DNA from: Urechis unicinctus
Lineage: Eukaryota; Annelida; Polychaeta; Xenopneusta; Urechidae
NCBI GenBank assembly: GCA_034190875.2
Contig: CM067358.1
Span: 44,328,543-44,392,542, forward strand
Reading direction: 5' to 3'
Length of the DNA: 64,000 bases
Part shown: piece after piece, positions 1 to 64,000 of the stretch
Layout: the number at the start of each line of letters is the position of its first letter
How positions within the stretch are numbered: position 1 is the stretch's first letter
Translations under genes and position numbers: made by a program
The notes under the pieces: generated by a model
What the model saw: the letters and a program-made list of their open reading frames with translations, nothing else
The model's database searches: none
What the model was told of the DNA's origin: nothing

Positions 1-329
1 AAGCCTGCCATTTGCTGTTATCAATCATACTCCATCTGTCAATGTGGTCCTGGGATTCAAAAGACAGGGGAGCTATCACTTGTTCCTGGCTTAACAATCC
101 CCCTATCCCATTTGGTGCCCCGGCCCATTTTTTGGGAAAGCCGCTACATGCCTGGATGATAGCATATGATACATACCAGCACCACGATTCCAAAGCCAAG
201 TAAACACAGTAAAAGGTGCCCCTCTATCGCACGCCAACCGCGACCGGCCATGCTTCCACATGCCTCGCTCCAACTACAAGTAAACGGTGGCTTTTTCTCC
301 TTTCGCTTAGCCAGCTACTTCCACACAGG

Positions 330-569
330 ATGGGGAAAATCGATGCCGGGTCGGCACGGCTTCTACCGTTCTCGGTTCTGGCTTTTCCTTGCGTGCGAAC
401 CGCTCTCTACCCAGATGCAGCTGTGGTTGCAGGCTGGCTGGCTAACACTAGGAGGCGCCGTGAAGACACCACAAAAGCGGCGGTAAGCATCGGTGGTCCT
501 GTCTTAGTCGGCTTGCGACGGAGTCTCCTCCAGCCTCACCGCACTGACTGCTCAACAAATATACTACAG
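330..569 (+). other. Possible 5' exon of the GPCR gene, coding or untranslated
   Basis: The region before the receptor CDS is GC-richer than the rest of the window and exon-like. Position 569 ends a CAG followed by GTAAGA, a strong splice donor. A good acceptor, a T-rich stretch ending in CTTTCAG, lies at 681-687. Removing the 118-base intron 570-687 joins codon phase 0 to phase 0, and the reading frame is open through 688-741 into the receptor ATG. The first ATG in this frame is at 330, with A at -3 and G at +4, giving 80 codons before the junction. The predicted peptide has a hydrophobic stretch but no domain I recognise. The simpler reading is a 5' UTR exon plus short intron, because the ATG at 742 has a near-ideal context. 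I see nothing else to annotate in 1-329. Confidence 0.35.
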
Positions 570-741
570 GTAAGAGGAAAATCATTTCTTTAAATTTTCC
601 GTTGACTTATTCTAATGATCGAAGATTGACTAAATTTATTTCAACCGTTGTTGTAAAGACTTAAGTTGTCAGCGATTTATCTTTCAGTGCAGCAAAATAT
701 ATCAAAAGGCACTTGGCGGAAGCCATCTTCTACCAGCCGCC

Positions 742-1914
742 ATGACAACTTTGGCCACAAGCGTCGGCAACTCATCCGAGTACTATGCACTAGCGAACGT
801 CTCTAAAGAGGAGGCCATAGGTGTGCAATCACATGATGACGTCATTGCCAAGCACTTGCGGATAATATTGCTGCCTATAATCGTATTTGGAGGAACCATT
901 GGGAATGGCTTATCCATTGCGGTCTTACTAAGGCCGCGCATGCGTAACACTTCGGTCTACTTTTACTTGGTGGTACTCTCATGTTCTGACAACATTGTAC
1001 TCTACTTCAGCGCGTTTAAAACGTGGGTTTACGAGATATCCGGCCATGAACTACTCCATGTGTCCATTGAAGTGTGCAAAACAGTAGTCTTCATTCTGTT
1101 TTTCGGTTGGTACGCTTCTTCCTGGCTCATCGTATTGCTAACCGTGGATCGATTTGCTGTTGTTTATTCCCCGCTACACAGCGCGTCCCTCTTCACGCTC
1201 TCCAAAGCACGACTTCTATGTGTGGCTCTCCTCTCGTTGATTGTACTTTATAATCTTCACGTGTTCTGGACCTTCACCTTATTCACCCGCAATGATCGTC
1301 TCCAATGTAGCGGCGACCCATCGCTCAAATTTATGGGCTATCCCTTTGAAGTTTTCAAGATGGCCTCCTACTGTTTTTTGCCTTTTTGCATCGTAATTGT
1401 ACTTAACTGTGCCATAATCATTCAGATTAAGCGGACACGCCGTCATTTCGCCGGCCAAAACAGCTGCCATATGGGGGGCAGTACGCGTCATCGGTCTAAC
1501 CCGCTCCACCCCATGCACTCTAAAGTAACCTACATGCTGCTTACCGTGTCCTTCACCTGGTTTCTTATGACCGCTCCTTTCTCCCTCCTCATCTTCCTCG
1601 GAAACATCTACACCAGCAAAACAGGCAAGACCATTATTTTCCTCCTTATGTACACAAATCACAGCGTAAATTTTTTCCTGTACTGCCTCACTGGAAGGAA
1701 ATTCCGCCGAGAACTCAAGCTGCTCTTTAAGCAGGCATGTCGCCGAGGGAAGCCGATTCGCACAACTCCATCGAAAATTACCTTCCGCACTGACATTCAG
1801 CTCCAGCAAGAAAATAATTCAAACAACCTGATTGCTCGGAGTTCAACAAGTAATTCTCACATGAGAAGTGTCAGCAATTCAATACTGATGGAAAATCTAG
1901 CTTCATGTAAATAG
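742..1914 (+). CDS. Rhodopsin-like (class A) G-protein-coupled receptor, peptide-receptor type, orphan
   Basis: Seven-transmembrane receptor of 390 residues, expected at the plasma membrane and coupled to heterotrimeric G proteins. The ligand cannot be read from sequence. The family resembles FMRFamide/TRH-receptor-like orphan receptors of invertebrates. The start ATG has a GCCGCC context. The short extracellular N-terminus has two N-glycosylation sites (N10, N19). TM1 (about 38-63) carries the GN motif at 54-55. TM2 has D83. TM3 starts near C112, which should pair with C189 in extracellular loop 2, and ends in DRF (136-138) instead of DRY. TM5 has P214. TM6 (about 261-287) keeps P279, but CWxP is replaced by MTAP (276-279). 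TM7 ends NFFLY (310-314) instead of NPxxY, followed by the helix-8 motif GRKFRREL. The C-terminal tail is rich in Ser, Thr and Asn. The CDS has no intron and its length is normal for the class. It appears intact. Confidence 0.94.
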   Translation: MTTLATSVGNSSEYYALANVSKEEAIGVQSHDDVIAKHLRIILLPIIVFGGTIGNGLSIAVLLRPRMRNTSVYFYLVVLSCSDNIVLYFSAFKTWVYEISGHELLHVSIEVCKTVVFILFFGWYASSWLIVLLTVDRFAVVYSPLHSASLFTLSKARLLCVALLSLIVLYNLHVFWTFTLFTRNDRLQCSGDPSLKFMGYPFEVFKMASYCFLPFCIVIVLNCAIIIQIKRTRRHFAGQNSCHMGGSTRHRSNPLHPMHSKVTYMLLTVSFTWFLMTAPFSLLIFLGNIYTSKTGKTIIFLLMYTNHSVNFFLYCLTGRKFRRELKLLFKQACRRGKPIRTTPSKITFRTDIQLQQENNSNNLIARSSTSNSHMRSVSNSILMENLASCK

Positions 1915-2940
1915 CTGGTTGTAAAAAAAACGACATGCTCGCGAGTGTAGCCAAAATAGCGCACACTCCGATAGGAACTGCAAGACCTTCGTTGCACTCA
2001 TCTATAATGAAGCAGAAAACACTTGATGGCATTATCTGTTGATATTAACCCAACCCTCTGTCTTTTAACAAGATCTAGACGATGAACATGTTTGTTGATG
2101 AAGGATGTGTAAATATGGCTTGGCAATTGGAGTTGTATGTGAAAAACTGCATAGATGAAGTCATGTGCAACGCTAATTGGACCTTATTGGCTATCGTCTA
2201 GCGCTCTAAGTCTTTGTTGTGAACGTTGTCTACAGTACATTTTGTCGATTTACTATGTGAAATATGTCGTTGAAAGAGTCATTTATCATGGCCAAGTGGA
2301 GTTTGTGGTGCGTTTATTGGAGTAAGAGCGATGATAATGCGGTCAGTCTAAGAAAACCTAGTATTACATGGTTACTTGGTAGCGTTGTCTATTTGCTTTA
2401 AGATAATATAACATGTATCTGACCAACCAGCTGCTAGCTTTTGTTACTAGCATCAAGTGTAATAAATTACGTTAACTGGTGGTGCATTGGAAATACTGGT
2501 TGGGCGGAAAGCAAGTATTTATATCAATGTATGTATGGCGCTGTAAGTCGGTGATAAATAATTTGCACACACCACGCCACTGGCGACAATGCGTTTAATC
2601 ATTCATAGCTGATTTGGAATGATGAAAAGAGGACGGAATTGCCACGTGATACGAACGAATACCTCAAGGGCGAGTTGGCAGAAGGTGTTGGATATTGGCG
2701 ATCTTGTGTAGTGTAATGAGTACAGTGTACGAATCGGTATTGGCCAGAATTGGGAACGTTTTAGAGACGCCAAACGCTACAGTGTTTCATGTTTGATAAG
2801 AGCAGCGTGTCCCCTGTGTCACTCTTATCTCCGTGATGTTCCGTCAAGAGATTCAAATTGCATTGGCAAGATATTGCGTCTCGGTACGTCACCGCATACC
2901 AAAGTAACAAACAGGTGGCTTCGAGATACTTGGCCGCGGT
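1915..2940. other. GPCR 3' flank, likely 3' UTR then intergenic
   Basis: Non-coding by inspection. A short A-run follows the stop codon. The first plausible poly(A) signal is the AATAAA at 2,461. Weak similarity to about 28.5-28.8 kb begins near 2,640 and becomes clear from 2,945, so the 3' UTR probably ends before 2.6 kb. Confidence 0.4.
2461..2466 (+). terminator. Candidate poly(A) signal for the GPCR transcript
   Basis: AATAAA, followed within 20-30 bases by a GT-rich stretch (GGTGGTG) of the sort expected downstream of a cleavage site. It lies about 550 bases past the stop codon. Another AT-rich variant lies near 2,555, so the choice between them is uncertain. Confidence 0.35.
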
Positions 2941-2944
2941 GTGT

Positions 2945-3215
2945 GTTGCGTGGGCACTGCATTGATTAACAACCTTAGGCAGTACCGACGTCCCTATCAC
3001 TTGCTTGTACATGATATGACGATGCCTGATAATGACGCGACTCGACTTGGGAGGTTATGCAGTGGGTTCATGTTTGCGACCAATCACGTACCTTCTTTTC
3101 TCCTCCATTTCCCTGACTCCTATGTTCCTCGCTCTTTGATCGTTATTTATCGCTTTTGCCTCAGTTCTGCCTTTTTCTCAACTGTCAACCTACAACTAGA
3201 ATATCCGTAACTCTC
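2945..3215 (+). repeat. Dispersed repeat family D, copy 1
   Basis: Colinear and same-strand with 28,832-29,095 and 33,168-33,385. Shared landmarks in order are a CGTGGGCA(C/T)TGCAT segment, CACTTGCT followed by ATGATATGA(C/A)GATGCC, CGACCAAT, then a pyrimidine-rich tract containing TTCCT, GCTCTTTG and ATCGTTA. I see no conserved reading frame. It looks like an old duplicated or transposed non-coding segment. Confidence 0.55.
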
Positions 3216-3724
3216 TTCCTCCTCCTGCAGCTCCCCTTCAGCAATCTCGGGTTTGGTTTTGCAAGGCTTGCTGAGCAATTAAGTCAAATGCGCATCTTAC
3301 CGCTACGTATTGAAGCAACCAAATCACAGCAAAATATATACTGTACATAAAGTTATATGAATAATAGTTTTAATATTTTGATTTGAACATGTAACTTACG
3401 GTAGCAGAGACAGCTTATAAGACATGTGTTTCCTAAAAGCGCTATTTATTGTAGTATCAAAAATATGCTTACCAATTGAATAATATTTCCGCTAATAGGA
3501 GGTGTAGTCAGAGGGCCACACATGCAACGCATATTGCTTGCGCCAGCGCATTGTAGGTAATAGGTGTTCAGCCGTTTAGATTTAGAAAATTATTAGGTTT
3601 ACGTCTATCGACTCAGATTGTCTTAGCGGAATCATAATGGGTGCATGACCTTGGAAGAATTTTTCTCAAGTGCGCCAGCATCCGTTCTTGTTGGCGTACT
3701 TACGACTTATCTAGTAGCTCAAAT

Positions 3725-3790
3725 CTCTAATGAGGTCATGTATCGTCTGGATGATGACAGCTTATGTTGCAGAGAACCTCGTGCACTGTG
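3725..3790 (+). repeat. Short duplicated block with a shared open frame, copy 1 (partner 13,650-13,715)
   Basis: About 73 % identical over 48 bases by hand. Both copies are open in the same frame and both read S-N-x-x-M-Y-R-L-x-D-D-S-L-x-C-R. About six of the 13 differences are synonymous. This may be the remnant of an ancestral coding segment, or chance. The downstream frame is not shared. Confidence 0.4.
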
Positions 3791-6151
3791 GTGTAGACTT
3801 GTGGTATTGGTTAGCAAGCTGAGTAACCCTAAGAATATCTAATATCCATACTAAAGGTGCTACACGACAAATACTGTTGTCGCGCAACTCATGGCGGTGT
3901 CGGGGACTTTTATGTACTTGATTCCAACGAAACCCTACATATGCACTCGCCGCCCGCTTGTTGTCACAGACAAAAGGTTGCCCTTCCTAGATTGGCATTC
4001 TGATTTGCTTACACAAATTAACACGCTAAATGATTGCGAACACAGGGCATTAAGTAGCCCAACGTCACTCAACAGCACTTTAGTCATTGGGCGATTAGTT
4101 CTTGGTAATCAAGAAGACCACAGTACTTATCATATGGACTCTATGATCCCTATTCGTATATGAACGCAATTGTTTATCACAGGAGTGAACGGCTAGAAGG
4201 CGAACCAGAGGTAAGGCTGAAATGTATTGAGAGGCACTTGATACTGTAGGGGTAACCTTCGTACCGAGACCTCTGGGCAATATGATATCAAAATACCCTC
4301 CAGGATCCATTATTCACATAGGAACAGGCATGAATCTGCCATTTGGAATGCAAACTGCCGAGCTCATTTTAGGTAGACATTTTGTGTGATCCTAGGCTCC
4401 TTACTCTTCACGCATGCGCTAGAAATCGGGCATACCAACTTTTTCCTTTTAATACAATGGAATATACAGCTAAGGTGGCATTCCTGAAGTTTAAGCTAGG
4501 TTAGGGCGATGTTGTAAGTTAAACGGCATTTGAGTGCTTCCGTTTAATCAGTGATGTAGGTAATACGACGTATTTTTCCGCTATTTGGGTGGCAAACCAA
4601 CGCAAATGCACTTCCGCAATCGCCAGCGACATGCACACATCCATTTTTTTGTTATTATCTTGTACGCGCAACAAACAAACGATACCTACTAACTGTTATT
4701 GGAGGTACACAAAACGTCAGAACATTGGGGATAAATGGGAAGTAAAGACAGCCAGTATTCCTAAAGCAAGCTTGGCCCAACACAGCGAAAATCCGCTAAT
4801 GCAATATAATTCCTTCCATTCTATGCTCTCCCACAACGGCAGGTCTGCCTTACGATTGTTTGTTGTGCTTGATATGCCACGCCTAGAAGCTGATAAAACC
4901 GGGTTACGAAAAAGGTCCGATATGCTGAGGTACAAATCCGACCCCCTTAGACTCCAAGAATTTTGTAATTAAGATACCGTTATCTTACTGGCTATTGTCT
5001 ATGAGGCTCCGAAGGCGTCCGATGTCGAATTGCATAGTCCTTAAGCATAATCCTCATTAACGAGGAAATGTGCGAGGATTCTCGGCTACTTCATAGACGA
5101 ATTTGATATAGAACGAAACTAAGTAAAGGGTATATTGCCGGTAATTGCTCCCATGAGTCTTACATTATACATGTCTTAACTTGTTGATATGATTGTCGAG
5201 GCATCGAACATATTTGCAGAGTGCAATTGCTAGTGGTTTAATGTGTATGACGGGGGAGTAATCAATATAACTCTTCCAAATACAACACTGCATATACTTT
5301 GGCATTTGTTAAATTATTCAGAAAACCAACAACTCATTGGATTCAATAGTCGCGCAGCCTTATTTTAAGTTTATTTTTACAAATATGTGATCAGCGTATG
5401 GTACATTTGGACTTGACATAATCACCAATGCGTTTGCTGGGACTAAACTGAATCGTCACGGTGTTTATGTCTCCACATGCTGCTATTTGAGGATCTGAAG
5501 ATCGCTTCAGACAAATGGTGGCATGGGACAATTGTTATGTTTAGCAAAGTACGTTACCGATATTTCTTTGTTCGTTGTCTGAGGTGTGGGCCTAGCTTAT
5601 ACAATTGTATACCTTGTTAATTTGTAGTCGTTTTAATAAAGCCTCAAAATCTGTTGTTCTCTCATATAATATTGTATGTATTATGCATCCGATTCCTGAA
5701 TGCCAACAGCTAGATCTAGGCAATATATTAGTGTTACAGACTGCTCTGTATTATTATCATAATATATCAATAACCGAGCTTCCTCGGTGAAAAACATTTG
5801 AACCAGCTTTTAGATGAAGTGCTTAGTGTGATCATTGGCTCGTAATCAACTCTTATATTCAGAGAAAAGCAGGACCTACTCATTTCCTGCGCATTGTCAC
5901 CCCTGCAGCGCAAGGTAATCAAGTCATTGCGAATATTAATATGATAAAGATATGTATGCGAGGCTAGCGTATAAACCAGGACCTACTCTCGATAGCGGCT
6001 TTACTGCCTGTGATACCCCATTGTTGCCTGTCATTGTGCCGTTTGACTTAAATGAGGGCTACCATTGGCCACAAGTTTGTAACTCGAGGCATTTTATTAA
6101 CCACATCGTTGAATCTCTTGATTATAAATACATGAGCGTGTTCGTGATTTA

Positions 6152-6170
6152 GGGTGGGGGGGGGGGTGGG
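6152..6170 (+). repeat. G-rich tract (GGG-T-G11-T-GGG)
   Basis: Homopolymeric guanine run with flanking GGG triplets. It could fold as a G-quadruplex on the plus strand. No gene context suggests a role. Confidence 0.6.
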
Positions 6171-6413
6171 CAGACAGGAATTGATAAATTAATAATTCAC
6201 TTGGTCAAAATCGTACCCACTCGTACCAAGTAAATTTATAATGCGGGATAATGTAAATGTGTATGGCAGCTCTAAGTTTTCCGGGTTAGCAAGGGACCAG
6301 TTCGTAGCCTTTCGTGAGGTATCCCAGCCACGGTGGAGATGTGAGCTCCTCTGCAACCTGCGGATTAATGATTCTGAGCAGTTCATGCTCGCTTTTATAA
6401 CGAATTGAAACAT

Positions 6414-6531
6414 CGTGTGTATATCTTACTGTCAACACGCGTGTTTAAACAACTATCATCTCGCGTGCATAACTTATTGTCACTTCGTTTGGATAACTTG
6501 TCTCTCTCCGTGTCTAACTAGTTCACACAAT
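6414..6531 (+). repeat. Degenerate minisatellite, about five units of 22-26 bp
   Basis: Units begin with CGTG or CGTT at about 6,414, 6,440, 6,464, 6,486 and 6,509. They share a core resembling TAACTTxTTGTC followed by C/T-rich bases. Units differ at several positions, so the array is old. Confidence 0.6.
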
Positions 6532-6575
6532 GCCAGTAGAACTATATACTGGTCATAACATTCTAAAATTCTAAC

Positions 6576-6614
6576 ATTGCATTATTATATAACAAAAATG
6601 TTATACAGTGCAAT
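6576..6614. repeat. Imperfect hairpin / inverted repeat
   Basis: The left arm ATTGCA...ATATAAC and right arm GTTATA...TGCAAT pair across a short A-rich loop. A second palindrome, TGTTATATAACA, lies about 100 bases downstream. Near-inverted arms (CAATGACATC at about 6,611 and GATGTCAC at about 6,733) could mark a small MITE, but terminal repeats and target duplication are not clear. Confidence 0.4.
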
Positions 6615-6744
6615 GACATCTTAAACAATTAAGCTGCGACGGCAATAACATCATTCAATCAATTATAACTGACTTCGTTGGTTCGGTAATTTATAATCCA
6701 GAAAATGATGTTGTTATATAACATTGTGTGGTGATGTCACTTAC

Positions 6745-8425
6745 AGTTTCTATTGGAATCATATTGAAGCAATGTATCTTATAACAATACCATGATTATG
6801 GGTCAGGCTGACTGGACAGTTACAAATCGAAGGTACAAGTGAACTTCTTGACAGAATTCATTCACACGTAATATTGATTTTCAACATTTGAAAGTGACAT
6901 TTTAAGCCGCCCCTATACCTGATAACATATGATATTTACCAACATTTATGATGGGATGTGGACTTTTAGAAGGGTTACATTACATAGCTTGCCTGTCATG
7001 CGTCAATATTGCTTTGAGGGTTTGCTGTCGTGTGGAAAATTGCGAAAACGTTTTCCAATGTGTCTCGCATAAGTGGGCCAAACGCCATTCTCTAAATAAG
7101 GATTATTACTGTAGATAAGGCCTTTGCCTTTATCGTAACAATATTCTGGCCAAGGAAGTACACAATATTTTGCTTCACGTACTTTCATTGGCAAAGCAGC
7201 AATGAAAAACAAGAGTACGAGAGAAGTAGTTGGCCTACCTATACGCCTATTAATTAGCTTTAAAAAAAGGTGCGTGTTCTATTTTGCAAATCTATTGTTT
7301 AACGACTACATCCGGCGTACACAAAACAAAACTGTGGTGGTCCATTACTAACTTTTCTTATAATTATATAAATCTTATAGTTGGGTCAAATGTATGTAAG
7401 AAGATAATAAGGCCTGTATGAGCCAAAAAGAAGAAAAAAATCATTTCCAAGATGCGATGCAAGCATCATTTGCAATAACGGCAGATTAAAGCAACTGGTT
7501 ATAAGGAGTACGGTCGTGTTGACCCTATGGTAACTGACCTGTGGTACAGAAGGTTTTACATAGATCTACGTTTAAAATGTGGCACCTTGTGTTTGTTAAA
7601 GTTGCCGAATAAATAAAAGTCAGTAACTGGAACATATGCAACCCTTGATATGAGCTAGTCTCAGACGAGCTTGTGTTGTTTAACTGAGCAGTTTAACTAA
7701 GCTCTCTCATAATTGATTGTTAGGTTTACAGGGAATGCATCTCCCCGTGCCTTTATGTATTTTCCGACCAATCTATACAACGAAAGAGTTAGTCAATTTA
7801 GGCTTGTGCTAGGTCAAATTGCTTTGCACATCGACTTTTTGTCTAAATACGGTCGCTATTTAAGCCCGTTATGAAAGGCCTATTCCACGATTAGTTCCTG
7901 TTCATTTCATCTGAGGCATATATATGCTTTATCCATGTGTTGATTTGACAGCTGGAGAAAAACGTCATGTGTTTAGTGTAAGAAATATACCCTGCATATT
8001 GACAGTTTGGGAATGTCTATGTAATGATCCCTGGGGTTGTTTGTCAGCCCACTATATTGCCCAAGCACGCAAGGTGCTGTTTATATGCTTATGTGCCATT
8101 TCACTGAAGAAAGACATAACATTGACCTTTAGTTTGCTGTACAATGCCGGACAGTGCCGTGGCTGTATAGCTTTCACAGCCTGCGCATGTATTAGGTTCA
8201 TAACGCCGTTATTATTTTAACCGTTGCCTTGAAAGATTTTTCCAGGTAATTGCCGATGACAAGCGATTTGCAATGCAACCGCCATATGCAGTAAGTCACT
8301 TAGTAGATTTACCGACTAAGCTCTTATTTTTCATATTTTAATCACTACAAGCACTGACAAAGGTCACATCTAACTGAAATAGATTGGACAAAACACACCT
8401 ATAGCAAATTAGAACAATGACAATA
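6745..8425. other. Intergenic, nothing recognised
   Basis: Only short open frames with no motif. There is a small direct repeat of GTTTAACT near 7,680-7,700. Confidence 0.5.
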
Positions 8426-8430
8426 TTTGA

Positions 8431-8520
8431 TAATGCCGTCGTAATACATGTATTAACACGTTCTATTCCAGGAGTTGAAGCAACTGTATTTCATTGCAAT
8501 GAGCAGTGTCATGCTAAAAC
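8431..8520 (+). repeat. Dispersed block E, copy 1 (partner 18,211-18,312)
   Basis: Shares CGTCGTAA, then TATTAACACG and CAGGAGT in the same order and spacing with the partner, about 10 kb away on the same strand. The match fades after about 90 bases. Confidence 0.5.
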
Positions 8521-9221
8521 CTGATATTTATTATTGGACAGGTGTCCTAACCAAAAGGCAGTCAAATATTTAAGCAGTATTACGATTTCAAAGTAATTTA
8601 TTCCTCCCTGAAATACTAGCATCGTGGCCAATATTCTGACCCACATATTGTTTATTTGTTCACAGCTTTGTACTTCAACTCAGTAATCGTTGATTTGATT
8701 TGGATATGAGATAATTAACAAATGACACTGCAACAGTGTGCAGCGACCAGTTGCGCTTTCGTTACCGATTACAATAAGCAGATCAAGTACGGTTTTGACA
8801 AGGGTAGGCGAATTATCACACCGCGGCAACTTATTCCATAATAATTAATTGTCTTTTGCTGTTTAGCCAAATTAAATTTTCTACCGCATGGGTGTCATCG
8901 AGCATATTGTATTTGGTTTTTCTTATATCAAATTGCTGCTATTTGATCCCAGTAACATTCGATTATGAGTGAAATTTCTATTGAGACATGTGGATATATG
9001 GCATACTCAAACATTACCTTGAGTCAGGCTATAAAATAACCACAGTCCACCGAGGAAGACTTATCCTGGACAATTCATAGCGTAAATGCATATCACAGTT
9101 AAGTGTTTACTGTTTTCCTGCTTTAGGAGCAATGTTCATGATTTGATCAACATTTATAAAATTGTGACCGTCTTTATCAATTAGATATTATGTAATAACT
9201 GCAGAAAGCGTCGTCAACCAG

Positions 9222-9740
9222 TGTGGAGTCATAATGCAACCCCCTCCCCCCTTAAATATCTAACCGTGATATCTAAATTAAACGGCCACTATCCAAATTT
9301 AAATAGTCCCGGTGTAGCAAGTAGAGCTCTTTGAAGTAAACATTCCCAACCCGTCAATTCCCATAACAATTAACATCAGCCCGTTTGATCTTTAATTAAA
9401 GCTAAAGGTAATTGTACCTCCACGCTTGCTGACGACGCCACACATTTGTATAAATACCTCCGTCCCAAGAAGTTAAAAAGACATTCAGCATTGGGGCAAC
9501 GATACCGTCAACGTCGTACGGACCAAGTTGGAAGGCCAACTCAGTACGGCACATAGTAGTTTGGAATTCCAGTTCAGCAGTAGCCTCTGGACATCATCAG
9601 AGTTACTCCATATCACAGTTTTGTAATATATATTCGGACTTGCGGGATACGGAATCCGTACCCCAACATTCAGAAATAAACCTCCGTTTTCTAGTTACCA
9701 TTCATTTGACGTCTCGTCTTCATCACTGCGACTATAAACA
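9222..9740 (+). mobile_element. LTR-like segment of an LTR retrotransposon, about 519 bp
   Basis: The segment starts TGTGGAGTC and ends ATAAACA, consistent with TG...CA ends. TATAAATA lies at 9,449-9,456 and AATAAA at 9,675-9,680, about 220 bases apart, with a further 60 bases of putative U5. This is the normal U3-R-U5 order. The bases after 9,740 (GTGCCGACGTTCACGG) look like a tRNA primer-binding site, which would make this a 5' LTR of a plus-strand element. No gag or pol frame follows: from 9,780 on the sequence is like the background, so the internal region is lost or decayed. I found no target-site duplication. Confidence 0.45.
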
Positions 9741-10780
9741 GTGCCGACGTTCACGGTGAAAAAATAATTGGCACTATGGTGAAGAAATGTGAACGGGTTA
9801 TAAATCTGCTGTGTTTTTCTGTAATTCCAAATGTATTTAAGCAAGCAGAGCGCGAATGTTGCCCATGGCCTGTTTTGTTCCTGAACATTTTTGCCATTGG
9901 AAAGCGTTACTGCATATCATCGCAGTGTGTGTCTTATAGCTTTCATATATACGTGCGTAAGGCAGAACAGTTACGGTTCGGTGGTGCTTTATAAAGCAAT
10001 TTACAGAATAATATTGCCTCGCCATCCCTTTTAATGCTTTTTACCAAATACATTCACCGTCGTCTATTATACTGGGGTAACGCTTATTTGATCATATTTT
10101 GAGAGCACGATTTATGTTGTTTTTTGTCGCCACTGATGAGAAGATTATTACCGAATATCATCTAACGAATTGCATATGTGTTTTAGTGAAGCATCACGGC
10201 GGAAGCATTTAGTTATATAAAATTGTTCCTAGCATTCGGCGTGTACCATATATTATATTTAAGCTTCGCGTTTGCAAACTGAATTGCTTTTATAAAGCAC
10301 GTATTCTTAGATAGTCAAATTCGGAAGAGACGAGGTGTCTTCAGTGTGAGTCCATGACACCCTGACACTTTCTTGGCAGTATGCCAGTTCACCTTGGGTC
10401 GATACTCGGGTTATTTCCTATTGCGGCATTAATACTTTGTTTGTTTTCGGATTATATTCGCTCAAGGCGAGCCAGAACGCAAATTTTACGTGAGTTAGTG
10501 CACATAGCTTCCACGTTAAAGCAACAGATCTGCTGCAAACAACAAAACTGGCCTTAAAACATAACGACTCACGGACACAGAGACGTGCAGAGTGTTTCAT
10601 TATTAACAAAGATTTATTCTTTATTGTTTGGCAGTAAAACTTTTTCTGATAACAGACACAGCGCACAGTGCCACGGATCGGCATGATTTTACAATAGGTT
10701 TGACATAGATGGATTATGTGCGTCTTATAGCTAATCCGTCACATATCAACCATGACTGATAAGTACAAATAGTTCGTGTT
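9741..10780. other. Intergenic after the LTR-like segment
   Basis: AT-rich, short frames only, no retroelement protein motif. It ends where the 10.8-13.3 kb duplicated unit begins. Confidence 0.45.
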
Positions 10781-13270
10781 TCGCATTCATGATAGGATAT
10801 GATGATAATAACATTGGTGCTTTACTTCATCTCAGCAACGTGGTGATTTCGCAACGGCTTTGAATAAAGATGATTGTGACGCTTTGGTAGCCTTCAATTA
10901 CAAGTGTCCCATTTAGCACTGAACGGTATTTGCACACTTAATGGTATTTCTCGTGAATGCTCACCTCGTAATGCAGCTTAAGAATTTCGACGAATGGTAC
11001 CTTTTCCAACGAAAAGGAGCAAGAAATTGCATTTCCTTAGAGGGCATGACAGCTTTATATTCCTTCGGTTTGTTTAACCGAATTAAAATCAAACTTACAC
11101 GAAAACTCGCATTTGTAACACAATTAACCCTGCTTACTAACTAGTAACTGTTTTCCCATGGATTAAGCATTGCGCTTTCACCCCGCTTGAGTGGCACGCA
11201 CCGATGTTTTCTGCTAGTGAAACCAGTTCTGAAACACATAAATGTTCAGAAGATAAGCCCGGGAGACATTTAGCACGTGTTTGCTGGTGGAGAAGGCTGT
11301 CAAGACTGATTTAAGGGTTTGTGCCAGGTGGCCACTGTAGAGCTATCCAAGCATCACAATCATCCTCATCCATCTCCGTCGCGATATGAGCTTGTTGTTG
11401 AAAGTGACGTTCAACCCCAAATAACCAATGCTATCACTAAGTATAAACGTAATCAGTATCTGAAATTGGCTGAGATTTTAACAATACAAAGTGTAATCCA
11501 TCTATAAATTCATTTTTTATAGAGCACAGTCAGCTCGTGGACGGTATTTTCCGTAACATGAACACGATATATTTCTTTGTCAGATGGTATAATTATAATC
11601 ATTAGGCAATAACCAGTCAAACCCAAAAAACCCGATATTGTAATGTTGACATGCCATCTGACGATTATCTCTTGAAAGGTTGGACAACAACGACCCCACC
11701 ATAGCTGGCATGTCAATAGTGCAATCATTGTGTGTAGCATGGCATTATCGACTAGAAGGCGGACCTTTCTTGATATATTAAATAAAACTGCTCGAAAATG
11801 TGCATGATCTATGGCTGAGCCTATTCCACGTGGCTTTTGTACAAACCCCCGCACACACACTAAAGAGTGGACACAGTTATAAAGATCAATACATTTAACT
11901 CGGAAGCAGTTGAATGAGTGCTATAATAAGCTATCAATAGAAATATGAATTTATGCATTCAAACAAGCATTTATATGCAGAATAGCCTCCGTAATTGAAT
12001 TGATTACATTTTATTAGATAGCACTTAAGTGAGCAATGAATTTGCACTAGAAACATGGTAACAGACATTCATAAGCAGATGGTTAACGTGGATGTCTATT
12101 TTGAGTAGATATAATGCTTTAGGTTAATTGACCAGTTCACACCTGTTGCAACACTAATGGCTGCTCTAAGGCGAAGTCTTTGTTCTATTATTCGGGTTAC
12201 AAACTACTTCGCGGTTATCGAAAGCGGCACACATGCTATTTAATCAGAACGTGTCGTGTTCCATTCGGCAGCAACGCTCTTGATGCGGCGGACATACCAC
12301 ACTTTTTGCCTGATCTTCTAAATGCTTTACCCAGTTAATTCGCATGGCGTTCCAATATTGACCTGCCCTATCGGTCACTTATTTTGCTAATACTACTGTA
12401 ACTGATTTGATTCCCACGATGCAGGCAATATATTATCGCCAACAACGCACATACGCCAGCTCTAGCAAAAAAAAAGTAATTAACTAGTGAAATGCCATAC
12501 AGCTTAAGAAACAATTCAATCATACTGTTATAAGAATAGTGATTGTATTTAATCAGTCGAGGTCGGATATTTTCTCAAAATATGTATGTGAGACTAGCAC
12601 ATGCAACAATATATATTCTCCCCTACAAAAAGTATATGCTACCATGTTATTTTCGTACCATCGTCAGCTCTTGAGACGCAGGGCCAAAACTAGATTAGCT
12701 CTGACTACAATTGTGTGACATCATCATTAAGTAATGCTGGTTTAATGTCGAACACTCCCTATGGCTGTATAAATCGACACACCCCTACTTTGGGCGAATA
12801 ACGGACATATCTGGTACACGCTATTGGAGGCCTAGCGATATGATTTCCTAATCATGTTTATTCTTAAGATACCTATGATTGACAGAAAATGAGCTCTATC
12901 GATATCATATGATACTGATCAATTCACTGAAACTTATACCTTGAGTCTTGTGCGTGTATGATCACGACCAGTTAGAGTAAGGCGTAGATAACACAAGATT
13001 GCCTATCTATCAGGTGCACGTCAGATAAATGGATTTGTCTCTCAAGCGATCAGATCAGTATGAAAATTGGCCTGTGTGTGTGCGGCAGTAACAGCTAAAC
13101 ACCAGCTTTGCAATGCACTAACAACTTTGATGTACAGGTATATTTGCATTGACATTTACTCCCATGACATCAATGAGTGGTCATTTAGCGACCAAAAGTG
13201 TATTGTTTACCAGTGTGATATGTTAATTTCCAAAGTGTATTTATACGTAAACACTAAGCGAGCAGTATTA
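10780..13270 (+). repeat. Segmental duplication unit A (partner 13,765-18,810)
   Basis: A series of short same-strand matches in conserved order: 10,780-10,915 with 13,765-13,915; 10,940-11,040 with 14,480-14,600; 11,278-11,880 with 15,211-15,850; 11,884-12,340 with 15,911-16,400; 12,582-12,640 with 17,190-17,245; 12,830-13,000 with 17,395-17,555; 13,030-13,270 with 18,545-18,810. Identity is about 65-75 % by eye with many indels. No shared long reading frame, so it is probably a decayed non-coding duplication. Confidence 0.65.
12830..12900 (+). repeat. Dispersed family A element, copy 1 of 5
   Basis: Carries the shared series GATATGAT, a TATTCTTAAG-like stretch, and CTATGATTGACAGA. Other copies lie at about 17,395, 36,055, 37,540 and 38,125, all on the plus strand. 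Confidence 0.55.
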
Positions 13271-13649
13271 TTTGTGCAATCGTTGCACGATTGCCTAAAT
13301 AAATCGAACCATCTTACGGTTTCATTAAACGTTTGAAGGATTCTATTGAAGGATTCTAAGTAAAACGTTCGGGGTAGCAGTAATGTTACGTCTATTGCAT
13401 ATGTATAATAAAATTGCTCACAAGTAAACCCGCGCTTATACTGGTAATGGAAACAGTTGGAACGACATCCGAATATAACGCACGGTTCATACACTAATGT
13501 ATTGCGGGAAATTGTGCTTTCATTCGTTGGGATATAAGCAATGAGTAGGTTTGTGAGTTGTGTTAGCGGAAACACACCATGTGCATCCTATGGGCTGCAA
13601 GTGCGCTAACAACCTTTCGTCTTTTTGACATACTTGAGAAATCTCTCCA

Positions 13650-13715
13650 TGCAGCGATTCTAATGGGGCAATGTATCGCCTTTATGATGACAGCCTCGTG
13701 TGCCGTGGTATATTG
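13650..13715 (+). repeat. Short duplicated block with a shared open frame, copy 2
   Basis: Partner of 3,725-3,790. Reads S-N-G-A-M-Y-R-L-Y-D-D-S-L-V-C-R in the matching frame and reaches a stop about ten codons later. Confidence 0.4.
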
Positions 13716-14487
13716 TGCTATCCGGTGTTAACCTGATTAATGGTACTTGCAAACAGGGAGCACTGTCTCGTGAATGATTCATGATAGGTGATGGTACCCT
13801 TAGGGTTTTGCGTCACTTTCAACAACAAGGTGATATCGCAACGGTTCTGGATAATGAAAATTGTGGTGATTGGTCAGATCCCTTCCAATGAAAGCGCCCA
13901 TTTTGGCATTGTTCCGTTCCCCACCCTGTGAAACCCACGCCGCTGATACAAAGGTAAGCACGACAATATGTAGCTACGGGGTCCAGAGCATCCACTTTTA
14001 GATATGGTTAAGCAGTTTAATGCGATCATCCAAGTCACGACTTCAACATGTGCTTATAAGACGTGCAAATAACATTATCGCGGGAATCTTGGCATTGGTT
14101 GTGTGTGTCTTTTACATACATGCTTCTTATGCACTGTATTCGAGATCTCGTAATAAACGATCCAAAACAATGCTCACGCCGCCAGTTCATTGTCGCCAAC
14201 AGTGTCCATTCAGTACGCGCAATCCTCATTAAAGACCATGACAAATATAAGAGATTTTTAGCATCATTTGCACATTATAAAACCACCGCATTTGTCAGCA
14301 CCCTCTCTAACAGCAATATGAGGAATAAACATTGTCTGTTCAACAGATATCCTTAGAATATAATGTTTCCAGTAGCGTAAATTGAACTATTGAAAAGATA
14401 GCATTTAATGTTTGCAGTTCTAATCTATATTTATATCAATAGACATTTGAAATAAAGGAACGCTACTTACATACATATTGTATTTCT

Positions 14488-14900
14488 CGTCAATGCTTAC
14501 ATTCTAGCGCACTGCGTGAATCAAAACGAATGGGACCTTTCATGCAAAAAGAGTCATGAATCTGCCCTACAATATCTGCATTCTGATCAGATTACCAAAA
14601 TGAAAAACTAAATAATGTGTCAAAAAACATACTACTCCACTTCACTAACACGTGATGCTCGCCATATATCAGCATATCTTATCTATCTATATATTTAGGA
14701 TATCTGGTGATTAGCTCCTGATATGAAGACATTACTGAACCTATCATATGAACAATATGGTCCGTTCTGAATGATAATTTGAGTGGATTCTCACAAGCAA
14801 ACGCACATTGTGAATCGAGACGGTTGGCACCTTTCAGAAGGTGGAGAAAAGGGGCACAAAGTTCTCAAACCAATATCTGCATTCTGATGAGTTATCAAAA
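14488..14900 (+). repeat. Local tandem duplication, about 300 bp period
   Basis: About 14,500-14,680 and 14,795-14,970 share AATATCTGCATTCTGAT, a run resembling ACCAAAAT..., and a GCTCGCC(A/C)TATA segment in the same order. Both also resemble 10,950-11,040. Confidence 0.5.
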
Positions 14901-17394
14901 TAGAACTTTCAAAAATCATATTACGCTATTCCACATGCAAGATTTGCTCGCCCTATAACCGCACATTGTATTGCAAATACATTAAAGGGGACCACAACCT
15001 TAATTTCAATGGTTTTATTCGACCAAACTATTGTAAAACGAATCCATAGATAAACCGTTTGAATTAATCGTAATTGCGTCAGCTAGATTTGAACATTCCG
15101 CTCTCGATCAGCATGAACATCAAGCCGAAAGTAGCACGCCGGCATATGTTGTCTGGTTGTGACACCATTTCTGGAACATAAACATCTGCCGAAGACAGGG
15201 CGCACATTGCACACGTGTGTGCTAGTGGAGAAGGCTGGGTGATGCATTGAAGGTGTTTATCTTGTTACTGGTTGGATTGTTCTTTTTACTTGAGGAATTT
15301 ATCCAATTATGGGATTCGTCTGTTCCTCTGCGTGGACTGCACTACAGCCTAAGGGGTAAAGAAAGCACAATACCTATTATGTTATTAATCATAAGCTACT
15401 GCACGCAAATTCATATATTCAATTCCAGTAACACATATTTAACATATATAATATGCAGCCTTAACATATTAATTACGTTTTTAAACACTACGTGTATGAC
15501 AATGATTAAAGTATCATAAAGTATGATCCTCCGTGGAACTGTTCGATTATGATGCTATTAAAAGTAATAGGTGTCTGAAATATGCTGAGATAAAACAATA
15601 TAGATCCAAAATAACCATACAACATATTTATTGGCGGTAGCGATCGGCGAGTGTTCCGCTGGTTCCGTAAAATGAACACGATTTATTGATTTTTCATATA
15701 TTGTTTTCACAATCGTAGGGCAATTACCAGACTCTATGATCATTATTGCTAGCATGGCAACATTAATTGCAGTGATAAGCAACATGTAAGGGCACGACTA
15801 GGCGGCTGATTTCGGTTCAAGTTATTTTGAGCATAGCCTTGGTACAGACGTCAATGAAGTATATGAGAAATGCCCAAGATGATTCATAATCCATGGTCCA
15901 TACATAAGTGGTTCGGAATTCATATCAATAGTTGAGCCTTTTTTCGGGAAGTGAAATACGTAGATATGTATTTTGGTTAGGTATAATGATGTCGGTGAAT
16001 TGGCCCGTCACTTGTTGTAGGGTTACCGCTCATTGATCGCTGTACGGCGCAGCTTTGTTTCCATTATCTGGGTTGGAAACTACTTTGAGGTTACCGCAAG
16101 CGGCACCGACATGTTCATTATTTTTTTCCCGTCAAAACAACGGGGCATAAAATCGGGACCTAATAAATGTGTTTGTAGGTTAACAAAAAGTCGAAGCATT
16201 CGAGGAGGATGTGGCACTATTCCCACGTGTATCTCTGCAGATTTCGAGTTCAAACCGAGACATTTAGCGGTTAGTGCTACAAGACCCGTTTGATGCCTTG
16301 CTCCTTCATAAGACCGCAACATGTTCGATTCGGCAGCAACAGACTAGTTTTCGATGCATCGAATATGCCACACATTGTACCTGATTTTTATCGCGTTCCA
16401 CTTACGATTGCTTAGATTCTCAGCTCCTATATTTGCCATCTAATGGCGGTTTACTGTGGAGTGTCTATCTGGTTATCAATAGAAAAGTTGCACACGTAAC
16501 TACTTTCGGCAAAGTGCATTTGAATGGGAAAACCAACACCGCTGAGACTGGCAAAATGTCACTGAGATACATTTATTGGGATGATATGTGGAAAAAAGTA
16601 TTTGACAAGTGCGACGCTTTTGGATTATTGTGCTGCTGAAGACTGTAAACCAGATAAGCAAAAGACGTAGCAATAAATTATCTCGTAAAATCGAACATAA
16701 TGCCCTATTAGGAAGCGCTTGGTTCTCCATATACGTTTTAAATGTTATCATTTATTCATGCATTCGGTACACATTATAACACTGATTGATGTAAATACTG
16801 GTCTCAATTTACTGCTTATAGCCGAGACCGTTTGGTAGAAACTATACCATCTTCATCGGCAGCTTCCTGTTTGATTCGCGGATTGATGTCAAAGGTCTAA
16901 GCATAGCTTCTGAATTTACTAACACTATCTTTCACTAGTTAAGCATAAACCATTTTCTCTGAATCGGATTAGTGTTAAAGACTGCTACGTATCGTTATCA
17001 TATACTACATTATGTTAGATTAGCTAGTAGCCGTAATCTATCGATCTTTGTCAACGCAGATAGGCCTTCCCCAGCAAAACCTACCAATCAACGAGTGAGC
17101 CGCTACACTGCTGTCACCAAAATTAAATTATAATGTAATAATAATTGTGCAAATGCATTAACAGTAGAGGGATGATATTCGATTGAATTATGTATGTGAG
17201 ACAAGCATGTGAAACAATATATATTCCCCCTTACCTACCGTGAATGGACTAGATATGACAACAATTGTGAATATCATCGTGAAGTTATACAGATTCAACG
17301 TCTAGAAAATCCAATACAATTACATCGGCGTGGATATCCTACTATGCGCGGGTAACTAACAGGCCTGTTACTAACCATCGGGGGAAGGGAAGAG

Positions 17395-17465
17395 GGTGAT
17401 ATGATATCCTGACCACGTAAACACTCGAGGATACCCATGATTGACAGACAATCTGCTATATCAAC
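17395..17465 (+). repeat. Dispersed family A element, copy 2 of 5
   Basis: GATATGATATCCTGACCAC followed about 20 bases later by CCATGATTGACAGAC. The closest match is 37,540. Confidence 0.55.
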
Positions 17466-18210
17466 ATCGTATCATATGTGCCCCTTCAAGGGAATTGAAA
17501 ACATGGGTCTCAAAAGTTTTTGATCGCGGTCACATAGAGTAAGGCGTAGCACGAAAACACTAGATTGCTTAAGCGAAGAGGACCCATCCTTGTATCAAAG
17601 CAATTTTCTCACCAAGGCCGCGCCAATAATACTACGTTGTTTTGAAAAGCGTTCCTCCTCAACATGACTCTAGGCATTTGCGGACCATTATGTATAACGG
17701 AAGCGTTCGACCAATCTACCTTTTAAAGGCTAATTTAAGTACCTACTATGGTAGTTTAAGCATTCAGCTGAGCCAATATGCGCTTAAATCTCCGATTGGT
17801 ATGGTCTATACTACAGTTCTTGAGGTTAACTTCTGTCAACCTCCTCTATTGTGTATCTCCTTCAAGTGCAGCTGATATCGTTACTGCGCCGTTGTCCTAA
17901 ATATAGATGCTTAATCTTGTCATAATGGACATATATAGCTGTCGAAATGTAGTGTATATGGATATAGGTACATGGCGTTGTAATGCTACCCGTCTTTCTG
18001 TTTATTGGCCTGCTAAATCGCTGAACGCGACTAATTGTACATGTTACAACGGAATCTGTATCATGCACTAAGACATCGTGCGAGTATTAGAATGAATTCA
18101 GTCGCCTTGAATATACAAACGTTCTCATAACGAAGTGTTGCTATCCGCTGGTTAAATATCCATAGTGTGTCAAAGCAGTGAATAGCAAAGTAAAACCGCG
18201 CCGAGAGTTG

Positions 18211-18312
18211 GTCATACCGTCGTAACATATGTATTAACACGTGTTATATCAGGAGTAACGACTACAAAGTACCAATACTACGTGGAGTGCAGGTGTTATC
18301 ATGCTGACCCGT
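18211..18312 (+). repeat. Dispersed block E, copy 2
   Basis: Matches 8,431-8,520 on the same strand (see that entry). It lies in one of the segments of unit B that unit A lacks. Confidence 0.5.
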
Positions 18313-19259
18313 GCATAATTTTGCCAAATGTTATTACCAATGCAGCATCTACCATTTGCTATATTAATAGTTGATTCATGTCATGCAAATTAGCATCATT
18401 ATCATCGTACAACGGTTGCAGCAACGGAATTGCTGTTTTTTTAATAAAATTCTCATCACGTTATCCTGCTAACTCACTACTCACCAAAGATGAATAACGG
18501 CACTGAGGCTCTTTCAATCGATGGGTGCGTCACATGTAGTCTCAGTTGCCTCTCAAGCGGCACAATATGTATGAGCATTGGCTTGCGGGCGGTGATATCA
18601 GCTAAAGCTCAGCCTCGCGATTCGATAGCAGCTTTGTCGTACAGCTATTGCGTGTATTTGCAGTGACTGGCCCTGAAGTACTTCACTGACATCAATAAGT
18701 AGCTATTTGGCGGCCGATAGTGTTTTTGTTTCCAATCACTGTTAATGGGTTTTGTACGTCAATTTCCAAAAAGCATTTATTCGTAAGCGCTGAGCGGGCA
18801 ATCTCATATAATCCTGAAGTTCCTTACAAGATCATTTTGTAATCGTCATATCAGATGCAATATAGCTTGAATACTACATAGATAGCAAATAAGGGCGCAT
18901 GATTTTATGCTGGTGTTAGCAGATAGCATGCTCACAAATTGTTTCAGACCATGCCAATGCAATCCAAAGACTACACCTCATATAGATGAACTTCTACGCT
19001 ATTATTGGTGTAACAGGCATTGGTAAAGGCCGTGTTCCGCAATTTGGTCGCCAAAAGCTTGCTACACCCGGCATAATTTTAATAATGAGGGATAGACAGG
19101 GCCCCTGCAGATTATGGGTACGCGAAAGCAGAGGGTTGCAATCATTAAAGTTGCATATAATGCAAATCAGATAGACTAGTTCCGGATTTGTATTGTTCCA
19201 TTCACTTCAAAATATATATCTGACTGCAATATTAACATCGCTTGTGCGGATATTGCATT

Positions 19260-19445
19260 GGACTCATGTGGGTTTGATGTATAAATTGACGTTTATTATA
19301 GGATATGGATCGTTACAAGCACGAAAAACTTCGTTGGCTGTCCAACGCCAAGATTGCCTAGATATTTTATAGCTTTACTTACAATATCATGACAGAGTTG
19401 ACATGTGTTCCAATGACAGGAAATTATGGCAACAAAGAGTGATTA
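19260..19445 (+). repeat. Dispersed family C element, copy 1 of 6
   Basis: Landmarks in order are GTTTGATGTA, GATATGGATC, AAGCACGA, ACAATATCATGA and TTGACATGTGT followed by ATGACAGG. Other copies lie at about 24.40, 27.69, 39.79, 54.95 and 60.56 kb, all on the plus strand. No frame is conserved. Confidence 0.55.
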
Positions 19446-20792
19446 TCTTTAAAAAAAATACAGGTCTAAACACACCTCAAAGCATTAGCAGGCGTTGAAT
19501 CATTATAGCATTATTCTCGATATTGATCTTTAGACTCATTTCATTGCACAATTCTTTCTAAACTGTCTTTTGCAACGCCTGTTGTCTTTGACCGTGCTTC
19601 ACAAGATCGACAAATTACCGTTGTCGACCTTACTGTTACATGAAATAAACAGGGGAGATAGATCAAAATTTATCAATCAATAACATAAGCATTATTCATT
19701 GGTATGCAATTGGTTCGTTATCTTATCTCATTAATTTTCCAATCTCAAACATGTATCGTGGTTAGTTACAACTCAGTGTACCATGCATGTTTGCAATGTG
19801 CCTGCCTGAATTACCGGCACATCATGTTTGGAATATTTACCTGCCACCCGTTTATGTGTGTGAATCACTTACCTCAATCAAAACAATGCTTACTATAATT
19901 ATTTAGCTTGCATAGATTAGTCATGCCTGGTTTAAATGTATTCCTACTTAGTTGACGAGACGTGGACGTAATTTTGCCTTTAGATTTCTCATTTATCTGA
20001 TTTTTGTCGAATCCATGCTGGAAAATTGGCCATCATTTATGATTCAGCATACCTGGAAAATATCACGTACAAAGCAAAGCCCCATAAAGGTGTGTAGGAA
20101 ACAAATAGCTTTGCTGTTCTTGGTACTTGCTACGTAAAACAACCATGCCTTAACTGCAGACCTTCATTTGTACAAAATCAATAGCTTCGATGATGCTTAT
20201 TAATTTGGACTGCTTTTGCAGATGTCGCTTTTAGGAGTGCAGATATGCATTTTGACAATCAATATCTCGAACACTTTTCGAAGCTTGAACTATGCATATA
20301 GCCCTAATAGCGTCATAGGTGTTGTGTTTCTCCTCCCTGCAGCAGCAAGCCTTACATTCTATTGGCTAGAGTAATGTTCATGGCCATCATATAATTTCCC
20401 AATCTGTCTACCAACCCTTTCTACGTTGTTTAATCGATTTCTATCATATTACAGGTCAAATGGTGCGAATGAGTGGTTAGCTATGGTGCCCCACATTTGC
20501 TGCACCGACGTCACCAGATATAATATTCTAAGGAGAAAGCCTCGTAAAATGACCAACGAGGGAACCGTATGATTAAATCTGGGCAAATACCGTTAGCCAA
20601 AGCATATTTTCGCATATGAATGAGGCCATTCTTCACCATTATGATGCCACGATGCCAAACATGCTTTATAGTCATTGATAAACTGCCATTAAGTCTAAAA
20701 GATACAACGTTTCATGTTTAATGTTAAGCGCATATAATTGAAGAGTTAAATCAGACTTCTATTAATAGATGTCCAATGCATGTACAAATTAA

Positions 20793-20795
<3 letters not shown>
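19446..20795. other. Intergenic, nothing recognised
   Basis: AT-rich, short frames only, no motif and no strong internal repeat seen. Confidence 0.5.
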
Positions 20796-20853
<58 letters not shown>

Positions 20854-20891
20854 CGATTTATATATATAAATATATATATATACACAATATG

Positions 20892-20984
<93 letters not shown>

Positions 20985-21227
20985 AATATATATATACATA
21001 TATAAAGATATATACATATATAATATGTAATATATATATATATATATACATAAAGATATATATATAGATATATAGATAGATAGATAGATATATATATAGA
21101 TATAGATAGATAGATAGATATATAGATATATATATATATATATATATAGATATTCATATATAGTATATATAGCGTATATATATATATATATATATATATA
21201 GATATATATATATATATAGATAGATAT

Positions 21228-21312
<85 letters not shown>

Positions 21313-21382
21313 TATAGATAGATATATAGATAGATATATAGATAGATAGATAGATATCGATATCGCTAGATAGATAGCTCGC

Positions 21383-21455
<73 letters not shown>

Positions 21456-21484
21456 CGCTCGCTCGATAGATAGATAGATAGATC

Positions 21485-21555
<71 letters not shown>

Positions 21556-21563
21556 CTAGATAG

Positions 21564-21597
<34 letters not shown>

Positions 21598-21598
21598 T
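20796..21598. repeat. Compound microsatellite, (TA)n grading into (GATA)n, about 800 bp
   Basis: A nearly pure TA tract (20,796-20,847) is followed by interrupted TA with scattered ATAT/AATA variants to about 21,060, then GATA-dominated repeats to 21,598 with interruptions such as CGCTCGCT. The 249-residue open frame on the minus strand here (I-Y-L-S repeats) is a by-product of the four-base repeat, not a gene. Confidence 0.97.
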
Positions 21599-24395
21599 CC
21601 TAGCCAACAGGCACCATAATAGTAGCTAGCTCATCGCTGTGCAATCGCCACGGCCATTTTGTTTGCCATCATGTGCATTTTTTGTTTCGCCTTCTTTTAT
21701 TTTTATCATTATAACCATGCGGTTACTTTATCGGCAAGTTGAATAAAATATATGTAGTTAATGATACGTCTCTTATGGAATATGTCAAAGATTAACGTCA
21801 TGAGACTATACATCAACGTTGCAGTAGATCGTAAATCGTTTATTGCGTGGTATTCAACATTACGGCGATGAATACCCTGCTTCGGTTACCGCTTTCAACA
21901 TGCCATGCTGTTAACTTATTCATTATCACACATAATCACCCAGACAATACGGATGAATGTTCGAGGGTAGCACATCCGGTTTGGGAACTATGCATTGAAG
22001 AGTTTACGTCAGATAAGCCCCACTGTTAGGATGCACCAGCACATTTTATGCTTAGTTTATAGGTAGCAGTAGACTTCATAAGCAATGTACTGTATACCTA
22101 GTATATCTCTACGCTGCTGTTAGTATAGTCAATATCATCAATGGCTACGAGTACCGAATTGCGTATTCAGGCATGTTGCTCTTACAGCGGCTCACACCGC
22201 AGACTAACACTGTTCATTTCGAGTCCATGCGGCGGGAATATTGTGTTCCGTTGGTCAATGGCTTTTGTGTGCCTAGCACTATTATAGCCCAAATATGCCG
22301 ACAATCGGATTTAAGAGCACGTTAAACTGCCAATCGTAAATGGGCATACCGACAGGTAGAATGATTTATGGCCCATGTGTAGCATTTTCTGCACTGTGTT
22401 GAATGTTATATTTTTATATTTGCTATTGCTTTGTATTGCTAAATGGGACGTTTACCGATCCAACTGTGTCGATGCAAGCAAAGAAAACAAGTTATTTTGC
22501 AAGTCGTATAATAATACTGACTTTCATTAGGGGTGCGCGAGTCCCTGTTGATGCCTTCATCACCTGCTATAGCAGCAATTTATACGATCTGAGAAGAGGT
22601 AGGGAAAGGGGGTGATTCTTTTTCGAAACAATATAGATGCAGTTGGAAATCTGCTGTAGACTACAGCGTTTGTGTTTACCAGATTGTGTGTTGATATCTA
22701 TAGACATTATATGGCTAAATATCGCGCAGAATGTGCAAAATACAAATATAACGTGAATTAGAGCACCAGGCTTGCACATCAGGGCAAAAACAACGGTAGC
22801 ATATAGACGATTTGGTCGGCGATAAAGCGCCCTCTTTGTGAACGGCTTGAGGATTGTAAGACTTTTACAACACTTCGACTGAATACATGTTGCCTGAATG
22901 AACTATCCTTGCTTTGAGTGTTATTTTATGTATTCACTCTAGGTTAGCTATCATATATGCCATCGGGAAAGAAATTGATGCATCACATAACAAATATGAT
23001 TATCATATCGGCTCTTGTAGACATAATTCTGGTACTTGCGTCCGTGAAATGTTTCACTGTCGTGGATCCTATCAAATGTGAAGCGGCTGCTGTCCCAACA
23101 ATTCATAGAGTTGGATCGAAAGAATCCAGAGACATGGCTAAGTCATTAGCAAAGCAACATTACCAGTAGGCTTCGTTTAGGATGGCAAATGCCACAATGG
23201 AAAGCTCTGTCATGACATTGCGGGAGGTTGATATTTATTGAATTTTAAGTAAACGGCGTATTAATTTCTCGCCTTGAGTTGAAACCGAGAAAGCTTGAGG
23301 TGCTCGATAAGTAGGTTTCCTTTGTTGTTTGATCGAAAATTACCTTTCACAGTGACCTAAAATTACCGCAATCATTCAAACAAATTAACCCTTTTTCTTG
23401 CGTAGTCTAAACGCAGCGCATATCCGGAGAGGAACTATTTGTGCTACGTTGCATTCGTCAAAAATGTAAGACGAAGATTACTTACGCGACTTACATCAAT
23501 ATGCTGTCAGATAAATATGAAAAGTATCTTGTCAGCGCGAATCAATTATCACTGCAGTCACGTACTGATAGAAAATAATTGGTGTAAATGCAAAGACCAT
23601 TATGTAATGCTATTTACAATCCACCTCACTGTTACTAGGGTAAGTCTATCTACATAAACAGTGCTGGAAATTGTTTTGTACATGTATTGAAGTCGCATTA
23701 ACGATTTTTAGTACCTGACAGCGTATACAGCTCTCGAGTGTATGGTGGACGCTATATACAGTGCATACCACCGTTTTTATGTGTAGAATGGGCCGTAGTA
23801 AAAGTTATTTTACTGTCACAAATTGGTGTTTAATCTGCATTAATACACAAAAGTGAGCTTAACAAGGTCATACTCATTATATACTTCATCATATATGTCA
23901 TTATGAAATCGCAACATAGGGCCTATTATGCAGAGTCAATATATTGCATACTCAACTTACCTGCTGCTAGCCTATTCTACTTGAGTACAACCATAATCAA
24001 CAACGATAACACGAATGTATTAGAAATGCCGGTTGAGTGGGAAAAGATTGTTGAATCCCTTGTTTTTTATTGTTGGATGCGCGAGGGTATCCCTATCGGT
24101 GTGTAACTGGCGTGTGTGACATAAGTTGATACTTGGCACACACGAGGGTAATGCGACCTTACGTAAACTTATTCTAGGATTATATGAGATCATGATAAAT
24201 ATATCGATCTGCTACGTGCTAGGAACGACCGACTGGGGAAATATGTGGGCGTATGTGGCGGTGCCCATCGAAGATGGTTTACATCTAATATAGAGCGAGT
24301 AACTAATCAATCCGGATTCGTGAAATTGCATATCTCAAAACAAACCTAGCTAGCTGAAATAATGGCATCGGGTCAGCTAACATTGAGATGGATGA
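21599..24395. other. Intergenic, no gene recognised
   Basis: Short frames only. A possible minus-strand fragment of the family C core lies near 23,185-23,230 (CTGTCATGACATTG), weakly supported. Confidence 0.45.
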
Positions 24396-24399
24396 TGGT

Positions 24400-24570
24400 G
24401 TGTTTGATGTAAGTTGACATTCTTGGCAGTGAATGGATCCGTTGACTGTGAAGTAGCTCCCTAGTCAAGGAAGCACGACAGCATAGACAAGATGACCTCG
24501 ACAATTTATAGTATTGTTCACAATATCATGAAAAAAGTGAAATGCGTCACAGACGGTGGTGACGTAACGC
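24400..24570 (+). repeat. Dispersed family C element, copy 2 of 6
   Basis: GTTTGATGTAAGTTGACAT, then AAGCACGA, ACAATATCATGAAAAAAGTG and a TGTCAC-like end, in the same order as at 19.26 kb. Confidence 0.55.
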
Positions 24571-27500
24571 TAAACGGGACTTGTCTTCAGTGATGCCCCG
24601 TGAGGTATGCGACACGTAATTCGGCTAATGCAGATGACAACAAGATTTCCTAATCACATAATGGCAAGGTCAAGGAAGCTGTACAGTTTCACGAAAAAGC
24701 CAATGCTTCACTACTGCGGCATTAAGCAAAGCATAATTATTTCACACGTCTATGATGTGTATTTGCAGTTGAGTTATTTAATTGTACAATCCAATTCAAA
24801 GGCTTTCTTTTTTTAAATTTTATGTACAACTACTTTATCGACTCATTAAAGGACGGACAAACACAATGAGCCTAGAGCAGAATATAACAGTACACAAAAC
24901 AACAACACACGAAACTGCTTAGTACAGTCTGCATATACTACGTTTTATAGTTACTTTAACCAGTACAATGTTTCTTACTTAGTTGGCTGACCGTATTGCT
25001 ACTTCCAATGAGAGGCTTGCACTGTACCCTATAAAACATTAAGGTCTCTCTGACATACAATAGTTATTCAGAATAATTACCCTGTTTTTTGATGATGTCA
25101 TGTTACACAAACTGAAGCACATACAGAAGTTTGGTAATCAAAGGTGCCACAACGTATCAATTAGAAACCAGCTACATCAATCCAACAAAATACAATATGT
25201 GCCATAATATCCGTAGAAGGCTCAGAACGGGGAAATGTAGCCACTTCCTCAGGGTGCAATAAACTGTGTGTAATGAAATATTCAGTTGCTTTCCCTGACA
25301 ACTAATCTTGTTGGTGATGGGAGAATAGAGCCGCGGACAGAGCAGATTAGCAATGTCGTTATTTCGCGATGTTTTATTATCTGCTAATCCTATCTACGCT
25401 TTGGTAATGACAAACCTAACCATTCAAATAATGTGTGGCAAGTAATCCATTGGCTAGACAAATAAGCTTACTGCTATATCACAATAATGCCTACAAAGTG
25501 TAAAATAAGTATCAATGGTAACAATTTGCGGTACACAATAGACCATATTTTCCCTATCGACATGTTTTGGGATTTGATCTGCACGACTAATACTGTACGT
25601 AAATACCGTCTAAAATATAAAACGTTTCCGATCCCGCTGTATTGTGGATGGTACGCCATCATAAACACATAACTATACATCACACTTCGGAGTGTAATGG
25701 TAGTGAACATGTTATTTTTTAACCCCAAGTAACTTTTATAGTTATCATTCGGGGTTGTCGACGGGAATAAATGTATGAATTGAAGTGCGATGTCAAATGC
25801 AATTTGCTACTTTTAGTGTTGCTATCATTACGTAAAATATAAACATTTTCATCCATCTGTATAGTGGCCAGATAATGCTCTGTGCTAGTTAAAGTATGCA
25901 ATCAGTTGTTCGCCATATTTAGAGGAAGAAAGATAAAACATTGTTGTCTTCTATTTGCATTGTAGATGTTTGTCATCTATTTGCATTATAGCTGTTTAAC
26001 GATAGTGCACACACCATAACGACGGGTTGCTGTTTCTTGCTAAGCCGAATAACTTCAATGGCCGTTCTCGTAACAGATGTTTATTAACTTATTTTTGTAC
26101 GCAACAATCTAGGGCTGGGTAAGATTAAACAGAAAGATATTAAATAGTTTGTCAGCGACATGTATTTTTTTACATTTATCACACTTGCTTATAAACCGCC
26201 ATCTTCTGGGAATAAATACCTCACAGGTAAAAAACCACGTTGCATGTAGCATAGAAAACTGATTGACCGCACGTGCCGATTGATATAAAGTGTTTATACT
26301 TCTCTCACGTATGTGCGTATTCCATGCTTACGAAAGCTATTGACTCATTTGCACGGGTTTATAGGGTGTTAGATGGGAAGGGAAATTTTGTAGTTTAAAC
26401 GTGCAATATATGACCAGTTGTAACGGATTTACAAAGGCTTAAACGACGATTGCTGCAGATTTTGTACGCAGAAAGTTAGACCGTACTAACAGATACACAA
26501 ACCAAATACCCTCAAATCGTTCGTTAGTGGTCGAGGATTGAATATGCATTACGTTACATGGTATCCTGCATTTCCAATTGCCAAGCAATTTGAATATTCC
26601 ATTCGGATTTTTGATTAGGCTACGATTGCATTCAATGTTAGTGATAGAGGGTAACGAATACGGTCATGGCAACAATGATACGAAATACTATTTTGAAAAT
26701 CTGATAGTGCAAAGCATCGCCCTATGAGTGGTCAGGTAAATGCATGGATGACTTTGGTGTAAAGAAGCTGCGTATTGACGAAAATGGTCATTTAATCGCC
26801 ATACTAAACTTTTACGTACACATAAATACTGAAATGTTTGGTTAGCCGCACAGTGACTCGAACGTTTCCTGAAACAGCAAGACCCCAAATTACCCCTTGA
26901 TCATGACTAGCTTGATTGACGCTTCCAAATAGGTCAACATAAAAACGTTAACTATCTGCTATATGCGTCCCTCCTTTATGAGCATGCTCAAAGCCGCACA
27001 AAACACTGCGGTCTAATGGAATTGAATTATCCTATTAACTGATGACACCTAGGCTTGATTCCGTCATACTTCTGTAAACTCAATCAGATCAATGGAATGC
27101 AGTTCAATTGGGCTCGTGAAATTTCACCCTTCCTTATTTATTTGTTATGCTTGTGAGAAATATTTGTCACTAGGAGAATTGTTCGTGCGGTTCGGAAATC
27201 AAAACTGTCGTGTTCTTTAACGAAGGGTATTTATGAAGGCAACGACCAAGGTGATGGACCGAAATTTTTCATAGCTAGATAATTTTAGCCCTTAGCAAAT
27301 TTCGATTTCAGAGGGCGAAAATCATGTGCTAGGGCTATATTCTACGAGGGAACAATAAACCTGCACACTGATCAAATACCGTACAAGCTTTCCAAATGCC
27401 ATGTTTGCGAGAAAGACAAAAATATAGCCTTTTCTGGCATTATTTGAACAGCTTTGGTAAAGTTGATGTTAACGAAAGGACGATTAGAGTTGAACTTTGC

Positions 27501-27685
27501 TGATGTTTTGGCCGTGGACGCTTCTATAGCACTGATAGATCAAAACAGATGCATCATTAGAATGGGGTGGCGCCCGTCTGAGTAAGTTCACACAGGGCAC
27601 AAACAACGCAGTACTTTGCTCACATTAAAAATCATCATATGTTTGCACAGACTACTTTGTAGAATGTGCTTGATATAATTTTACA
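24571..27685. other. Intergenic with short local duplications
   Basis: No gene recognised. 25,600-25,660 and 25,830-25,885 share a TAAAATATAAA(A/C)... segment followed by CTGTAT(T/A)GTGG at the same spacing. A 26-bp two-unit tandem lies at 25,944-25,995. Confidence 0.45.
25944..25995 (+). repeat. Two-unit tandem repeat, 26 bp period
   Basis: Units start TTGTC(T/A)TCTATTTGCATT at 25,944 and 25,970 and end in TAG(A/C)TGTTT. Almost identical, so relatively recent. Confidence 0.75.
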
Positions 27686-27689
27686 TTAA

Positions 27690-27850
27690 TGGCAGTGTAT
27701 AGATCTCTAGAGTGTGCAAAAACTTTCATGTTCTGTCAAGCACAAAAGTATCGACAATATTACCTCCAAAATGTATAGTCTTGTTTACAAGACCATGCAA
27801 AAGCTGACATGTGTCATAATGAAAGGAGGAAAAGAAAAACGTGATTGAAC
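27690..27850 (+). repeat. Dispersed family C element, copy 3 of 6
   Basis: CAAGCACAAAAGTATCGAC, ACAAGACCATGCAAAAGC, TGACATGTGTCATAATGAAA, in family order. Confidence 0.5.
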
Positions 27851-28831
27851 TCGACTAATGAAGATAATAGCAGGGAGCAGAATAGAAACTCTGCATATTG
27901 TAGTAGCTAATATGATGCTTTAAAGCATAACGGAAATCCCACGTTATGTTATAAACATTACATTAATGGTGATACTAAGTGATCAAGGTAGTAAGCCTAT
28001 GACAGCAATGTTTTAACATTAAACGGTCCCAGGGTCATTTGTGGCGTACTCACGAATCAGTTTTGGTCCATATTGAATGTGTCAATTACCTGGTTAACAC
28101 AAAATTGCATTTCGCTTAAAACGATAATACATGAGCAGTTATTATCCTGTTTCGTGAGGTGATTCGCGTCCTTCAATCCTGACAATAAACGAAACTGCAA
28201 TTTGTCCTCATCAACAGATGTGTAGATTATAATAACCCTCGTTTATCTTGCCGAAACTATAAAATGACCTTCTTTTTATATATTCATGTTGGATGAAGGG
28301 GGTGCAACGTTCATTTTGATAAAACGATTGATGTATACCTATGTCCTGTCAAAAACTGTTATTCAACGAAAATATGGACGTTTCGGACCCAGCGATGTTA
28401 TCAATCGTGGTTTTATACTGCTTCCTCATTGATGGGGCTGTCTCTCTCAATCTGTCACTAACCACAATGCCATTTTCCTGTTCGCTTATAAGCTAGACGT
28501 ATTCTGATCAGGCGAAACATACCTGACACTTGGCAAAACATTTGATAATCGATGGATTCTCACCAACATATGATGGAATAAAAGAAGGTGAATGATTGAA
28601 GGATACTTATTTGGCGCATTGGCAGATTGGAATGAGGTTCATTAGCTAAAAGTAACACCAGCAGCTACCGTACACTATTCCAATTCACATTACATAATAC
28701 CAATGAATCCAATAAATCGTTTCAATCTCTCCTTCCCTGACTAAGTGTTCAACAAGCAAGACAGGACGCTCTGGACTATCAGTTAATACCAATTTGGAAT
28801 GCAGAATGTTAAAATGTCATTGTCTGTGGGA
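27851..28831. other. Intergenic, nothing recognised
   Basis: No gene. The last 250 bases resemble 2.64-2.94 kb weakly and lead into family D copy 2. Confidence 0.4.
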
Positions 28832-29095
28832 CGTCACGTGGGCATTGCATCAAAACACAACATTACAGTACTGAACTCACTACCACTTGCTAATATATGA
28901 TATGAAGATGCCTTGTGAATAAAAGGCTACCCATAGGTGGCCTTGAATTAGGATCGTATTCTCGACCAATGTCGTGTCGTTGTTGCGTATCAATTTCCAT
29001 AACTTATCTGTTCCTTGGTCTTTGTTCAATGTCGCCTACTCCTTAATTCCGCTTTTAATTCAACGATCACCCTTACTCTCCTCCACCATCTACGT
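28832..29095 (+). repeat. Dispersed repeat family D, copy 2
   Basis: Matches 2,945-3,215 (see there). It ends at a TATAAATGCAAATAAAG motif at about 29,100. The pair of TATA and AATAAA-like words might mark a retroelement end but is too compact for an LTR. Confidence 0.55.
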
Positions 29096-30337
29096 CCTAT
29101 AAATGCAAATAAAGATACGTAAACGAAGACCCGGAAGCAGGTGAAATTCGTCAAAGTCATGTTTGGGTAATGTTATCGGCTTATTGGATCGCGCACCTGC
29201 TACTTTGAATATATTGCCAGCAGCACTCACACGCCATCCGAAAAGCGATCCATACAAAAGGATACCTAATAGCTAATTCATTTGCTTGTAAATTCAGAAT
29301 TCGTGCAATAGATGCAGATACATTTTTACATGTATCCCACCACCCTATGGGGCTTACATGTGCATTAAGCTTATAACCCCATCGACCAATTTGATCCAAT
29401 GCTCATTTAACACGGCAATGTTAAATATGACAATGCCTGGTTCTAATGAACGTGTTTTATGCGCTTGATATTCCCTTAACTTCTCACAAGAGAAGTTATC
29501 AGCTGCAAAAATGCTAGCTATCAATGAGCATCAGTACCACTGTGACGACAGATAGAATACGACAAGTAATCATTGGGTACGAAATAAGCTGAAGTGTATT
29601 CCTGGGTTTGAGATTATATTGCACAGGCATATTGTGTATAGACAATCTAGGCGAAGTGCATACAGGCAAAACTCTGAAATGATGTTGCATAAATAGGTTT
29701 GCTATAATGATTAGATGCAATGGCTATTTGCTGATGTAACTGCCGAATAAACGTCAGGAATTTTCTCTCAAACCTTCTGTTCAATACTTTATTCAGATTA
29801 TATTTTTACATAATTCCAAAAAACAAATTAACGCGAGGGTGGTAGGCCTTTTCTTTCATATACTTGGAGGCATCTGTCGTTCTTGAGTTGTGACAGCATT
29901 CGTGTTAATTACATATGGATTATCTACAGCTTGGTCTCAGATGTAAGTAGTCGTGCATAATGCTACTGTATTTGAAGCATGCTAAATGTATGCAATAACG
30001 TTAAGTGATATGCCTTTATTTAGCGATATGTCAAAAGTTGGTCGGAATGCACGTGGCACACACCAAGACATCTCTCTCCGAAATTACCCTTCAAAATGCA
30101 TGAATATGTGATAATAATGACCTTCAAAAGGTCAAGCTGCCTCGGGTCCAAAAGTAGGAACCGTTTGGAATGTTTGCTGCCTTTTTTAGTTTCAATAATC
30201 CGTGTCTAACAAGATCAATGCAGAACAATCAAAACAGCGGTAATTACGTTGTTGGTAACTAGGGTAACGCTTACTTGTAATCCGCCTGACGGAGAAAGAC
30301 CCTGAAAAAATTTGATATTATGCATATACTTTAATAT

Positions 30338-30340
<3 letters not shown>
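29096..30340. other. Intergenic, includes one perfect hairpin
   Basis: No gene recognised. A perfect hairpin lies at 29,477-29,498. Confidence 0.45.
29477..29498. repeat. Perfect 9-bp stem, 4-base loop hairpin
   Basis: TAACTTCTC, loop ACAA, GAGAAGTTA. No mismatches and no gene close by. It has the size of a short stem-loop, too short for a microRNA precursor. Confidence 0.7.

Positions 30341-30399
<59 letters not shown>
30341..30399. repeat. (TA)n microsatellite, about 58 bp
   Basis: Uninterrupted TA dinucleotides bounded by GTATATA and ACATAAG. Confidence 0.97.
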
Positions 30400-30402
<3 letters not shown>

Positions 30403-33165
30403 AGTACGTAACATCTTTGTTCAACATAAGCATCAAACTTAAATCGCATGCCAACGTGACAAGCGTTTAATCACTGTGTCTTAGGTTAAACAGGGGTCGT
30501 CATCGTTAATTTTGCATTGATGTGTCGGGCATCACAATAAGAGTCAGTGGTACCTGATTCACGCATCTTACTTAAGGTTCCTTGTGGGCGTTTGGTACTG
30601 AGCGATGATACAAAATACAGTGTTATGTACAGTCAATACCAACAGGAGTCTCCAAGGAACGTCACTGTAGCGACATGACAAATCGTTATTAATTACTGTG
30701 AAGAGCAGAACGGATGCAGGTAAATTTTGCAGCTGCGCGAGTTCTCTTTTAAACGATGCCATTCTCCATTTCTACTGAGTTGCATTATATTCCGTCCATA
30801 TTGGGTGTTCGTTGAAGCCTTATTTGGCCATATCTCTTCCGGTGTAGATAGTACAAATTGATAAAGTACAATGATACAGAATTCTCCATGATAATGATAC
30901 TTATGCTTTCGGACTAAAGTTAATTGGCCTCGAACTTTCCTTTTTTTACCATGGTTATGTTAATGCTAGAATGATTCTGAAGTTTTATCAGCGCCATTTG
31001 ACAACCAGATGTTGCGGATTAAAATGGCTTTAAACACGTTGCTGCTGACTTTATACCGATACTTGGGGCCGCACTTAGCGAGGCACAACACTTCCAGAAA
31101 CTAATTACCCTATCATCGTTTGTAAGTGGACCAAGAGTAGGACGCTGGATACTGTATGTACGGCATATAACAGTGGGCAATGCCCATAGTAATTGCATGT
31201 GCTTGTAACACGTTAACAACAGCTATGATGCCGCATTCAAAGCTGTCCCTATTCGTGCTCTTCTTTGATTGCACATTAGCATTTACTACCGAGGCTCGTA
31301 GATCGGGTTTTGTACAGGGTTACAACAATGGTTAATAGAATTGGAAACACATATTAATTTCAATAAAATCTATGAACCTTCACCAACTTTGATTCGTCAT
31401 CTATTTATATCTCGCATATGTGTATAAAACGACATGCCAATCTCACCAAATAGTTTGTTTTTCTATGGCATAAAAGCCATTTTGTTGAGGGCAAACTCAT
31501 AATCTTTCTTAGCATTACCGATTGATCAATGGTGGTGTAAATTGTGCCTTTCTGTATTCCATTAATTTTGTGTCTGAAAACACAGCACCTCAGTACACGT
31601 GAATTACATAGCAAGCAGTCAGCCACCTACAAACGCTATTGGTTCAGTTGGACTGGATAACGGGCCTTCATATTGCATTGTGTGTTGTTTTCACCTGGTG
31701 TTTTATGTAAAACACAAAGGCTTCTTGAACACTTACAAAGATATACTTGTCATTGTAAAATGTACCATAATATGAACGCACAATGCAAGCCTGCTATATG
31801 TTGTTTCGGGTAGTATCAGCGATTGCAATTAACTAACCCAAACGTAACGTTGATGGTCCCCGCAATATACAGCGTGATATTTAACTTGTTGATGAAGCAA
31901 TCAAGCCAATATTTTGTGATGTATTAACAAGGAAATTCACAGCGCATGTCGCTATAGAGAGCGTCTAAAGAAGTTTAAAATTGGCATGTTAGGTTATATC
32001 CCAACGATTTCATGTGACGTTCTTTGGCGGACTATGTAAACGGTTCTTTTGAATTAAATTGCTTTCACATGTAAGAGGTGAGTATGCCCCTTCAGCGATT
32101 AAAGCTACATAGGTATTTGTATGATTCCGTTTATATTAGCCCAACCCTAGTGTCACGATCCATTTGCTTGCGCTGTTCAGCTTATGGGCGCTGGTGAAGT
32201 TCATTGGTCTTACTTTTTATCCCCGGTTTATATGCAACTTTACAATGCCATTATTATATTCATTTCATTGTTCTAAACATGAACATGATTTATTGAAGTT
32301 TTTATTTGTATTAACCAAATGTTATTGCTAAATTATGCACCCCCCCCCTCCTCCTGCTACCAATAAAGCGATTCTTCATTCGTTCCTGGTTTGTAGTGCC
32401 TGTTATGTATCGGACTTGTATAGCTTTACCTCCTCTGGAGATACACAGATGAACTTGCAATTTTCAATGTACGATCGGTTATGATTAGCAGCGTGTCTCA
32501 GAAAATCTATCTACGAAGATTACTTGCCGCATTACATGTCTCCCTGTGTTCTGCATTAAACCCTAAGCCCGTTTTATTCTCCCGCCTAACTTTTTACGAA
32601 AATATCTACACCAGGAATGGTTAATTCATTCATTGCTTAACCGGAAATAATGACAAAAATGCCCACTCTGCCACGTTCTTCCAACACATTCCTCCAAGGC
32701 AGGTTGCCGCGATGTGGGGAAACATGCATTGAATTTCAAATGATAATGAGAATCAGTGGTGATTGTTGAGGACCTCTATCAGCGTAGATCTGTATCACTC
32801 GTGTAACTAAATCTGCTTGCTTATTTCACAAAAATAAAGACATTATCAGGCCGCGTAAGCTTGACAATTTATCAAATGTTTATAAATCGATGGATATGCA
32901 ATGTCGTATGATGCATGCAAAAGTAGGACAATTATGTGCCACAAGTGGGGCCTATTGCCATAATGGCGACAAGAAAGACGCTTTGGCCAAAGATATGCAT
33001 TGATCAGCTTGAGACACATACTATTGTTACCTTGTGCTTTTCAATTCTTTATTCGCCAATGGCCCTTTTAACCCTCTTACTCTAACGTCCCTTGGTAGTC
33101 AGGTTTGCTGGAACAGACAATTTCCGAATGGTCTGCGAGCTGCCACTAACACAAAACAAAGGCTC
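30400..33165. other. Intergenic, nothing recognised
   Basis: AT-rich, short frames only. A C-run lies at about 32,340-32,348. Confidence 0.45.
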
Positions 33166-33167
33166 AA

Positions 33168-33385
33168 TGTAAAACACAACCTAAGACAGCACCACTGACG
33201 TTTATACCACTTGTATGTAGCTGACATGGCTGACATTGGAGACTACCCAGTAAGTTGGTGTTCACGACAAAGAACGTACATCCTTGTCTCCCCGTTCCCC
33301 TAAGTTTCACGCCCATCATTCGCTCTTCATCGTTAATTTCTTGGTTCTGCTTCTTTTTTGCTTATGAATTCGTCAATTGCAACTA
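33168..33385 (+). repeat. Dispersed repeat family D, copy 3
   Basis: Starts AAAACACAACCT, continues with ACCACTTG and then the pyrimidine tract with GCTCTTCATCGTTAATTT. Aligns to copies at 2.95 and 28.83 kb in the same order. Confidence 0.55.
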
Positions 33386-33546
33386 TTCTCCTTTATGTAC
33401 CTTGTGCAAATATGAGTCTTTTAAACATCACAGGATGCAAATGTAACAATTTCCGTACTAGCAATGACGTCTCATTTCGATACGATCTATCAACCACTGC
33501 CATACTAGAGTTAGAACGTATTTTGTCTATTGTAATCCCATGTTAA

Positions 33547-34010
33547 TGTCGTAACGTTATCTGTGGTGTAGAGATGCTCACGCTACGCACTTGTAGTAAG
33601 TAAAAGAATCGAACTCCAGGTGTAGGGTTAACACAAACTTGAGCTTTATTTAACTTTCGAATTTCCGATGTTGCTTAGCCTAAACTTAAGAGAGAGATGT
33701 GTTGAGCTCGGAGGCCAGGAGAGAACTGATTTTGAAATATAAGTTGCTTCCCTCAACGACTAAGGCACGCCATCCCAATTCTCATGGGACATGCCGTAGC
33801 CAGGTCTGTGAGGGCTGGGGCTAACGGGTGTTGCCTGGGCAGGAAGGTCATGTGGCTCTGGAATATGGGGTATGTATGAGGAGAGGGGGGAAGTGGCAGG
33901 TGACATGTAGGTCACTTGTGGATCTGGGAAACTGGGGCGTATAATTAATATAAGCTGTTGGGGGTTACTCCATCAACTGATGACTGAGAGGGTACGTTAT
34001 GATGAAGGGT
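33547..34010 (-). mobile_element. LTR-like segment, minus strand, possible solo LTR
   Basis: This segment is GC-richer than its surroundings. Read on the minus strand it has a TATATTAA box (plus 33,946-33,953), then about 300 bases later AATAAA (plus 33,645-33,650), then a C/A-rich end finishing in ACA at 33,547. The outer (5') end cannot be fixed. I found no target-site duplication and no protein frame. Confidence 0.3.
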
Positions 34011-36054
34011 AGGTTTGTTATAAATTTGGCACTCAACATTAATCTATTGTAAAATCAACTTATTCTCTGCCAACGACATGTGCTAGAGCAACCTCACGAT
34101 TCCGTACATATGCCATGCACCAACGTTCAATAACAAAATTAGTCTACATCAGATAGGGTATAGACAACATAGCGTCGTTTGCACGTGCCGTTGTGAAAAT
34201 AATTTTTAAGTAGCCGATTTGTGAATTATTAATGAGCTGCCTGACATTCCAGAGATCTTAATGAGTTCAACGAATACCCAGAATTTTATGAGGCATCACG
34301 TAATAACAGTTTTGCTAGTACGCATTATTCGTCAATGTCTTAGAAGCGCTCTTAGTAACTAATATTGATCTTGATAGCCGCTAGTTTTTGCTTTTAATAT
34401 AATCTAAAAATGAATTACGATGGCATGTTATAAATTTGACATAATGACTAAGCGGAACGTAAATTCATGGGATCACCTGGATTTATGAGACACTTTAATC
34501 TGAGCACACATATATCATGATAGATGGATATCTGTCTTTATAAGACAGGCTTATAATTAACGTGCATGATGTTGCTGGCGACATTAGATACAATCATCAC
34601 TGACTAATCGGGAGAGAAATGCACGAATTACAATGGGCTACAAACTCATTCCCGTCAGGCTGGTGATATAAACCAGAAAGAGGTTATAATCACTTACTGC
34701 ATTCCAACCAGATATTGACATCGAAGTTGACGAAAGGATGGTTTCTCTTTTTTTTTCGTTCAATTGACATACATAGTACTTGATTTCAATCCGAGACAGT
34801 TTTGAATCCAATTTGTTAAACACACGTGCGCTTCTCATATGAACGGAACATTAGAAAGCGAGTCTGTCAGAATCGGTTACCATTATGGGGAAAAGGAATA
34901 ATCGGTATCCAGGGCACGGGAGGGCTCAGTCATTCCTCATTTGGGTCACAGTCGGTGAAGCTCCCCATGGACGGAACGCACATGCTCTGCCCGTCAGACT
35001 CAATAGCGGCGTCAAAATTGCAAGCATTGAACATGTGTCCCAAAATAGTGGCGCCATATCTTACTCACATGATATATATTAAAACGAACTCATTTTGGTA
35101 GACAGCCGATGGCCCGAATGAAAGTTTATGCATTCTACTCTCAACTGTGGAATCTAAGCAATTATCATCTGCACGAAATGATGCTGACACTCTTCGTCGG
35201 TGTTACTCTTATTCCAAACATTGCACTGAAACTCAGGATCTTAGAATTTCAAATAAGCTGCATTAAGTGACAATGGCGTTTAACCTATTGCATATGGATA
35301 ACATTCCAGAGGCCGTTATAGGGATAACCGTTGCTATGGAAGTTGACTCTGCTCAAATGGAAATATCATATTGACTAAAAAGGCGTCTGTGTCATTTACA
35401 TAGGGTTTGTTGCTATAATATCATATTCGATGCTCTGGTCGTGCGATAGACCTAGTTGAAAACAAGATTTCGGTCATCAAGCCCTTTGAGGTTGTGTAGT
35501 GTAGATGAAGCATATGCCGAATCATGTTTTCCGAAAATATATGATGGCAATAATCGAAAGGAGTGATGTATTGGCTTATTTGCAAAGCAAGGTAATCGAA
35601 AACGTGAGAAACGAATAATCTCGTTAATTGATGATTACCGGGGTCACTTACAGGAAAAAACGTCGATGAGACCGATCAAGCAGACGAAAAATGCAGTTAC
35701 TTAGTAAATGGAACTAATTATCACAAAAGATTTTACGCAGGTAGACATGGGTCGATTTACTGAACTGGATTATACTAGCGTAGTTTGCTTACGTGCAATA
35801 TCATGAGGCTGTAGGTGAAGGGTTTCTTTTGAGACGACTAAATAATTAGCAAAGGTCGGCAAGGCGTTGCCATATGGCAGCTGTACTACTTGAATGTGAC
35901 AATTTTTGATTGAAAAGATATTTGTTCATCAAATTGTGGTGACCAATCTATCACAAAATAGCGGCGTAATCTTCCATTCAATGTCAGGTTTTGTGGAATC
36001 GATACAGTTACCTTTTGGTTGATAACCTCATGCTACATGGGCAATGACCTTGTG
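34011..36054. other. Intergenic, with a GC-richer patch near 34.86-35.06 kb
   Basis: No gene recognised. 34,860-35,060 is locally GC-rich and open in several frames. The minus strand there reads 42 codons without a stop, including four Cys-containing positions, but no domain is identifiable and the frame is closed on both sides. Confidence 0.4.
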
Positions 36055-36125
36055 CTTACCATCGATGGCTAGGTAACGCGATACCCTTACCCGAATATTA
36101 AAGAAACATGAAAGATTGGTAGTCA
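36055..36125 (+). repeat. Dispersed family A element, copy 3 of 5
   Basis: Most diverged copy: GATACCCTTACCC, AATATTAAAGAAAC, then GATTGGTAGTCAG...GTGCATCG. The preceding 60 bases (GGAATCGATACAGTTACC) match the flank of the 37.5 kb copy, which supports homology beyond the core. Confidence 0.45.
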
Positions 36126-37370
36126 GTGTGCATCGTTAGAATTGTATTGGATTTTAACAATGTCTGAGGCAGCATTCATTTAAGTGAGGTGCAACTTTAT
36201 GTTAGGTATATCTTTATCATTAGAAGTTCCAGTAATGTAGACAAATATCTGTATCAGTCTCAGGTGTGATTTGATTGCATAGAGCGAAGTATTTTTATAC
36301 CCACTACAGTTGAGTGCTTGTCACCAAATATCATGACACCGCCAACATTTGTGTAGCCTTGTGTTGGTTATGTGATGCCGCTCAATGAAGATTATAATTG
36401 AAATATTGAATGTTTGCAGACACATGTTTACGAAACGTGCAATCGTAAAAGTGTTTGGGTTGAGGAGAAGGAGAGTAAAATTAATCAATTTCTTTGAAGC
36501 GGGATCGGATGCTCCCAATGCCGGGCTATCGTACCGCGCCAATAATTGTTGGATGTGCAAGTTTTTACACGCGCAAGTCGGCTTATTCACGGTCACCTTA
36601 TTCACGGATTCGAAATGACCGAGAATATATAGTGCTGATGTACAGATATCAGTTTAAAACAATTTCTGTTGATGTTAAAGAAACGAGGTGCTGAGCTAGT
36701 GTTGGTAGTTTGATTGGCACACCAATACCAGCTAACATGCCTGTAACGCCGGAAAACAAAGTTTGCTTAGTGCGAACGCGAAGCTTACGGCTGATGTCAC
36801 ATTATGCGGCGCAAAAGAAGAAATGCCTTTCCCTATCTGTCATTTACTGTAGCACAGAGATCCTCGAAAGTACAAAACAACGCCAGTTAACTCACAGCAT
36901 CGCCATATTTGCTTTGGGAATTTTAAGCGTTAGTTTTAAGAGCGTGAAAGAAGCAGACTTTCGATAGAATGAAGAGATATTATGACAACACAAATTGGAT
37001 CCTGGTAACCCGTAATAAATATCTTTGCCTAATATCGCACGTTTGATATAATTTGACATCAACTGAAATATGCTGGTCCTTGCAGGAAGAAAGCAAAATC
37101 AGTCAATAGTCGAGCATGATAGCATCACCAAAATAGCCTTCCACATGTTTAGCCTTGTTGATGAAGAAGATGAAGACATTTAGAATAGCGTTATCAAAAT
37201 ATAGATCCGATGATACACCAATGCGCCACCGGGCGCAACCTTTAAGTCAGTTATCAGCAGCATCGATTGCAATGGTGGATAATAAAATCAATACGTATAC
37301 GTATTGCGTGTGCCGTACAAAAAAAGCGCCATGTCTTATTCTCGTGTGACCTGTAAAGAACAACTCGTTT
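36126..37370. other. Intergenic, nothing recognised
   Basis: Several overlapping short frames at 36,385-36,967 on both strands. None shows a domain. Confidence 0.45.
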
Positions 37371-37700
37371 TGATTAGCAGCCAATGGCCGCAAGTGTATT
37401 TTGAATTTATCAATTAATCGCAACGAGCAGAAATCCATCGTGAACAAATCAGAAAACTGATGTGATGCTCCTGGTGCTCTGGGATCGATACAGTTATCTC
37501 TCGGCTGACAGCGCACTGTTCGGCTATTGAAGTGTACTTACGTTGGCGATATGATACCCTGACCACCCTTATTCTAAGGACACCAATGATTGACAGACGT
37601 TGTGCGTCATGCGCATTGTTGTGGATTCATTATCCTCTTGTACGGTATCTACATTTTGGGCGACATTAAAAAATAAAATTATTGCTGTAAGCATTTATCT
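37371..37700 (+). repeat. Tandem duplicate, unit 1, includes family A copy 4
   Basis: Colinear with 37,965-38,300 at an offset of about 580-590 bases. Landmarks are AATTAGCA, GAACAAAT, GGTGCTCTGGGATCGATACA, ATGATAC, TTATTCTAAGGACACCAATG, TGTGCGTCATGCGC, TTATCCTCTTGTA and the segment that ends with GTAACAT. Confidence 0.65.
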
Positions 37701-37964
37701 GTAACATAGCAATTTTCATACCTACCCCGTCCATCGAGTGTCATTAAACAAGCAGCCAGGAGTAATTCACCGACGGCCAGAAATCTGCTGTGAAATCTCA
37801 GGTGCTGTGGAATAAATTCAATAATCAAATGCGACACGTCACCACAATTAGCCAACAGACAGCTTATCCCGTAATGGCGGTGCCATCTCGTATTCCCATG
37901 GGGATGTCTAGACAAACTACTCGCTTCAATAAGCAGCAGATGACAACTGATGAAATTCGACTTA

Positions 37965-38300
37965 ATTAGCAATTAGAGAGCACATAGTTTTCAGAAATCA
38001 ATCAAGAACAAATACCAGATGTGACGAGATATTTCTGGGGCTCTGAAATCGATGCCATTACCTCGTGGCCGACCACGCCGAACCATTCGACAATTGTCAT
38101 GAACGTGCACTTACCATTTGGAGCATGGCAACATGATACTGTGGCTACCCTTATTTTAAGGAAACCTATGATTGGCACACGACGTGCGTCATGCGCGTGG
38201 TGTAGGATTCAACATTCTCTTGTAAGGAATGTACATCCTGAACCTTGTAAGTAAACAGTGACGCTCAGTTACCTACATTATTACTGTAGGCTTCATTCTG
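37965..38300 (+). repeat. Tandem duplicate, unit 2, includes family A copy 5
   Basis: Matches 37,371-37,700. The family A core here reads CCTATGATTGGCACACGAC. A partial third repeat of the GGTGCTGTGGAAT segment lies at about 37,800 between the two units. Confidence 0.65.
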
Positions 38301-39787
38301 TCACATTGCTATTTTCTGACCTACGTCGTACATCATTTACATGCAACCAGGAGCAATTGAACAAAAGACAGAACTACGCATCTCATCAGCAAAGAACAAC
38401 CAACATCATATATTATTTTGAAACGCCATTCCATTTGCCTATAGCACAGCCCTAGGTTCGTCTCTGAACTCAAAGTACCAATGAAGCAGTTCCCAGAACA
38501 CCTTATGTTGACAGTGCATGTCAGTTTAGAAAGTTATACAGCAGTCCTGTTTCGCCCGGTACCTTAAGATTGGAGCAGCATCGAATGAGAGTTATTATGA
38601 AGAAAAAAAATATTTTTTTGTCTTTTTGAAAACATTTGTCTATGATATTGAACTTCCTGACTATCAATGCCCGGCCCGTCGGAGGACTTTATTGTCAATC
38701 TTTCAAACATAAGGTCAACAAGTCAGACAATGAATAATGTGGTCAGGCGTTCATTGTCTTCGTGGTAGGTGCATATTGAGCGATTGCTCAGTTCTCGCGT
38801 TCTTGGTACGGTAATATTTCCTGCCTACATCTGGAACAACTGATGTGTACCCAATCCATTTGAACGAATGGCAATCAGAGACTATAATGGGCCGAAGCGC
38901 GTACTGAATAAGACGTTCATATGAATGCTGCATATACTTTTTGACGTTATCAGTAGTGTTATTTATGGCAAAAATAGAAATGCGTTTTGCATTAGATATT
39001 GCGGTTGTTAAATATTGCGTATGGCTACTGGCATCCAAGTTTCACACGATGCTATCGATCTTGGCTTATGAGGTAATGAAACGGACGGAATGTCTTCATT
39101 AGCCGTATCAAACAAAGTACCGTATTCAATGGAACGGTATGCTGAATATACGATTTATCGTTCGCCTTAATGTCGCATGAGTCAGCTCTAGCAGTTATTT
39201 GGCTGAATAGTGACTGTCTGAATAAGCAAAACTAACCCACTTAAGGTTCGTCGGACTCGTGTGGTGCTAAGCAGCCGGGAGCTGTCAGTTTATACATTTG
39301 ATGAGCCACACAACACAAAACTTGGTGAATCAGTGACGGGCTTGCTCTATGATAACACTGACAATGACATAATACTTAATGATGCTCCGTCGCCAGCTCT
39401 TCGCCGAATACATAGCAGGGCATTGGTTATAATATAAATGAAAACAATAGAAATTTTCTCGCCGTTTTGTTTCGTAAATAAATCAAATTGAATGGACAAA
39501 GTGTCAATAGATGCCTAAATATCTGTATTACAACTTGTTTCCCCATTGTGATGAGCAATGTTTAACCCTTGGGCCGATTTACCGCACTGCATTGTAAACG
39601 GCTAGGTGATGTGAAGGACTTTCTGATAAAACGAAGTAGATGGCAACTGATGTAATTCTATATGAGGTTTAGGAATAATTAATTCTACCCATCAAAGCTG
39701 AACGGGCGTTAACATTGAAAACACGATCGGATGGCTGTAAGCAACTAGTTTTAGACTTTCACTTGTTTATTTGATGGCTTTATTTAA

Positions 39788-39960
39788 TAGATCCACAGTG
39801 AATGGTATTGGAACATTTCGTGGAGTTGATGTCTGTATACAAAGCACCGTGCTTGAGTATCTTCGCTTACAATTGATTGCTTTTCTCTGTGAGAATATAA
39901 AAGACACTGAAAAAGGTTGACACGTGTTTAAGGGAAGAGGGAGGCAGTGACACCGTTATC
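39788..39960 (+). repeat. Dispersed family C element, copy 4 of 6
   Basis: GATCCACAGTGAATGGTA..., TTGATGTCTGTAT, AAAGGTTGACACGTGTTTAA, GGAGGCAGTGACAC. Pairs best with 54,950. Confidence 0.6.
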
Positions 39961-40792
39961 GTGAGATAATATGTTTTCTTGACATGAATAGGCATTAATT
40001 ATAGTTCACGGATCTTCTTAAGCTGGAAGCAATCTTAATCGAATGTCAAGCACGATCTAATCCCCAAGATGGGCATAGACAATGAATTGCCTAGTATAAA
40101 AGATAATGCAATCAGCTAACGCGTTTTCGAATGAAGTGGTATTATGGCATCAGTGTGACAAGAATATAATTGTATGTGTGATAGTGTAGGACCAAAAGCT
40201 ACACCGAGGTGTTACTAGGTGACCAATTACTATTGGCTGCCTCGTTATTTATTTATAGCGAGATGTGGCATATTTTGCTTCAAACAATTTGCCAGGTATA
40301 TCATCTGTATCACCTGTCATGGATGAGACAGGACTATTCTGGTGTGCTGAATAACATATATTTAGTACAATAAGTTATGTGCTATATTTGGTTGGAGAAG
40401 CGTCGAACTGTTGTCCGTACCTCTTGACTTATGAAAAGCGGACATACATATGGATCTAGGTAGATGATTGATGGTTTACTGATAAACCTTATTCGCTCTA
40501 TAGGTATCAGACTCTAAATCACTTCTTGGTGCGATAATTGTTTGGTAACATTTGATTGAGCTAGGTAAGGTCATAGAGAACGAGCAGATGATTGTGGGAT
40601 GGTCTTTATCAGGTATTACAGTGCCCTCACTCGCAACTAAACAGCCAAACCATCGTATGGCTCGTGGACATCACTTTGAAAAAGTGGACACGCATACGTA
40701 TCTCAAAGCAATAATCCTTTTTGAAAAAAAGAATGATTTACATAGGCTTTCAAAATAAATCTAGTACAAAACACGCCACAAAGAAGTATTAC

Positions 40793-40832
40793 GCGCTAAT
40801 AGCGCAAGGTCTGATAACCGCTTTTTAGCGGT
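40793..40832. repeat. Two adjacent short palindromes
   Basis: GCGCTAATAGCGC (40,793-40,805) and ACCGCTTTTTAGCGGT (40,817-40,832). GC-rich stems in AT-rich surroundings. The corresponding part of the 58.8 kb copy does not keep them. A 10-base direct repeat (CGCTGCTCAA) follows at about 40,866. Confidence 0.6.
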
Positions 40833-41369
40833 AACCAGGCAGACATATATTCTGTTATGATGCAACGCTGCTCAACGCTGCTCAAGAAAACTGAAATATA
40901 CCCTCATACTGTCAGCAGTGGAATTATTTCCTGCCATCTGGTGCTCTAACGGTAAACTTATTTTCAATGTACGCACGCTGCTAAATGAGTGGGCAGGCAT
41001 TGTGGTGAAAATACCGCAGGTCGGCTTACCTGATCGACTTAATCATTTAGCTACGAGTTAGTTTGACACACATTAACAGCGGCATTTAATACTTAATTTC
41101 TGCAATCCAAACTAAGTAATGGGAACTATGTGCTAAAAACACATAGCCGACTTTAAACGCATACCGTCATGCTTCAGTGCAGCTTACCTGTGACAAGGAC
41201 GTTCTCACTGTGCTTTCATGCGCAACAACAAGGATCACTGTTTATTTTCCATTGATCATACATTCGTTTTTTCATCACAATTCTAACCTTTGCAAGTTTG
41301 CATGTGGATGTTGGGCATAGGCAATATCAATGAAGCAGAGAAAATTGTCTGACACACTTGAGCCAACAT

Positions 41370-42745
41370 GGACGCATCCTAAAAGTGTTAATGACGAGCC
41401 GATGAGTGTGCAATGATTATCATTGGATGAGTTGACATCAAACATTACTTGCATCAACACCATTAAGTAACAAAAATATGCCATGAATATCCGTATCATG
41501 TTTGCATTGCCTTATTCAAAGCTTTCAAAACATACATACGTGTAAATATTGAAGAATTTGCTGGCATATAATATGCGCGACGGAATGCTATTGTGAGCCT
41601 TGTCAACCGACGGGGACCGAGCCTGATCATCTTACTTGTGAATTAACAAATGTCATTACTCGCATGTTCTGAGAACGTTGTACCCAATAAAGGTGTGGTA
41701 TGCATCCTGCTGCGCCACTCACCTGTTTTTTTTTTTTACTAAGGAGGTGCATCCGTACAATCTGCATTGAGAAAGTCGCATACTAGGCTCAGTGAACGTT
41801 AGAGGTTATCATGTTATGCCCGCTTAGTTGCTTTTGTATGTGTGTATGTGTAGAATGTGCCGTGGGGGAGTTGATACATAACAACCAGCTAGTGTTTTGT
41901 GGTATGTTTTCCGACCTAGAAGCGAGCAAAATATTGAAGATTACATGACGCACTACGAAGACGCATTGTGGTTAATTCGCATATTTCGTAGAGTGTACTT
42001 ATATATCCGAGTTACTAACTGGTTTTGATAATATCCTCGAGGCATATATTGCTTACCGCGTGATGTTATGATTAAACTGGTTGAGAGGAGGCGTACATTT
42101 TCATAGTAGGTGTCTGTCTAGCTGACTGTGTTAGTCACAGCTCAAACTATGCTGTAACTGTCATTTAGTGGGATTATTCACAAACGATCTGGAATCGCGA
42201 GTTAATGTCTGCTTCGTCACGTGCATCGAACGCATTCTTTAATGAACACTTGTTCAAAGAGTGGGTGTGTCAATTGAATTTTACATCAGTAGGTCGAGAG
42301 GACGTGTTCCTTTCAATTATGGATAAGACATGTAACTATTCGGCGAGGTGAACTTGACCCTTGCCAAAATTAGCTTAGTGAAACGTACCAAGCTTCATTG
42401 GCTAACATTATAATGTATTAGTATTAGTATGGATACCAAACGCCGTTATATTTTATATTCGATACCAGTGGTGTATACCATACGTCAGTTATTTCTGCCG
42501 TATGTCCATTGGCTTTGCTAAAGCAAGTGATTTATTATGAGTACTTGGGCGCAAACCTGTGTATCACACAGGTTAGTTGTCTAGGGTTATCCGGCCTTCG
42601 GAGCCCATCGACCTACAAACTTGATCATATCTGATTTGGACATGTCCAGTACAAGCTCGCCAGTGATAATCGATGCATGCTGCGAATTGAGTACAGGTGA
42701 AAACATTGAAATCCAGAAGCAGGTGATATTAACGAGCGTCTATTT
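41370..42745. other. Segment present in duplication copy 1 but not copy 2
   Basis: About 1.4 kb without a counterpart between 55.86 and 56.03 kb. No transposon protein or terminal repeat seen. It contains the perfect hairpin at 42,554-42,574. Confidence 0.4.
42554..42574. repeat. Perfect 9-bp stem, 3-base loop hairpin
   Basis: AACCTGTGT, loop ATC, ACACAGGTT with no mismatch. Confidence 0.75.
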
Positions 42746-42749
42746 CGGA

Positions 42750-43090
42750 GTTCGAGTTAATGAATTAGCCGGTGCACCGTTGGTAGTTTTTCCGTTTCGT
42801 GGTATCCGTACATCAAAAGCATTGTTTTCATTATGTCGGCGAGAAAACAGTAAGGCTACATCGCAGGTATCACCTACAGCATTCCTCTGCACATTCCAGT
42901 TTTTCCATCTTGCGCCACTTACCAACGATATCCAATATATGGGTTTGTAGGTCAACACAGAATCGGAGCATGTGGTACGGTTGCGCAGTTATTCCCACAA
43001 GTATTCCTACATCAATCGAGGCCCAACCTCCGCATTATTATTCAGTCACAGCATTAGCGTTCAAACCGTTAATCCTAGTCTTTTATGGTA
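42750..43090 (+). repeat. Block B, copy 2 (others at about 16,020-16,290 and 56,030-56,330)
   Basis: Three copies share GTTTGTAGGTTAACA/GGTCAACACAG-like text, GAAGCAT or GGAGCATGTGG, then TTCCCACAAGTAT and a GAGGCCCAACC or GAGTTCAAACC end. The 42.75 and 56.03 kb copies are closest. The frame that is open in this copy is shifted in the others, so no protein is conserved. Confidence 0.6.
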
Positions 43091-44099
43091 CACTCTTGAG
43101 TAGTTAGCTGCCCCAATATAATGTGCGGATTACGTAGATAATTTCTTTTCAAATTTGTCATGGCGTTTATCTGATATCATGGAAGCAATATGCTTGCTTA
43201 TAATCTATCTATCTCTCTCAACATCTATTAAGATATATCTTTTTCAATAATGTTTGATTACCTAAAAGCATGCAAGGCCTTCGGTTGATATATTCACGTT
43301 GGGTGATGTATGAAGAGTGCAGAACTTTTGTCGCGATAAGACGCGTGTTTGATGCGGGAGTTGTATACCACTATTTATTATTCGTTACCTCTATAATTTA
43401 CCTCCCACCTGACAACTGTATTTCCTCGTCTGACATCTTTCACTATCGTCTGTTTATAGCGTGGTATAGTCTATCATTTGTCTCATCTTTGTGGGAGAAA
43501 TATATGATTGCAAACAAAACCATTGAGGACAACTCGCTATGTTAAACCTGTTAGAACTCATTTTGTGGACACGCTGCATTCCGGGATGATGTAATGCGCC
43601 ATATGTGCCAATATCCAACGAGCTTATCAAACTCGGTATGTATATTTTCTAGTTCACGCTATAATCATTTCAATATTTGCCATTATATTCGGCGATTTAT
43701 CGGTAATTTATCGGCTCTTCTTCAACGTCATACGCTGTGCGTTTACTCGTTGAAGGTATTTGTAATTGCAATGTTTGCACTCTTATTTTTCAACGACAGA
43801 AACTTGTAAAACCAGGCACTGGATAACGGAAAGCAAGTGGCACGACGTTTCATATCGAAATCTGTATATCAATGTAAGTTGCTACGTTGGTGATTTGCGT
43901 TGGCAACACAATATTGATACGATGCTCCCGAATGAGGAGAATTGTTTCGATTTTACGCTGACATTGCATGCAGACCTGGAGGTCACACAAAAACCTTTAG
44001 AGAACCAAGTCGAGCCTAGTTCTGTTGACTTAGGATACGTGATGAACGGAAGAAACAAACGACGATGTAGGGCCGAAAGAAGAGAAATGTACTTTTTTC

Positions 44100-44400
44100 T
44101 TCTAAAGACAGGATAACTTCTTTATTGATCTAAGTGACCAAAAAGGATTATATTTAATGCGGGGAGAGATGTCTCTGATTTATGGTAGGTGATCTTGCCC
44201 TCCTGTGAGCGTGTGTCCCTTATAACCGCCCACTATTAGCAAATGCTATAGGCTGAGATGCCTCTAGCAGGTTCACCAATGAGGTCGCCCCTTAATGAGG
44301 TAGTTAAGTGAGGGCTAAGGAATAACTGACGGGTAACTGGCGGGTCAGACGCTTTAAGGTAGGGAGAAATAAAATTGAGATAAACTGTTTTCGACAACAA
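44100..44400 (-). mobile_element. LTR-like segment, minus strand
   Basis: Read on the minus strand, a GGTTATAAGG box (plus about 44,215-44,225) is followed about 95 bases later by AATAAAG (plus 44,120-44,126). The segment is GC-richer than the flanks and lies in sequence that the second duplication copy lacks. Ends and target duplication are not visible. An open plus-strand frame to 44,116 just before it has a basic C-terminus but no recognisable domain. Confidence 0.3.
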
Positions 44401-45414
44401 TTACCTTATATCAGTGCGTTAGTAGGCCAATATTGCAAATTGGCATTTCTGTAGCTGGAAAAATATTTCAACGCTCTTTGGGAGTCCAAATCAGATGATT
44501 CGATTCGGTTATAAAAACATTAAGTGTCAGTAATAGCGGGTAGTGGCAAAATTGATCACATATGTTCGTGAGAGGTTTTGTGAAAGTTAGTTCCCACATA
44601 TGCTGTTCTATGATTTCCATAACTGCATTTTGCCTTTGCTTTTAGAACGGTTTTCTGTAGGGTCGCAGAACAATGCATATTGCATGATTGACATATTGTA
44701 TGGTGCGACTATTTTCATAAGCCGTCTTTGTACAGCCAGCATGTATCGATGTGTATTAAACGAAATACTACATTAACATGTATTGTTTCTTCCCGACTTA
44801 ATAAATAACCTCCTAACTCAGGATAATAAAGCATTCTTCGATAACTTACGACAAAACCATAACGTTCATACCATTACCAATCTATCTAGGGTTGTGTTGT
44901 TGTTCACGGCATTCATCAAAGTTACAAAAAAAATATCCGCAGTATGATTCGCAATACAAATATATATTCTATCGAAAGCGCTATGTTTAGTGCATAATAT
45001 CGTATTGATGTTACTCTAGATTGCTTCAATGCCCAGTCAGTTTATTGCTCTGGCATACACTGTTTGGAAACTTTACTGGGCATAGTGGTGCTAGATTTTA
45101 TTTTACCTCAAGCAGATATTATGACTAACAAGTGGTTGGACTGACACGCAAATTCTAATTAATGGAGGAGCGCCGGCATGAGTCAAGCAGGAAACGCCAT
45201 AATGAATAATAATACATCGAATAAAACACAATAGATAAGGATCAAGTACACTCTTGGATCACGGTGGCCGTAATATAATGCTTATATGATGTTTTTTTAC
45301 TATCCATACCCTTCAAGTAAAGATATCAGGGCATTCGCCTTAATCAATCAGTTGACGGCTGGCAAAGATGGATTATATACCGACGAGATTTTCATCTTAT
45401 AATGACATGATGAG

Positions 45415-45476
45415 ATGTTTGCATGATGTATGACGTCAAGATTACATGTTTGCGTGATGTATGATGACTAGAGCGC
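45415..45476 (+). repeat. Two-unit tandem repeat, 31 bp period
   Basis: ATGTTTGC(A/G)TGATGTATGA repeats at 45,415 and 45,446. It sits directly after the most conserved block of the duplication. The 57.4 kb copy has only one loosely similar unit. Confidence 0.65.
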
Positions 45477-48400
45477 CTTTCCGTGCTCTGTCCAGAGATG
45501 TAGAGTAACGCCAAACTTAAACATATAGATAGTTCTTCTGACAACTGACAATGTAGTTAGAGTAAAGCTACTCTACGTTCAGCCTTCAGCCCTCGACACG
45601 TTATTTATCATCTCTCCTAATGCAGCGAATGCTCTATTCAACGTGTTTAACAGCAAAAGAAGCATGAGGAAGTGATATATTTGTAGACGCACACGGTTGC
45701 CTGTTGTGCGCCATGTTTAGCTTTATTATCGCAAATACGATAAAAATGGTAACGCTTTTGTGCAGAGGAATTTGTAGGCTCACCAATTCAGAAACTTTTG
45801 ACCACATCCATTTTGCAAGACATGCGGAAGGCAGGCAGCCCAGCGATTCACAATTAATTGACCTCTAATCCATCTATGCTCCTTTCCATTGCTCTATCAA
45901 CAAATATAGCTTAAGTCTGACATTGCCGTGGCCATTTCACTGCGGCCTCCAATCTACGAAGGGAAAGCAGTGTGTTCATTTGCGTACAATATAATAATAT
46001 ATCCCTCATAACGCAAATCGCATTGTGACGGTCATATATATGGCTGCTATACAAGAGGAATCTTCCGTATGCAATACACATTTTCTCCGAATCATTACGC
46101 ACGTCGTATTGCCACTCTTTTTGACTAGCCTAAGATAGCATAGTTTACAGAATGGAGTCCCCTACCCAAAAACAATACGCCAAAATGACGAAGCCAAATT
46201 TACATTCATTTGCAAACCATACTACAACACACAGCAATAGTCACGGTATCTGGCCGCTGTTAAAACATTTATGATTGTGCAATTACGTTCGAAGTGTCAT
46301 TTTCGATACACGATATGTAACACCTGTCGTCTTAAATAAGAATCTGTGTCCAACCGATGATTTTGTTGTGCAAATCAATCCAATCACTTGTAAATGTAAA
46401 TGTTGATTTGCACGTCGCCCGATAATATGCAATACGCACTGCTGGTAATGGAACAAAGAGGGACTTCATTTCAACATGGACACTGATTTTACGCAAGGTG
46501 CAATTTAATTCGTGCAGACATCCACGCTGGTTACAGATCATACATTTAAATCATAATGTCTCTCGTAATAAACACCGTCAATGTAAAGTAAAGATACAAA
46601 TGGACGAGTCCATTATCCATTATATGACTTATGTTAATAGACCATCGTACGAAGCCATCAAACACAGCTTGTGAAAGTTATCTAGTCCATTGGTGAAAAA
46701 CCGTGACGTGTTACTTAATTAGCGTACTAACTAATCTGATCTTGCTCTCCATACACCGCGCGTGCTTCCCGGTTTTTACATTGATTATCAGCGACCCGCA
46801 AGGTACCCACCAGCATATTTCTATCCGTCTGTGGCACAGCACATTCTGACTGCTTATCTGTGATTATTGAAAAAGCCGATTGTGGCAAACTGTCTTTCGT
46901 ACTTCTGCTGCATTGTTATCTACCTTTTGCAGAAATCTGTTACATTCAGTATTGCTCCCCAGATTGCAAACATTATTCCAGTTACATGTGTCAGTGTCAT
47001 CAGTCATGCATAATTTCATATCGAGACTCTAAAAAGGTTGCAAAAAAAATCAAGAATGAATTTCCGCTTCCACCGATAACTGATGAGAATGGTTAATTCG
47101 GAATTGCAAATAGCATAAATATTATACGTCCAGATATGGTTTTCGAAGATCGTTTACACTGAATGCCTCACCAGTGACCAACTATTCTAATCTTGTCCAG
47201 CCAAGCAGCTGTAACAGAATAGACAATGTAACATTCTCGTTCCATCTTACACATAGTTACTAAAAAAAGTTTATGCCATTAAAAATACATATTGCTTGCG
47301 AATAAACGATCTTTATGGATCGCTCTCAGTGGCCGTCAATACAGGGTAAATGTATTCGTTTAATTTTGCACCTTAGAACACATTACGTTAACCACCAACA
47401 GATTTTTGAACATCTGTGTTCGATTGGATTACAGATATTACGTATTATATGCATTCAACAGAATGATGTACAAAGTGGGTGCAATCATTCTTATCGATCA
47501 CAAAAGCGGGTAGCACCTCGCGTTACATAACATTTTACTATAATTTTCCAAAGACACGAAGCCGCACAACAATGTATTTTACGCCCCAAATGACATCGGT
47601 TATTTCACGACATAGCGTTTTAGTGTCAACTGCAAGCATTGGTGCCAAATTTTACACAAAAAACTCATATTAATTGTGCAGCTGTACATTCACCAGGACT
47701 ATTTCCTCCTTAATGTAACTAATATATATGACCATTTGCTTTTTACGTCGCAATGAAATAATTAATTAGATTAAGACGAAGCGCCAACACATTATATCCG
47801 GTATGATAAATTTATCTCTCCCTATTGCAAATAATGCATTTTCTATCAATTAATCGATGTTCGCAATTAAATATAATATCGCTTTAGCTGCTTTTAACTC
47901 GATAGTTACCCTTAAATTCAAAACAGAAAACACGATATCATTAATACTCAATCGATATCGCCCTAACAAATACAAATGGATAAGCGTGAATAATGTAATC
48001 TTATAATGCCCAATCATTTTACGACCACAGTACAACCTTCAGTCCAGACAAATTGGTGTATTTGATGTTCGATTCAAACGGAACTAACGAGTCGAATATT
48101 GCTATTGTGAGAGTCGCGTCATTTTGCCATCTACAATATAAATGAGCAGCTAATTGTTGGCCACAATAATGACGTGTATGTGTCATCGGAGATACAATAG
48201 TTGTTAAGTGGATTATATTGATAGGCTTGTACTGATGCAGCGAGCACATGACAAACTGAGCGTATTGCCCTTATAGCACCAACGGTGCATGGTACTTAAC
48301 TCCCCTCCTCATGGTCGCAGTGATATCAGTGGACAATGCAGGTTGCTACCTCTTTATTTGACATTTCATTTTACCATCGATGACACGACCCCCCGCTACT

Positions 48401-50189
48401 GCTTCATATCTGCACGAGGAACAACAACCTAATAACGTCTATAGCTTCAAGGCATGTAAGAATGCAGAAAATAGTCCACATGCCTAGCGTTCATTTAGTA
48501 CCTGTGCTCATCGCCAGTCAACACACGAGACAGCTGATTCTGGCAATAGTGTTAAGACAAAGATGAGCTAAAATTGTGCCATTCAAAAGCATATAGCTGC
48601 GACTGGTAACCTAAACTAGAGCAACTAAGGTAAAGCTTTTTTTCATTGGTCCCGCCGACTGTGACTCTTAGATAAACGAAGAGACGTAAAATGATTTATG
48701 CCCCATGCAGATTATCAATATTAACTCATGTATCCTTTCATTGACACATCGAAAATGTTTTCACGGTATATAGCGTCGGACACAAATACCATGACAACAT
48801 AAGTTGTGTGCAAAACAACCTTCACATGGCACTCTGATAGCAGTTGCCAGTTGGCTATAATGTACTGGCATAATTTACTAAGAGTTTGGTCAACGTTTAT
48901 ATGCATACGTTTTTATTTTGTCTCGTCAATGATCTGAATCATTGTATGATGTTTAGATTGCAGGTACCTGACAACAGCAATCAGTTTAAAAACTATTCTT
49001 GCTTAAGTTGAGTCAAAAAGGTTGTTCGATGCCATTATATTCTGGGGAAAACCAATTTGCTCTCAGGGGTGATAGGAACTCATTGCAATGTTCATTTTAT
49101 TGCTATTAATCATGAGAGACTGACGTTACACTTGGCCGTTAAACACTTTCGTATCTCTTTGATATACCTTGACTCGTGTTTAGAGGGATAGGGCGTAATG
49201 AAATATGTTAGTACGCAATGTCACGTATGTTATAATGTGCAGCTGAACTGTCAAAACAGCGGCACCCATTTCGTGCCCAAAACAAATTGAAATGAGTTGC
49301 AGTAGCTACTGTTTGATGATTTATTACGACATATTTTACATCACATTGCAGACTTTGTGGTTGTAAGAGAACAACATAGCTGGAGAGACTGACGTTTACG
49401 GACTTATCGATGATCAAAACAATGCTATGATCATTTGTATTTATCGTGGCCTGACTGCAGGTTATTTCAACTCTTCGTAATATATATAGGATGGTACTAA
49501 ACTATCTCGGTCCCTACATACCTCGGCACTGTTACGGAGCAGTAATGTGGTATTTAATTACAAATGTCACATCTGCGAATACCCGTCCTTTGAGTGAATG
49601 TTAGCTAAGTACGGGCGCTCTGGCATTTCTATTACCTTCATTGCTTTTCAATAAGTGCAGAATAGATTGGCATCCCATAAAGTGGATAAGGATCACAGTA
49701 ACTTCCTCGGTGTCATTCACATGCCACTACGTTCCACCCTAATCTTCACTTCCATTATCCATTCAAAACAACCACTTTATTGATTTTCAGTAATACGACC
49801 TTATTCTGTCCAAACAGTAACATCCAGTGCCTCATAAGCCAGTTTAGTTGCAACCGACACTATGTTTCGAAATGCAACAGTGCAAGTTGACGTTACTAAT
49901 AAGTGCGCTAACGGATAGATTGTCTGAAGTAACAGTAGGCATGCGCTCTGTTTGGCATAACTGAACATAATTGAATTGTACCTACTTCGGTTCGACGGTA
50001 ATACGGTAGCTACAAATGTTGAACAGCCACCGAAGCGCACTAGAATATTCTGTAGGCCTCCCATTACAGACCCGCCAAACCAGAAAAAGCTATAAGTGGT
50101 TGCACTGTAGCTACAGACGCAAATTCAGTCAACTGATCGTATTATACTTAGAATCTGAGCAGCAAGTAAGGTTGTGCACCTCTTTTTAT
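45477..50189. other. Intergenic, nothing recognised
   Basis: AT-rich sequence between the two large duplication copies. Short frames only, including a Cys-containing one at 46,860-47,096 without a real zinc-finger spacing. Confidence 0.45.
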
Positions 50190-52129
50190 TTGCCAGTGCC
50201 TACAGCGTCTGTGAAACAATGAAACCAGCTCCCATAGCATCTTATGCTGACAAGAAATGTTACCTTTGTGCTTGTCAGTAAAGAGCGCCTAATTCACATT
50301 TACCTTTTTAACGATGAATTTCAAGACTGTTTATGACCTGTTCAACAGCTGACTATATTGCCAAGCCTTTCAAACATTAGGCCAGCAAGCAGGTCAGAAA
50401 ACGTATATGTCGGGCTGCATCGATGCTGTAATTCTAGCATAAAACAGACCTGTATATTTATGCAGTAATTATCCCAAAAACATAAATGTACATTTGTTCG
50501 ATTGATCAGTTCTGAAGTGTTTGGATCCGCTATATCTACTACCAACACATCGACAAAACAAATGTGTACACTAAAATGGATAGACTATTTGATAATACGG
50601 CATTTATTGTCGATATTGAGCGCTATAGGCGGCGGTATATTTGTTTCTTCTTTAAGCTAGGTTATTGCATTATATTATAACGGAAAGGTTTTTGGCATGA
50701 AATATTGCTGTTGCTAATGAGTCTGTATTACTACTGACATCCAATTTTTCCAGCAATGATTTCGACTTTGTCTTATGAGCTAAATTGGTAATAAAAATTG
50801 AAATGTCTGCATGAGACGCACCAAACACAGTATCACTTTCATAGAACACACTGTATTCACAAGAATAGCATACAACATCTTCGTTGAATCATTATGACGC
50901 AGATGAGCTAATATGATGGATGCAGAACATGCGGGTACAGGTCCGTGTTATCACCAACTGAATATAATTGTGAACTGATATTAATACTGCAAGTGTTTGT
51001 TTAGGTGTCATTTTCAAATAATTACTTTGGATTATATGAAATGCTTTATGTACCTCCATAAAATTCGCAAGCATGAAGGTCAAAAGCAGGTATTCACAGT
51101 GTCTTCATTGTTTTATGCTGCTTGATATATCTCTCAGATGCATTCTAAACATTGCTAATGGCATTTGCAGGCCAGTCTGTACAAGCCACCAGATGTCCAT
51201 TCTAGTCTTTGGCAAATATGTTTGGTTTAGTTTGTTTACATCTTCACGCTTACCGGATCAAATGATATTTGTATCCTACGTATTTATTTTAATTCCGTAT
51301 CAACGGATTTTAACGTAAGAGAGCTCATTTAGGTCAACCCATAGTGATTTCACAGCGAAATGGTATGCGATAAGTTTTGTCACTTATATAAATGTTTAGC
51401 AAAATAGGGTAATAAGAGGAGCAAATCATCAATCGACTGTATTCAACATCCAGTTATCCTGATAAGTGGCTTACCTATCCGGCTTAGCCAATATAATCGC
51501 TGACCATATCCTATTGAAATGCTAAATGAAACGCTTTTTGTGATTATTTATGTCATCCTACTACTCTATTGTGTATCCTAGATAAGTGAGCCCAAGGTTC
51601 TGAGAATCCACAGTAAGCTGCACTTGATACTCGTTGTACCTATTTCATAAAGTTAAAGCACAGGAAGCCGTTATGAGGATTACCATAGTCCTGGAGGATG
51701 ACTCGTTCTTGGCTTGATGACCATTTTAAGGGGCATAATATAAATTACTATCGTGTTGGTGCGAATCACAATAGCTCTCGTGCGTCAAGATTCCCATTTA
51801 TTGTCAGTGATGGCGTTTTATGAATCATTATCATGACCTCGGAAGGTTTCACCATTTATAAGTTTACGCTTGCATTTTAGGGTGCATGTTTTATAACTGC
51901 CAGTTATCCAAACCTGTAATGCGTCAAACGCGACAGATATCATACTTAGCCAGATTATTTTTCATGCAATAAGACAAGTACAATATTGGACCGCGCCAGT
52001 AGTTGATTGCTGCCTCGTAATATATGCATGAGTGAAAAATGAGCTCAATCAATTCCCCACTTTTCTGATTCCTCGTCTTAGCAATATCAAATTGCGATAT
52101 TGTGGCACAATTTATACCGAAAATGATTG

Positions 52130-52270
52130 TTCTCAAGCAATATTTATTACGGCACTTGGTCCTTTACATTGAAGATACCAACTACGTCGGCTGTGAGGCA
52201 CATTAGCGATAACAAGATTGCAAAACAGATGACATATGCTCCACTCAAGTGGTTAGTGGGTCATTTTCAC
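52130..52270 (+). repeat. Duplicated block N, copy 1 (partner 57,060-57,180)
   Basis: Shared order: TGGTCCTT, CACA, ACTACGTCGGCTG or ACTACATAAGCTG, GGCACA, GCAAAACAGAT(G/C)ACAT, then (T/C)AAGTG. Confidence 0.55.
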
Positions 52271-52699
52271 GGGGCAAAGTTACATACAGATCGATTTGAT
52301 AACAAAGCAGATTATCTTATTATATGTGTTAAAGAAACCGCTTCGAGCAAGTGAGACGAGCATCTAACTGGGGTGAAAGAGTGTGGTGTTACTTATAATC
52401 AAGCATATGAACATTATGGAAATTCTCTGGCCATATATGTATACAGTAGTTGAATCTACGTACATTCAACGTGACATTACCAGTAAAAAGAGTGATGAGA
52501 ATGACTCAGCATGCATTTGGTCTATATATGCCCGTGCTTTCGTTATAGGTTTTACAATTCAGTAATGTGCATCTTATATAGCTTTGCCGGTATCATAGGC
52601 TTACTTCTTTTCTTTCCAGACAGACATATGGCTGTTTGACATGCTTGCTGTGACCACAAATGCACACACTTAACCTGAACGATCTTTTCGCCATCATCA

Positions 52700-54470
52700 A
52701 CCATGTATGGGCCTCCTTTATAGTATAACACAGCTGTACTGTCATGTTCTTTCTTATTCATCCTAGTTACCCGGAAATAGGTGTTCAGGTGCTGCTACCA
52801 CCATCTGGTCCGTGTAGTGATCGGCTTAACAGGCAGCCCTTTTGGTGTGATGATTTAGCGCTGCCCGCGTTTGGGACAGTTTTTTGATTGTCCTCTTTTT
52901 GGGGGTGAACAACTGCGCGAGTGCTTGATCGATGGATTTTTGGCATCTTGTTTGGTCAGTGAGCAATATCAGAAAGTGCGTCAGACCCTCTATTCCTTCG
53001 TCTTTGTCGTTTAACGTTTCAGCCAAGACAGAGAAGGTTCTAGTGACGTCATCAAATATCCTTCATGTACCCCACGCTGTTTTCCACCGCAAGAACTCAC
53101 CGCGTAACACCGTTTTAAGGCATGAAACGCTAGTAAGGCAATGCATCAATCTGGAATGTAGAACAACAGTAGAAATTGATATGTGATATTGTATTGTGTG
53201 TGCAACCGCAACCCACGAGCCGGTTTCATCCTCTGAGCGGCAGTCAATGGTCTTGCACTGTCGTCATGTGCTCGGGTTATCTGTACTCTCTGCATCAGGC
53301 ATCAGGTGACAGGTAGTTTTATATGAACCCTCGACTTTTGGTAATGAAGGATCCAGTATGAGCATAGCAGCATGGCGCATACTGATGTACGAGTTTTGCG
53401 AGTCGTGTGAACAAGTAGAACTTAAAAGGCCTGGGCTGGTTGAGACCTACATACTGAGCTGGACTGTTGATGTTAGGACCCTACAGCACTCAGGTAAAAA
53501 GTGTCGAGAGGGAGTCGGGCACTGTTCCCACCTGGCTCTTTACACCAAGTGAGCCACTGAGGAGTTGCTTCATCTTGCCCCTCGTGTGGATCATGATGTC
53601 TAGGCATATAGGTAATGTTGACTTCCTGTCTTAGTAGGCCCGCCTTCAGTAGCTATCTCCAACTAACGTGTCAGACTGTAATAGTTATAGCTATGAACGC
53701 GTGAGGGCTTATTGAGTCACACACACTGAGGTGAACTGGGCTTTGATTGTTGGATCATCCATCACTATTATAACTAGTTCAGAGAGTGTACCATGGTGTG
53801 CAATTTGCATGTTTCGAAGCTGTGACCCTCATCCAGTCATGCCAATGCAGGTGCACTGATCAGGCCATTGATCTTGTCAAATGCTGCAGGATTCTCACAT
53901 GTGGTCACGTATCCTGTCCCGTCTGTACAACATTAGGTAGACATTACAGCATCTCATGTCTTTCTGACAAAGACATTCATTTGTTCCAGTCTGGCAGACT
54001 CTGTGTTTCTGATATTCATGGCCAGTTTGGATCAACTCACTCGAACAGTTTGGCCATCACCCCTCAATGTACTATGTAACGTAGTAACAATATGTGCTAT
54101 CTCTAGCACAATCAGCAGCTGAAATCACCAGTAGAAGCAAGTCAGCTGCAGCAACAGTCACATAGCAGGGTACATACCAATCCAGGTGAGCTACAAGAAT
54201 ACAGAAATGCAGAGTTGACGCTATCAATAGGTGAATGTCAGTTCCGAAAGCTGCACTAGCAACATTGATTGGTATGTGAAATACTCATTGTCATGTATAT
54301 GCAACGAAATGTTTGTGCGCACATAAGTATTGGAGGTATGCAGAAAAGGTGTGGGCCGATTCATGAGTTCAGGAAAACTGGTGCACATCCGCTTATATGT
54401 TGCTGGTTTCTGTAAAGTTACATATATGTATTTGCCCTTGCTCACGTGATGCAAATTATGCTCTTGCATT
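52700..54470. mobile_element. GC-richer insertion-like island, unidentified, probably a decayed element
   Basis: This stretch differs in base composition from its surroundings and lies entirely in the 3.5 kb that duplication copy 1 lacks. On the minus strand about 52,826-53,060 is open for some 78 codons and reads like a soluble helical segment followed by a basic stretch. On the plus strand 53,786-54,079 contains CRC...CC...CGHxxCPVC, which recalls a RING-type or other zinc-binding motif but lacks proper spacing. No transposase, integrase or RT motif is visible and the ends are undefined. It could instead be a decayed host gene fragment. Confidence 0.3.
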
Positions 54471-54949
54471 TCACATTCTTGAAAAGGTCAGATAAGCATC
54501 CGGATCATATGTGGTCTGGAATCAGAGCTACATACCATAACAACCGGTTTCAGCCATTCTGGAAAATGTTGTTACGGGATAAATATGATATGGCCCGATA
54601 GACAAGATATAACAGTGTGCTACGCCCCCATTTTCTATCTGACACCGTAGAATTTGTTTAGTATGCACGAGGGGTAGAGGCGGGTGGGGGATTGGGTAAG
54701 GCGCAACAGGTTAAGGAATTATCAATTCGTCAAAGCCGAACGGTAATTGATATGAATCAGTATAAATCAGCTAAAACACGATGTTGAATTTCTTTTTGTG
54801 GTTTGCAATTTGCTTCTTTAATGCTGGAATTTATAGCCGGTAGACATGAATGGCTTCAACACAGCGCTACTTACATTTAAGTGGCATCGTCAAAACATGA
54901 TACGCTGGTTTTCAACAACCAGCGGTAGACTTTATTGTCTTCTTTTAAT

Positions 54950-55115
54950 GGATCCACATTGGATGGTAGATGAACATTTTGTGGCTTTGATGTCCGTATG
55001 CAAAACACCGCGCCTAGCTATCTGCGCCTACAACTGATCGCTTCAGCCAAAACAATTACATTGGACCATGAAAAAGACTGACATGTATTAAAGTGAACAG
55101 GGCGGCAGTGACACA
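54950..55115 (+). repeat. Dispersed family C element, copy 5 of 6
   Basis: GATCCACATTGGATGGTA, TTGATGTCCGTATGCAAA, AAAGACTGACATGTATTAAA, GGCGGCAGTGACAC. About 75 % identical to 39,788 by eye. Confidence 0.6.
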
Positions 55116-56029
55116 AATGTGCCGATCATTGTGTGCTATTAATATGTACTGGACATGATTTAGCATTTATAATAGTATATGGATCCTCTTGACCACAAAG
55201 TAAGCTTCATTGGCGAAAAATCGCATGTTGCTTTGAGTTATCACGGGTTTTGCTTCAAACAACTCGCGAGTCACATCATCTTTAACACCTGATGTACTGT
55301 ATAGCAGCGTACTTGATGCAAGAAGTTAAGTGCTATGTATTTGTAGAGAGGTGTCGAACAATCATATTCGCTCGTTTGGTATCAGATGGTAAGTCACTTC
55401 TTGCTTCAACAAATTTTCGGCCATATTTGACTGAGCTAGTGTAGGTCATGGGGCACAAGCAGGTGATGTAGGGAAGGTCCGCACTAGGTATGTTCAATGT
55501 ACGCAAGCTGCTACATGTCTATGCAGATATTGTGGTAAAATAACGTAGTTCTGGTAATCCTATTGACTTAATAACTGGGGTACGGGTTTGTTTGACAAAG
55601 ATTCATGGTGGCATATAATACCAACATTCTGTTGGAAATACACAGCAACTGTGAAGGCATACCGCCATCCTGCTTCACTGCATCTATACCGCGACACTCA
55701 TATACACTAGTCTACATCCCTAGACTCTGGGGGTTCGCTTCTCTCCACTGCCTCAGAGCCAAATAGGGTTGAGCCTGAGAGAATATGGAGGCTCAAGGGA
55801 ATGGGGACCTAGATCACATATTCACATTGTGCTTTCATGCTTAATAACAAAGATAAACGTTCCTTAATCCATCGAACCACTAACTTGCTCATATATGATA
55901 TGGGCATTTCTAATACAAGCATGACTGTTCTTGTGAAACCAGTTTCTACATTATAGCTACCACATTCATTTACTGAACAGGGGAAAGCGACGTGTTCAAC
56001 TCAGCAACGGCAGATATAGTTTAGGTCGG

Positions 56030-56330
56030 TTAATTACCCTGTGCACCATTGATAGTGTTTTCCGTTTCACGACCTGTGTACATCAACATATTGCTTTCGT
56101 TATGTTAGTGGGAATTCTGCGTAGCTACATTACAGATATCGCGTGCAGTATTCCTCTGCACATTGTTGTTTTACACATCTTGAAAGCGCCACTTAGCAAC
56201 GATATCAAATAAATGGGTTTGCCGGCCAACTCAGAGTCGGAGCATGTGGTACAGATGCAGAAATACTCCCACAAGTATCCTTAAAGCACTCGAGACCCAA
56301 CCTCCGCAGTAAGATGTAAATGTCCGCCGA
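56030..56330 (+). repeat. Block B, copy 3
   Basis: Partner of 42,750-43,090 (GTATTCCTCTGCACATT, AACGATATC, CGGAGCATGTGGTACAG, CTCCCACAAGTAT, GACCCAACCTCCGCA). Confidence 0.65.
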
Positions 56331-57059
56331 ATTTTATCCTTGCCCTCTCAAATTACGCCGCAATATAACATACGACAATAACACCACGACAGTCCCATAT
56401 GTGCTTGAAATATCACGCTAAACAGATGATATCACCAGGTTACAGAAGAGGTAAAAAACCTTTCTAATGGTCCAAGTTCTATATCAATTACCTCATAGAC
56501 TTATAAGCAGATAATTGTATGTCCCAAACTCTACGCTTTACTTCACAGCCTAACTACAAGTAGATATAAATAAACTAGTTATGATGCAGTTAATGTAAAT
56601 ATAATATCGATGCTGTACATATCATCGCCATCATATTATCATCATTGTATTTAACCCACGAAATGTGAGACATAACGTGAATGCAATTGAACACAATGCC
56701 GATTCTCTGGATTGCAAATATGATAAGCGTAGCTTGTTTGGTGCAATGCGTGAAGTAGCAACATAATATTACATAAATTCGACCACCTGACTGGTAATAT
56801 GAAATATGCGTGTCCGCTTGCCTGGATTGCATCCGTTAAAGGTGTCATCACAATAACGCGAAGTACCTGAAGAATGTATGATATGGTTGGAATATCTCTT
56901 TACTGATTTAAGACAGGCGCGTGTCCGTTCGCAGCTTTTTATGATGCGCGTTTCAGATGTACACATAATATCACTGATATCGTTATGACTGGTCAATGTG
57001 TTCACTAAGAATCTTAAAAAGAAGTATTCTTTGTCCTACATGACCATAAGTTGTATCTT

Positions 57060-57180
57060 ATAAAGACGCATGGTCCTTCACAGGAGACACAACTACATAA
57101 GCTGGCTGCCAGGCACAGCAGATCGCAAAACAGATCACATGTGTTCTACTGAGGAAGTGCGCACTTTATCAAAATACATA
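57060..57180 (+). repeat. Duplicated block N, copy 2
   Basis: Partner of 52,130-52,270. It lies about 180 bases before the conserved block at 57,362. Confidence 0.55.
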
Positions 57181-57361
57181 TGACAGTCGGTAAATCAGGC
57201 CTACAGGTATCACAGCAATAATTTGACCAAATCCGTACGCGATATTGCGTTTCATATGCATCCAAACTCAACAAAATAGTAGAAAGAATGACCTCCGGAT
57301 AATAGTGACAGTAGCGTAATGAATTATGATGTCTTATCATCTTACATACGCTTGAAAAAAA

Positions 57362-57434
57362 GACATCAGAGCATTTGCATTAATCAATCAGTTGACGGCT
57401 GGCAAAGATTGATTCCCCAGTGACGAGATTTTCA
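57362..57434 (+). repeat. Best-conserved duplicated block, copy 2 (partner 45,322-45,394)
   Basis: A 29-base stretch (57,381-57,409) is identical to 45,341-45,369, and about 62 of 73 positions agree overall. Well above the other blocks. Confidence 0.75.
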
Positions 57435-57480
57435 GGCTATGAATACATGCATGCATTATGTAAGTTGACGCCATGGTCGT

Positions 57481-58680
57481 ACTTCTGCGGAGAGTAATCC
57501 CTCATCGTAACGTTTTCATTTCGAGTCGCACGGTGAGTACAAATACACACAATGTGTGATGTTCCAGCTCATTTCCAATGGAAATCAACAGACAAATTAA
57601 TCACTTCAGCCGACTGTTTGCATTCTGACAATGACCGAGGAATTAACAAAGATGTATTTTACATGGATAACATGCATAATGAATGATATAAGTAAATCAT
57701 GTCATGTGAACGTTCCATGTGCATATGGTCTTTACACCGAGAACCGTTATCAGCGGCATCGGCTCCAGTGATGGGAACGAGCAATACTACATATCCACGG
57801 CTCGTGAGGTCACGGCCATTACTCCCAGGGTCACCATTGATTAACAAGATGGTTGTCGTGAAATTTGACTGAAGAAGAATCTCAGTGTAAGTCAAGATTT
57901 GTGATTGCTCATGGACCCTCAAAAGGACAAAAAGTTGATGCCTTGCCTGTCGAATTGCCGACTTCGAATATTGTGTACAATACCGGCTCATCATTTTTAA
58001 TCAATAACTCAGCAAACGCAACGGCATTACACGTAGGTCATTAAACGTAGGCCAGTTCGTTGCTGAGTCAAACGAATCACTGATGTGCAATAAACAAGCG
58101 CGCACATGAGATACTTTCGATTCTGTCTCCCATCAAATTATCAGCATTTGGTATACGTCCGTACCATTTGCTAGTGTGAACTTTTCGTATTAAGTTCGAA
58201 AAGAGTGTGTAGTCTGGTTTGGCTATAGCGAATATAATTTTTTGCATAATAAAACTTCTATGTAACGAAGGCAAGGTTAAATATCGACCAAATATATAAT
58301 CGTCTTACATTCTTATTCATGAACGATCAGCAATCTATTAGGTAGGCAGATTCTATCACTGTAATCTTGCTATGCAGTATACAATGAGAAGTAATTCGTC
58401 ACTCTATAGCATTGTTCGCAATTCTGTTTTCATTGCCCTCTTCCAAATGGGTTTATTCATTATTTGGAACATTTTGACCATTGCGACAGACCGCATGTCA
58501 ATGGGAATGATAACACTCGACAGTGATTAATGACATTTAACATGATGCAATTAGTTGTTTGCTGTGTAAGGTAAAGGCATCATAGCACTTATGTCTTTAT
58601 CACTTATTCCAAAACAACTTATCGACAAATGAAGCGTGGACACATATATGATCAGATAGCTGATAAATGTTCTACTATAC
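57481..58680. other. Intergenic, nothing recognised
   Basis: Short frames only. No clear match to other blocks beyond background. Confidence 0.4.
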
Positions 58681-59530
58681 AAATTTATTCGCTCCGCTTT
58701 TATTAGATGCTAAATCATTTCCTGCCGCAACAAATGTCCGGTCATATTTGGCAGGCTCAAGATATGCCGTGATGCGTAGACAGATGATTAATGGGTTATC
58801 GCTACAAGCCATAGCGTAATAAATTCAACGTTTGGTAATAAATCGTCAAATCCACCATTCTTGCAAAACTTAGGCAGTGTAACACATCCGGGCAAATACT
58901 GTACGGCAACCAGACAGGCATTTCAGCTGCTCTGATGCAATAACTAATAATTACACCAGTGTTGTATTGTCAGCGCACCTTAATAACTGAATAACCCCCA
59001 CAATACTGCTGAAAGTACACCCCAACCCCTTGCTGTCAGCACTGCGCCTCTAGTTCTTTCGCTTGATTGCACTGATGCACTTGTTGCACAAATTTTCAAT
59101 GAACGTTTTGATCATGCAAACACCTATAGACACGCACAGACTTTGAATCAAAAGCAATGATTGTGCTAATCCTGTCGACCTAATCATTTAGCTCCGGATT
59201 TGGTGACGGAAATATGTGTTGGCTTTATGTACGTAATGTATGTATTAAGTGCCATGTCTTGACAATTACTACTCAAGATACACAGCCAACTGTTAAAGCA
59301 TACGGTTGTGTCGACCATTATGTTTTACTGCGTATTCCATGTGTCAAGTGTTTCTTCACTGCGCTTCGAGATTACCAGTGGCCTTTATTTTGTGCTGCTG
59401 CTCCTTGCGCAGCCACATGGATCGCCCATGCATAACCCATTCATCATACATAAGCTCTAGCCATCTTTGCAAATTTGCAAATGGGTGTTTGAGATTAGCA
59501 ATTTTTGGCAAGCAGTGAAAATAATGGTTT
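58680..59530 (+). repeat. Partial third copy of the 40.5-41.4 kb segment
   Basis: 58,690-58,805 aligns with 40,490-40,615 and 55,375-55,490 (ATGCTAAATCA, CAACAAATGT, CATATTTG, CAGATGATT). 59,093-59,320 aligns with 40,963-41,180 (TTCAATG(T/A)ACG, CGACCTAATCATTTAGCT, ACACAGCC). 59,462-59,525 aligns with 41,285-41,345 (TTTGCAAATTTGCA, GCAAT, GCAG(A/T)GA). Confidence 0.6.
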
Positions 59531-60559
59531 GATGACAAAAAGCGGTAATTTGAATAGCACTTAAATAGCGCATGGTAGGATTTTGTTTTACAGCTGTCTA
59601 GGCACAAACAGCTTCACGGTTTATGATGATTGACTCGGATTGTGTGAACGGAATGGTATCGATTACTATGCGCTGCCTAACACAAGCGTAATCTTCGTTC
59701 CGATGCCTCATGGTTAGTTAAGATGTAACTACCCAAGGAGATCGGTTATCTACGGCAGAACGCGCACCACGCAGTTGCTTTTCTTAGCGATCTTCGCTTC
59801 TGATTCGTCTATGCATAAACTCAACAGAAAACTCAGTAAGCAGTTTTATAATAATAGTAATTCGCTCTTCTTAAGAAATGTGAATGACGATGTTAACGAA
59901 CATCGGAAACGGGTAAAAGTATCGTTCGGTTTTTTAGTCGGTTCCATAGCCTATGAACCTGACTGTTTTAGTGGTTCCGTTGCATGTTTTCATTATTAAG
60001 GTAACAAATCGACTACTTAACCAACTTTGCCTACACCGCTCGCGTGCCTATTCAGCATCTTTCAATTATGAATGTGCCACATAAAACCGATATCCAATAA
60101 AATTGTAGGCTAATAAAACGACTGAACATTTTGGATGGATGAAGAGATATAACTGCAACAATCCGTGCGGCTAACGAGGCCCAATTTGCGCAAATGTATC
60201 TGGGTCGAATTATTTAAGCGGTTTTTGTTTGAAGCGCTTCTGTAACTGCGCATACTACATGTACACAATACTCTCGGTTGATTAACTAGGGTGATAGTGT
60301 TTCCAAGGTTGCGGTTGTACATCAATCTGCCTGTTAACATAGATGTCTGCTTTGCTATATTTATGGCTGGCTTAGCTGACAGAACTGATATTATATTAGA
60401 GAGAGTTTTTGACATTATATATGATTGAGTGACTCATTCCGGGAATAACTATGTCAATGTCCCGGACAGTCATATGAACAGATCCTTTTTCATTACAAAT
60501 GCGGTTGTTTCGGTCAATACTTGAAATAAAGCTCTATCGCATGTGCTATTGGTAGTCAA
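59531..60559. other. Intergenic, nothing recognised
   Basis: Short frames without motif. Confidence 0.45.
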
Positions 60560-60725
60560 CTAAATCCATGTTTCTCTGCAATGCAATTATGCAAAAGCTC
60601 GAAACGAACAGCTGATACGTCAATTACGCATCCAATATATAGCAAATCTTTGTTGATAAGATCATGAAAAGGGCAGGCACGTATTTTAATGAAGGTGTAT
60701 CATAGCAACAAGAATATGATTTAAA
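60560..60725 (+). repeat. Dispersed family C element, copy 6 of 6
   Basis: AAGATCATGAAAAGGGCAGG, CACGTATTTTAATGAAGG, CATAGCAACAAGA. Only the distal half of the family is clear here. Confidence 0.45.
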
Positions 60726-60799
60726 CCGGGTGAAGTGGTAACAGCGTTTTGCAGATCTTTGCGTTGGTCTTGTTTTTGAGGTGTGTTTGATGAGTTTTA

Positions 60800-60800
60800 C

Positions 60801-60861
<61 letters not shown>

Positions 60862-60877
60862 TATATAGAGAGAGAGA

Positions 60878-60908
<31 letters not shown>

Positions 60909-61261
60909 AGGGAGGTATATCTTTATTTATAAAATAGAAATGTCTATATATATAGATCTTAGAGATATAGAGAGATATATATCTCTAGAGAGATATCTAG
61001 GGATCTCTCTATCAGACTATATCTATATATAGAGATATAGAGATATATATATAGATATCTATATCTCTCTAGAGAGATCTATATCTCTCTATATATCTCT
61101 ATATATCTATCTATATCTCTCTCTCTCTATATCTCTAGATCTCTCTCTATATCTATCTCTCTCTATCTATCTCTATATATATCTCTCTCTATCTCTCTCT
61201 ATATATATATATATATATCTATATATATATATCTATCTCTATATATATATATATATATATA
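60800..61261. repeat. Compound TA / GA / CT microsatellite with inverted symmetry, about 460 bp
   Basis: TA repeats pass into GATA/GAGA-rich sequence, then, from about 61,040, into CTAT/CTCT-rich sequence, and back to TA. The right half is broadly the complement of the left half, and short palindromes such as TCTCTAGAGAGA occur near the middle. Confidence 0.95.
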
Positions 61262-62395
61262 TGTTTATATTGCAATCCTACAGAATGTTTGTATTTTGGA
61301 AGTATAATGAACACGTTTGGTGTTCTTGTGACTGTAACCATGTGGTAATACGGGTCCAATGATTCATTGCAACACCATTTTCTACGCGCCAAAATCTGTT
61401 GCATATAAATTTGTACGAAATGCCCCCGGCTTTCAATTACTGTTATCAGGTGCCATGCGATAGGCCTTTAGTATGTTTTGATGAAGTATGTGGCAAGATG
61501 CAGTTTAAAGCCGGATTCAAGGCCACATGAGTAATGAGCAATGTTAAGAGACCTGTCAAGATTAATTACATGACGAGTCATATTTAACAGTATAGGTTTT
61601 ATTTTGCGAGAGGTTTTCAGTCATATTGGTGACGAGTGATAAGCGCGTTATCATCGTCTTGTGCGAGGCGTTCACGCAGCGAAGGCGTGCATGTATCTAG
61701 CAGAAGGGCTGCAGACCACCGGTTATTATAGAGCTATAATGATTGATCGATTCTGCGTATATCCAAGTGTTCTGCATAACCCTACTGATCATTTATAAGA
61801 AATATAACTTGTTTGCTTTGTTTGGGGTTATCATTATATGGGGGGGGGGGGGGGACCTAATTTGTACATATAACACTACTTTGAGATGTTCAATGTTACA
61901 GTGTTTTGTACGTTCACTTGTTTCGCGGATGCGTAGCGCCCAGAATGAACAAAGGTCAAACTCTGACGCAACTTAGAGCGCATCACTTGCACATGATATT
62001 TGAAAAGATATAGTAAAAAACACCCAATTGTGTTTGTGCTTTAAAGCGTAAAAAAAAAATAGGCTTTTTCATTTCATTGACCATAACCCTGTAGTTAATT
62101 ATTACATTAACTGAATAGTATACTCATTCGATACGTGTCGGCATACACTCTAGCGCATCGACGTGTGGGGATGTTACTTGGTTAGATATACTGATATTGG
62201 GTACATGAGCGTTAAGTCCGCTGAAAGTATCTTAAGCCTGGGAGGATCTTAACCTGATATTTTTACTGTCATAACTTGTACTCATCTTTTGCTTTATAAA
62301 GTACATGAGGCAGTGCTTCTGTGGCTTAAGTGAAAGCTGCTTTTCCTTCCGAGTGACCTTCCATATATGTATACAACCTTCACGTCTCTGGAATC
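61262..62395. other. Intergenic before the LINE, includes a 15-base G run
   Basis: No gene. A G homopolymer lies at 61,840-61,854. The LINE 5' boundary is not visible and may lie anywhere in the last few hundred bases. Confidence 0.45.
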
Positions 62396-62465
62396 AGGCC
62401 TCTGGATATCAATACGGAACTGTATACCGAGGATAATCCGACGAGATGCGGGGGCTGAACCATAA

Positions 62466-63407
62466 CAAGAGCATTGGTTACATGAAAACGAATTTGATGT
62501 TCTGGAAACTAAATTAGATGGTATAATTGTGGCTGGGGTGTCTGGTATGGATTCATCTCGGGTTCTCAAGGGGAGACCATATGGAGGCTGTGCATTTCTG
62601 CATAAGCGGGATTCGAAGTTTTCAATCCGTCTTGTGCAATGTAATAGTGTCAGGTGTATTGCTTGTGTGGTTACTGTAAATTGTGACGGTCGACCCGCTT
62701 CAATTTTAGTTATTAATTTGTACATGCCGTGCGATGTGTCATCTTCAACTCCATGTAACAATATGTATAATGAAATTCTTAATGATGTCCATTCTATCAT
62801 CAACGCCAACTCTGATGTGGATTTCGTGGTTCTAGGGGGTGACCTTAACACTGATTTTAGACGCAATAGCTCACTAAATACAATTTCAATGAATGCATTC
62901 TGTGAGCAGCAAGGTTTGAGACCTTGCGAGTCGATTGGATCAGGTGTCATTGATTTCACCTACGAGAGCGACATGTCGAATGCAAGATCTGTTTTGGATC
63001 ATTTCATAATATCTGAAAATATTTTGCCGTTAGTCTCAAGATATACATGTACTCATGATGGGGACAACTTATCTGACCATAGCCCTGTTTTTCTGAGTTT
63101 GAATGTTAATGTTTCAAAGTCAGGTAAACCGAGGCGCAGCATATCCAGTAAAATTAAGTGGTCTGCTGCCGATGAAAACGGCATCAGCAGTTATAAACGC
63201 TACTTGAGCGGTTTTTTTGTCGAATGTCAAACTACCAAATCTGTTGCGACATGTACCATATCTGGTTGTAAAACGCATTATGAAATGATTGACAAATACT
63301 TCAATGATATAATTAATGCATGTGTACAAGCTGGAATCCACAGCTCGTTGGCAAAAGGTGGCCGAAAGCGAATTGCGGGTTGGGGCGAAACATGTCGCTC
63401 TTGCTAA
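62466..63407 (+). pseudogene. LINE endonuclease domain, broken
   Basis: This is the target-nicking endonuclease (EEP/APE fold) of the LINE. The frame is open from 62,466, just after a TAA at 62,463-62,465, to a TAA at 63,405-63,407. It opens with QEHWL, which holds the catalytic Glu of the family, then GRPYGG (from about 62,571), the GGDLNTDF motif (about 62,835-62,858) with catalytic Asp/Asn, LDHFIIS (about 62,995) and SDHSPV (63,072-63,089) with the catalytic His. The N-terminal strand before QEHWL seems shortened, with an NC pair about 15 codons upstream, and is cut off by the stop. The first ATG (62,529) lies inside the domain, so it is not the true start. The final codons after GRKRIAGWG are an out-of-frame tail. 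Confidence 0.88.
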
Positions 63408-64000
63408 AGAAAGATCGATATTCTGGTCCCGTTTATGGGTTGAAAATGGAAGCCCTTGTGCTGGAATCCTTAAAGACATTAAATGCAAAGCTAAAAGGGA
63501 TTACAAGCGGGTTTTCCGCAGCGTAATCCGCAAACAAGAACAATATATGGCAGGTCGCATGGCGAACGCTCTGATCAGTAATCAAGAGCGGGATTTCTGG
63601 CAGGAGGTGAATAAGAAAACTCAAAAATCGGCAGTTGTGCCGTCTCTCATTGATAATGTTCAAGGGGACAAAGATATCTGCGCGTTGTTTAAGGACAAAT
63701 ATAAAGAATTATATAATAGCGTTTCTTACAACGAATCTGAACTGTCAGAAGTTCAGGAGCTGCTCTCAAAGGATATCAATTGCCAGTGCAACGTGGGCAA
63801 TTGTACCGCTGCTCACTATGTTAATGTAGATCAAGTGAAAAGGGCAGTGAGTAGGCTAAAGAAGGGAAAATCGGATGCAATTAGCTCATTTTCATCTGAT
63901 AATATCATAAATGGCTGCGATGAACTGTATATCCATTTGTCATTGTTATTTAGCGTTATGATGTCACATATGTATTCCCCCGAGGGCATGTTGCTGTCCA
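63385..64000 (+). pseudogene. LINE linker and start of reverse transcriptase, frame +1, partial
   Basis: This frame is open without a stop from at least 63,385 to the window edge (about 205 codons). It continues the endonuclease frame after a one-base shift: expected family spacing is two residues between GW and HV, but seven bases are present instead of six at 63,384-63,390. The protein contains a charged helical linker (FWSRLWVENG, then KQEQYMAGRM, then DFWQEVNKK) and then the N-terminal RT region (VDQVKRAVSRLKKGKSDA..., then YSPEGMLLS). The catalytic F/YADD box lies beyond the window. With the frameshift removed the rest would still read through, so this damage is slight. Confidence 0.85.

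Follow-up and report, generated by a model that had tools for sequence, protein, structure and literature searches.

A region of about 300 kb in Urechis unicinctus that probably grew by repeated local duplication of noncoding DNA

Introduction

Segmental duplications are usually defined as copies longer than 1 kb with more than 90% identity (as quoted in PMC9925758), and tandem segmental duplications, or low-copy repeats, are the described system closest to the locus reported here. In the sea urchin Sp185/333 (SpTransformer) clusters, segmental duplications lie within a short region, the segments carry genes and have short tandem repeats (STRs) at their edges, and unequal crossing over has been proposed (PMC5103432). 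In birds and mammals, pachytene piRNA loci are reported as intergenic, duplicated hotspots of structural variation, and pachytene piRNAs as coming from intergenic regions in which transposons are not dominant (PMC9925758).

The locus of U. unicinctus resembles tandem segmental duplications in that its copies are direct and colinear, with a minority of inverted matches, fall into several age layers and are restricted to one locus as far as searched. It differs in that the duplicated units hold no recognised gene and in that two dissimilar arrays flank one gene. Under the strict definition of 1 kb and 90% identity, only copies of the left array and an inverted duplication in the right flank would qualify; two large units of the right side, M1 and M2 (approximately 87% identical), and the pairs within the window (64-82%) do not. 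No gene was found in the segments where scanned and the association with STRs is weak, unlike in Sp185/333 (PMC5103432). The features shared with the piRNA loci of PMC9925758 are an intergenic setting and duplication. We found no report of a comparable locus in the literature searched, mostly at abstract level, and do not claim that none is in print. We consider it probable that successive tandem and nested segmental duplications of noncoding DNA built up this region of about 300 kb (C17:44.23-44.53 Mb), and that the copies afterwards decayed near-neutrally.

Results

The window, that is, the whole 64-kb stretch of DNA analysed (contig CM067358.1, here C17:44328543-44392542), was compared with itself and with 100 kb on either side, giving a comparison set of 264 kb in which positions below 0 or above 64000 carry the window numbering into the flanks. 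Genome-wide searches were made against a genome of 1.19 Gb in 926 contigs. A single open frame of 426 amino acids on the plus strand (634-1914) encodes a Rhodopsin-family GPCR (Pfam 7tm_1, E=5.7e-21) just left of position 2500. The right edge of the gene desert is set near 62300 by plus-strand LINE ORFs (62466-64000), a LINE-like endonuclease ORF (Exo_endo_phos_2, E=4e-7) and further ORFs running on to 64891, of which those from 63313 encode a putative reverse transcriptase, judging from their residues. An ATAT/AGAT microsatellite at 20797-21597 (repeat scan, no strand assigned) is found genome-wide, and a 5-kb run of N occupies 91001-96000 in the right flank. TRF returned six rows for the window, comprising microsatellites and two short two-copy repeats, and no long arrays of short, near-identical head-to-tail monomers of the kind that characterise satellites. 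The observed/expected CpG ratio was about 0.9 overall and ranged from 0.50 to 1.08 in 5-kb bins.

A sequence-only reading of the window had proposed that block after block is repeated within it in nearly constant orientation, and both observations were confirmed. With blastn (E<=1e-3), the window matched itself in 25 pairs, 24 on the same strand and 1 on the opposite strand, with identities of 64-82%. When 125 tiles of 600 bases were searched against the 264 kb with nhmmer, 259 matches were obtained (248 same-strand and 11 opposite), compared with none for a control shuffled in 50-base blocks. Inside the window, 121 of 125 nhmmer matches and 64 of the 66 listed homologous pairs were same-strand; four pairs (two same, two opposite) touched dispersed elements, and the remaining 62 were all same-strand. 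The 11 opposite matches comprised four pairs of dispersed elements, six matches that pair window 45.9-50.2 kb with 77-78 kb, and one that pairs 43.6 kb with 163.9 kb. Tile profiles, which were built from plus matches and then searched against both strands, gave 575 same-strand matches among 591 non-self matches (249 usable tiles).

The extent of this homology depends on the sequence considered. A within-window partner was found by nhmmer for 17,360 of the 59,801 bases of 2500-62300 (29%) and a partner anywhere in the 264 kb for 36,181 bases (61%), so that the description of the desert as built largely from itself fails for the window alone and holds once the flanks are added. Profile searches raised the within-window coverage to 21,232 bases, and 116 of 238 tiles had a partner within the window and 176 a partner of any kind. 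The homology does lie inside 2500-62300, where the array had been placed, but the array reaches far beyond these limits. Of the at least 14 shared blocks counted by eye, a few may be transposon copies, because four stretches of the window are dispersed elements.

The colinear block order that had been suggested was largely recovered in four comparisons of units. Kendall's tau was 1.0 for 10-14 kb vs. 13.5-19 kb (10 pairs, one or two of which touch a dispersed element), 0.87 for 2-5 kb vs. 23-33.5 kb (6 pairs), 0.61 for 33-46 kb vs. 50-58 kb (12 pairs), and 1.0, from only 4 pairs, for 33-46 kb vs. 58.2-61 kb. The blocks concerned lie on the plus strand. Block T (2129-2663) recurs at 23718-24233 and 41743-42092 (nhmmer E 4e-10 to 1e-4), and block U (2718-3192) at 28755-29074, 33176-33357, and 42376-42678 (nhmmer). 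An older duplicate at 10920-13272 is copied in order at 14457-18808, and a run at 39716-41346 has an in-order partner at 54890-55697 and, in part, at 58515-59523 (blastn and nhmmer for both). Block P (37312-37788) has a duplicate at 37868-38379 (5e-27) and weaker copies near 12.8, 17.4, and 36.0 kb. Further pairs detected by nhmmer join 8005-8517 to 17794-18307 (8e-11), 38645-39131 to 50311-50844 (1e-17), and 45223-45456 to 57263-57491 (1e-21).

The main copies of block X, at 4.5, 16.0, 29.2, 42.8, and 56.0 kb, are separated by steps of 11.5, 13.2, 13.6, and 13.3 kb. They occupy 4486-4877, 15963-16369, 29153-29478, 42732-43123, and 56019-56413 on the plus strand (profile matches of 5e-79, 2.4e-92, 8e-57, 5e-85, and 4e-97, respectively). 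Two additional plus-strand copies at 12.1 and 59.9 kb (a partial copy at 12091-12236, 7.8e-26, and a copy at 59911-60276, 8e-74) each lie 3.9 kb from a main copy. A large unit of 5-12 kb had been envisaged; such a unit exists and the size was close, but the spacing of block X fits approximately 13 kb better. Minus-strand copies of block X at 29.1 and 113.0 kb were taken as an artefact of the aligner flipping sequences, and two rebuilt passes placed all copies on the plus strand. An iterated profile search of both strands of the 264 kb detected 18 copies of block Y, all 18 on the plus strand. The first core in the window is at 19280-19420, other copies are at 24402-24551, 27667-27826, 36835-36974, 37041-37164, and 39977-40136, and partial copies are at 55149-55215 and 60643-60695. 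The block Y copies share a core of about 160 bases, and among the matches listed the wider flanks align poorly.

Self-comparison of the 264 kb and genome-wide queries revealed a larger layer of duplication. Macro-unit M1 (20302-61327, plus strand) is matched 75-100 kb downstream by a long series of same-strand blocks that form M2, a diverged and rearranged copy within window coordinates 104390-155398 (self-comparison, plus strand), and genome-wide queries placed a partial third copy, also on the plus strand, within C17:44504663-44532175. Mean M1-M2 identity was 0.868 over 178 windows of 100 columns, including a few that represent cross-matches between non-equivalent copies. The homologue of window 57.6-60.3 kb continues in M2 from the homologue of 42.7 kb, and M2 carries approximately 11 kb (115.5-126.6 kb) at a place where the approximately 2 kb present in M1 do not match it. 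A minority of events were not direct: window 45.9-50.2 kb has an inverted counterpart at 77-78 kb, and the right flank contains an inverted duplication whose copies are 95-97% identical.

The GPCR ORF sits between this array and a second one to its left, which spans about -97.5 to -1.2 kb (approximately 96 kb) and is predominantly same-strand (1249 of 1268 matches, self matches included). Identity is about 91-98% among the youngest copies of this array and about 65-87% among the older ones. One hundred tiles of the left array gave no match in the window and right flank, compared with 1268 within the left flank, self included; profiles from the window had no match below -1200, and left-array profiles had a single weak match beyond -1200 (-334 to -55, E 4e-5). 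Descent of both arrays from one ancient family is unsupported at the sensitivity used. An unmasked left-right search gave 432 matches, of which the 60 listed were mostly at microsatellite coordinates, and the masked search was preferred. tblastn detected no second copy of the GPCR in the 264 kb, and in a genome-wide search that scored 98 of 669 candidates its closest relatives are on C8, none of those listed lying near C17:44 Mb. A receptor cluster that lost its other members was rejected on these grounds. The two stretches that flank this single gene are dissimilar and both have expanded, whereas the gene itself was not multiplied there.

Divergence among the copies is layered. Kimura two-parameter (K2P) distances in the left array ranged from 0.013 to 0.349 over 124 alignments, with the majority of aligned bases falling within 0-0.06 and 0.1-0.2, which suggests that the array passed through at least two rounds of duplication. 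M1-M2 distances were 0.11-0.31 (24 alignments), and the right side suggests one round near K2P 0.15 and an older round within the window, whose pairs are too short or weak for a K2P count. The layer at 0.1-0.2 that the two sides have in common may be a coincidence. M1-M2 identity was somewhat more variable than a binomial expectation (standard deviation 0.051 vs. 0.035 per 100 columns). Between M1 and M2, identity was 0.849 in block X vs. 0.872 in its flanks (371 of 1479 X bases were comparable) and 0.897 in the block Y core (691 bases) vs. 0.867 in its flanks (5118 bases). Some islands of the left array, which were picked after seeing the data, were about 86% identical next to neighbours at 68-74%. 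From these alignments the decay of the copies looks close to neutral, but the slightly better preservation of the Y core and the conspicuous left-array islands may reflect some constraint or local gene conversion. The excess of breakpoints near microsatellites was weak (0.054-0.068 vs. 0.035), and microsatellite-driven breakage was not retained as an explanation.

The conserved blocks could be exons or promoters of a tandem gene cluster with short, fast-evolving exons and long introns, such as one for secreted peptides. The unit of approximately 13 kb, the constant orientation, the cores of about 160 and 300 bases amid less conserved surroundings and the conserved islands of the left array all agree with such a cluster, which we nevertheless regard as unlikely. 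Reading 17 copies of the Y core in all six frames met a stop in 99 of the 102 cases, and the indels in the alignments of block X and of the left-array islands are not multiples of three. Six-frame Pfam scans of 22.4-32.4, 33.0-48.0, and 50.0-60.0 kb (35 kb in all, with stops as X) gave no significant match, the sole hit among 42 frame translations being DUF3440 (E 0.049, 13.8 bits vs. a cut-off of 25). Eight long ORFs had no Pfam match above the cut-off, and a six-frame scan of 4 kb of the left array was empty. The claim that no host gene is recognisable over 60 kb therefore stands for what was scanned, the 35 kb and the eight ORFs, with the GPCR and LINE ORFs at the edges as the exceptions. 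A codon screen of 423 aligned runs, each 35 codons or longer, gave no clear signal of purifying selection on a reading frame (best z 3.3; mean 0.46, slightly positive), although it misses exons shorter than 35 codons and fast-evolving ones. The best run is on the minus strand at -69382 to -69221 and overlaps in sequence with a run at -53616 to -53506 (z 2.6). This screen thus gave no convincing signal of coding exons in the copies.

Both arrays around the single receptor gene might together form a noncoding locus that has a function and expands itself, such as a germline cluster of small RNAs or a cluster of lncRNAs; the plus-only Y core would then be its repeated functional element and copy number itself would be selected, a proposal that seems to us quite improbable. 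That the region is a noncoding RNA locus (a piRNA cluster, for example, or a set of tandem lncRNA genes) unstable enough to generate same-strand copies is very unlikely in our estimation. The region is tandemly duplicated with no gene recognised, and chicken pachytene piRNA loci are reported to be enriched for tandem duplications, but those loci are also enriched for transposons and are no farther from coding genes than controls, in an account that deals with birds and mammals (PMC9925758). An ARAGORN scan of the 264 kb was empty. Rfam matched nothing in the 264 kb, the Y alignment had no consensus base pairs, block X had no predicted pairs, and excess RNA structure was found neither for block X nor for three left-array islands, all of which counts against a noncoding RNA locus.

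The blocks might instead be fragments of transposon families that landed by chance in one orientation. Four window stretches are indeed dispersed (no strand assigned), and both opposite-strand pairs of the window touch one. A transposon-like element of about 600 bases at 9163-9768, outside the array, accounted for another 57 match rows, the majority of them at 90-96% identity; 11313-11442 and, in opposite orientation, 13782-14040 belong to an element found in tens of places in both orientations, the former stretch being among those behind the opposite-strand pairs; and an element of about 106 bases at 55708-55813 is not array-specific. The queried blocks behaved differently, lacking the many dispersed copies in both orientations that these four short elements show. 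Query 22378-29770 gave 10 matches genome-wide, all on the plus strand of C17 at 44.350-44.512 Mb (4 of 4 candidates scored). Among the 54 matches of query 50283-58546, those outside C17:44.37-44.53 Mb all fell in the 106-base element (40 of 247 candidates scored), and a left-array query gave 159, with the listed ones outside C17:44.23-44.31 Mb all in an AT microsatellite (40 of 6944 candidates scored). Apart from this element and microsatellite, the listed matches of the three queries were confined to the plus strand of C17:44.23-44.53 Mb. Two queries say little on the old blocks because they missed known neighbouring copies, bar one short element pair: 2000-10600 (58 matches, comprising itself and the 57 rows of the 9163-9768 element; 40 of 1537 candidates scored) and 10700-18900 (79 matches, comprising itself, the two dispersed stretches it contains and, about 314 kb upstream at C17:44026411, a 185-base match of 95% identity; 40 of 1616 candidates scored). 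The view that these are duplications and not ordinary transposon families is upheld for 22378-29770, 50283-58546 and the left-array stretch, none of which showed thousands of interspersed copies among the candidates scored, and gives way at the four dispersed stretches. With order and orientation conserved as well, chance insertion is highly improbable.

An assembly artefact from unmerged haplotypes or mis-joined contigs, to which left-array copies at 95-98% identity and the 5-kb run of N lend some colour, is barely credible and would concern the youngest copies at most, which could be uncollapsed haplotypes in the left array, since the 64-82% pairs and the divergence between M1 and M2 look too great for haplotypes at the heterozygosity to be expected.

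Discussion

Growth by serial unequal exchange or tandem duplication is the reading we favour because the copies combine direct orientation, kept order, apparent restriction to the locus and layered divergence. Judging from this anatomy, the local copying would have been driven either by sister chromatids or homologues exchanging unequally or by a replication-based form of tandem duplication, and every round of duplication would offer the next one more homology for mispairing. Under little or no selection, substitutions, indels and inserted transposons would afterwards erode the copies. As far as searched, the duplicated DNA appears to be private to the locus. The structure is mechanistically ordinary; what is unusual is its size, the lack of any recognised gene in its units and the position of a single receptor gene between two arrays that do not resemble each other.

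Serial local duplication, and not chiefly transposons, would account for the growth of these roughly 300 kb of DNA without recognised genes, in which two or more age layers can be told apart. If such loci are common in the genome, they would supply intergenic DNA overlooked by masking based on repeat families, and their copies would provide a natural series for gauging neutral decay.

Open frames at the edges of the desert and in the left array

The GPCR ORF (634-1914) had at least 104 match rows genome-wide, with 98 of 669 candidates scored. Among the matches listed, its nearest relatives lie on contig C8 (49-56% identity) and related ORFs occur in runs on C5, C8 and C2. Two minus-strand open frames were found in the left array, the same-strand duplications upstream of this ORF: one of 187 aa in a young copy (-83830..-83270, window coordinates) and one of 194 aa in a second young copy (-53573..-52992). 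The desert is bounded on its right by an open frame for a LINE-like endonuclease, followed by additional frames; together they occupy 62466-64000 on the plus strand and continue to 64891.

Dispersed and inverted sequences

A dispersed element of about 600 bases lies at 9163-9768; most copies share 90-96% identity (40 of 1537 candidates scored), and those at C4:43.284-43.302 Mb form a run in the same orientation. Window 11971-12155 has a 95% same-strand match about 314 kb upstream, at C17:44026411-44026593 (40 of 1616 candidates scored).

The right flank contains an inverted duplication (74958-96947, window coordinates; identity about 92-97%) centered near 84.7 kb. A stretch of N 5 kb long (91001-96000) adjoins it, and related fragments occur at 115.5-126 kb. 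Several matches connect 77-78 kb in this flank with window 45900-50200, all inverted, and these are the chief departure from the direct orientation of nearly all homologous pairs in the window and flanks.
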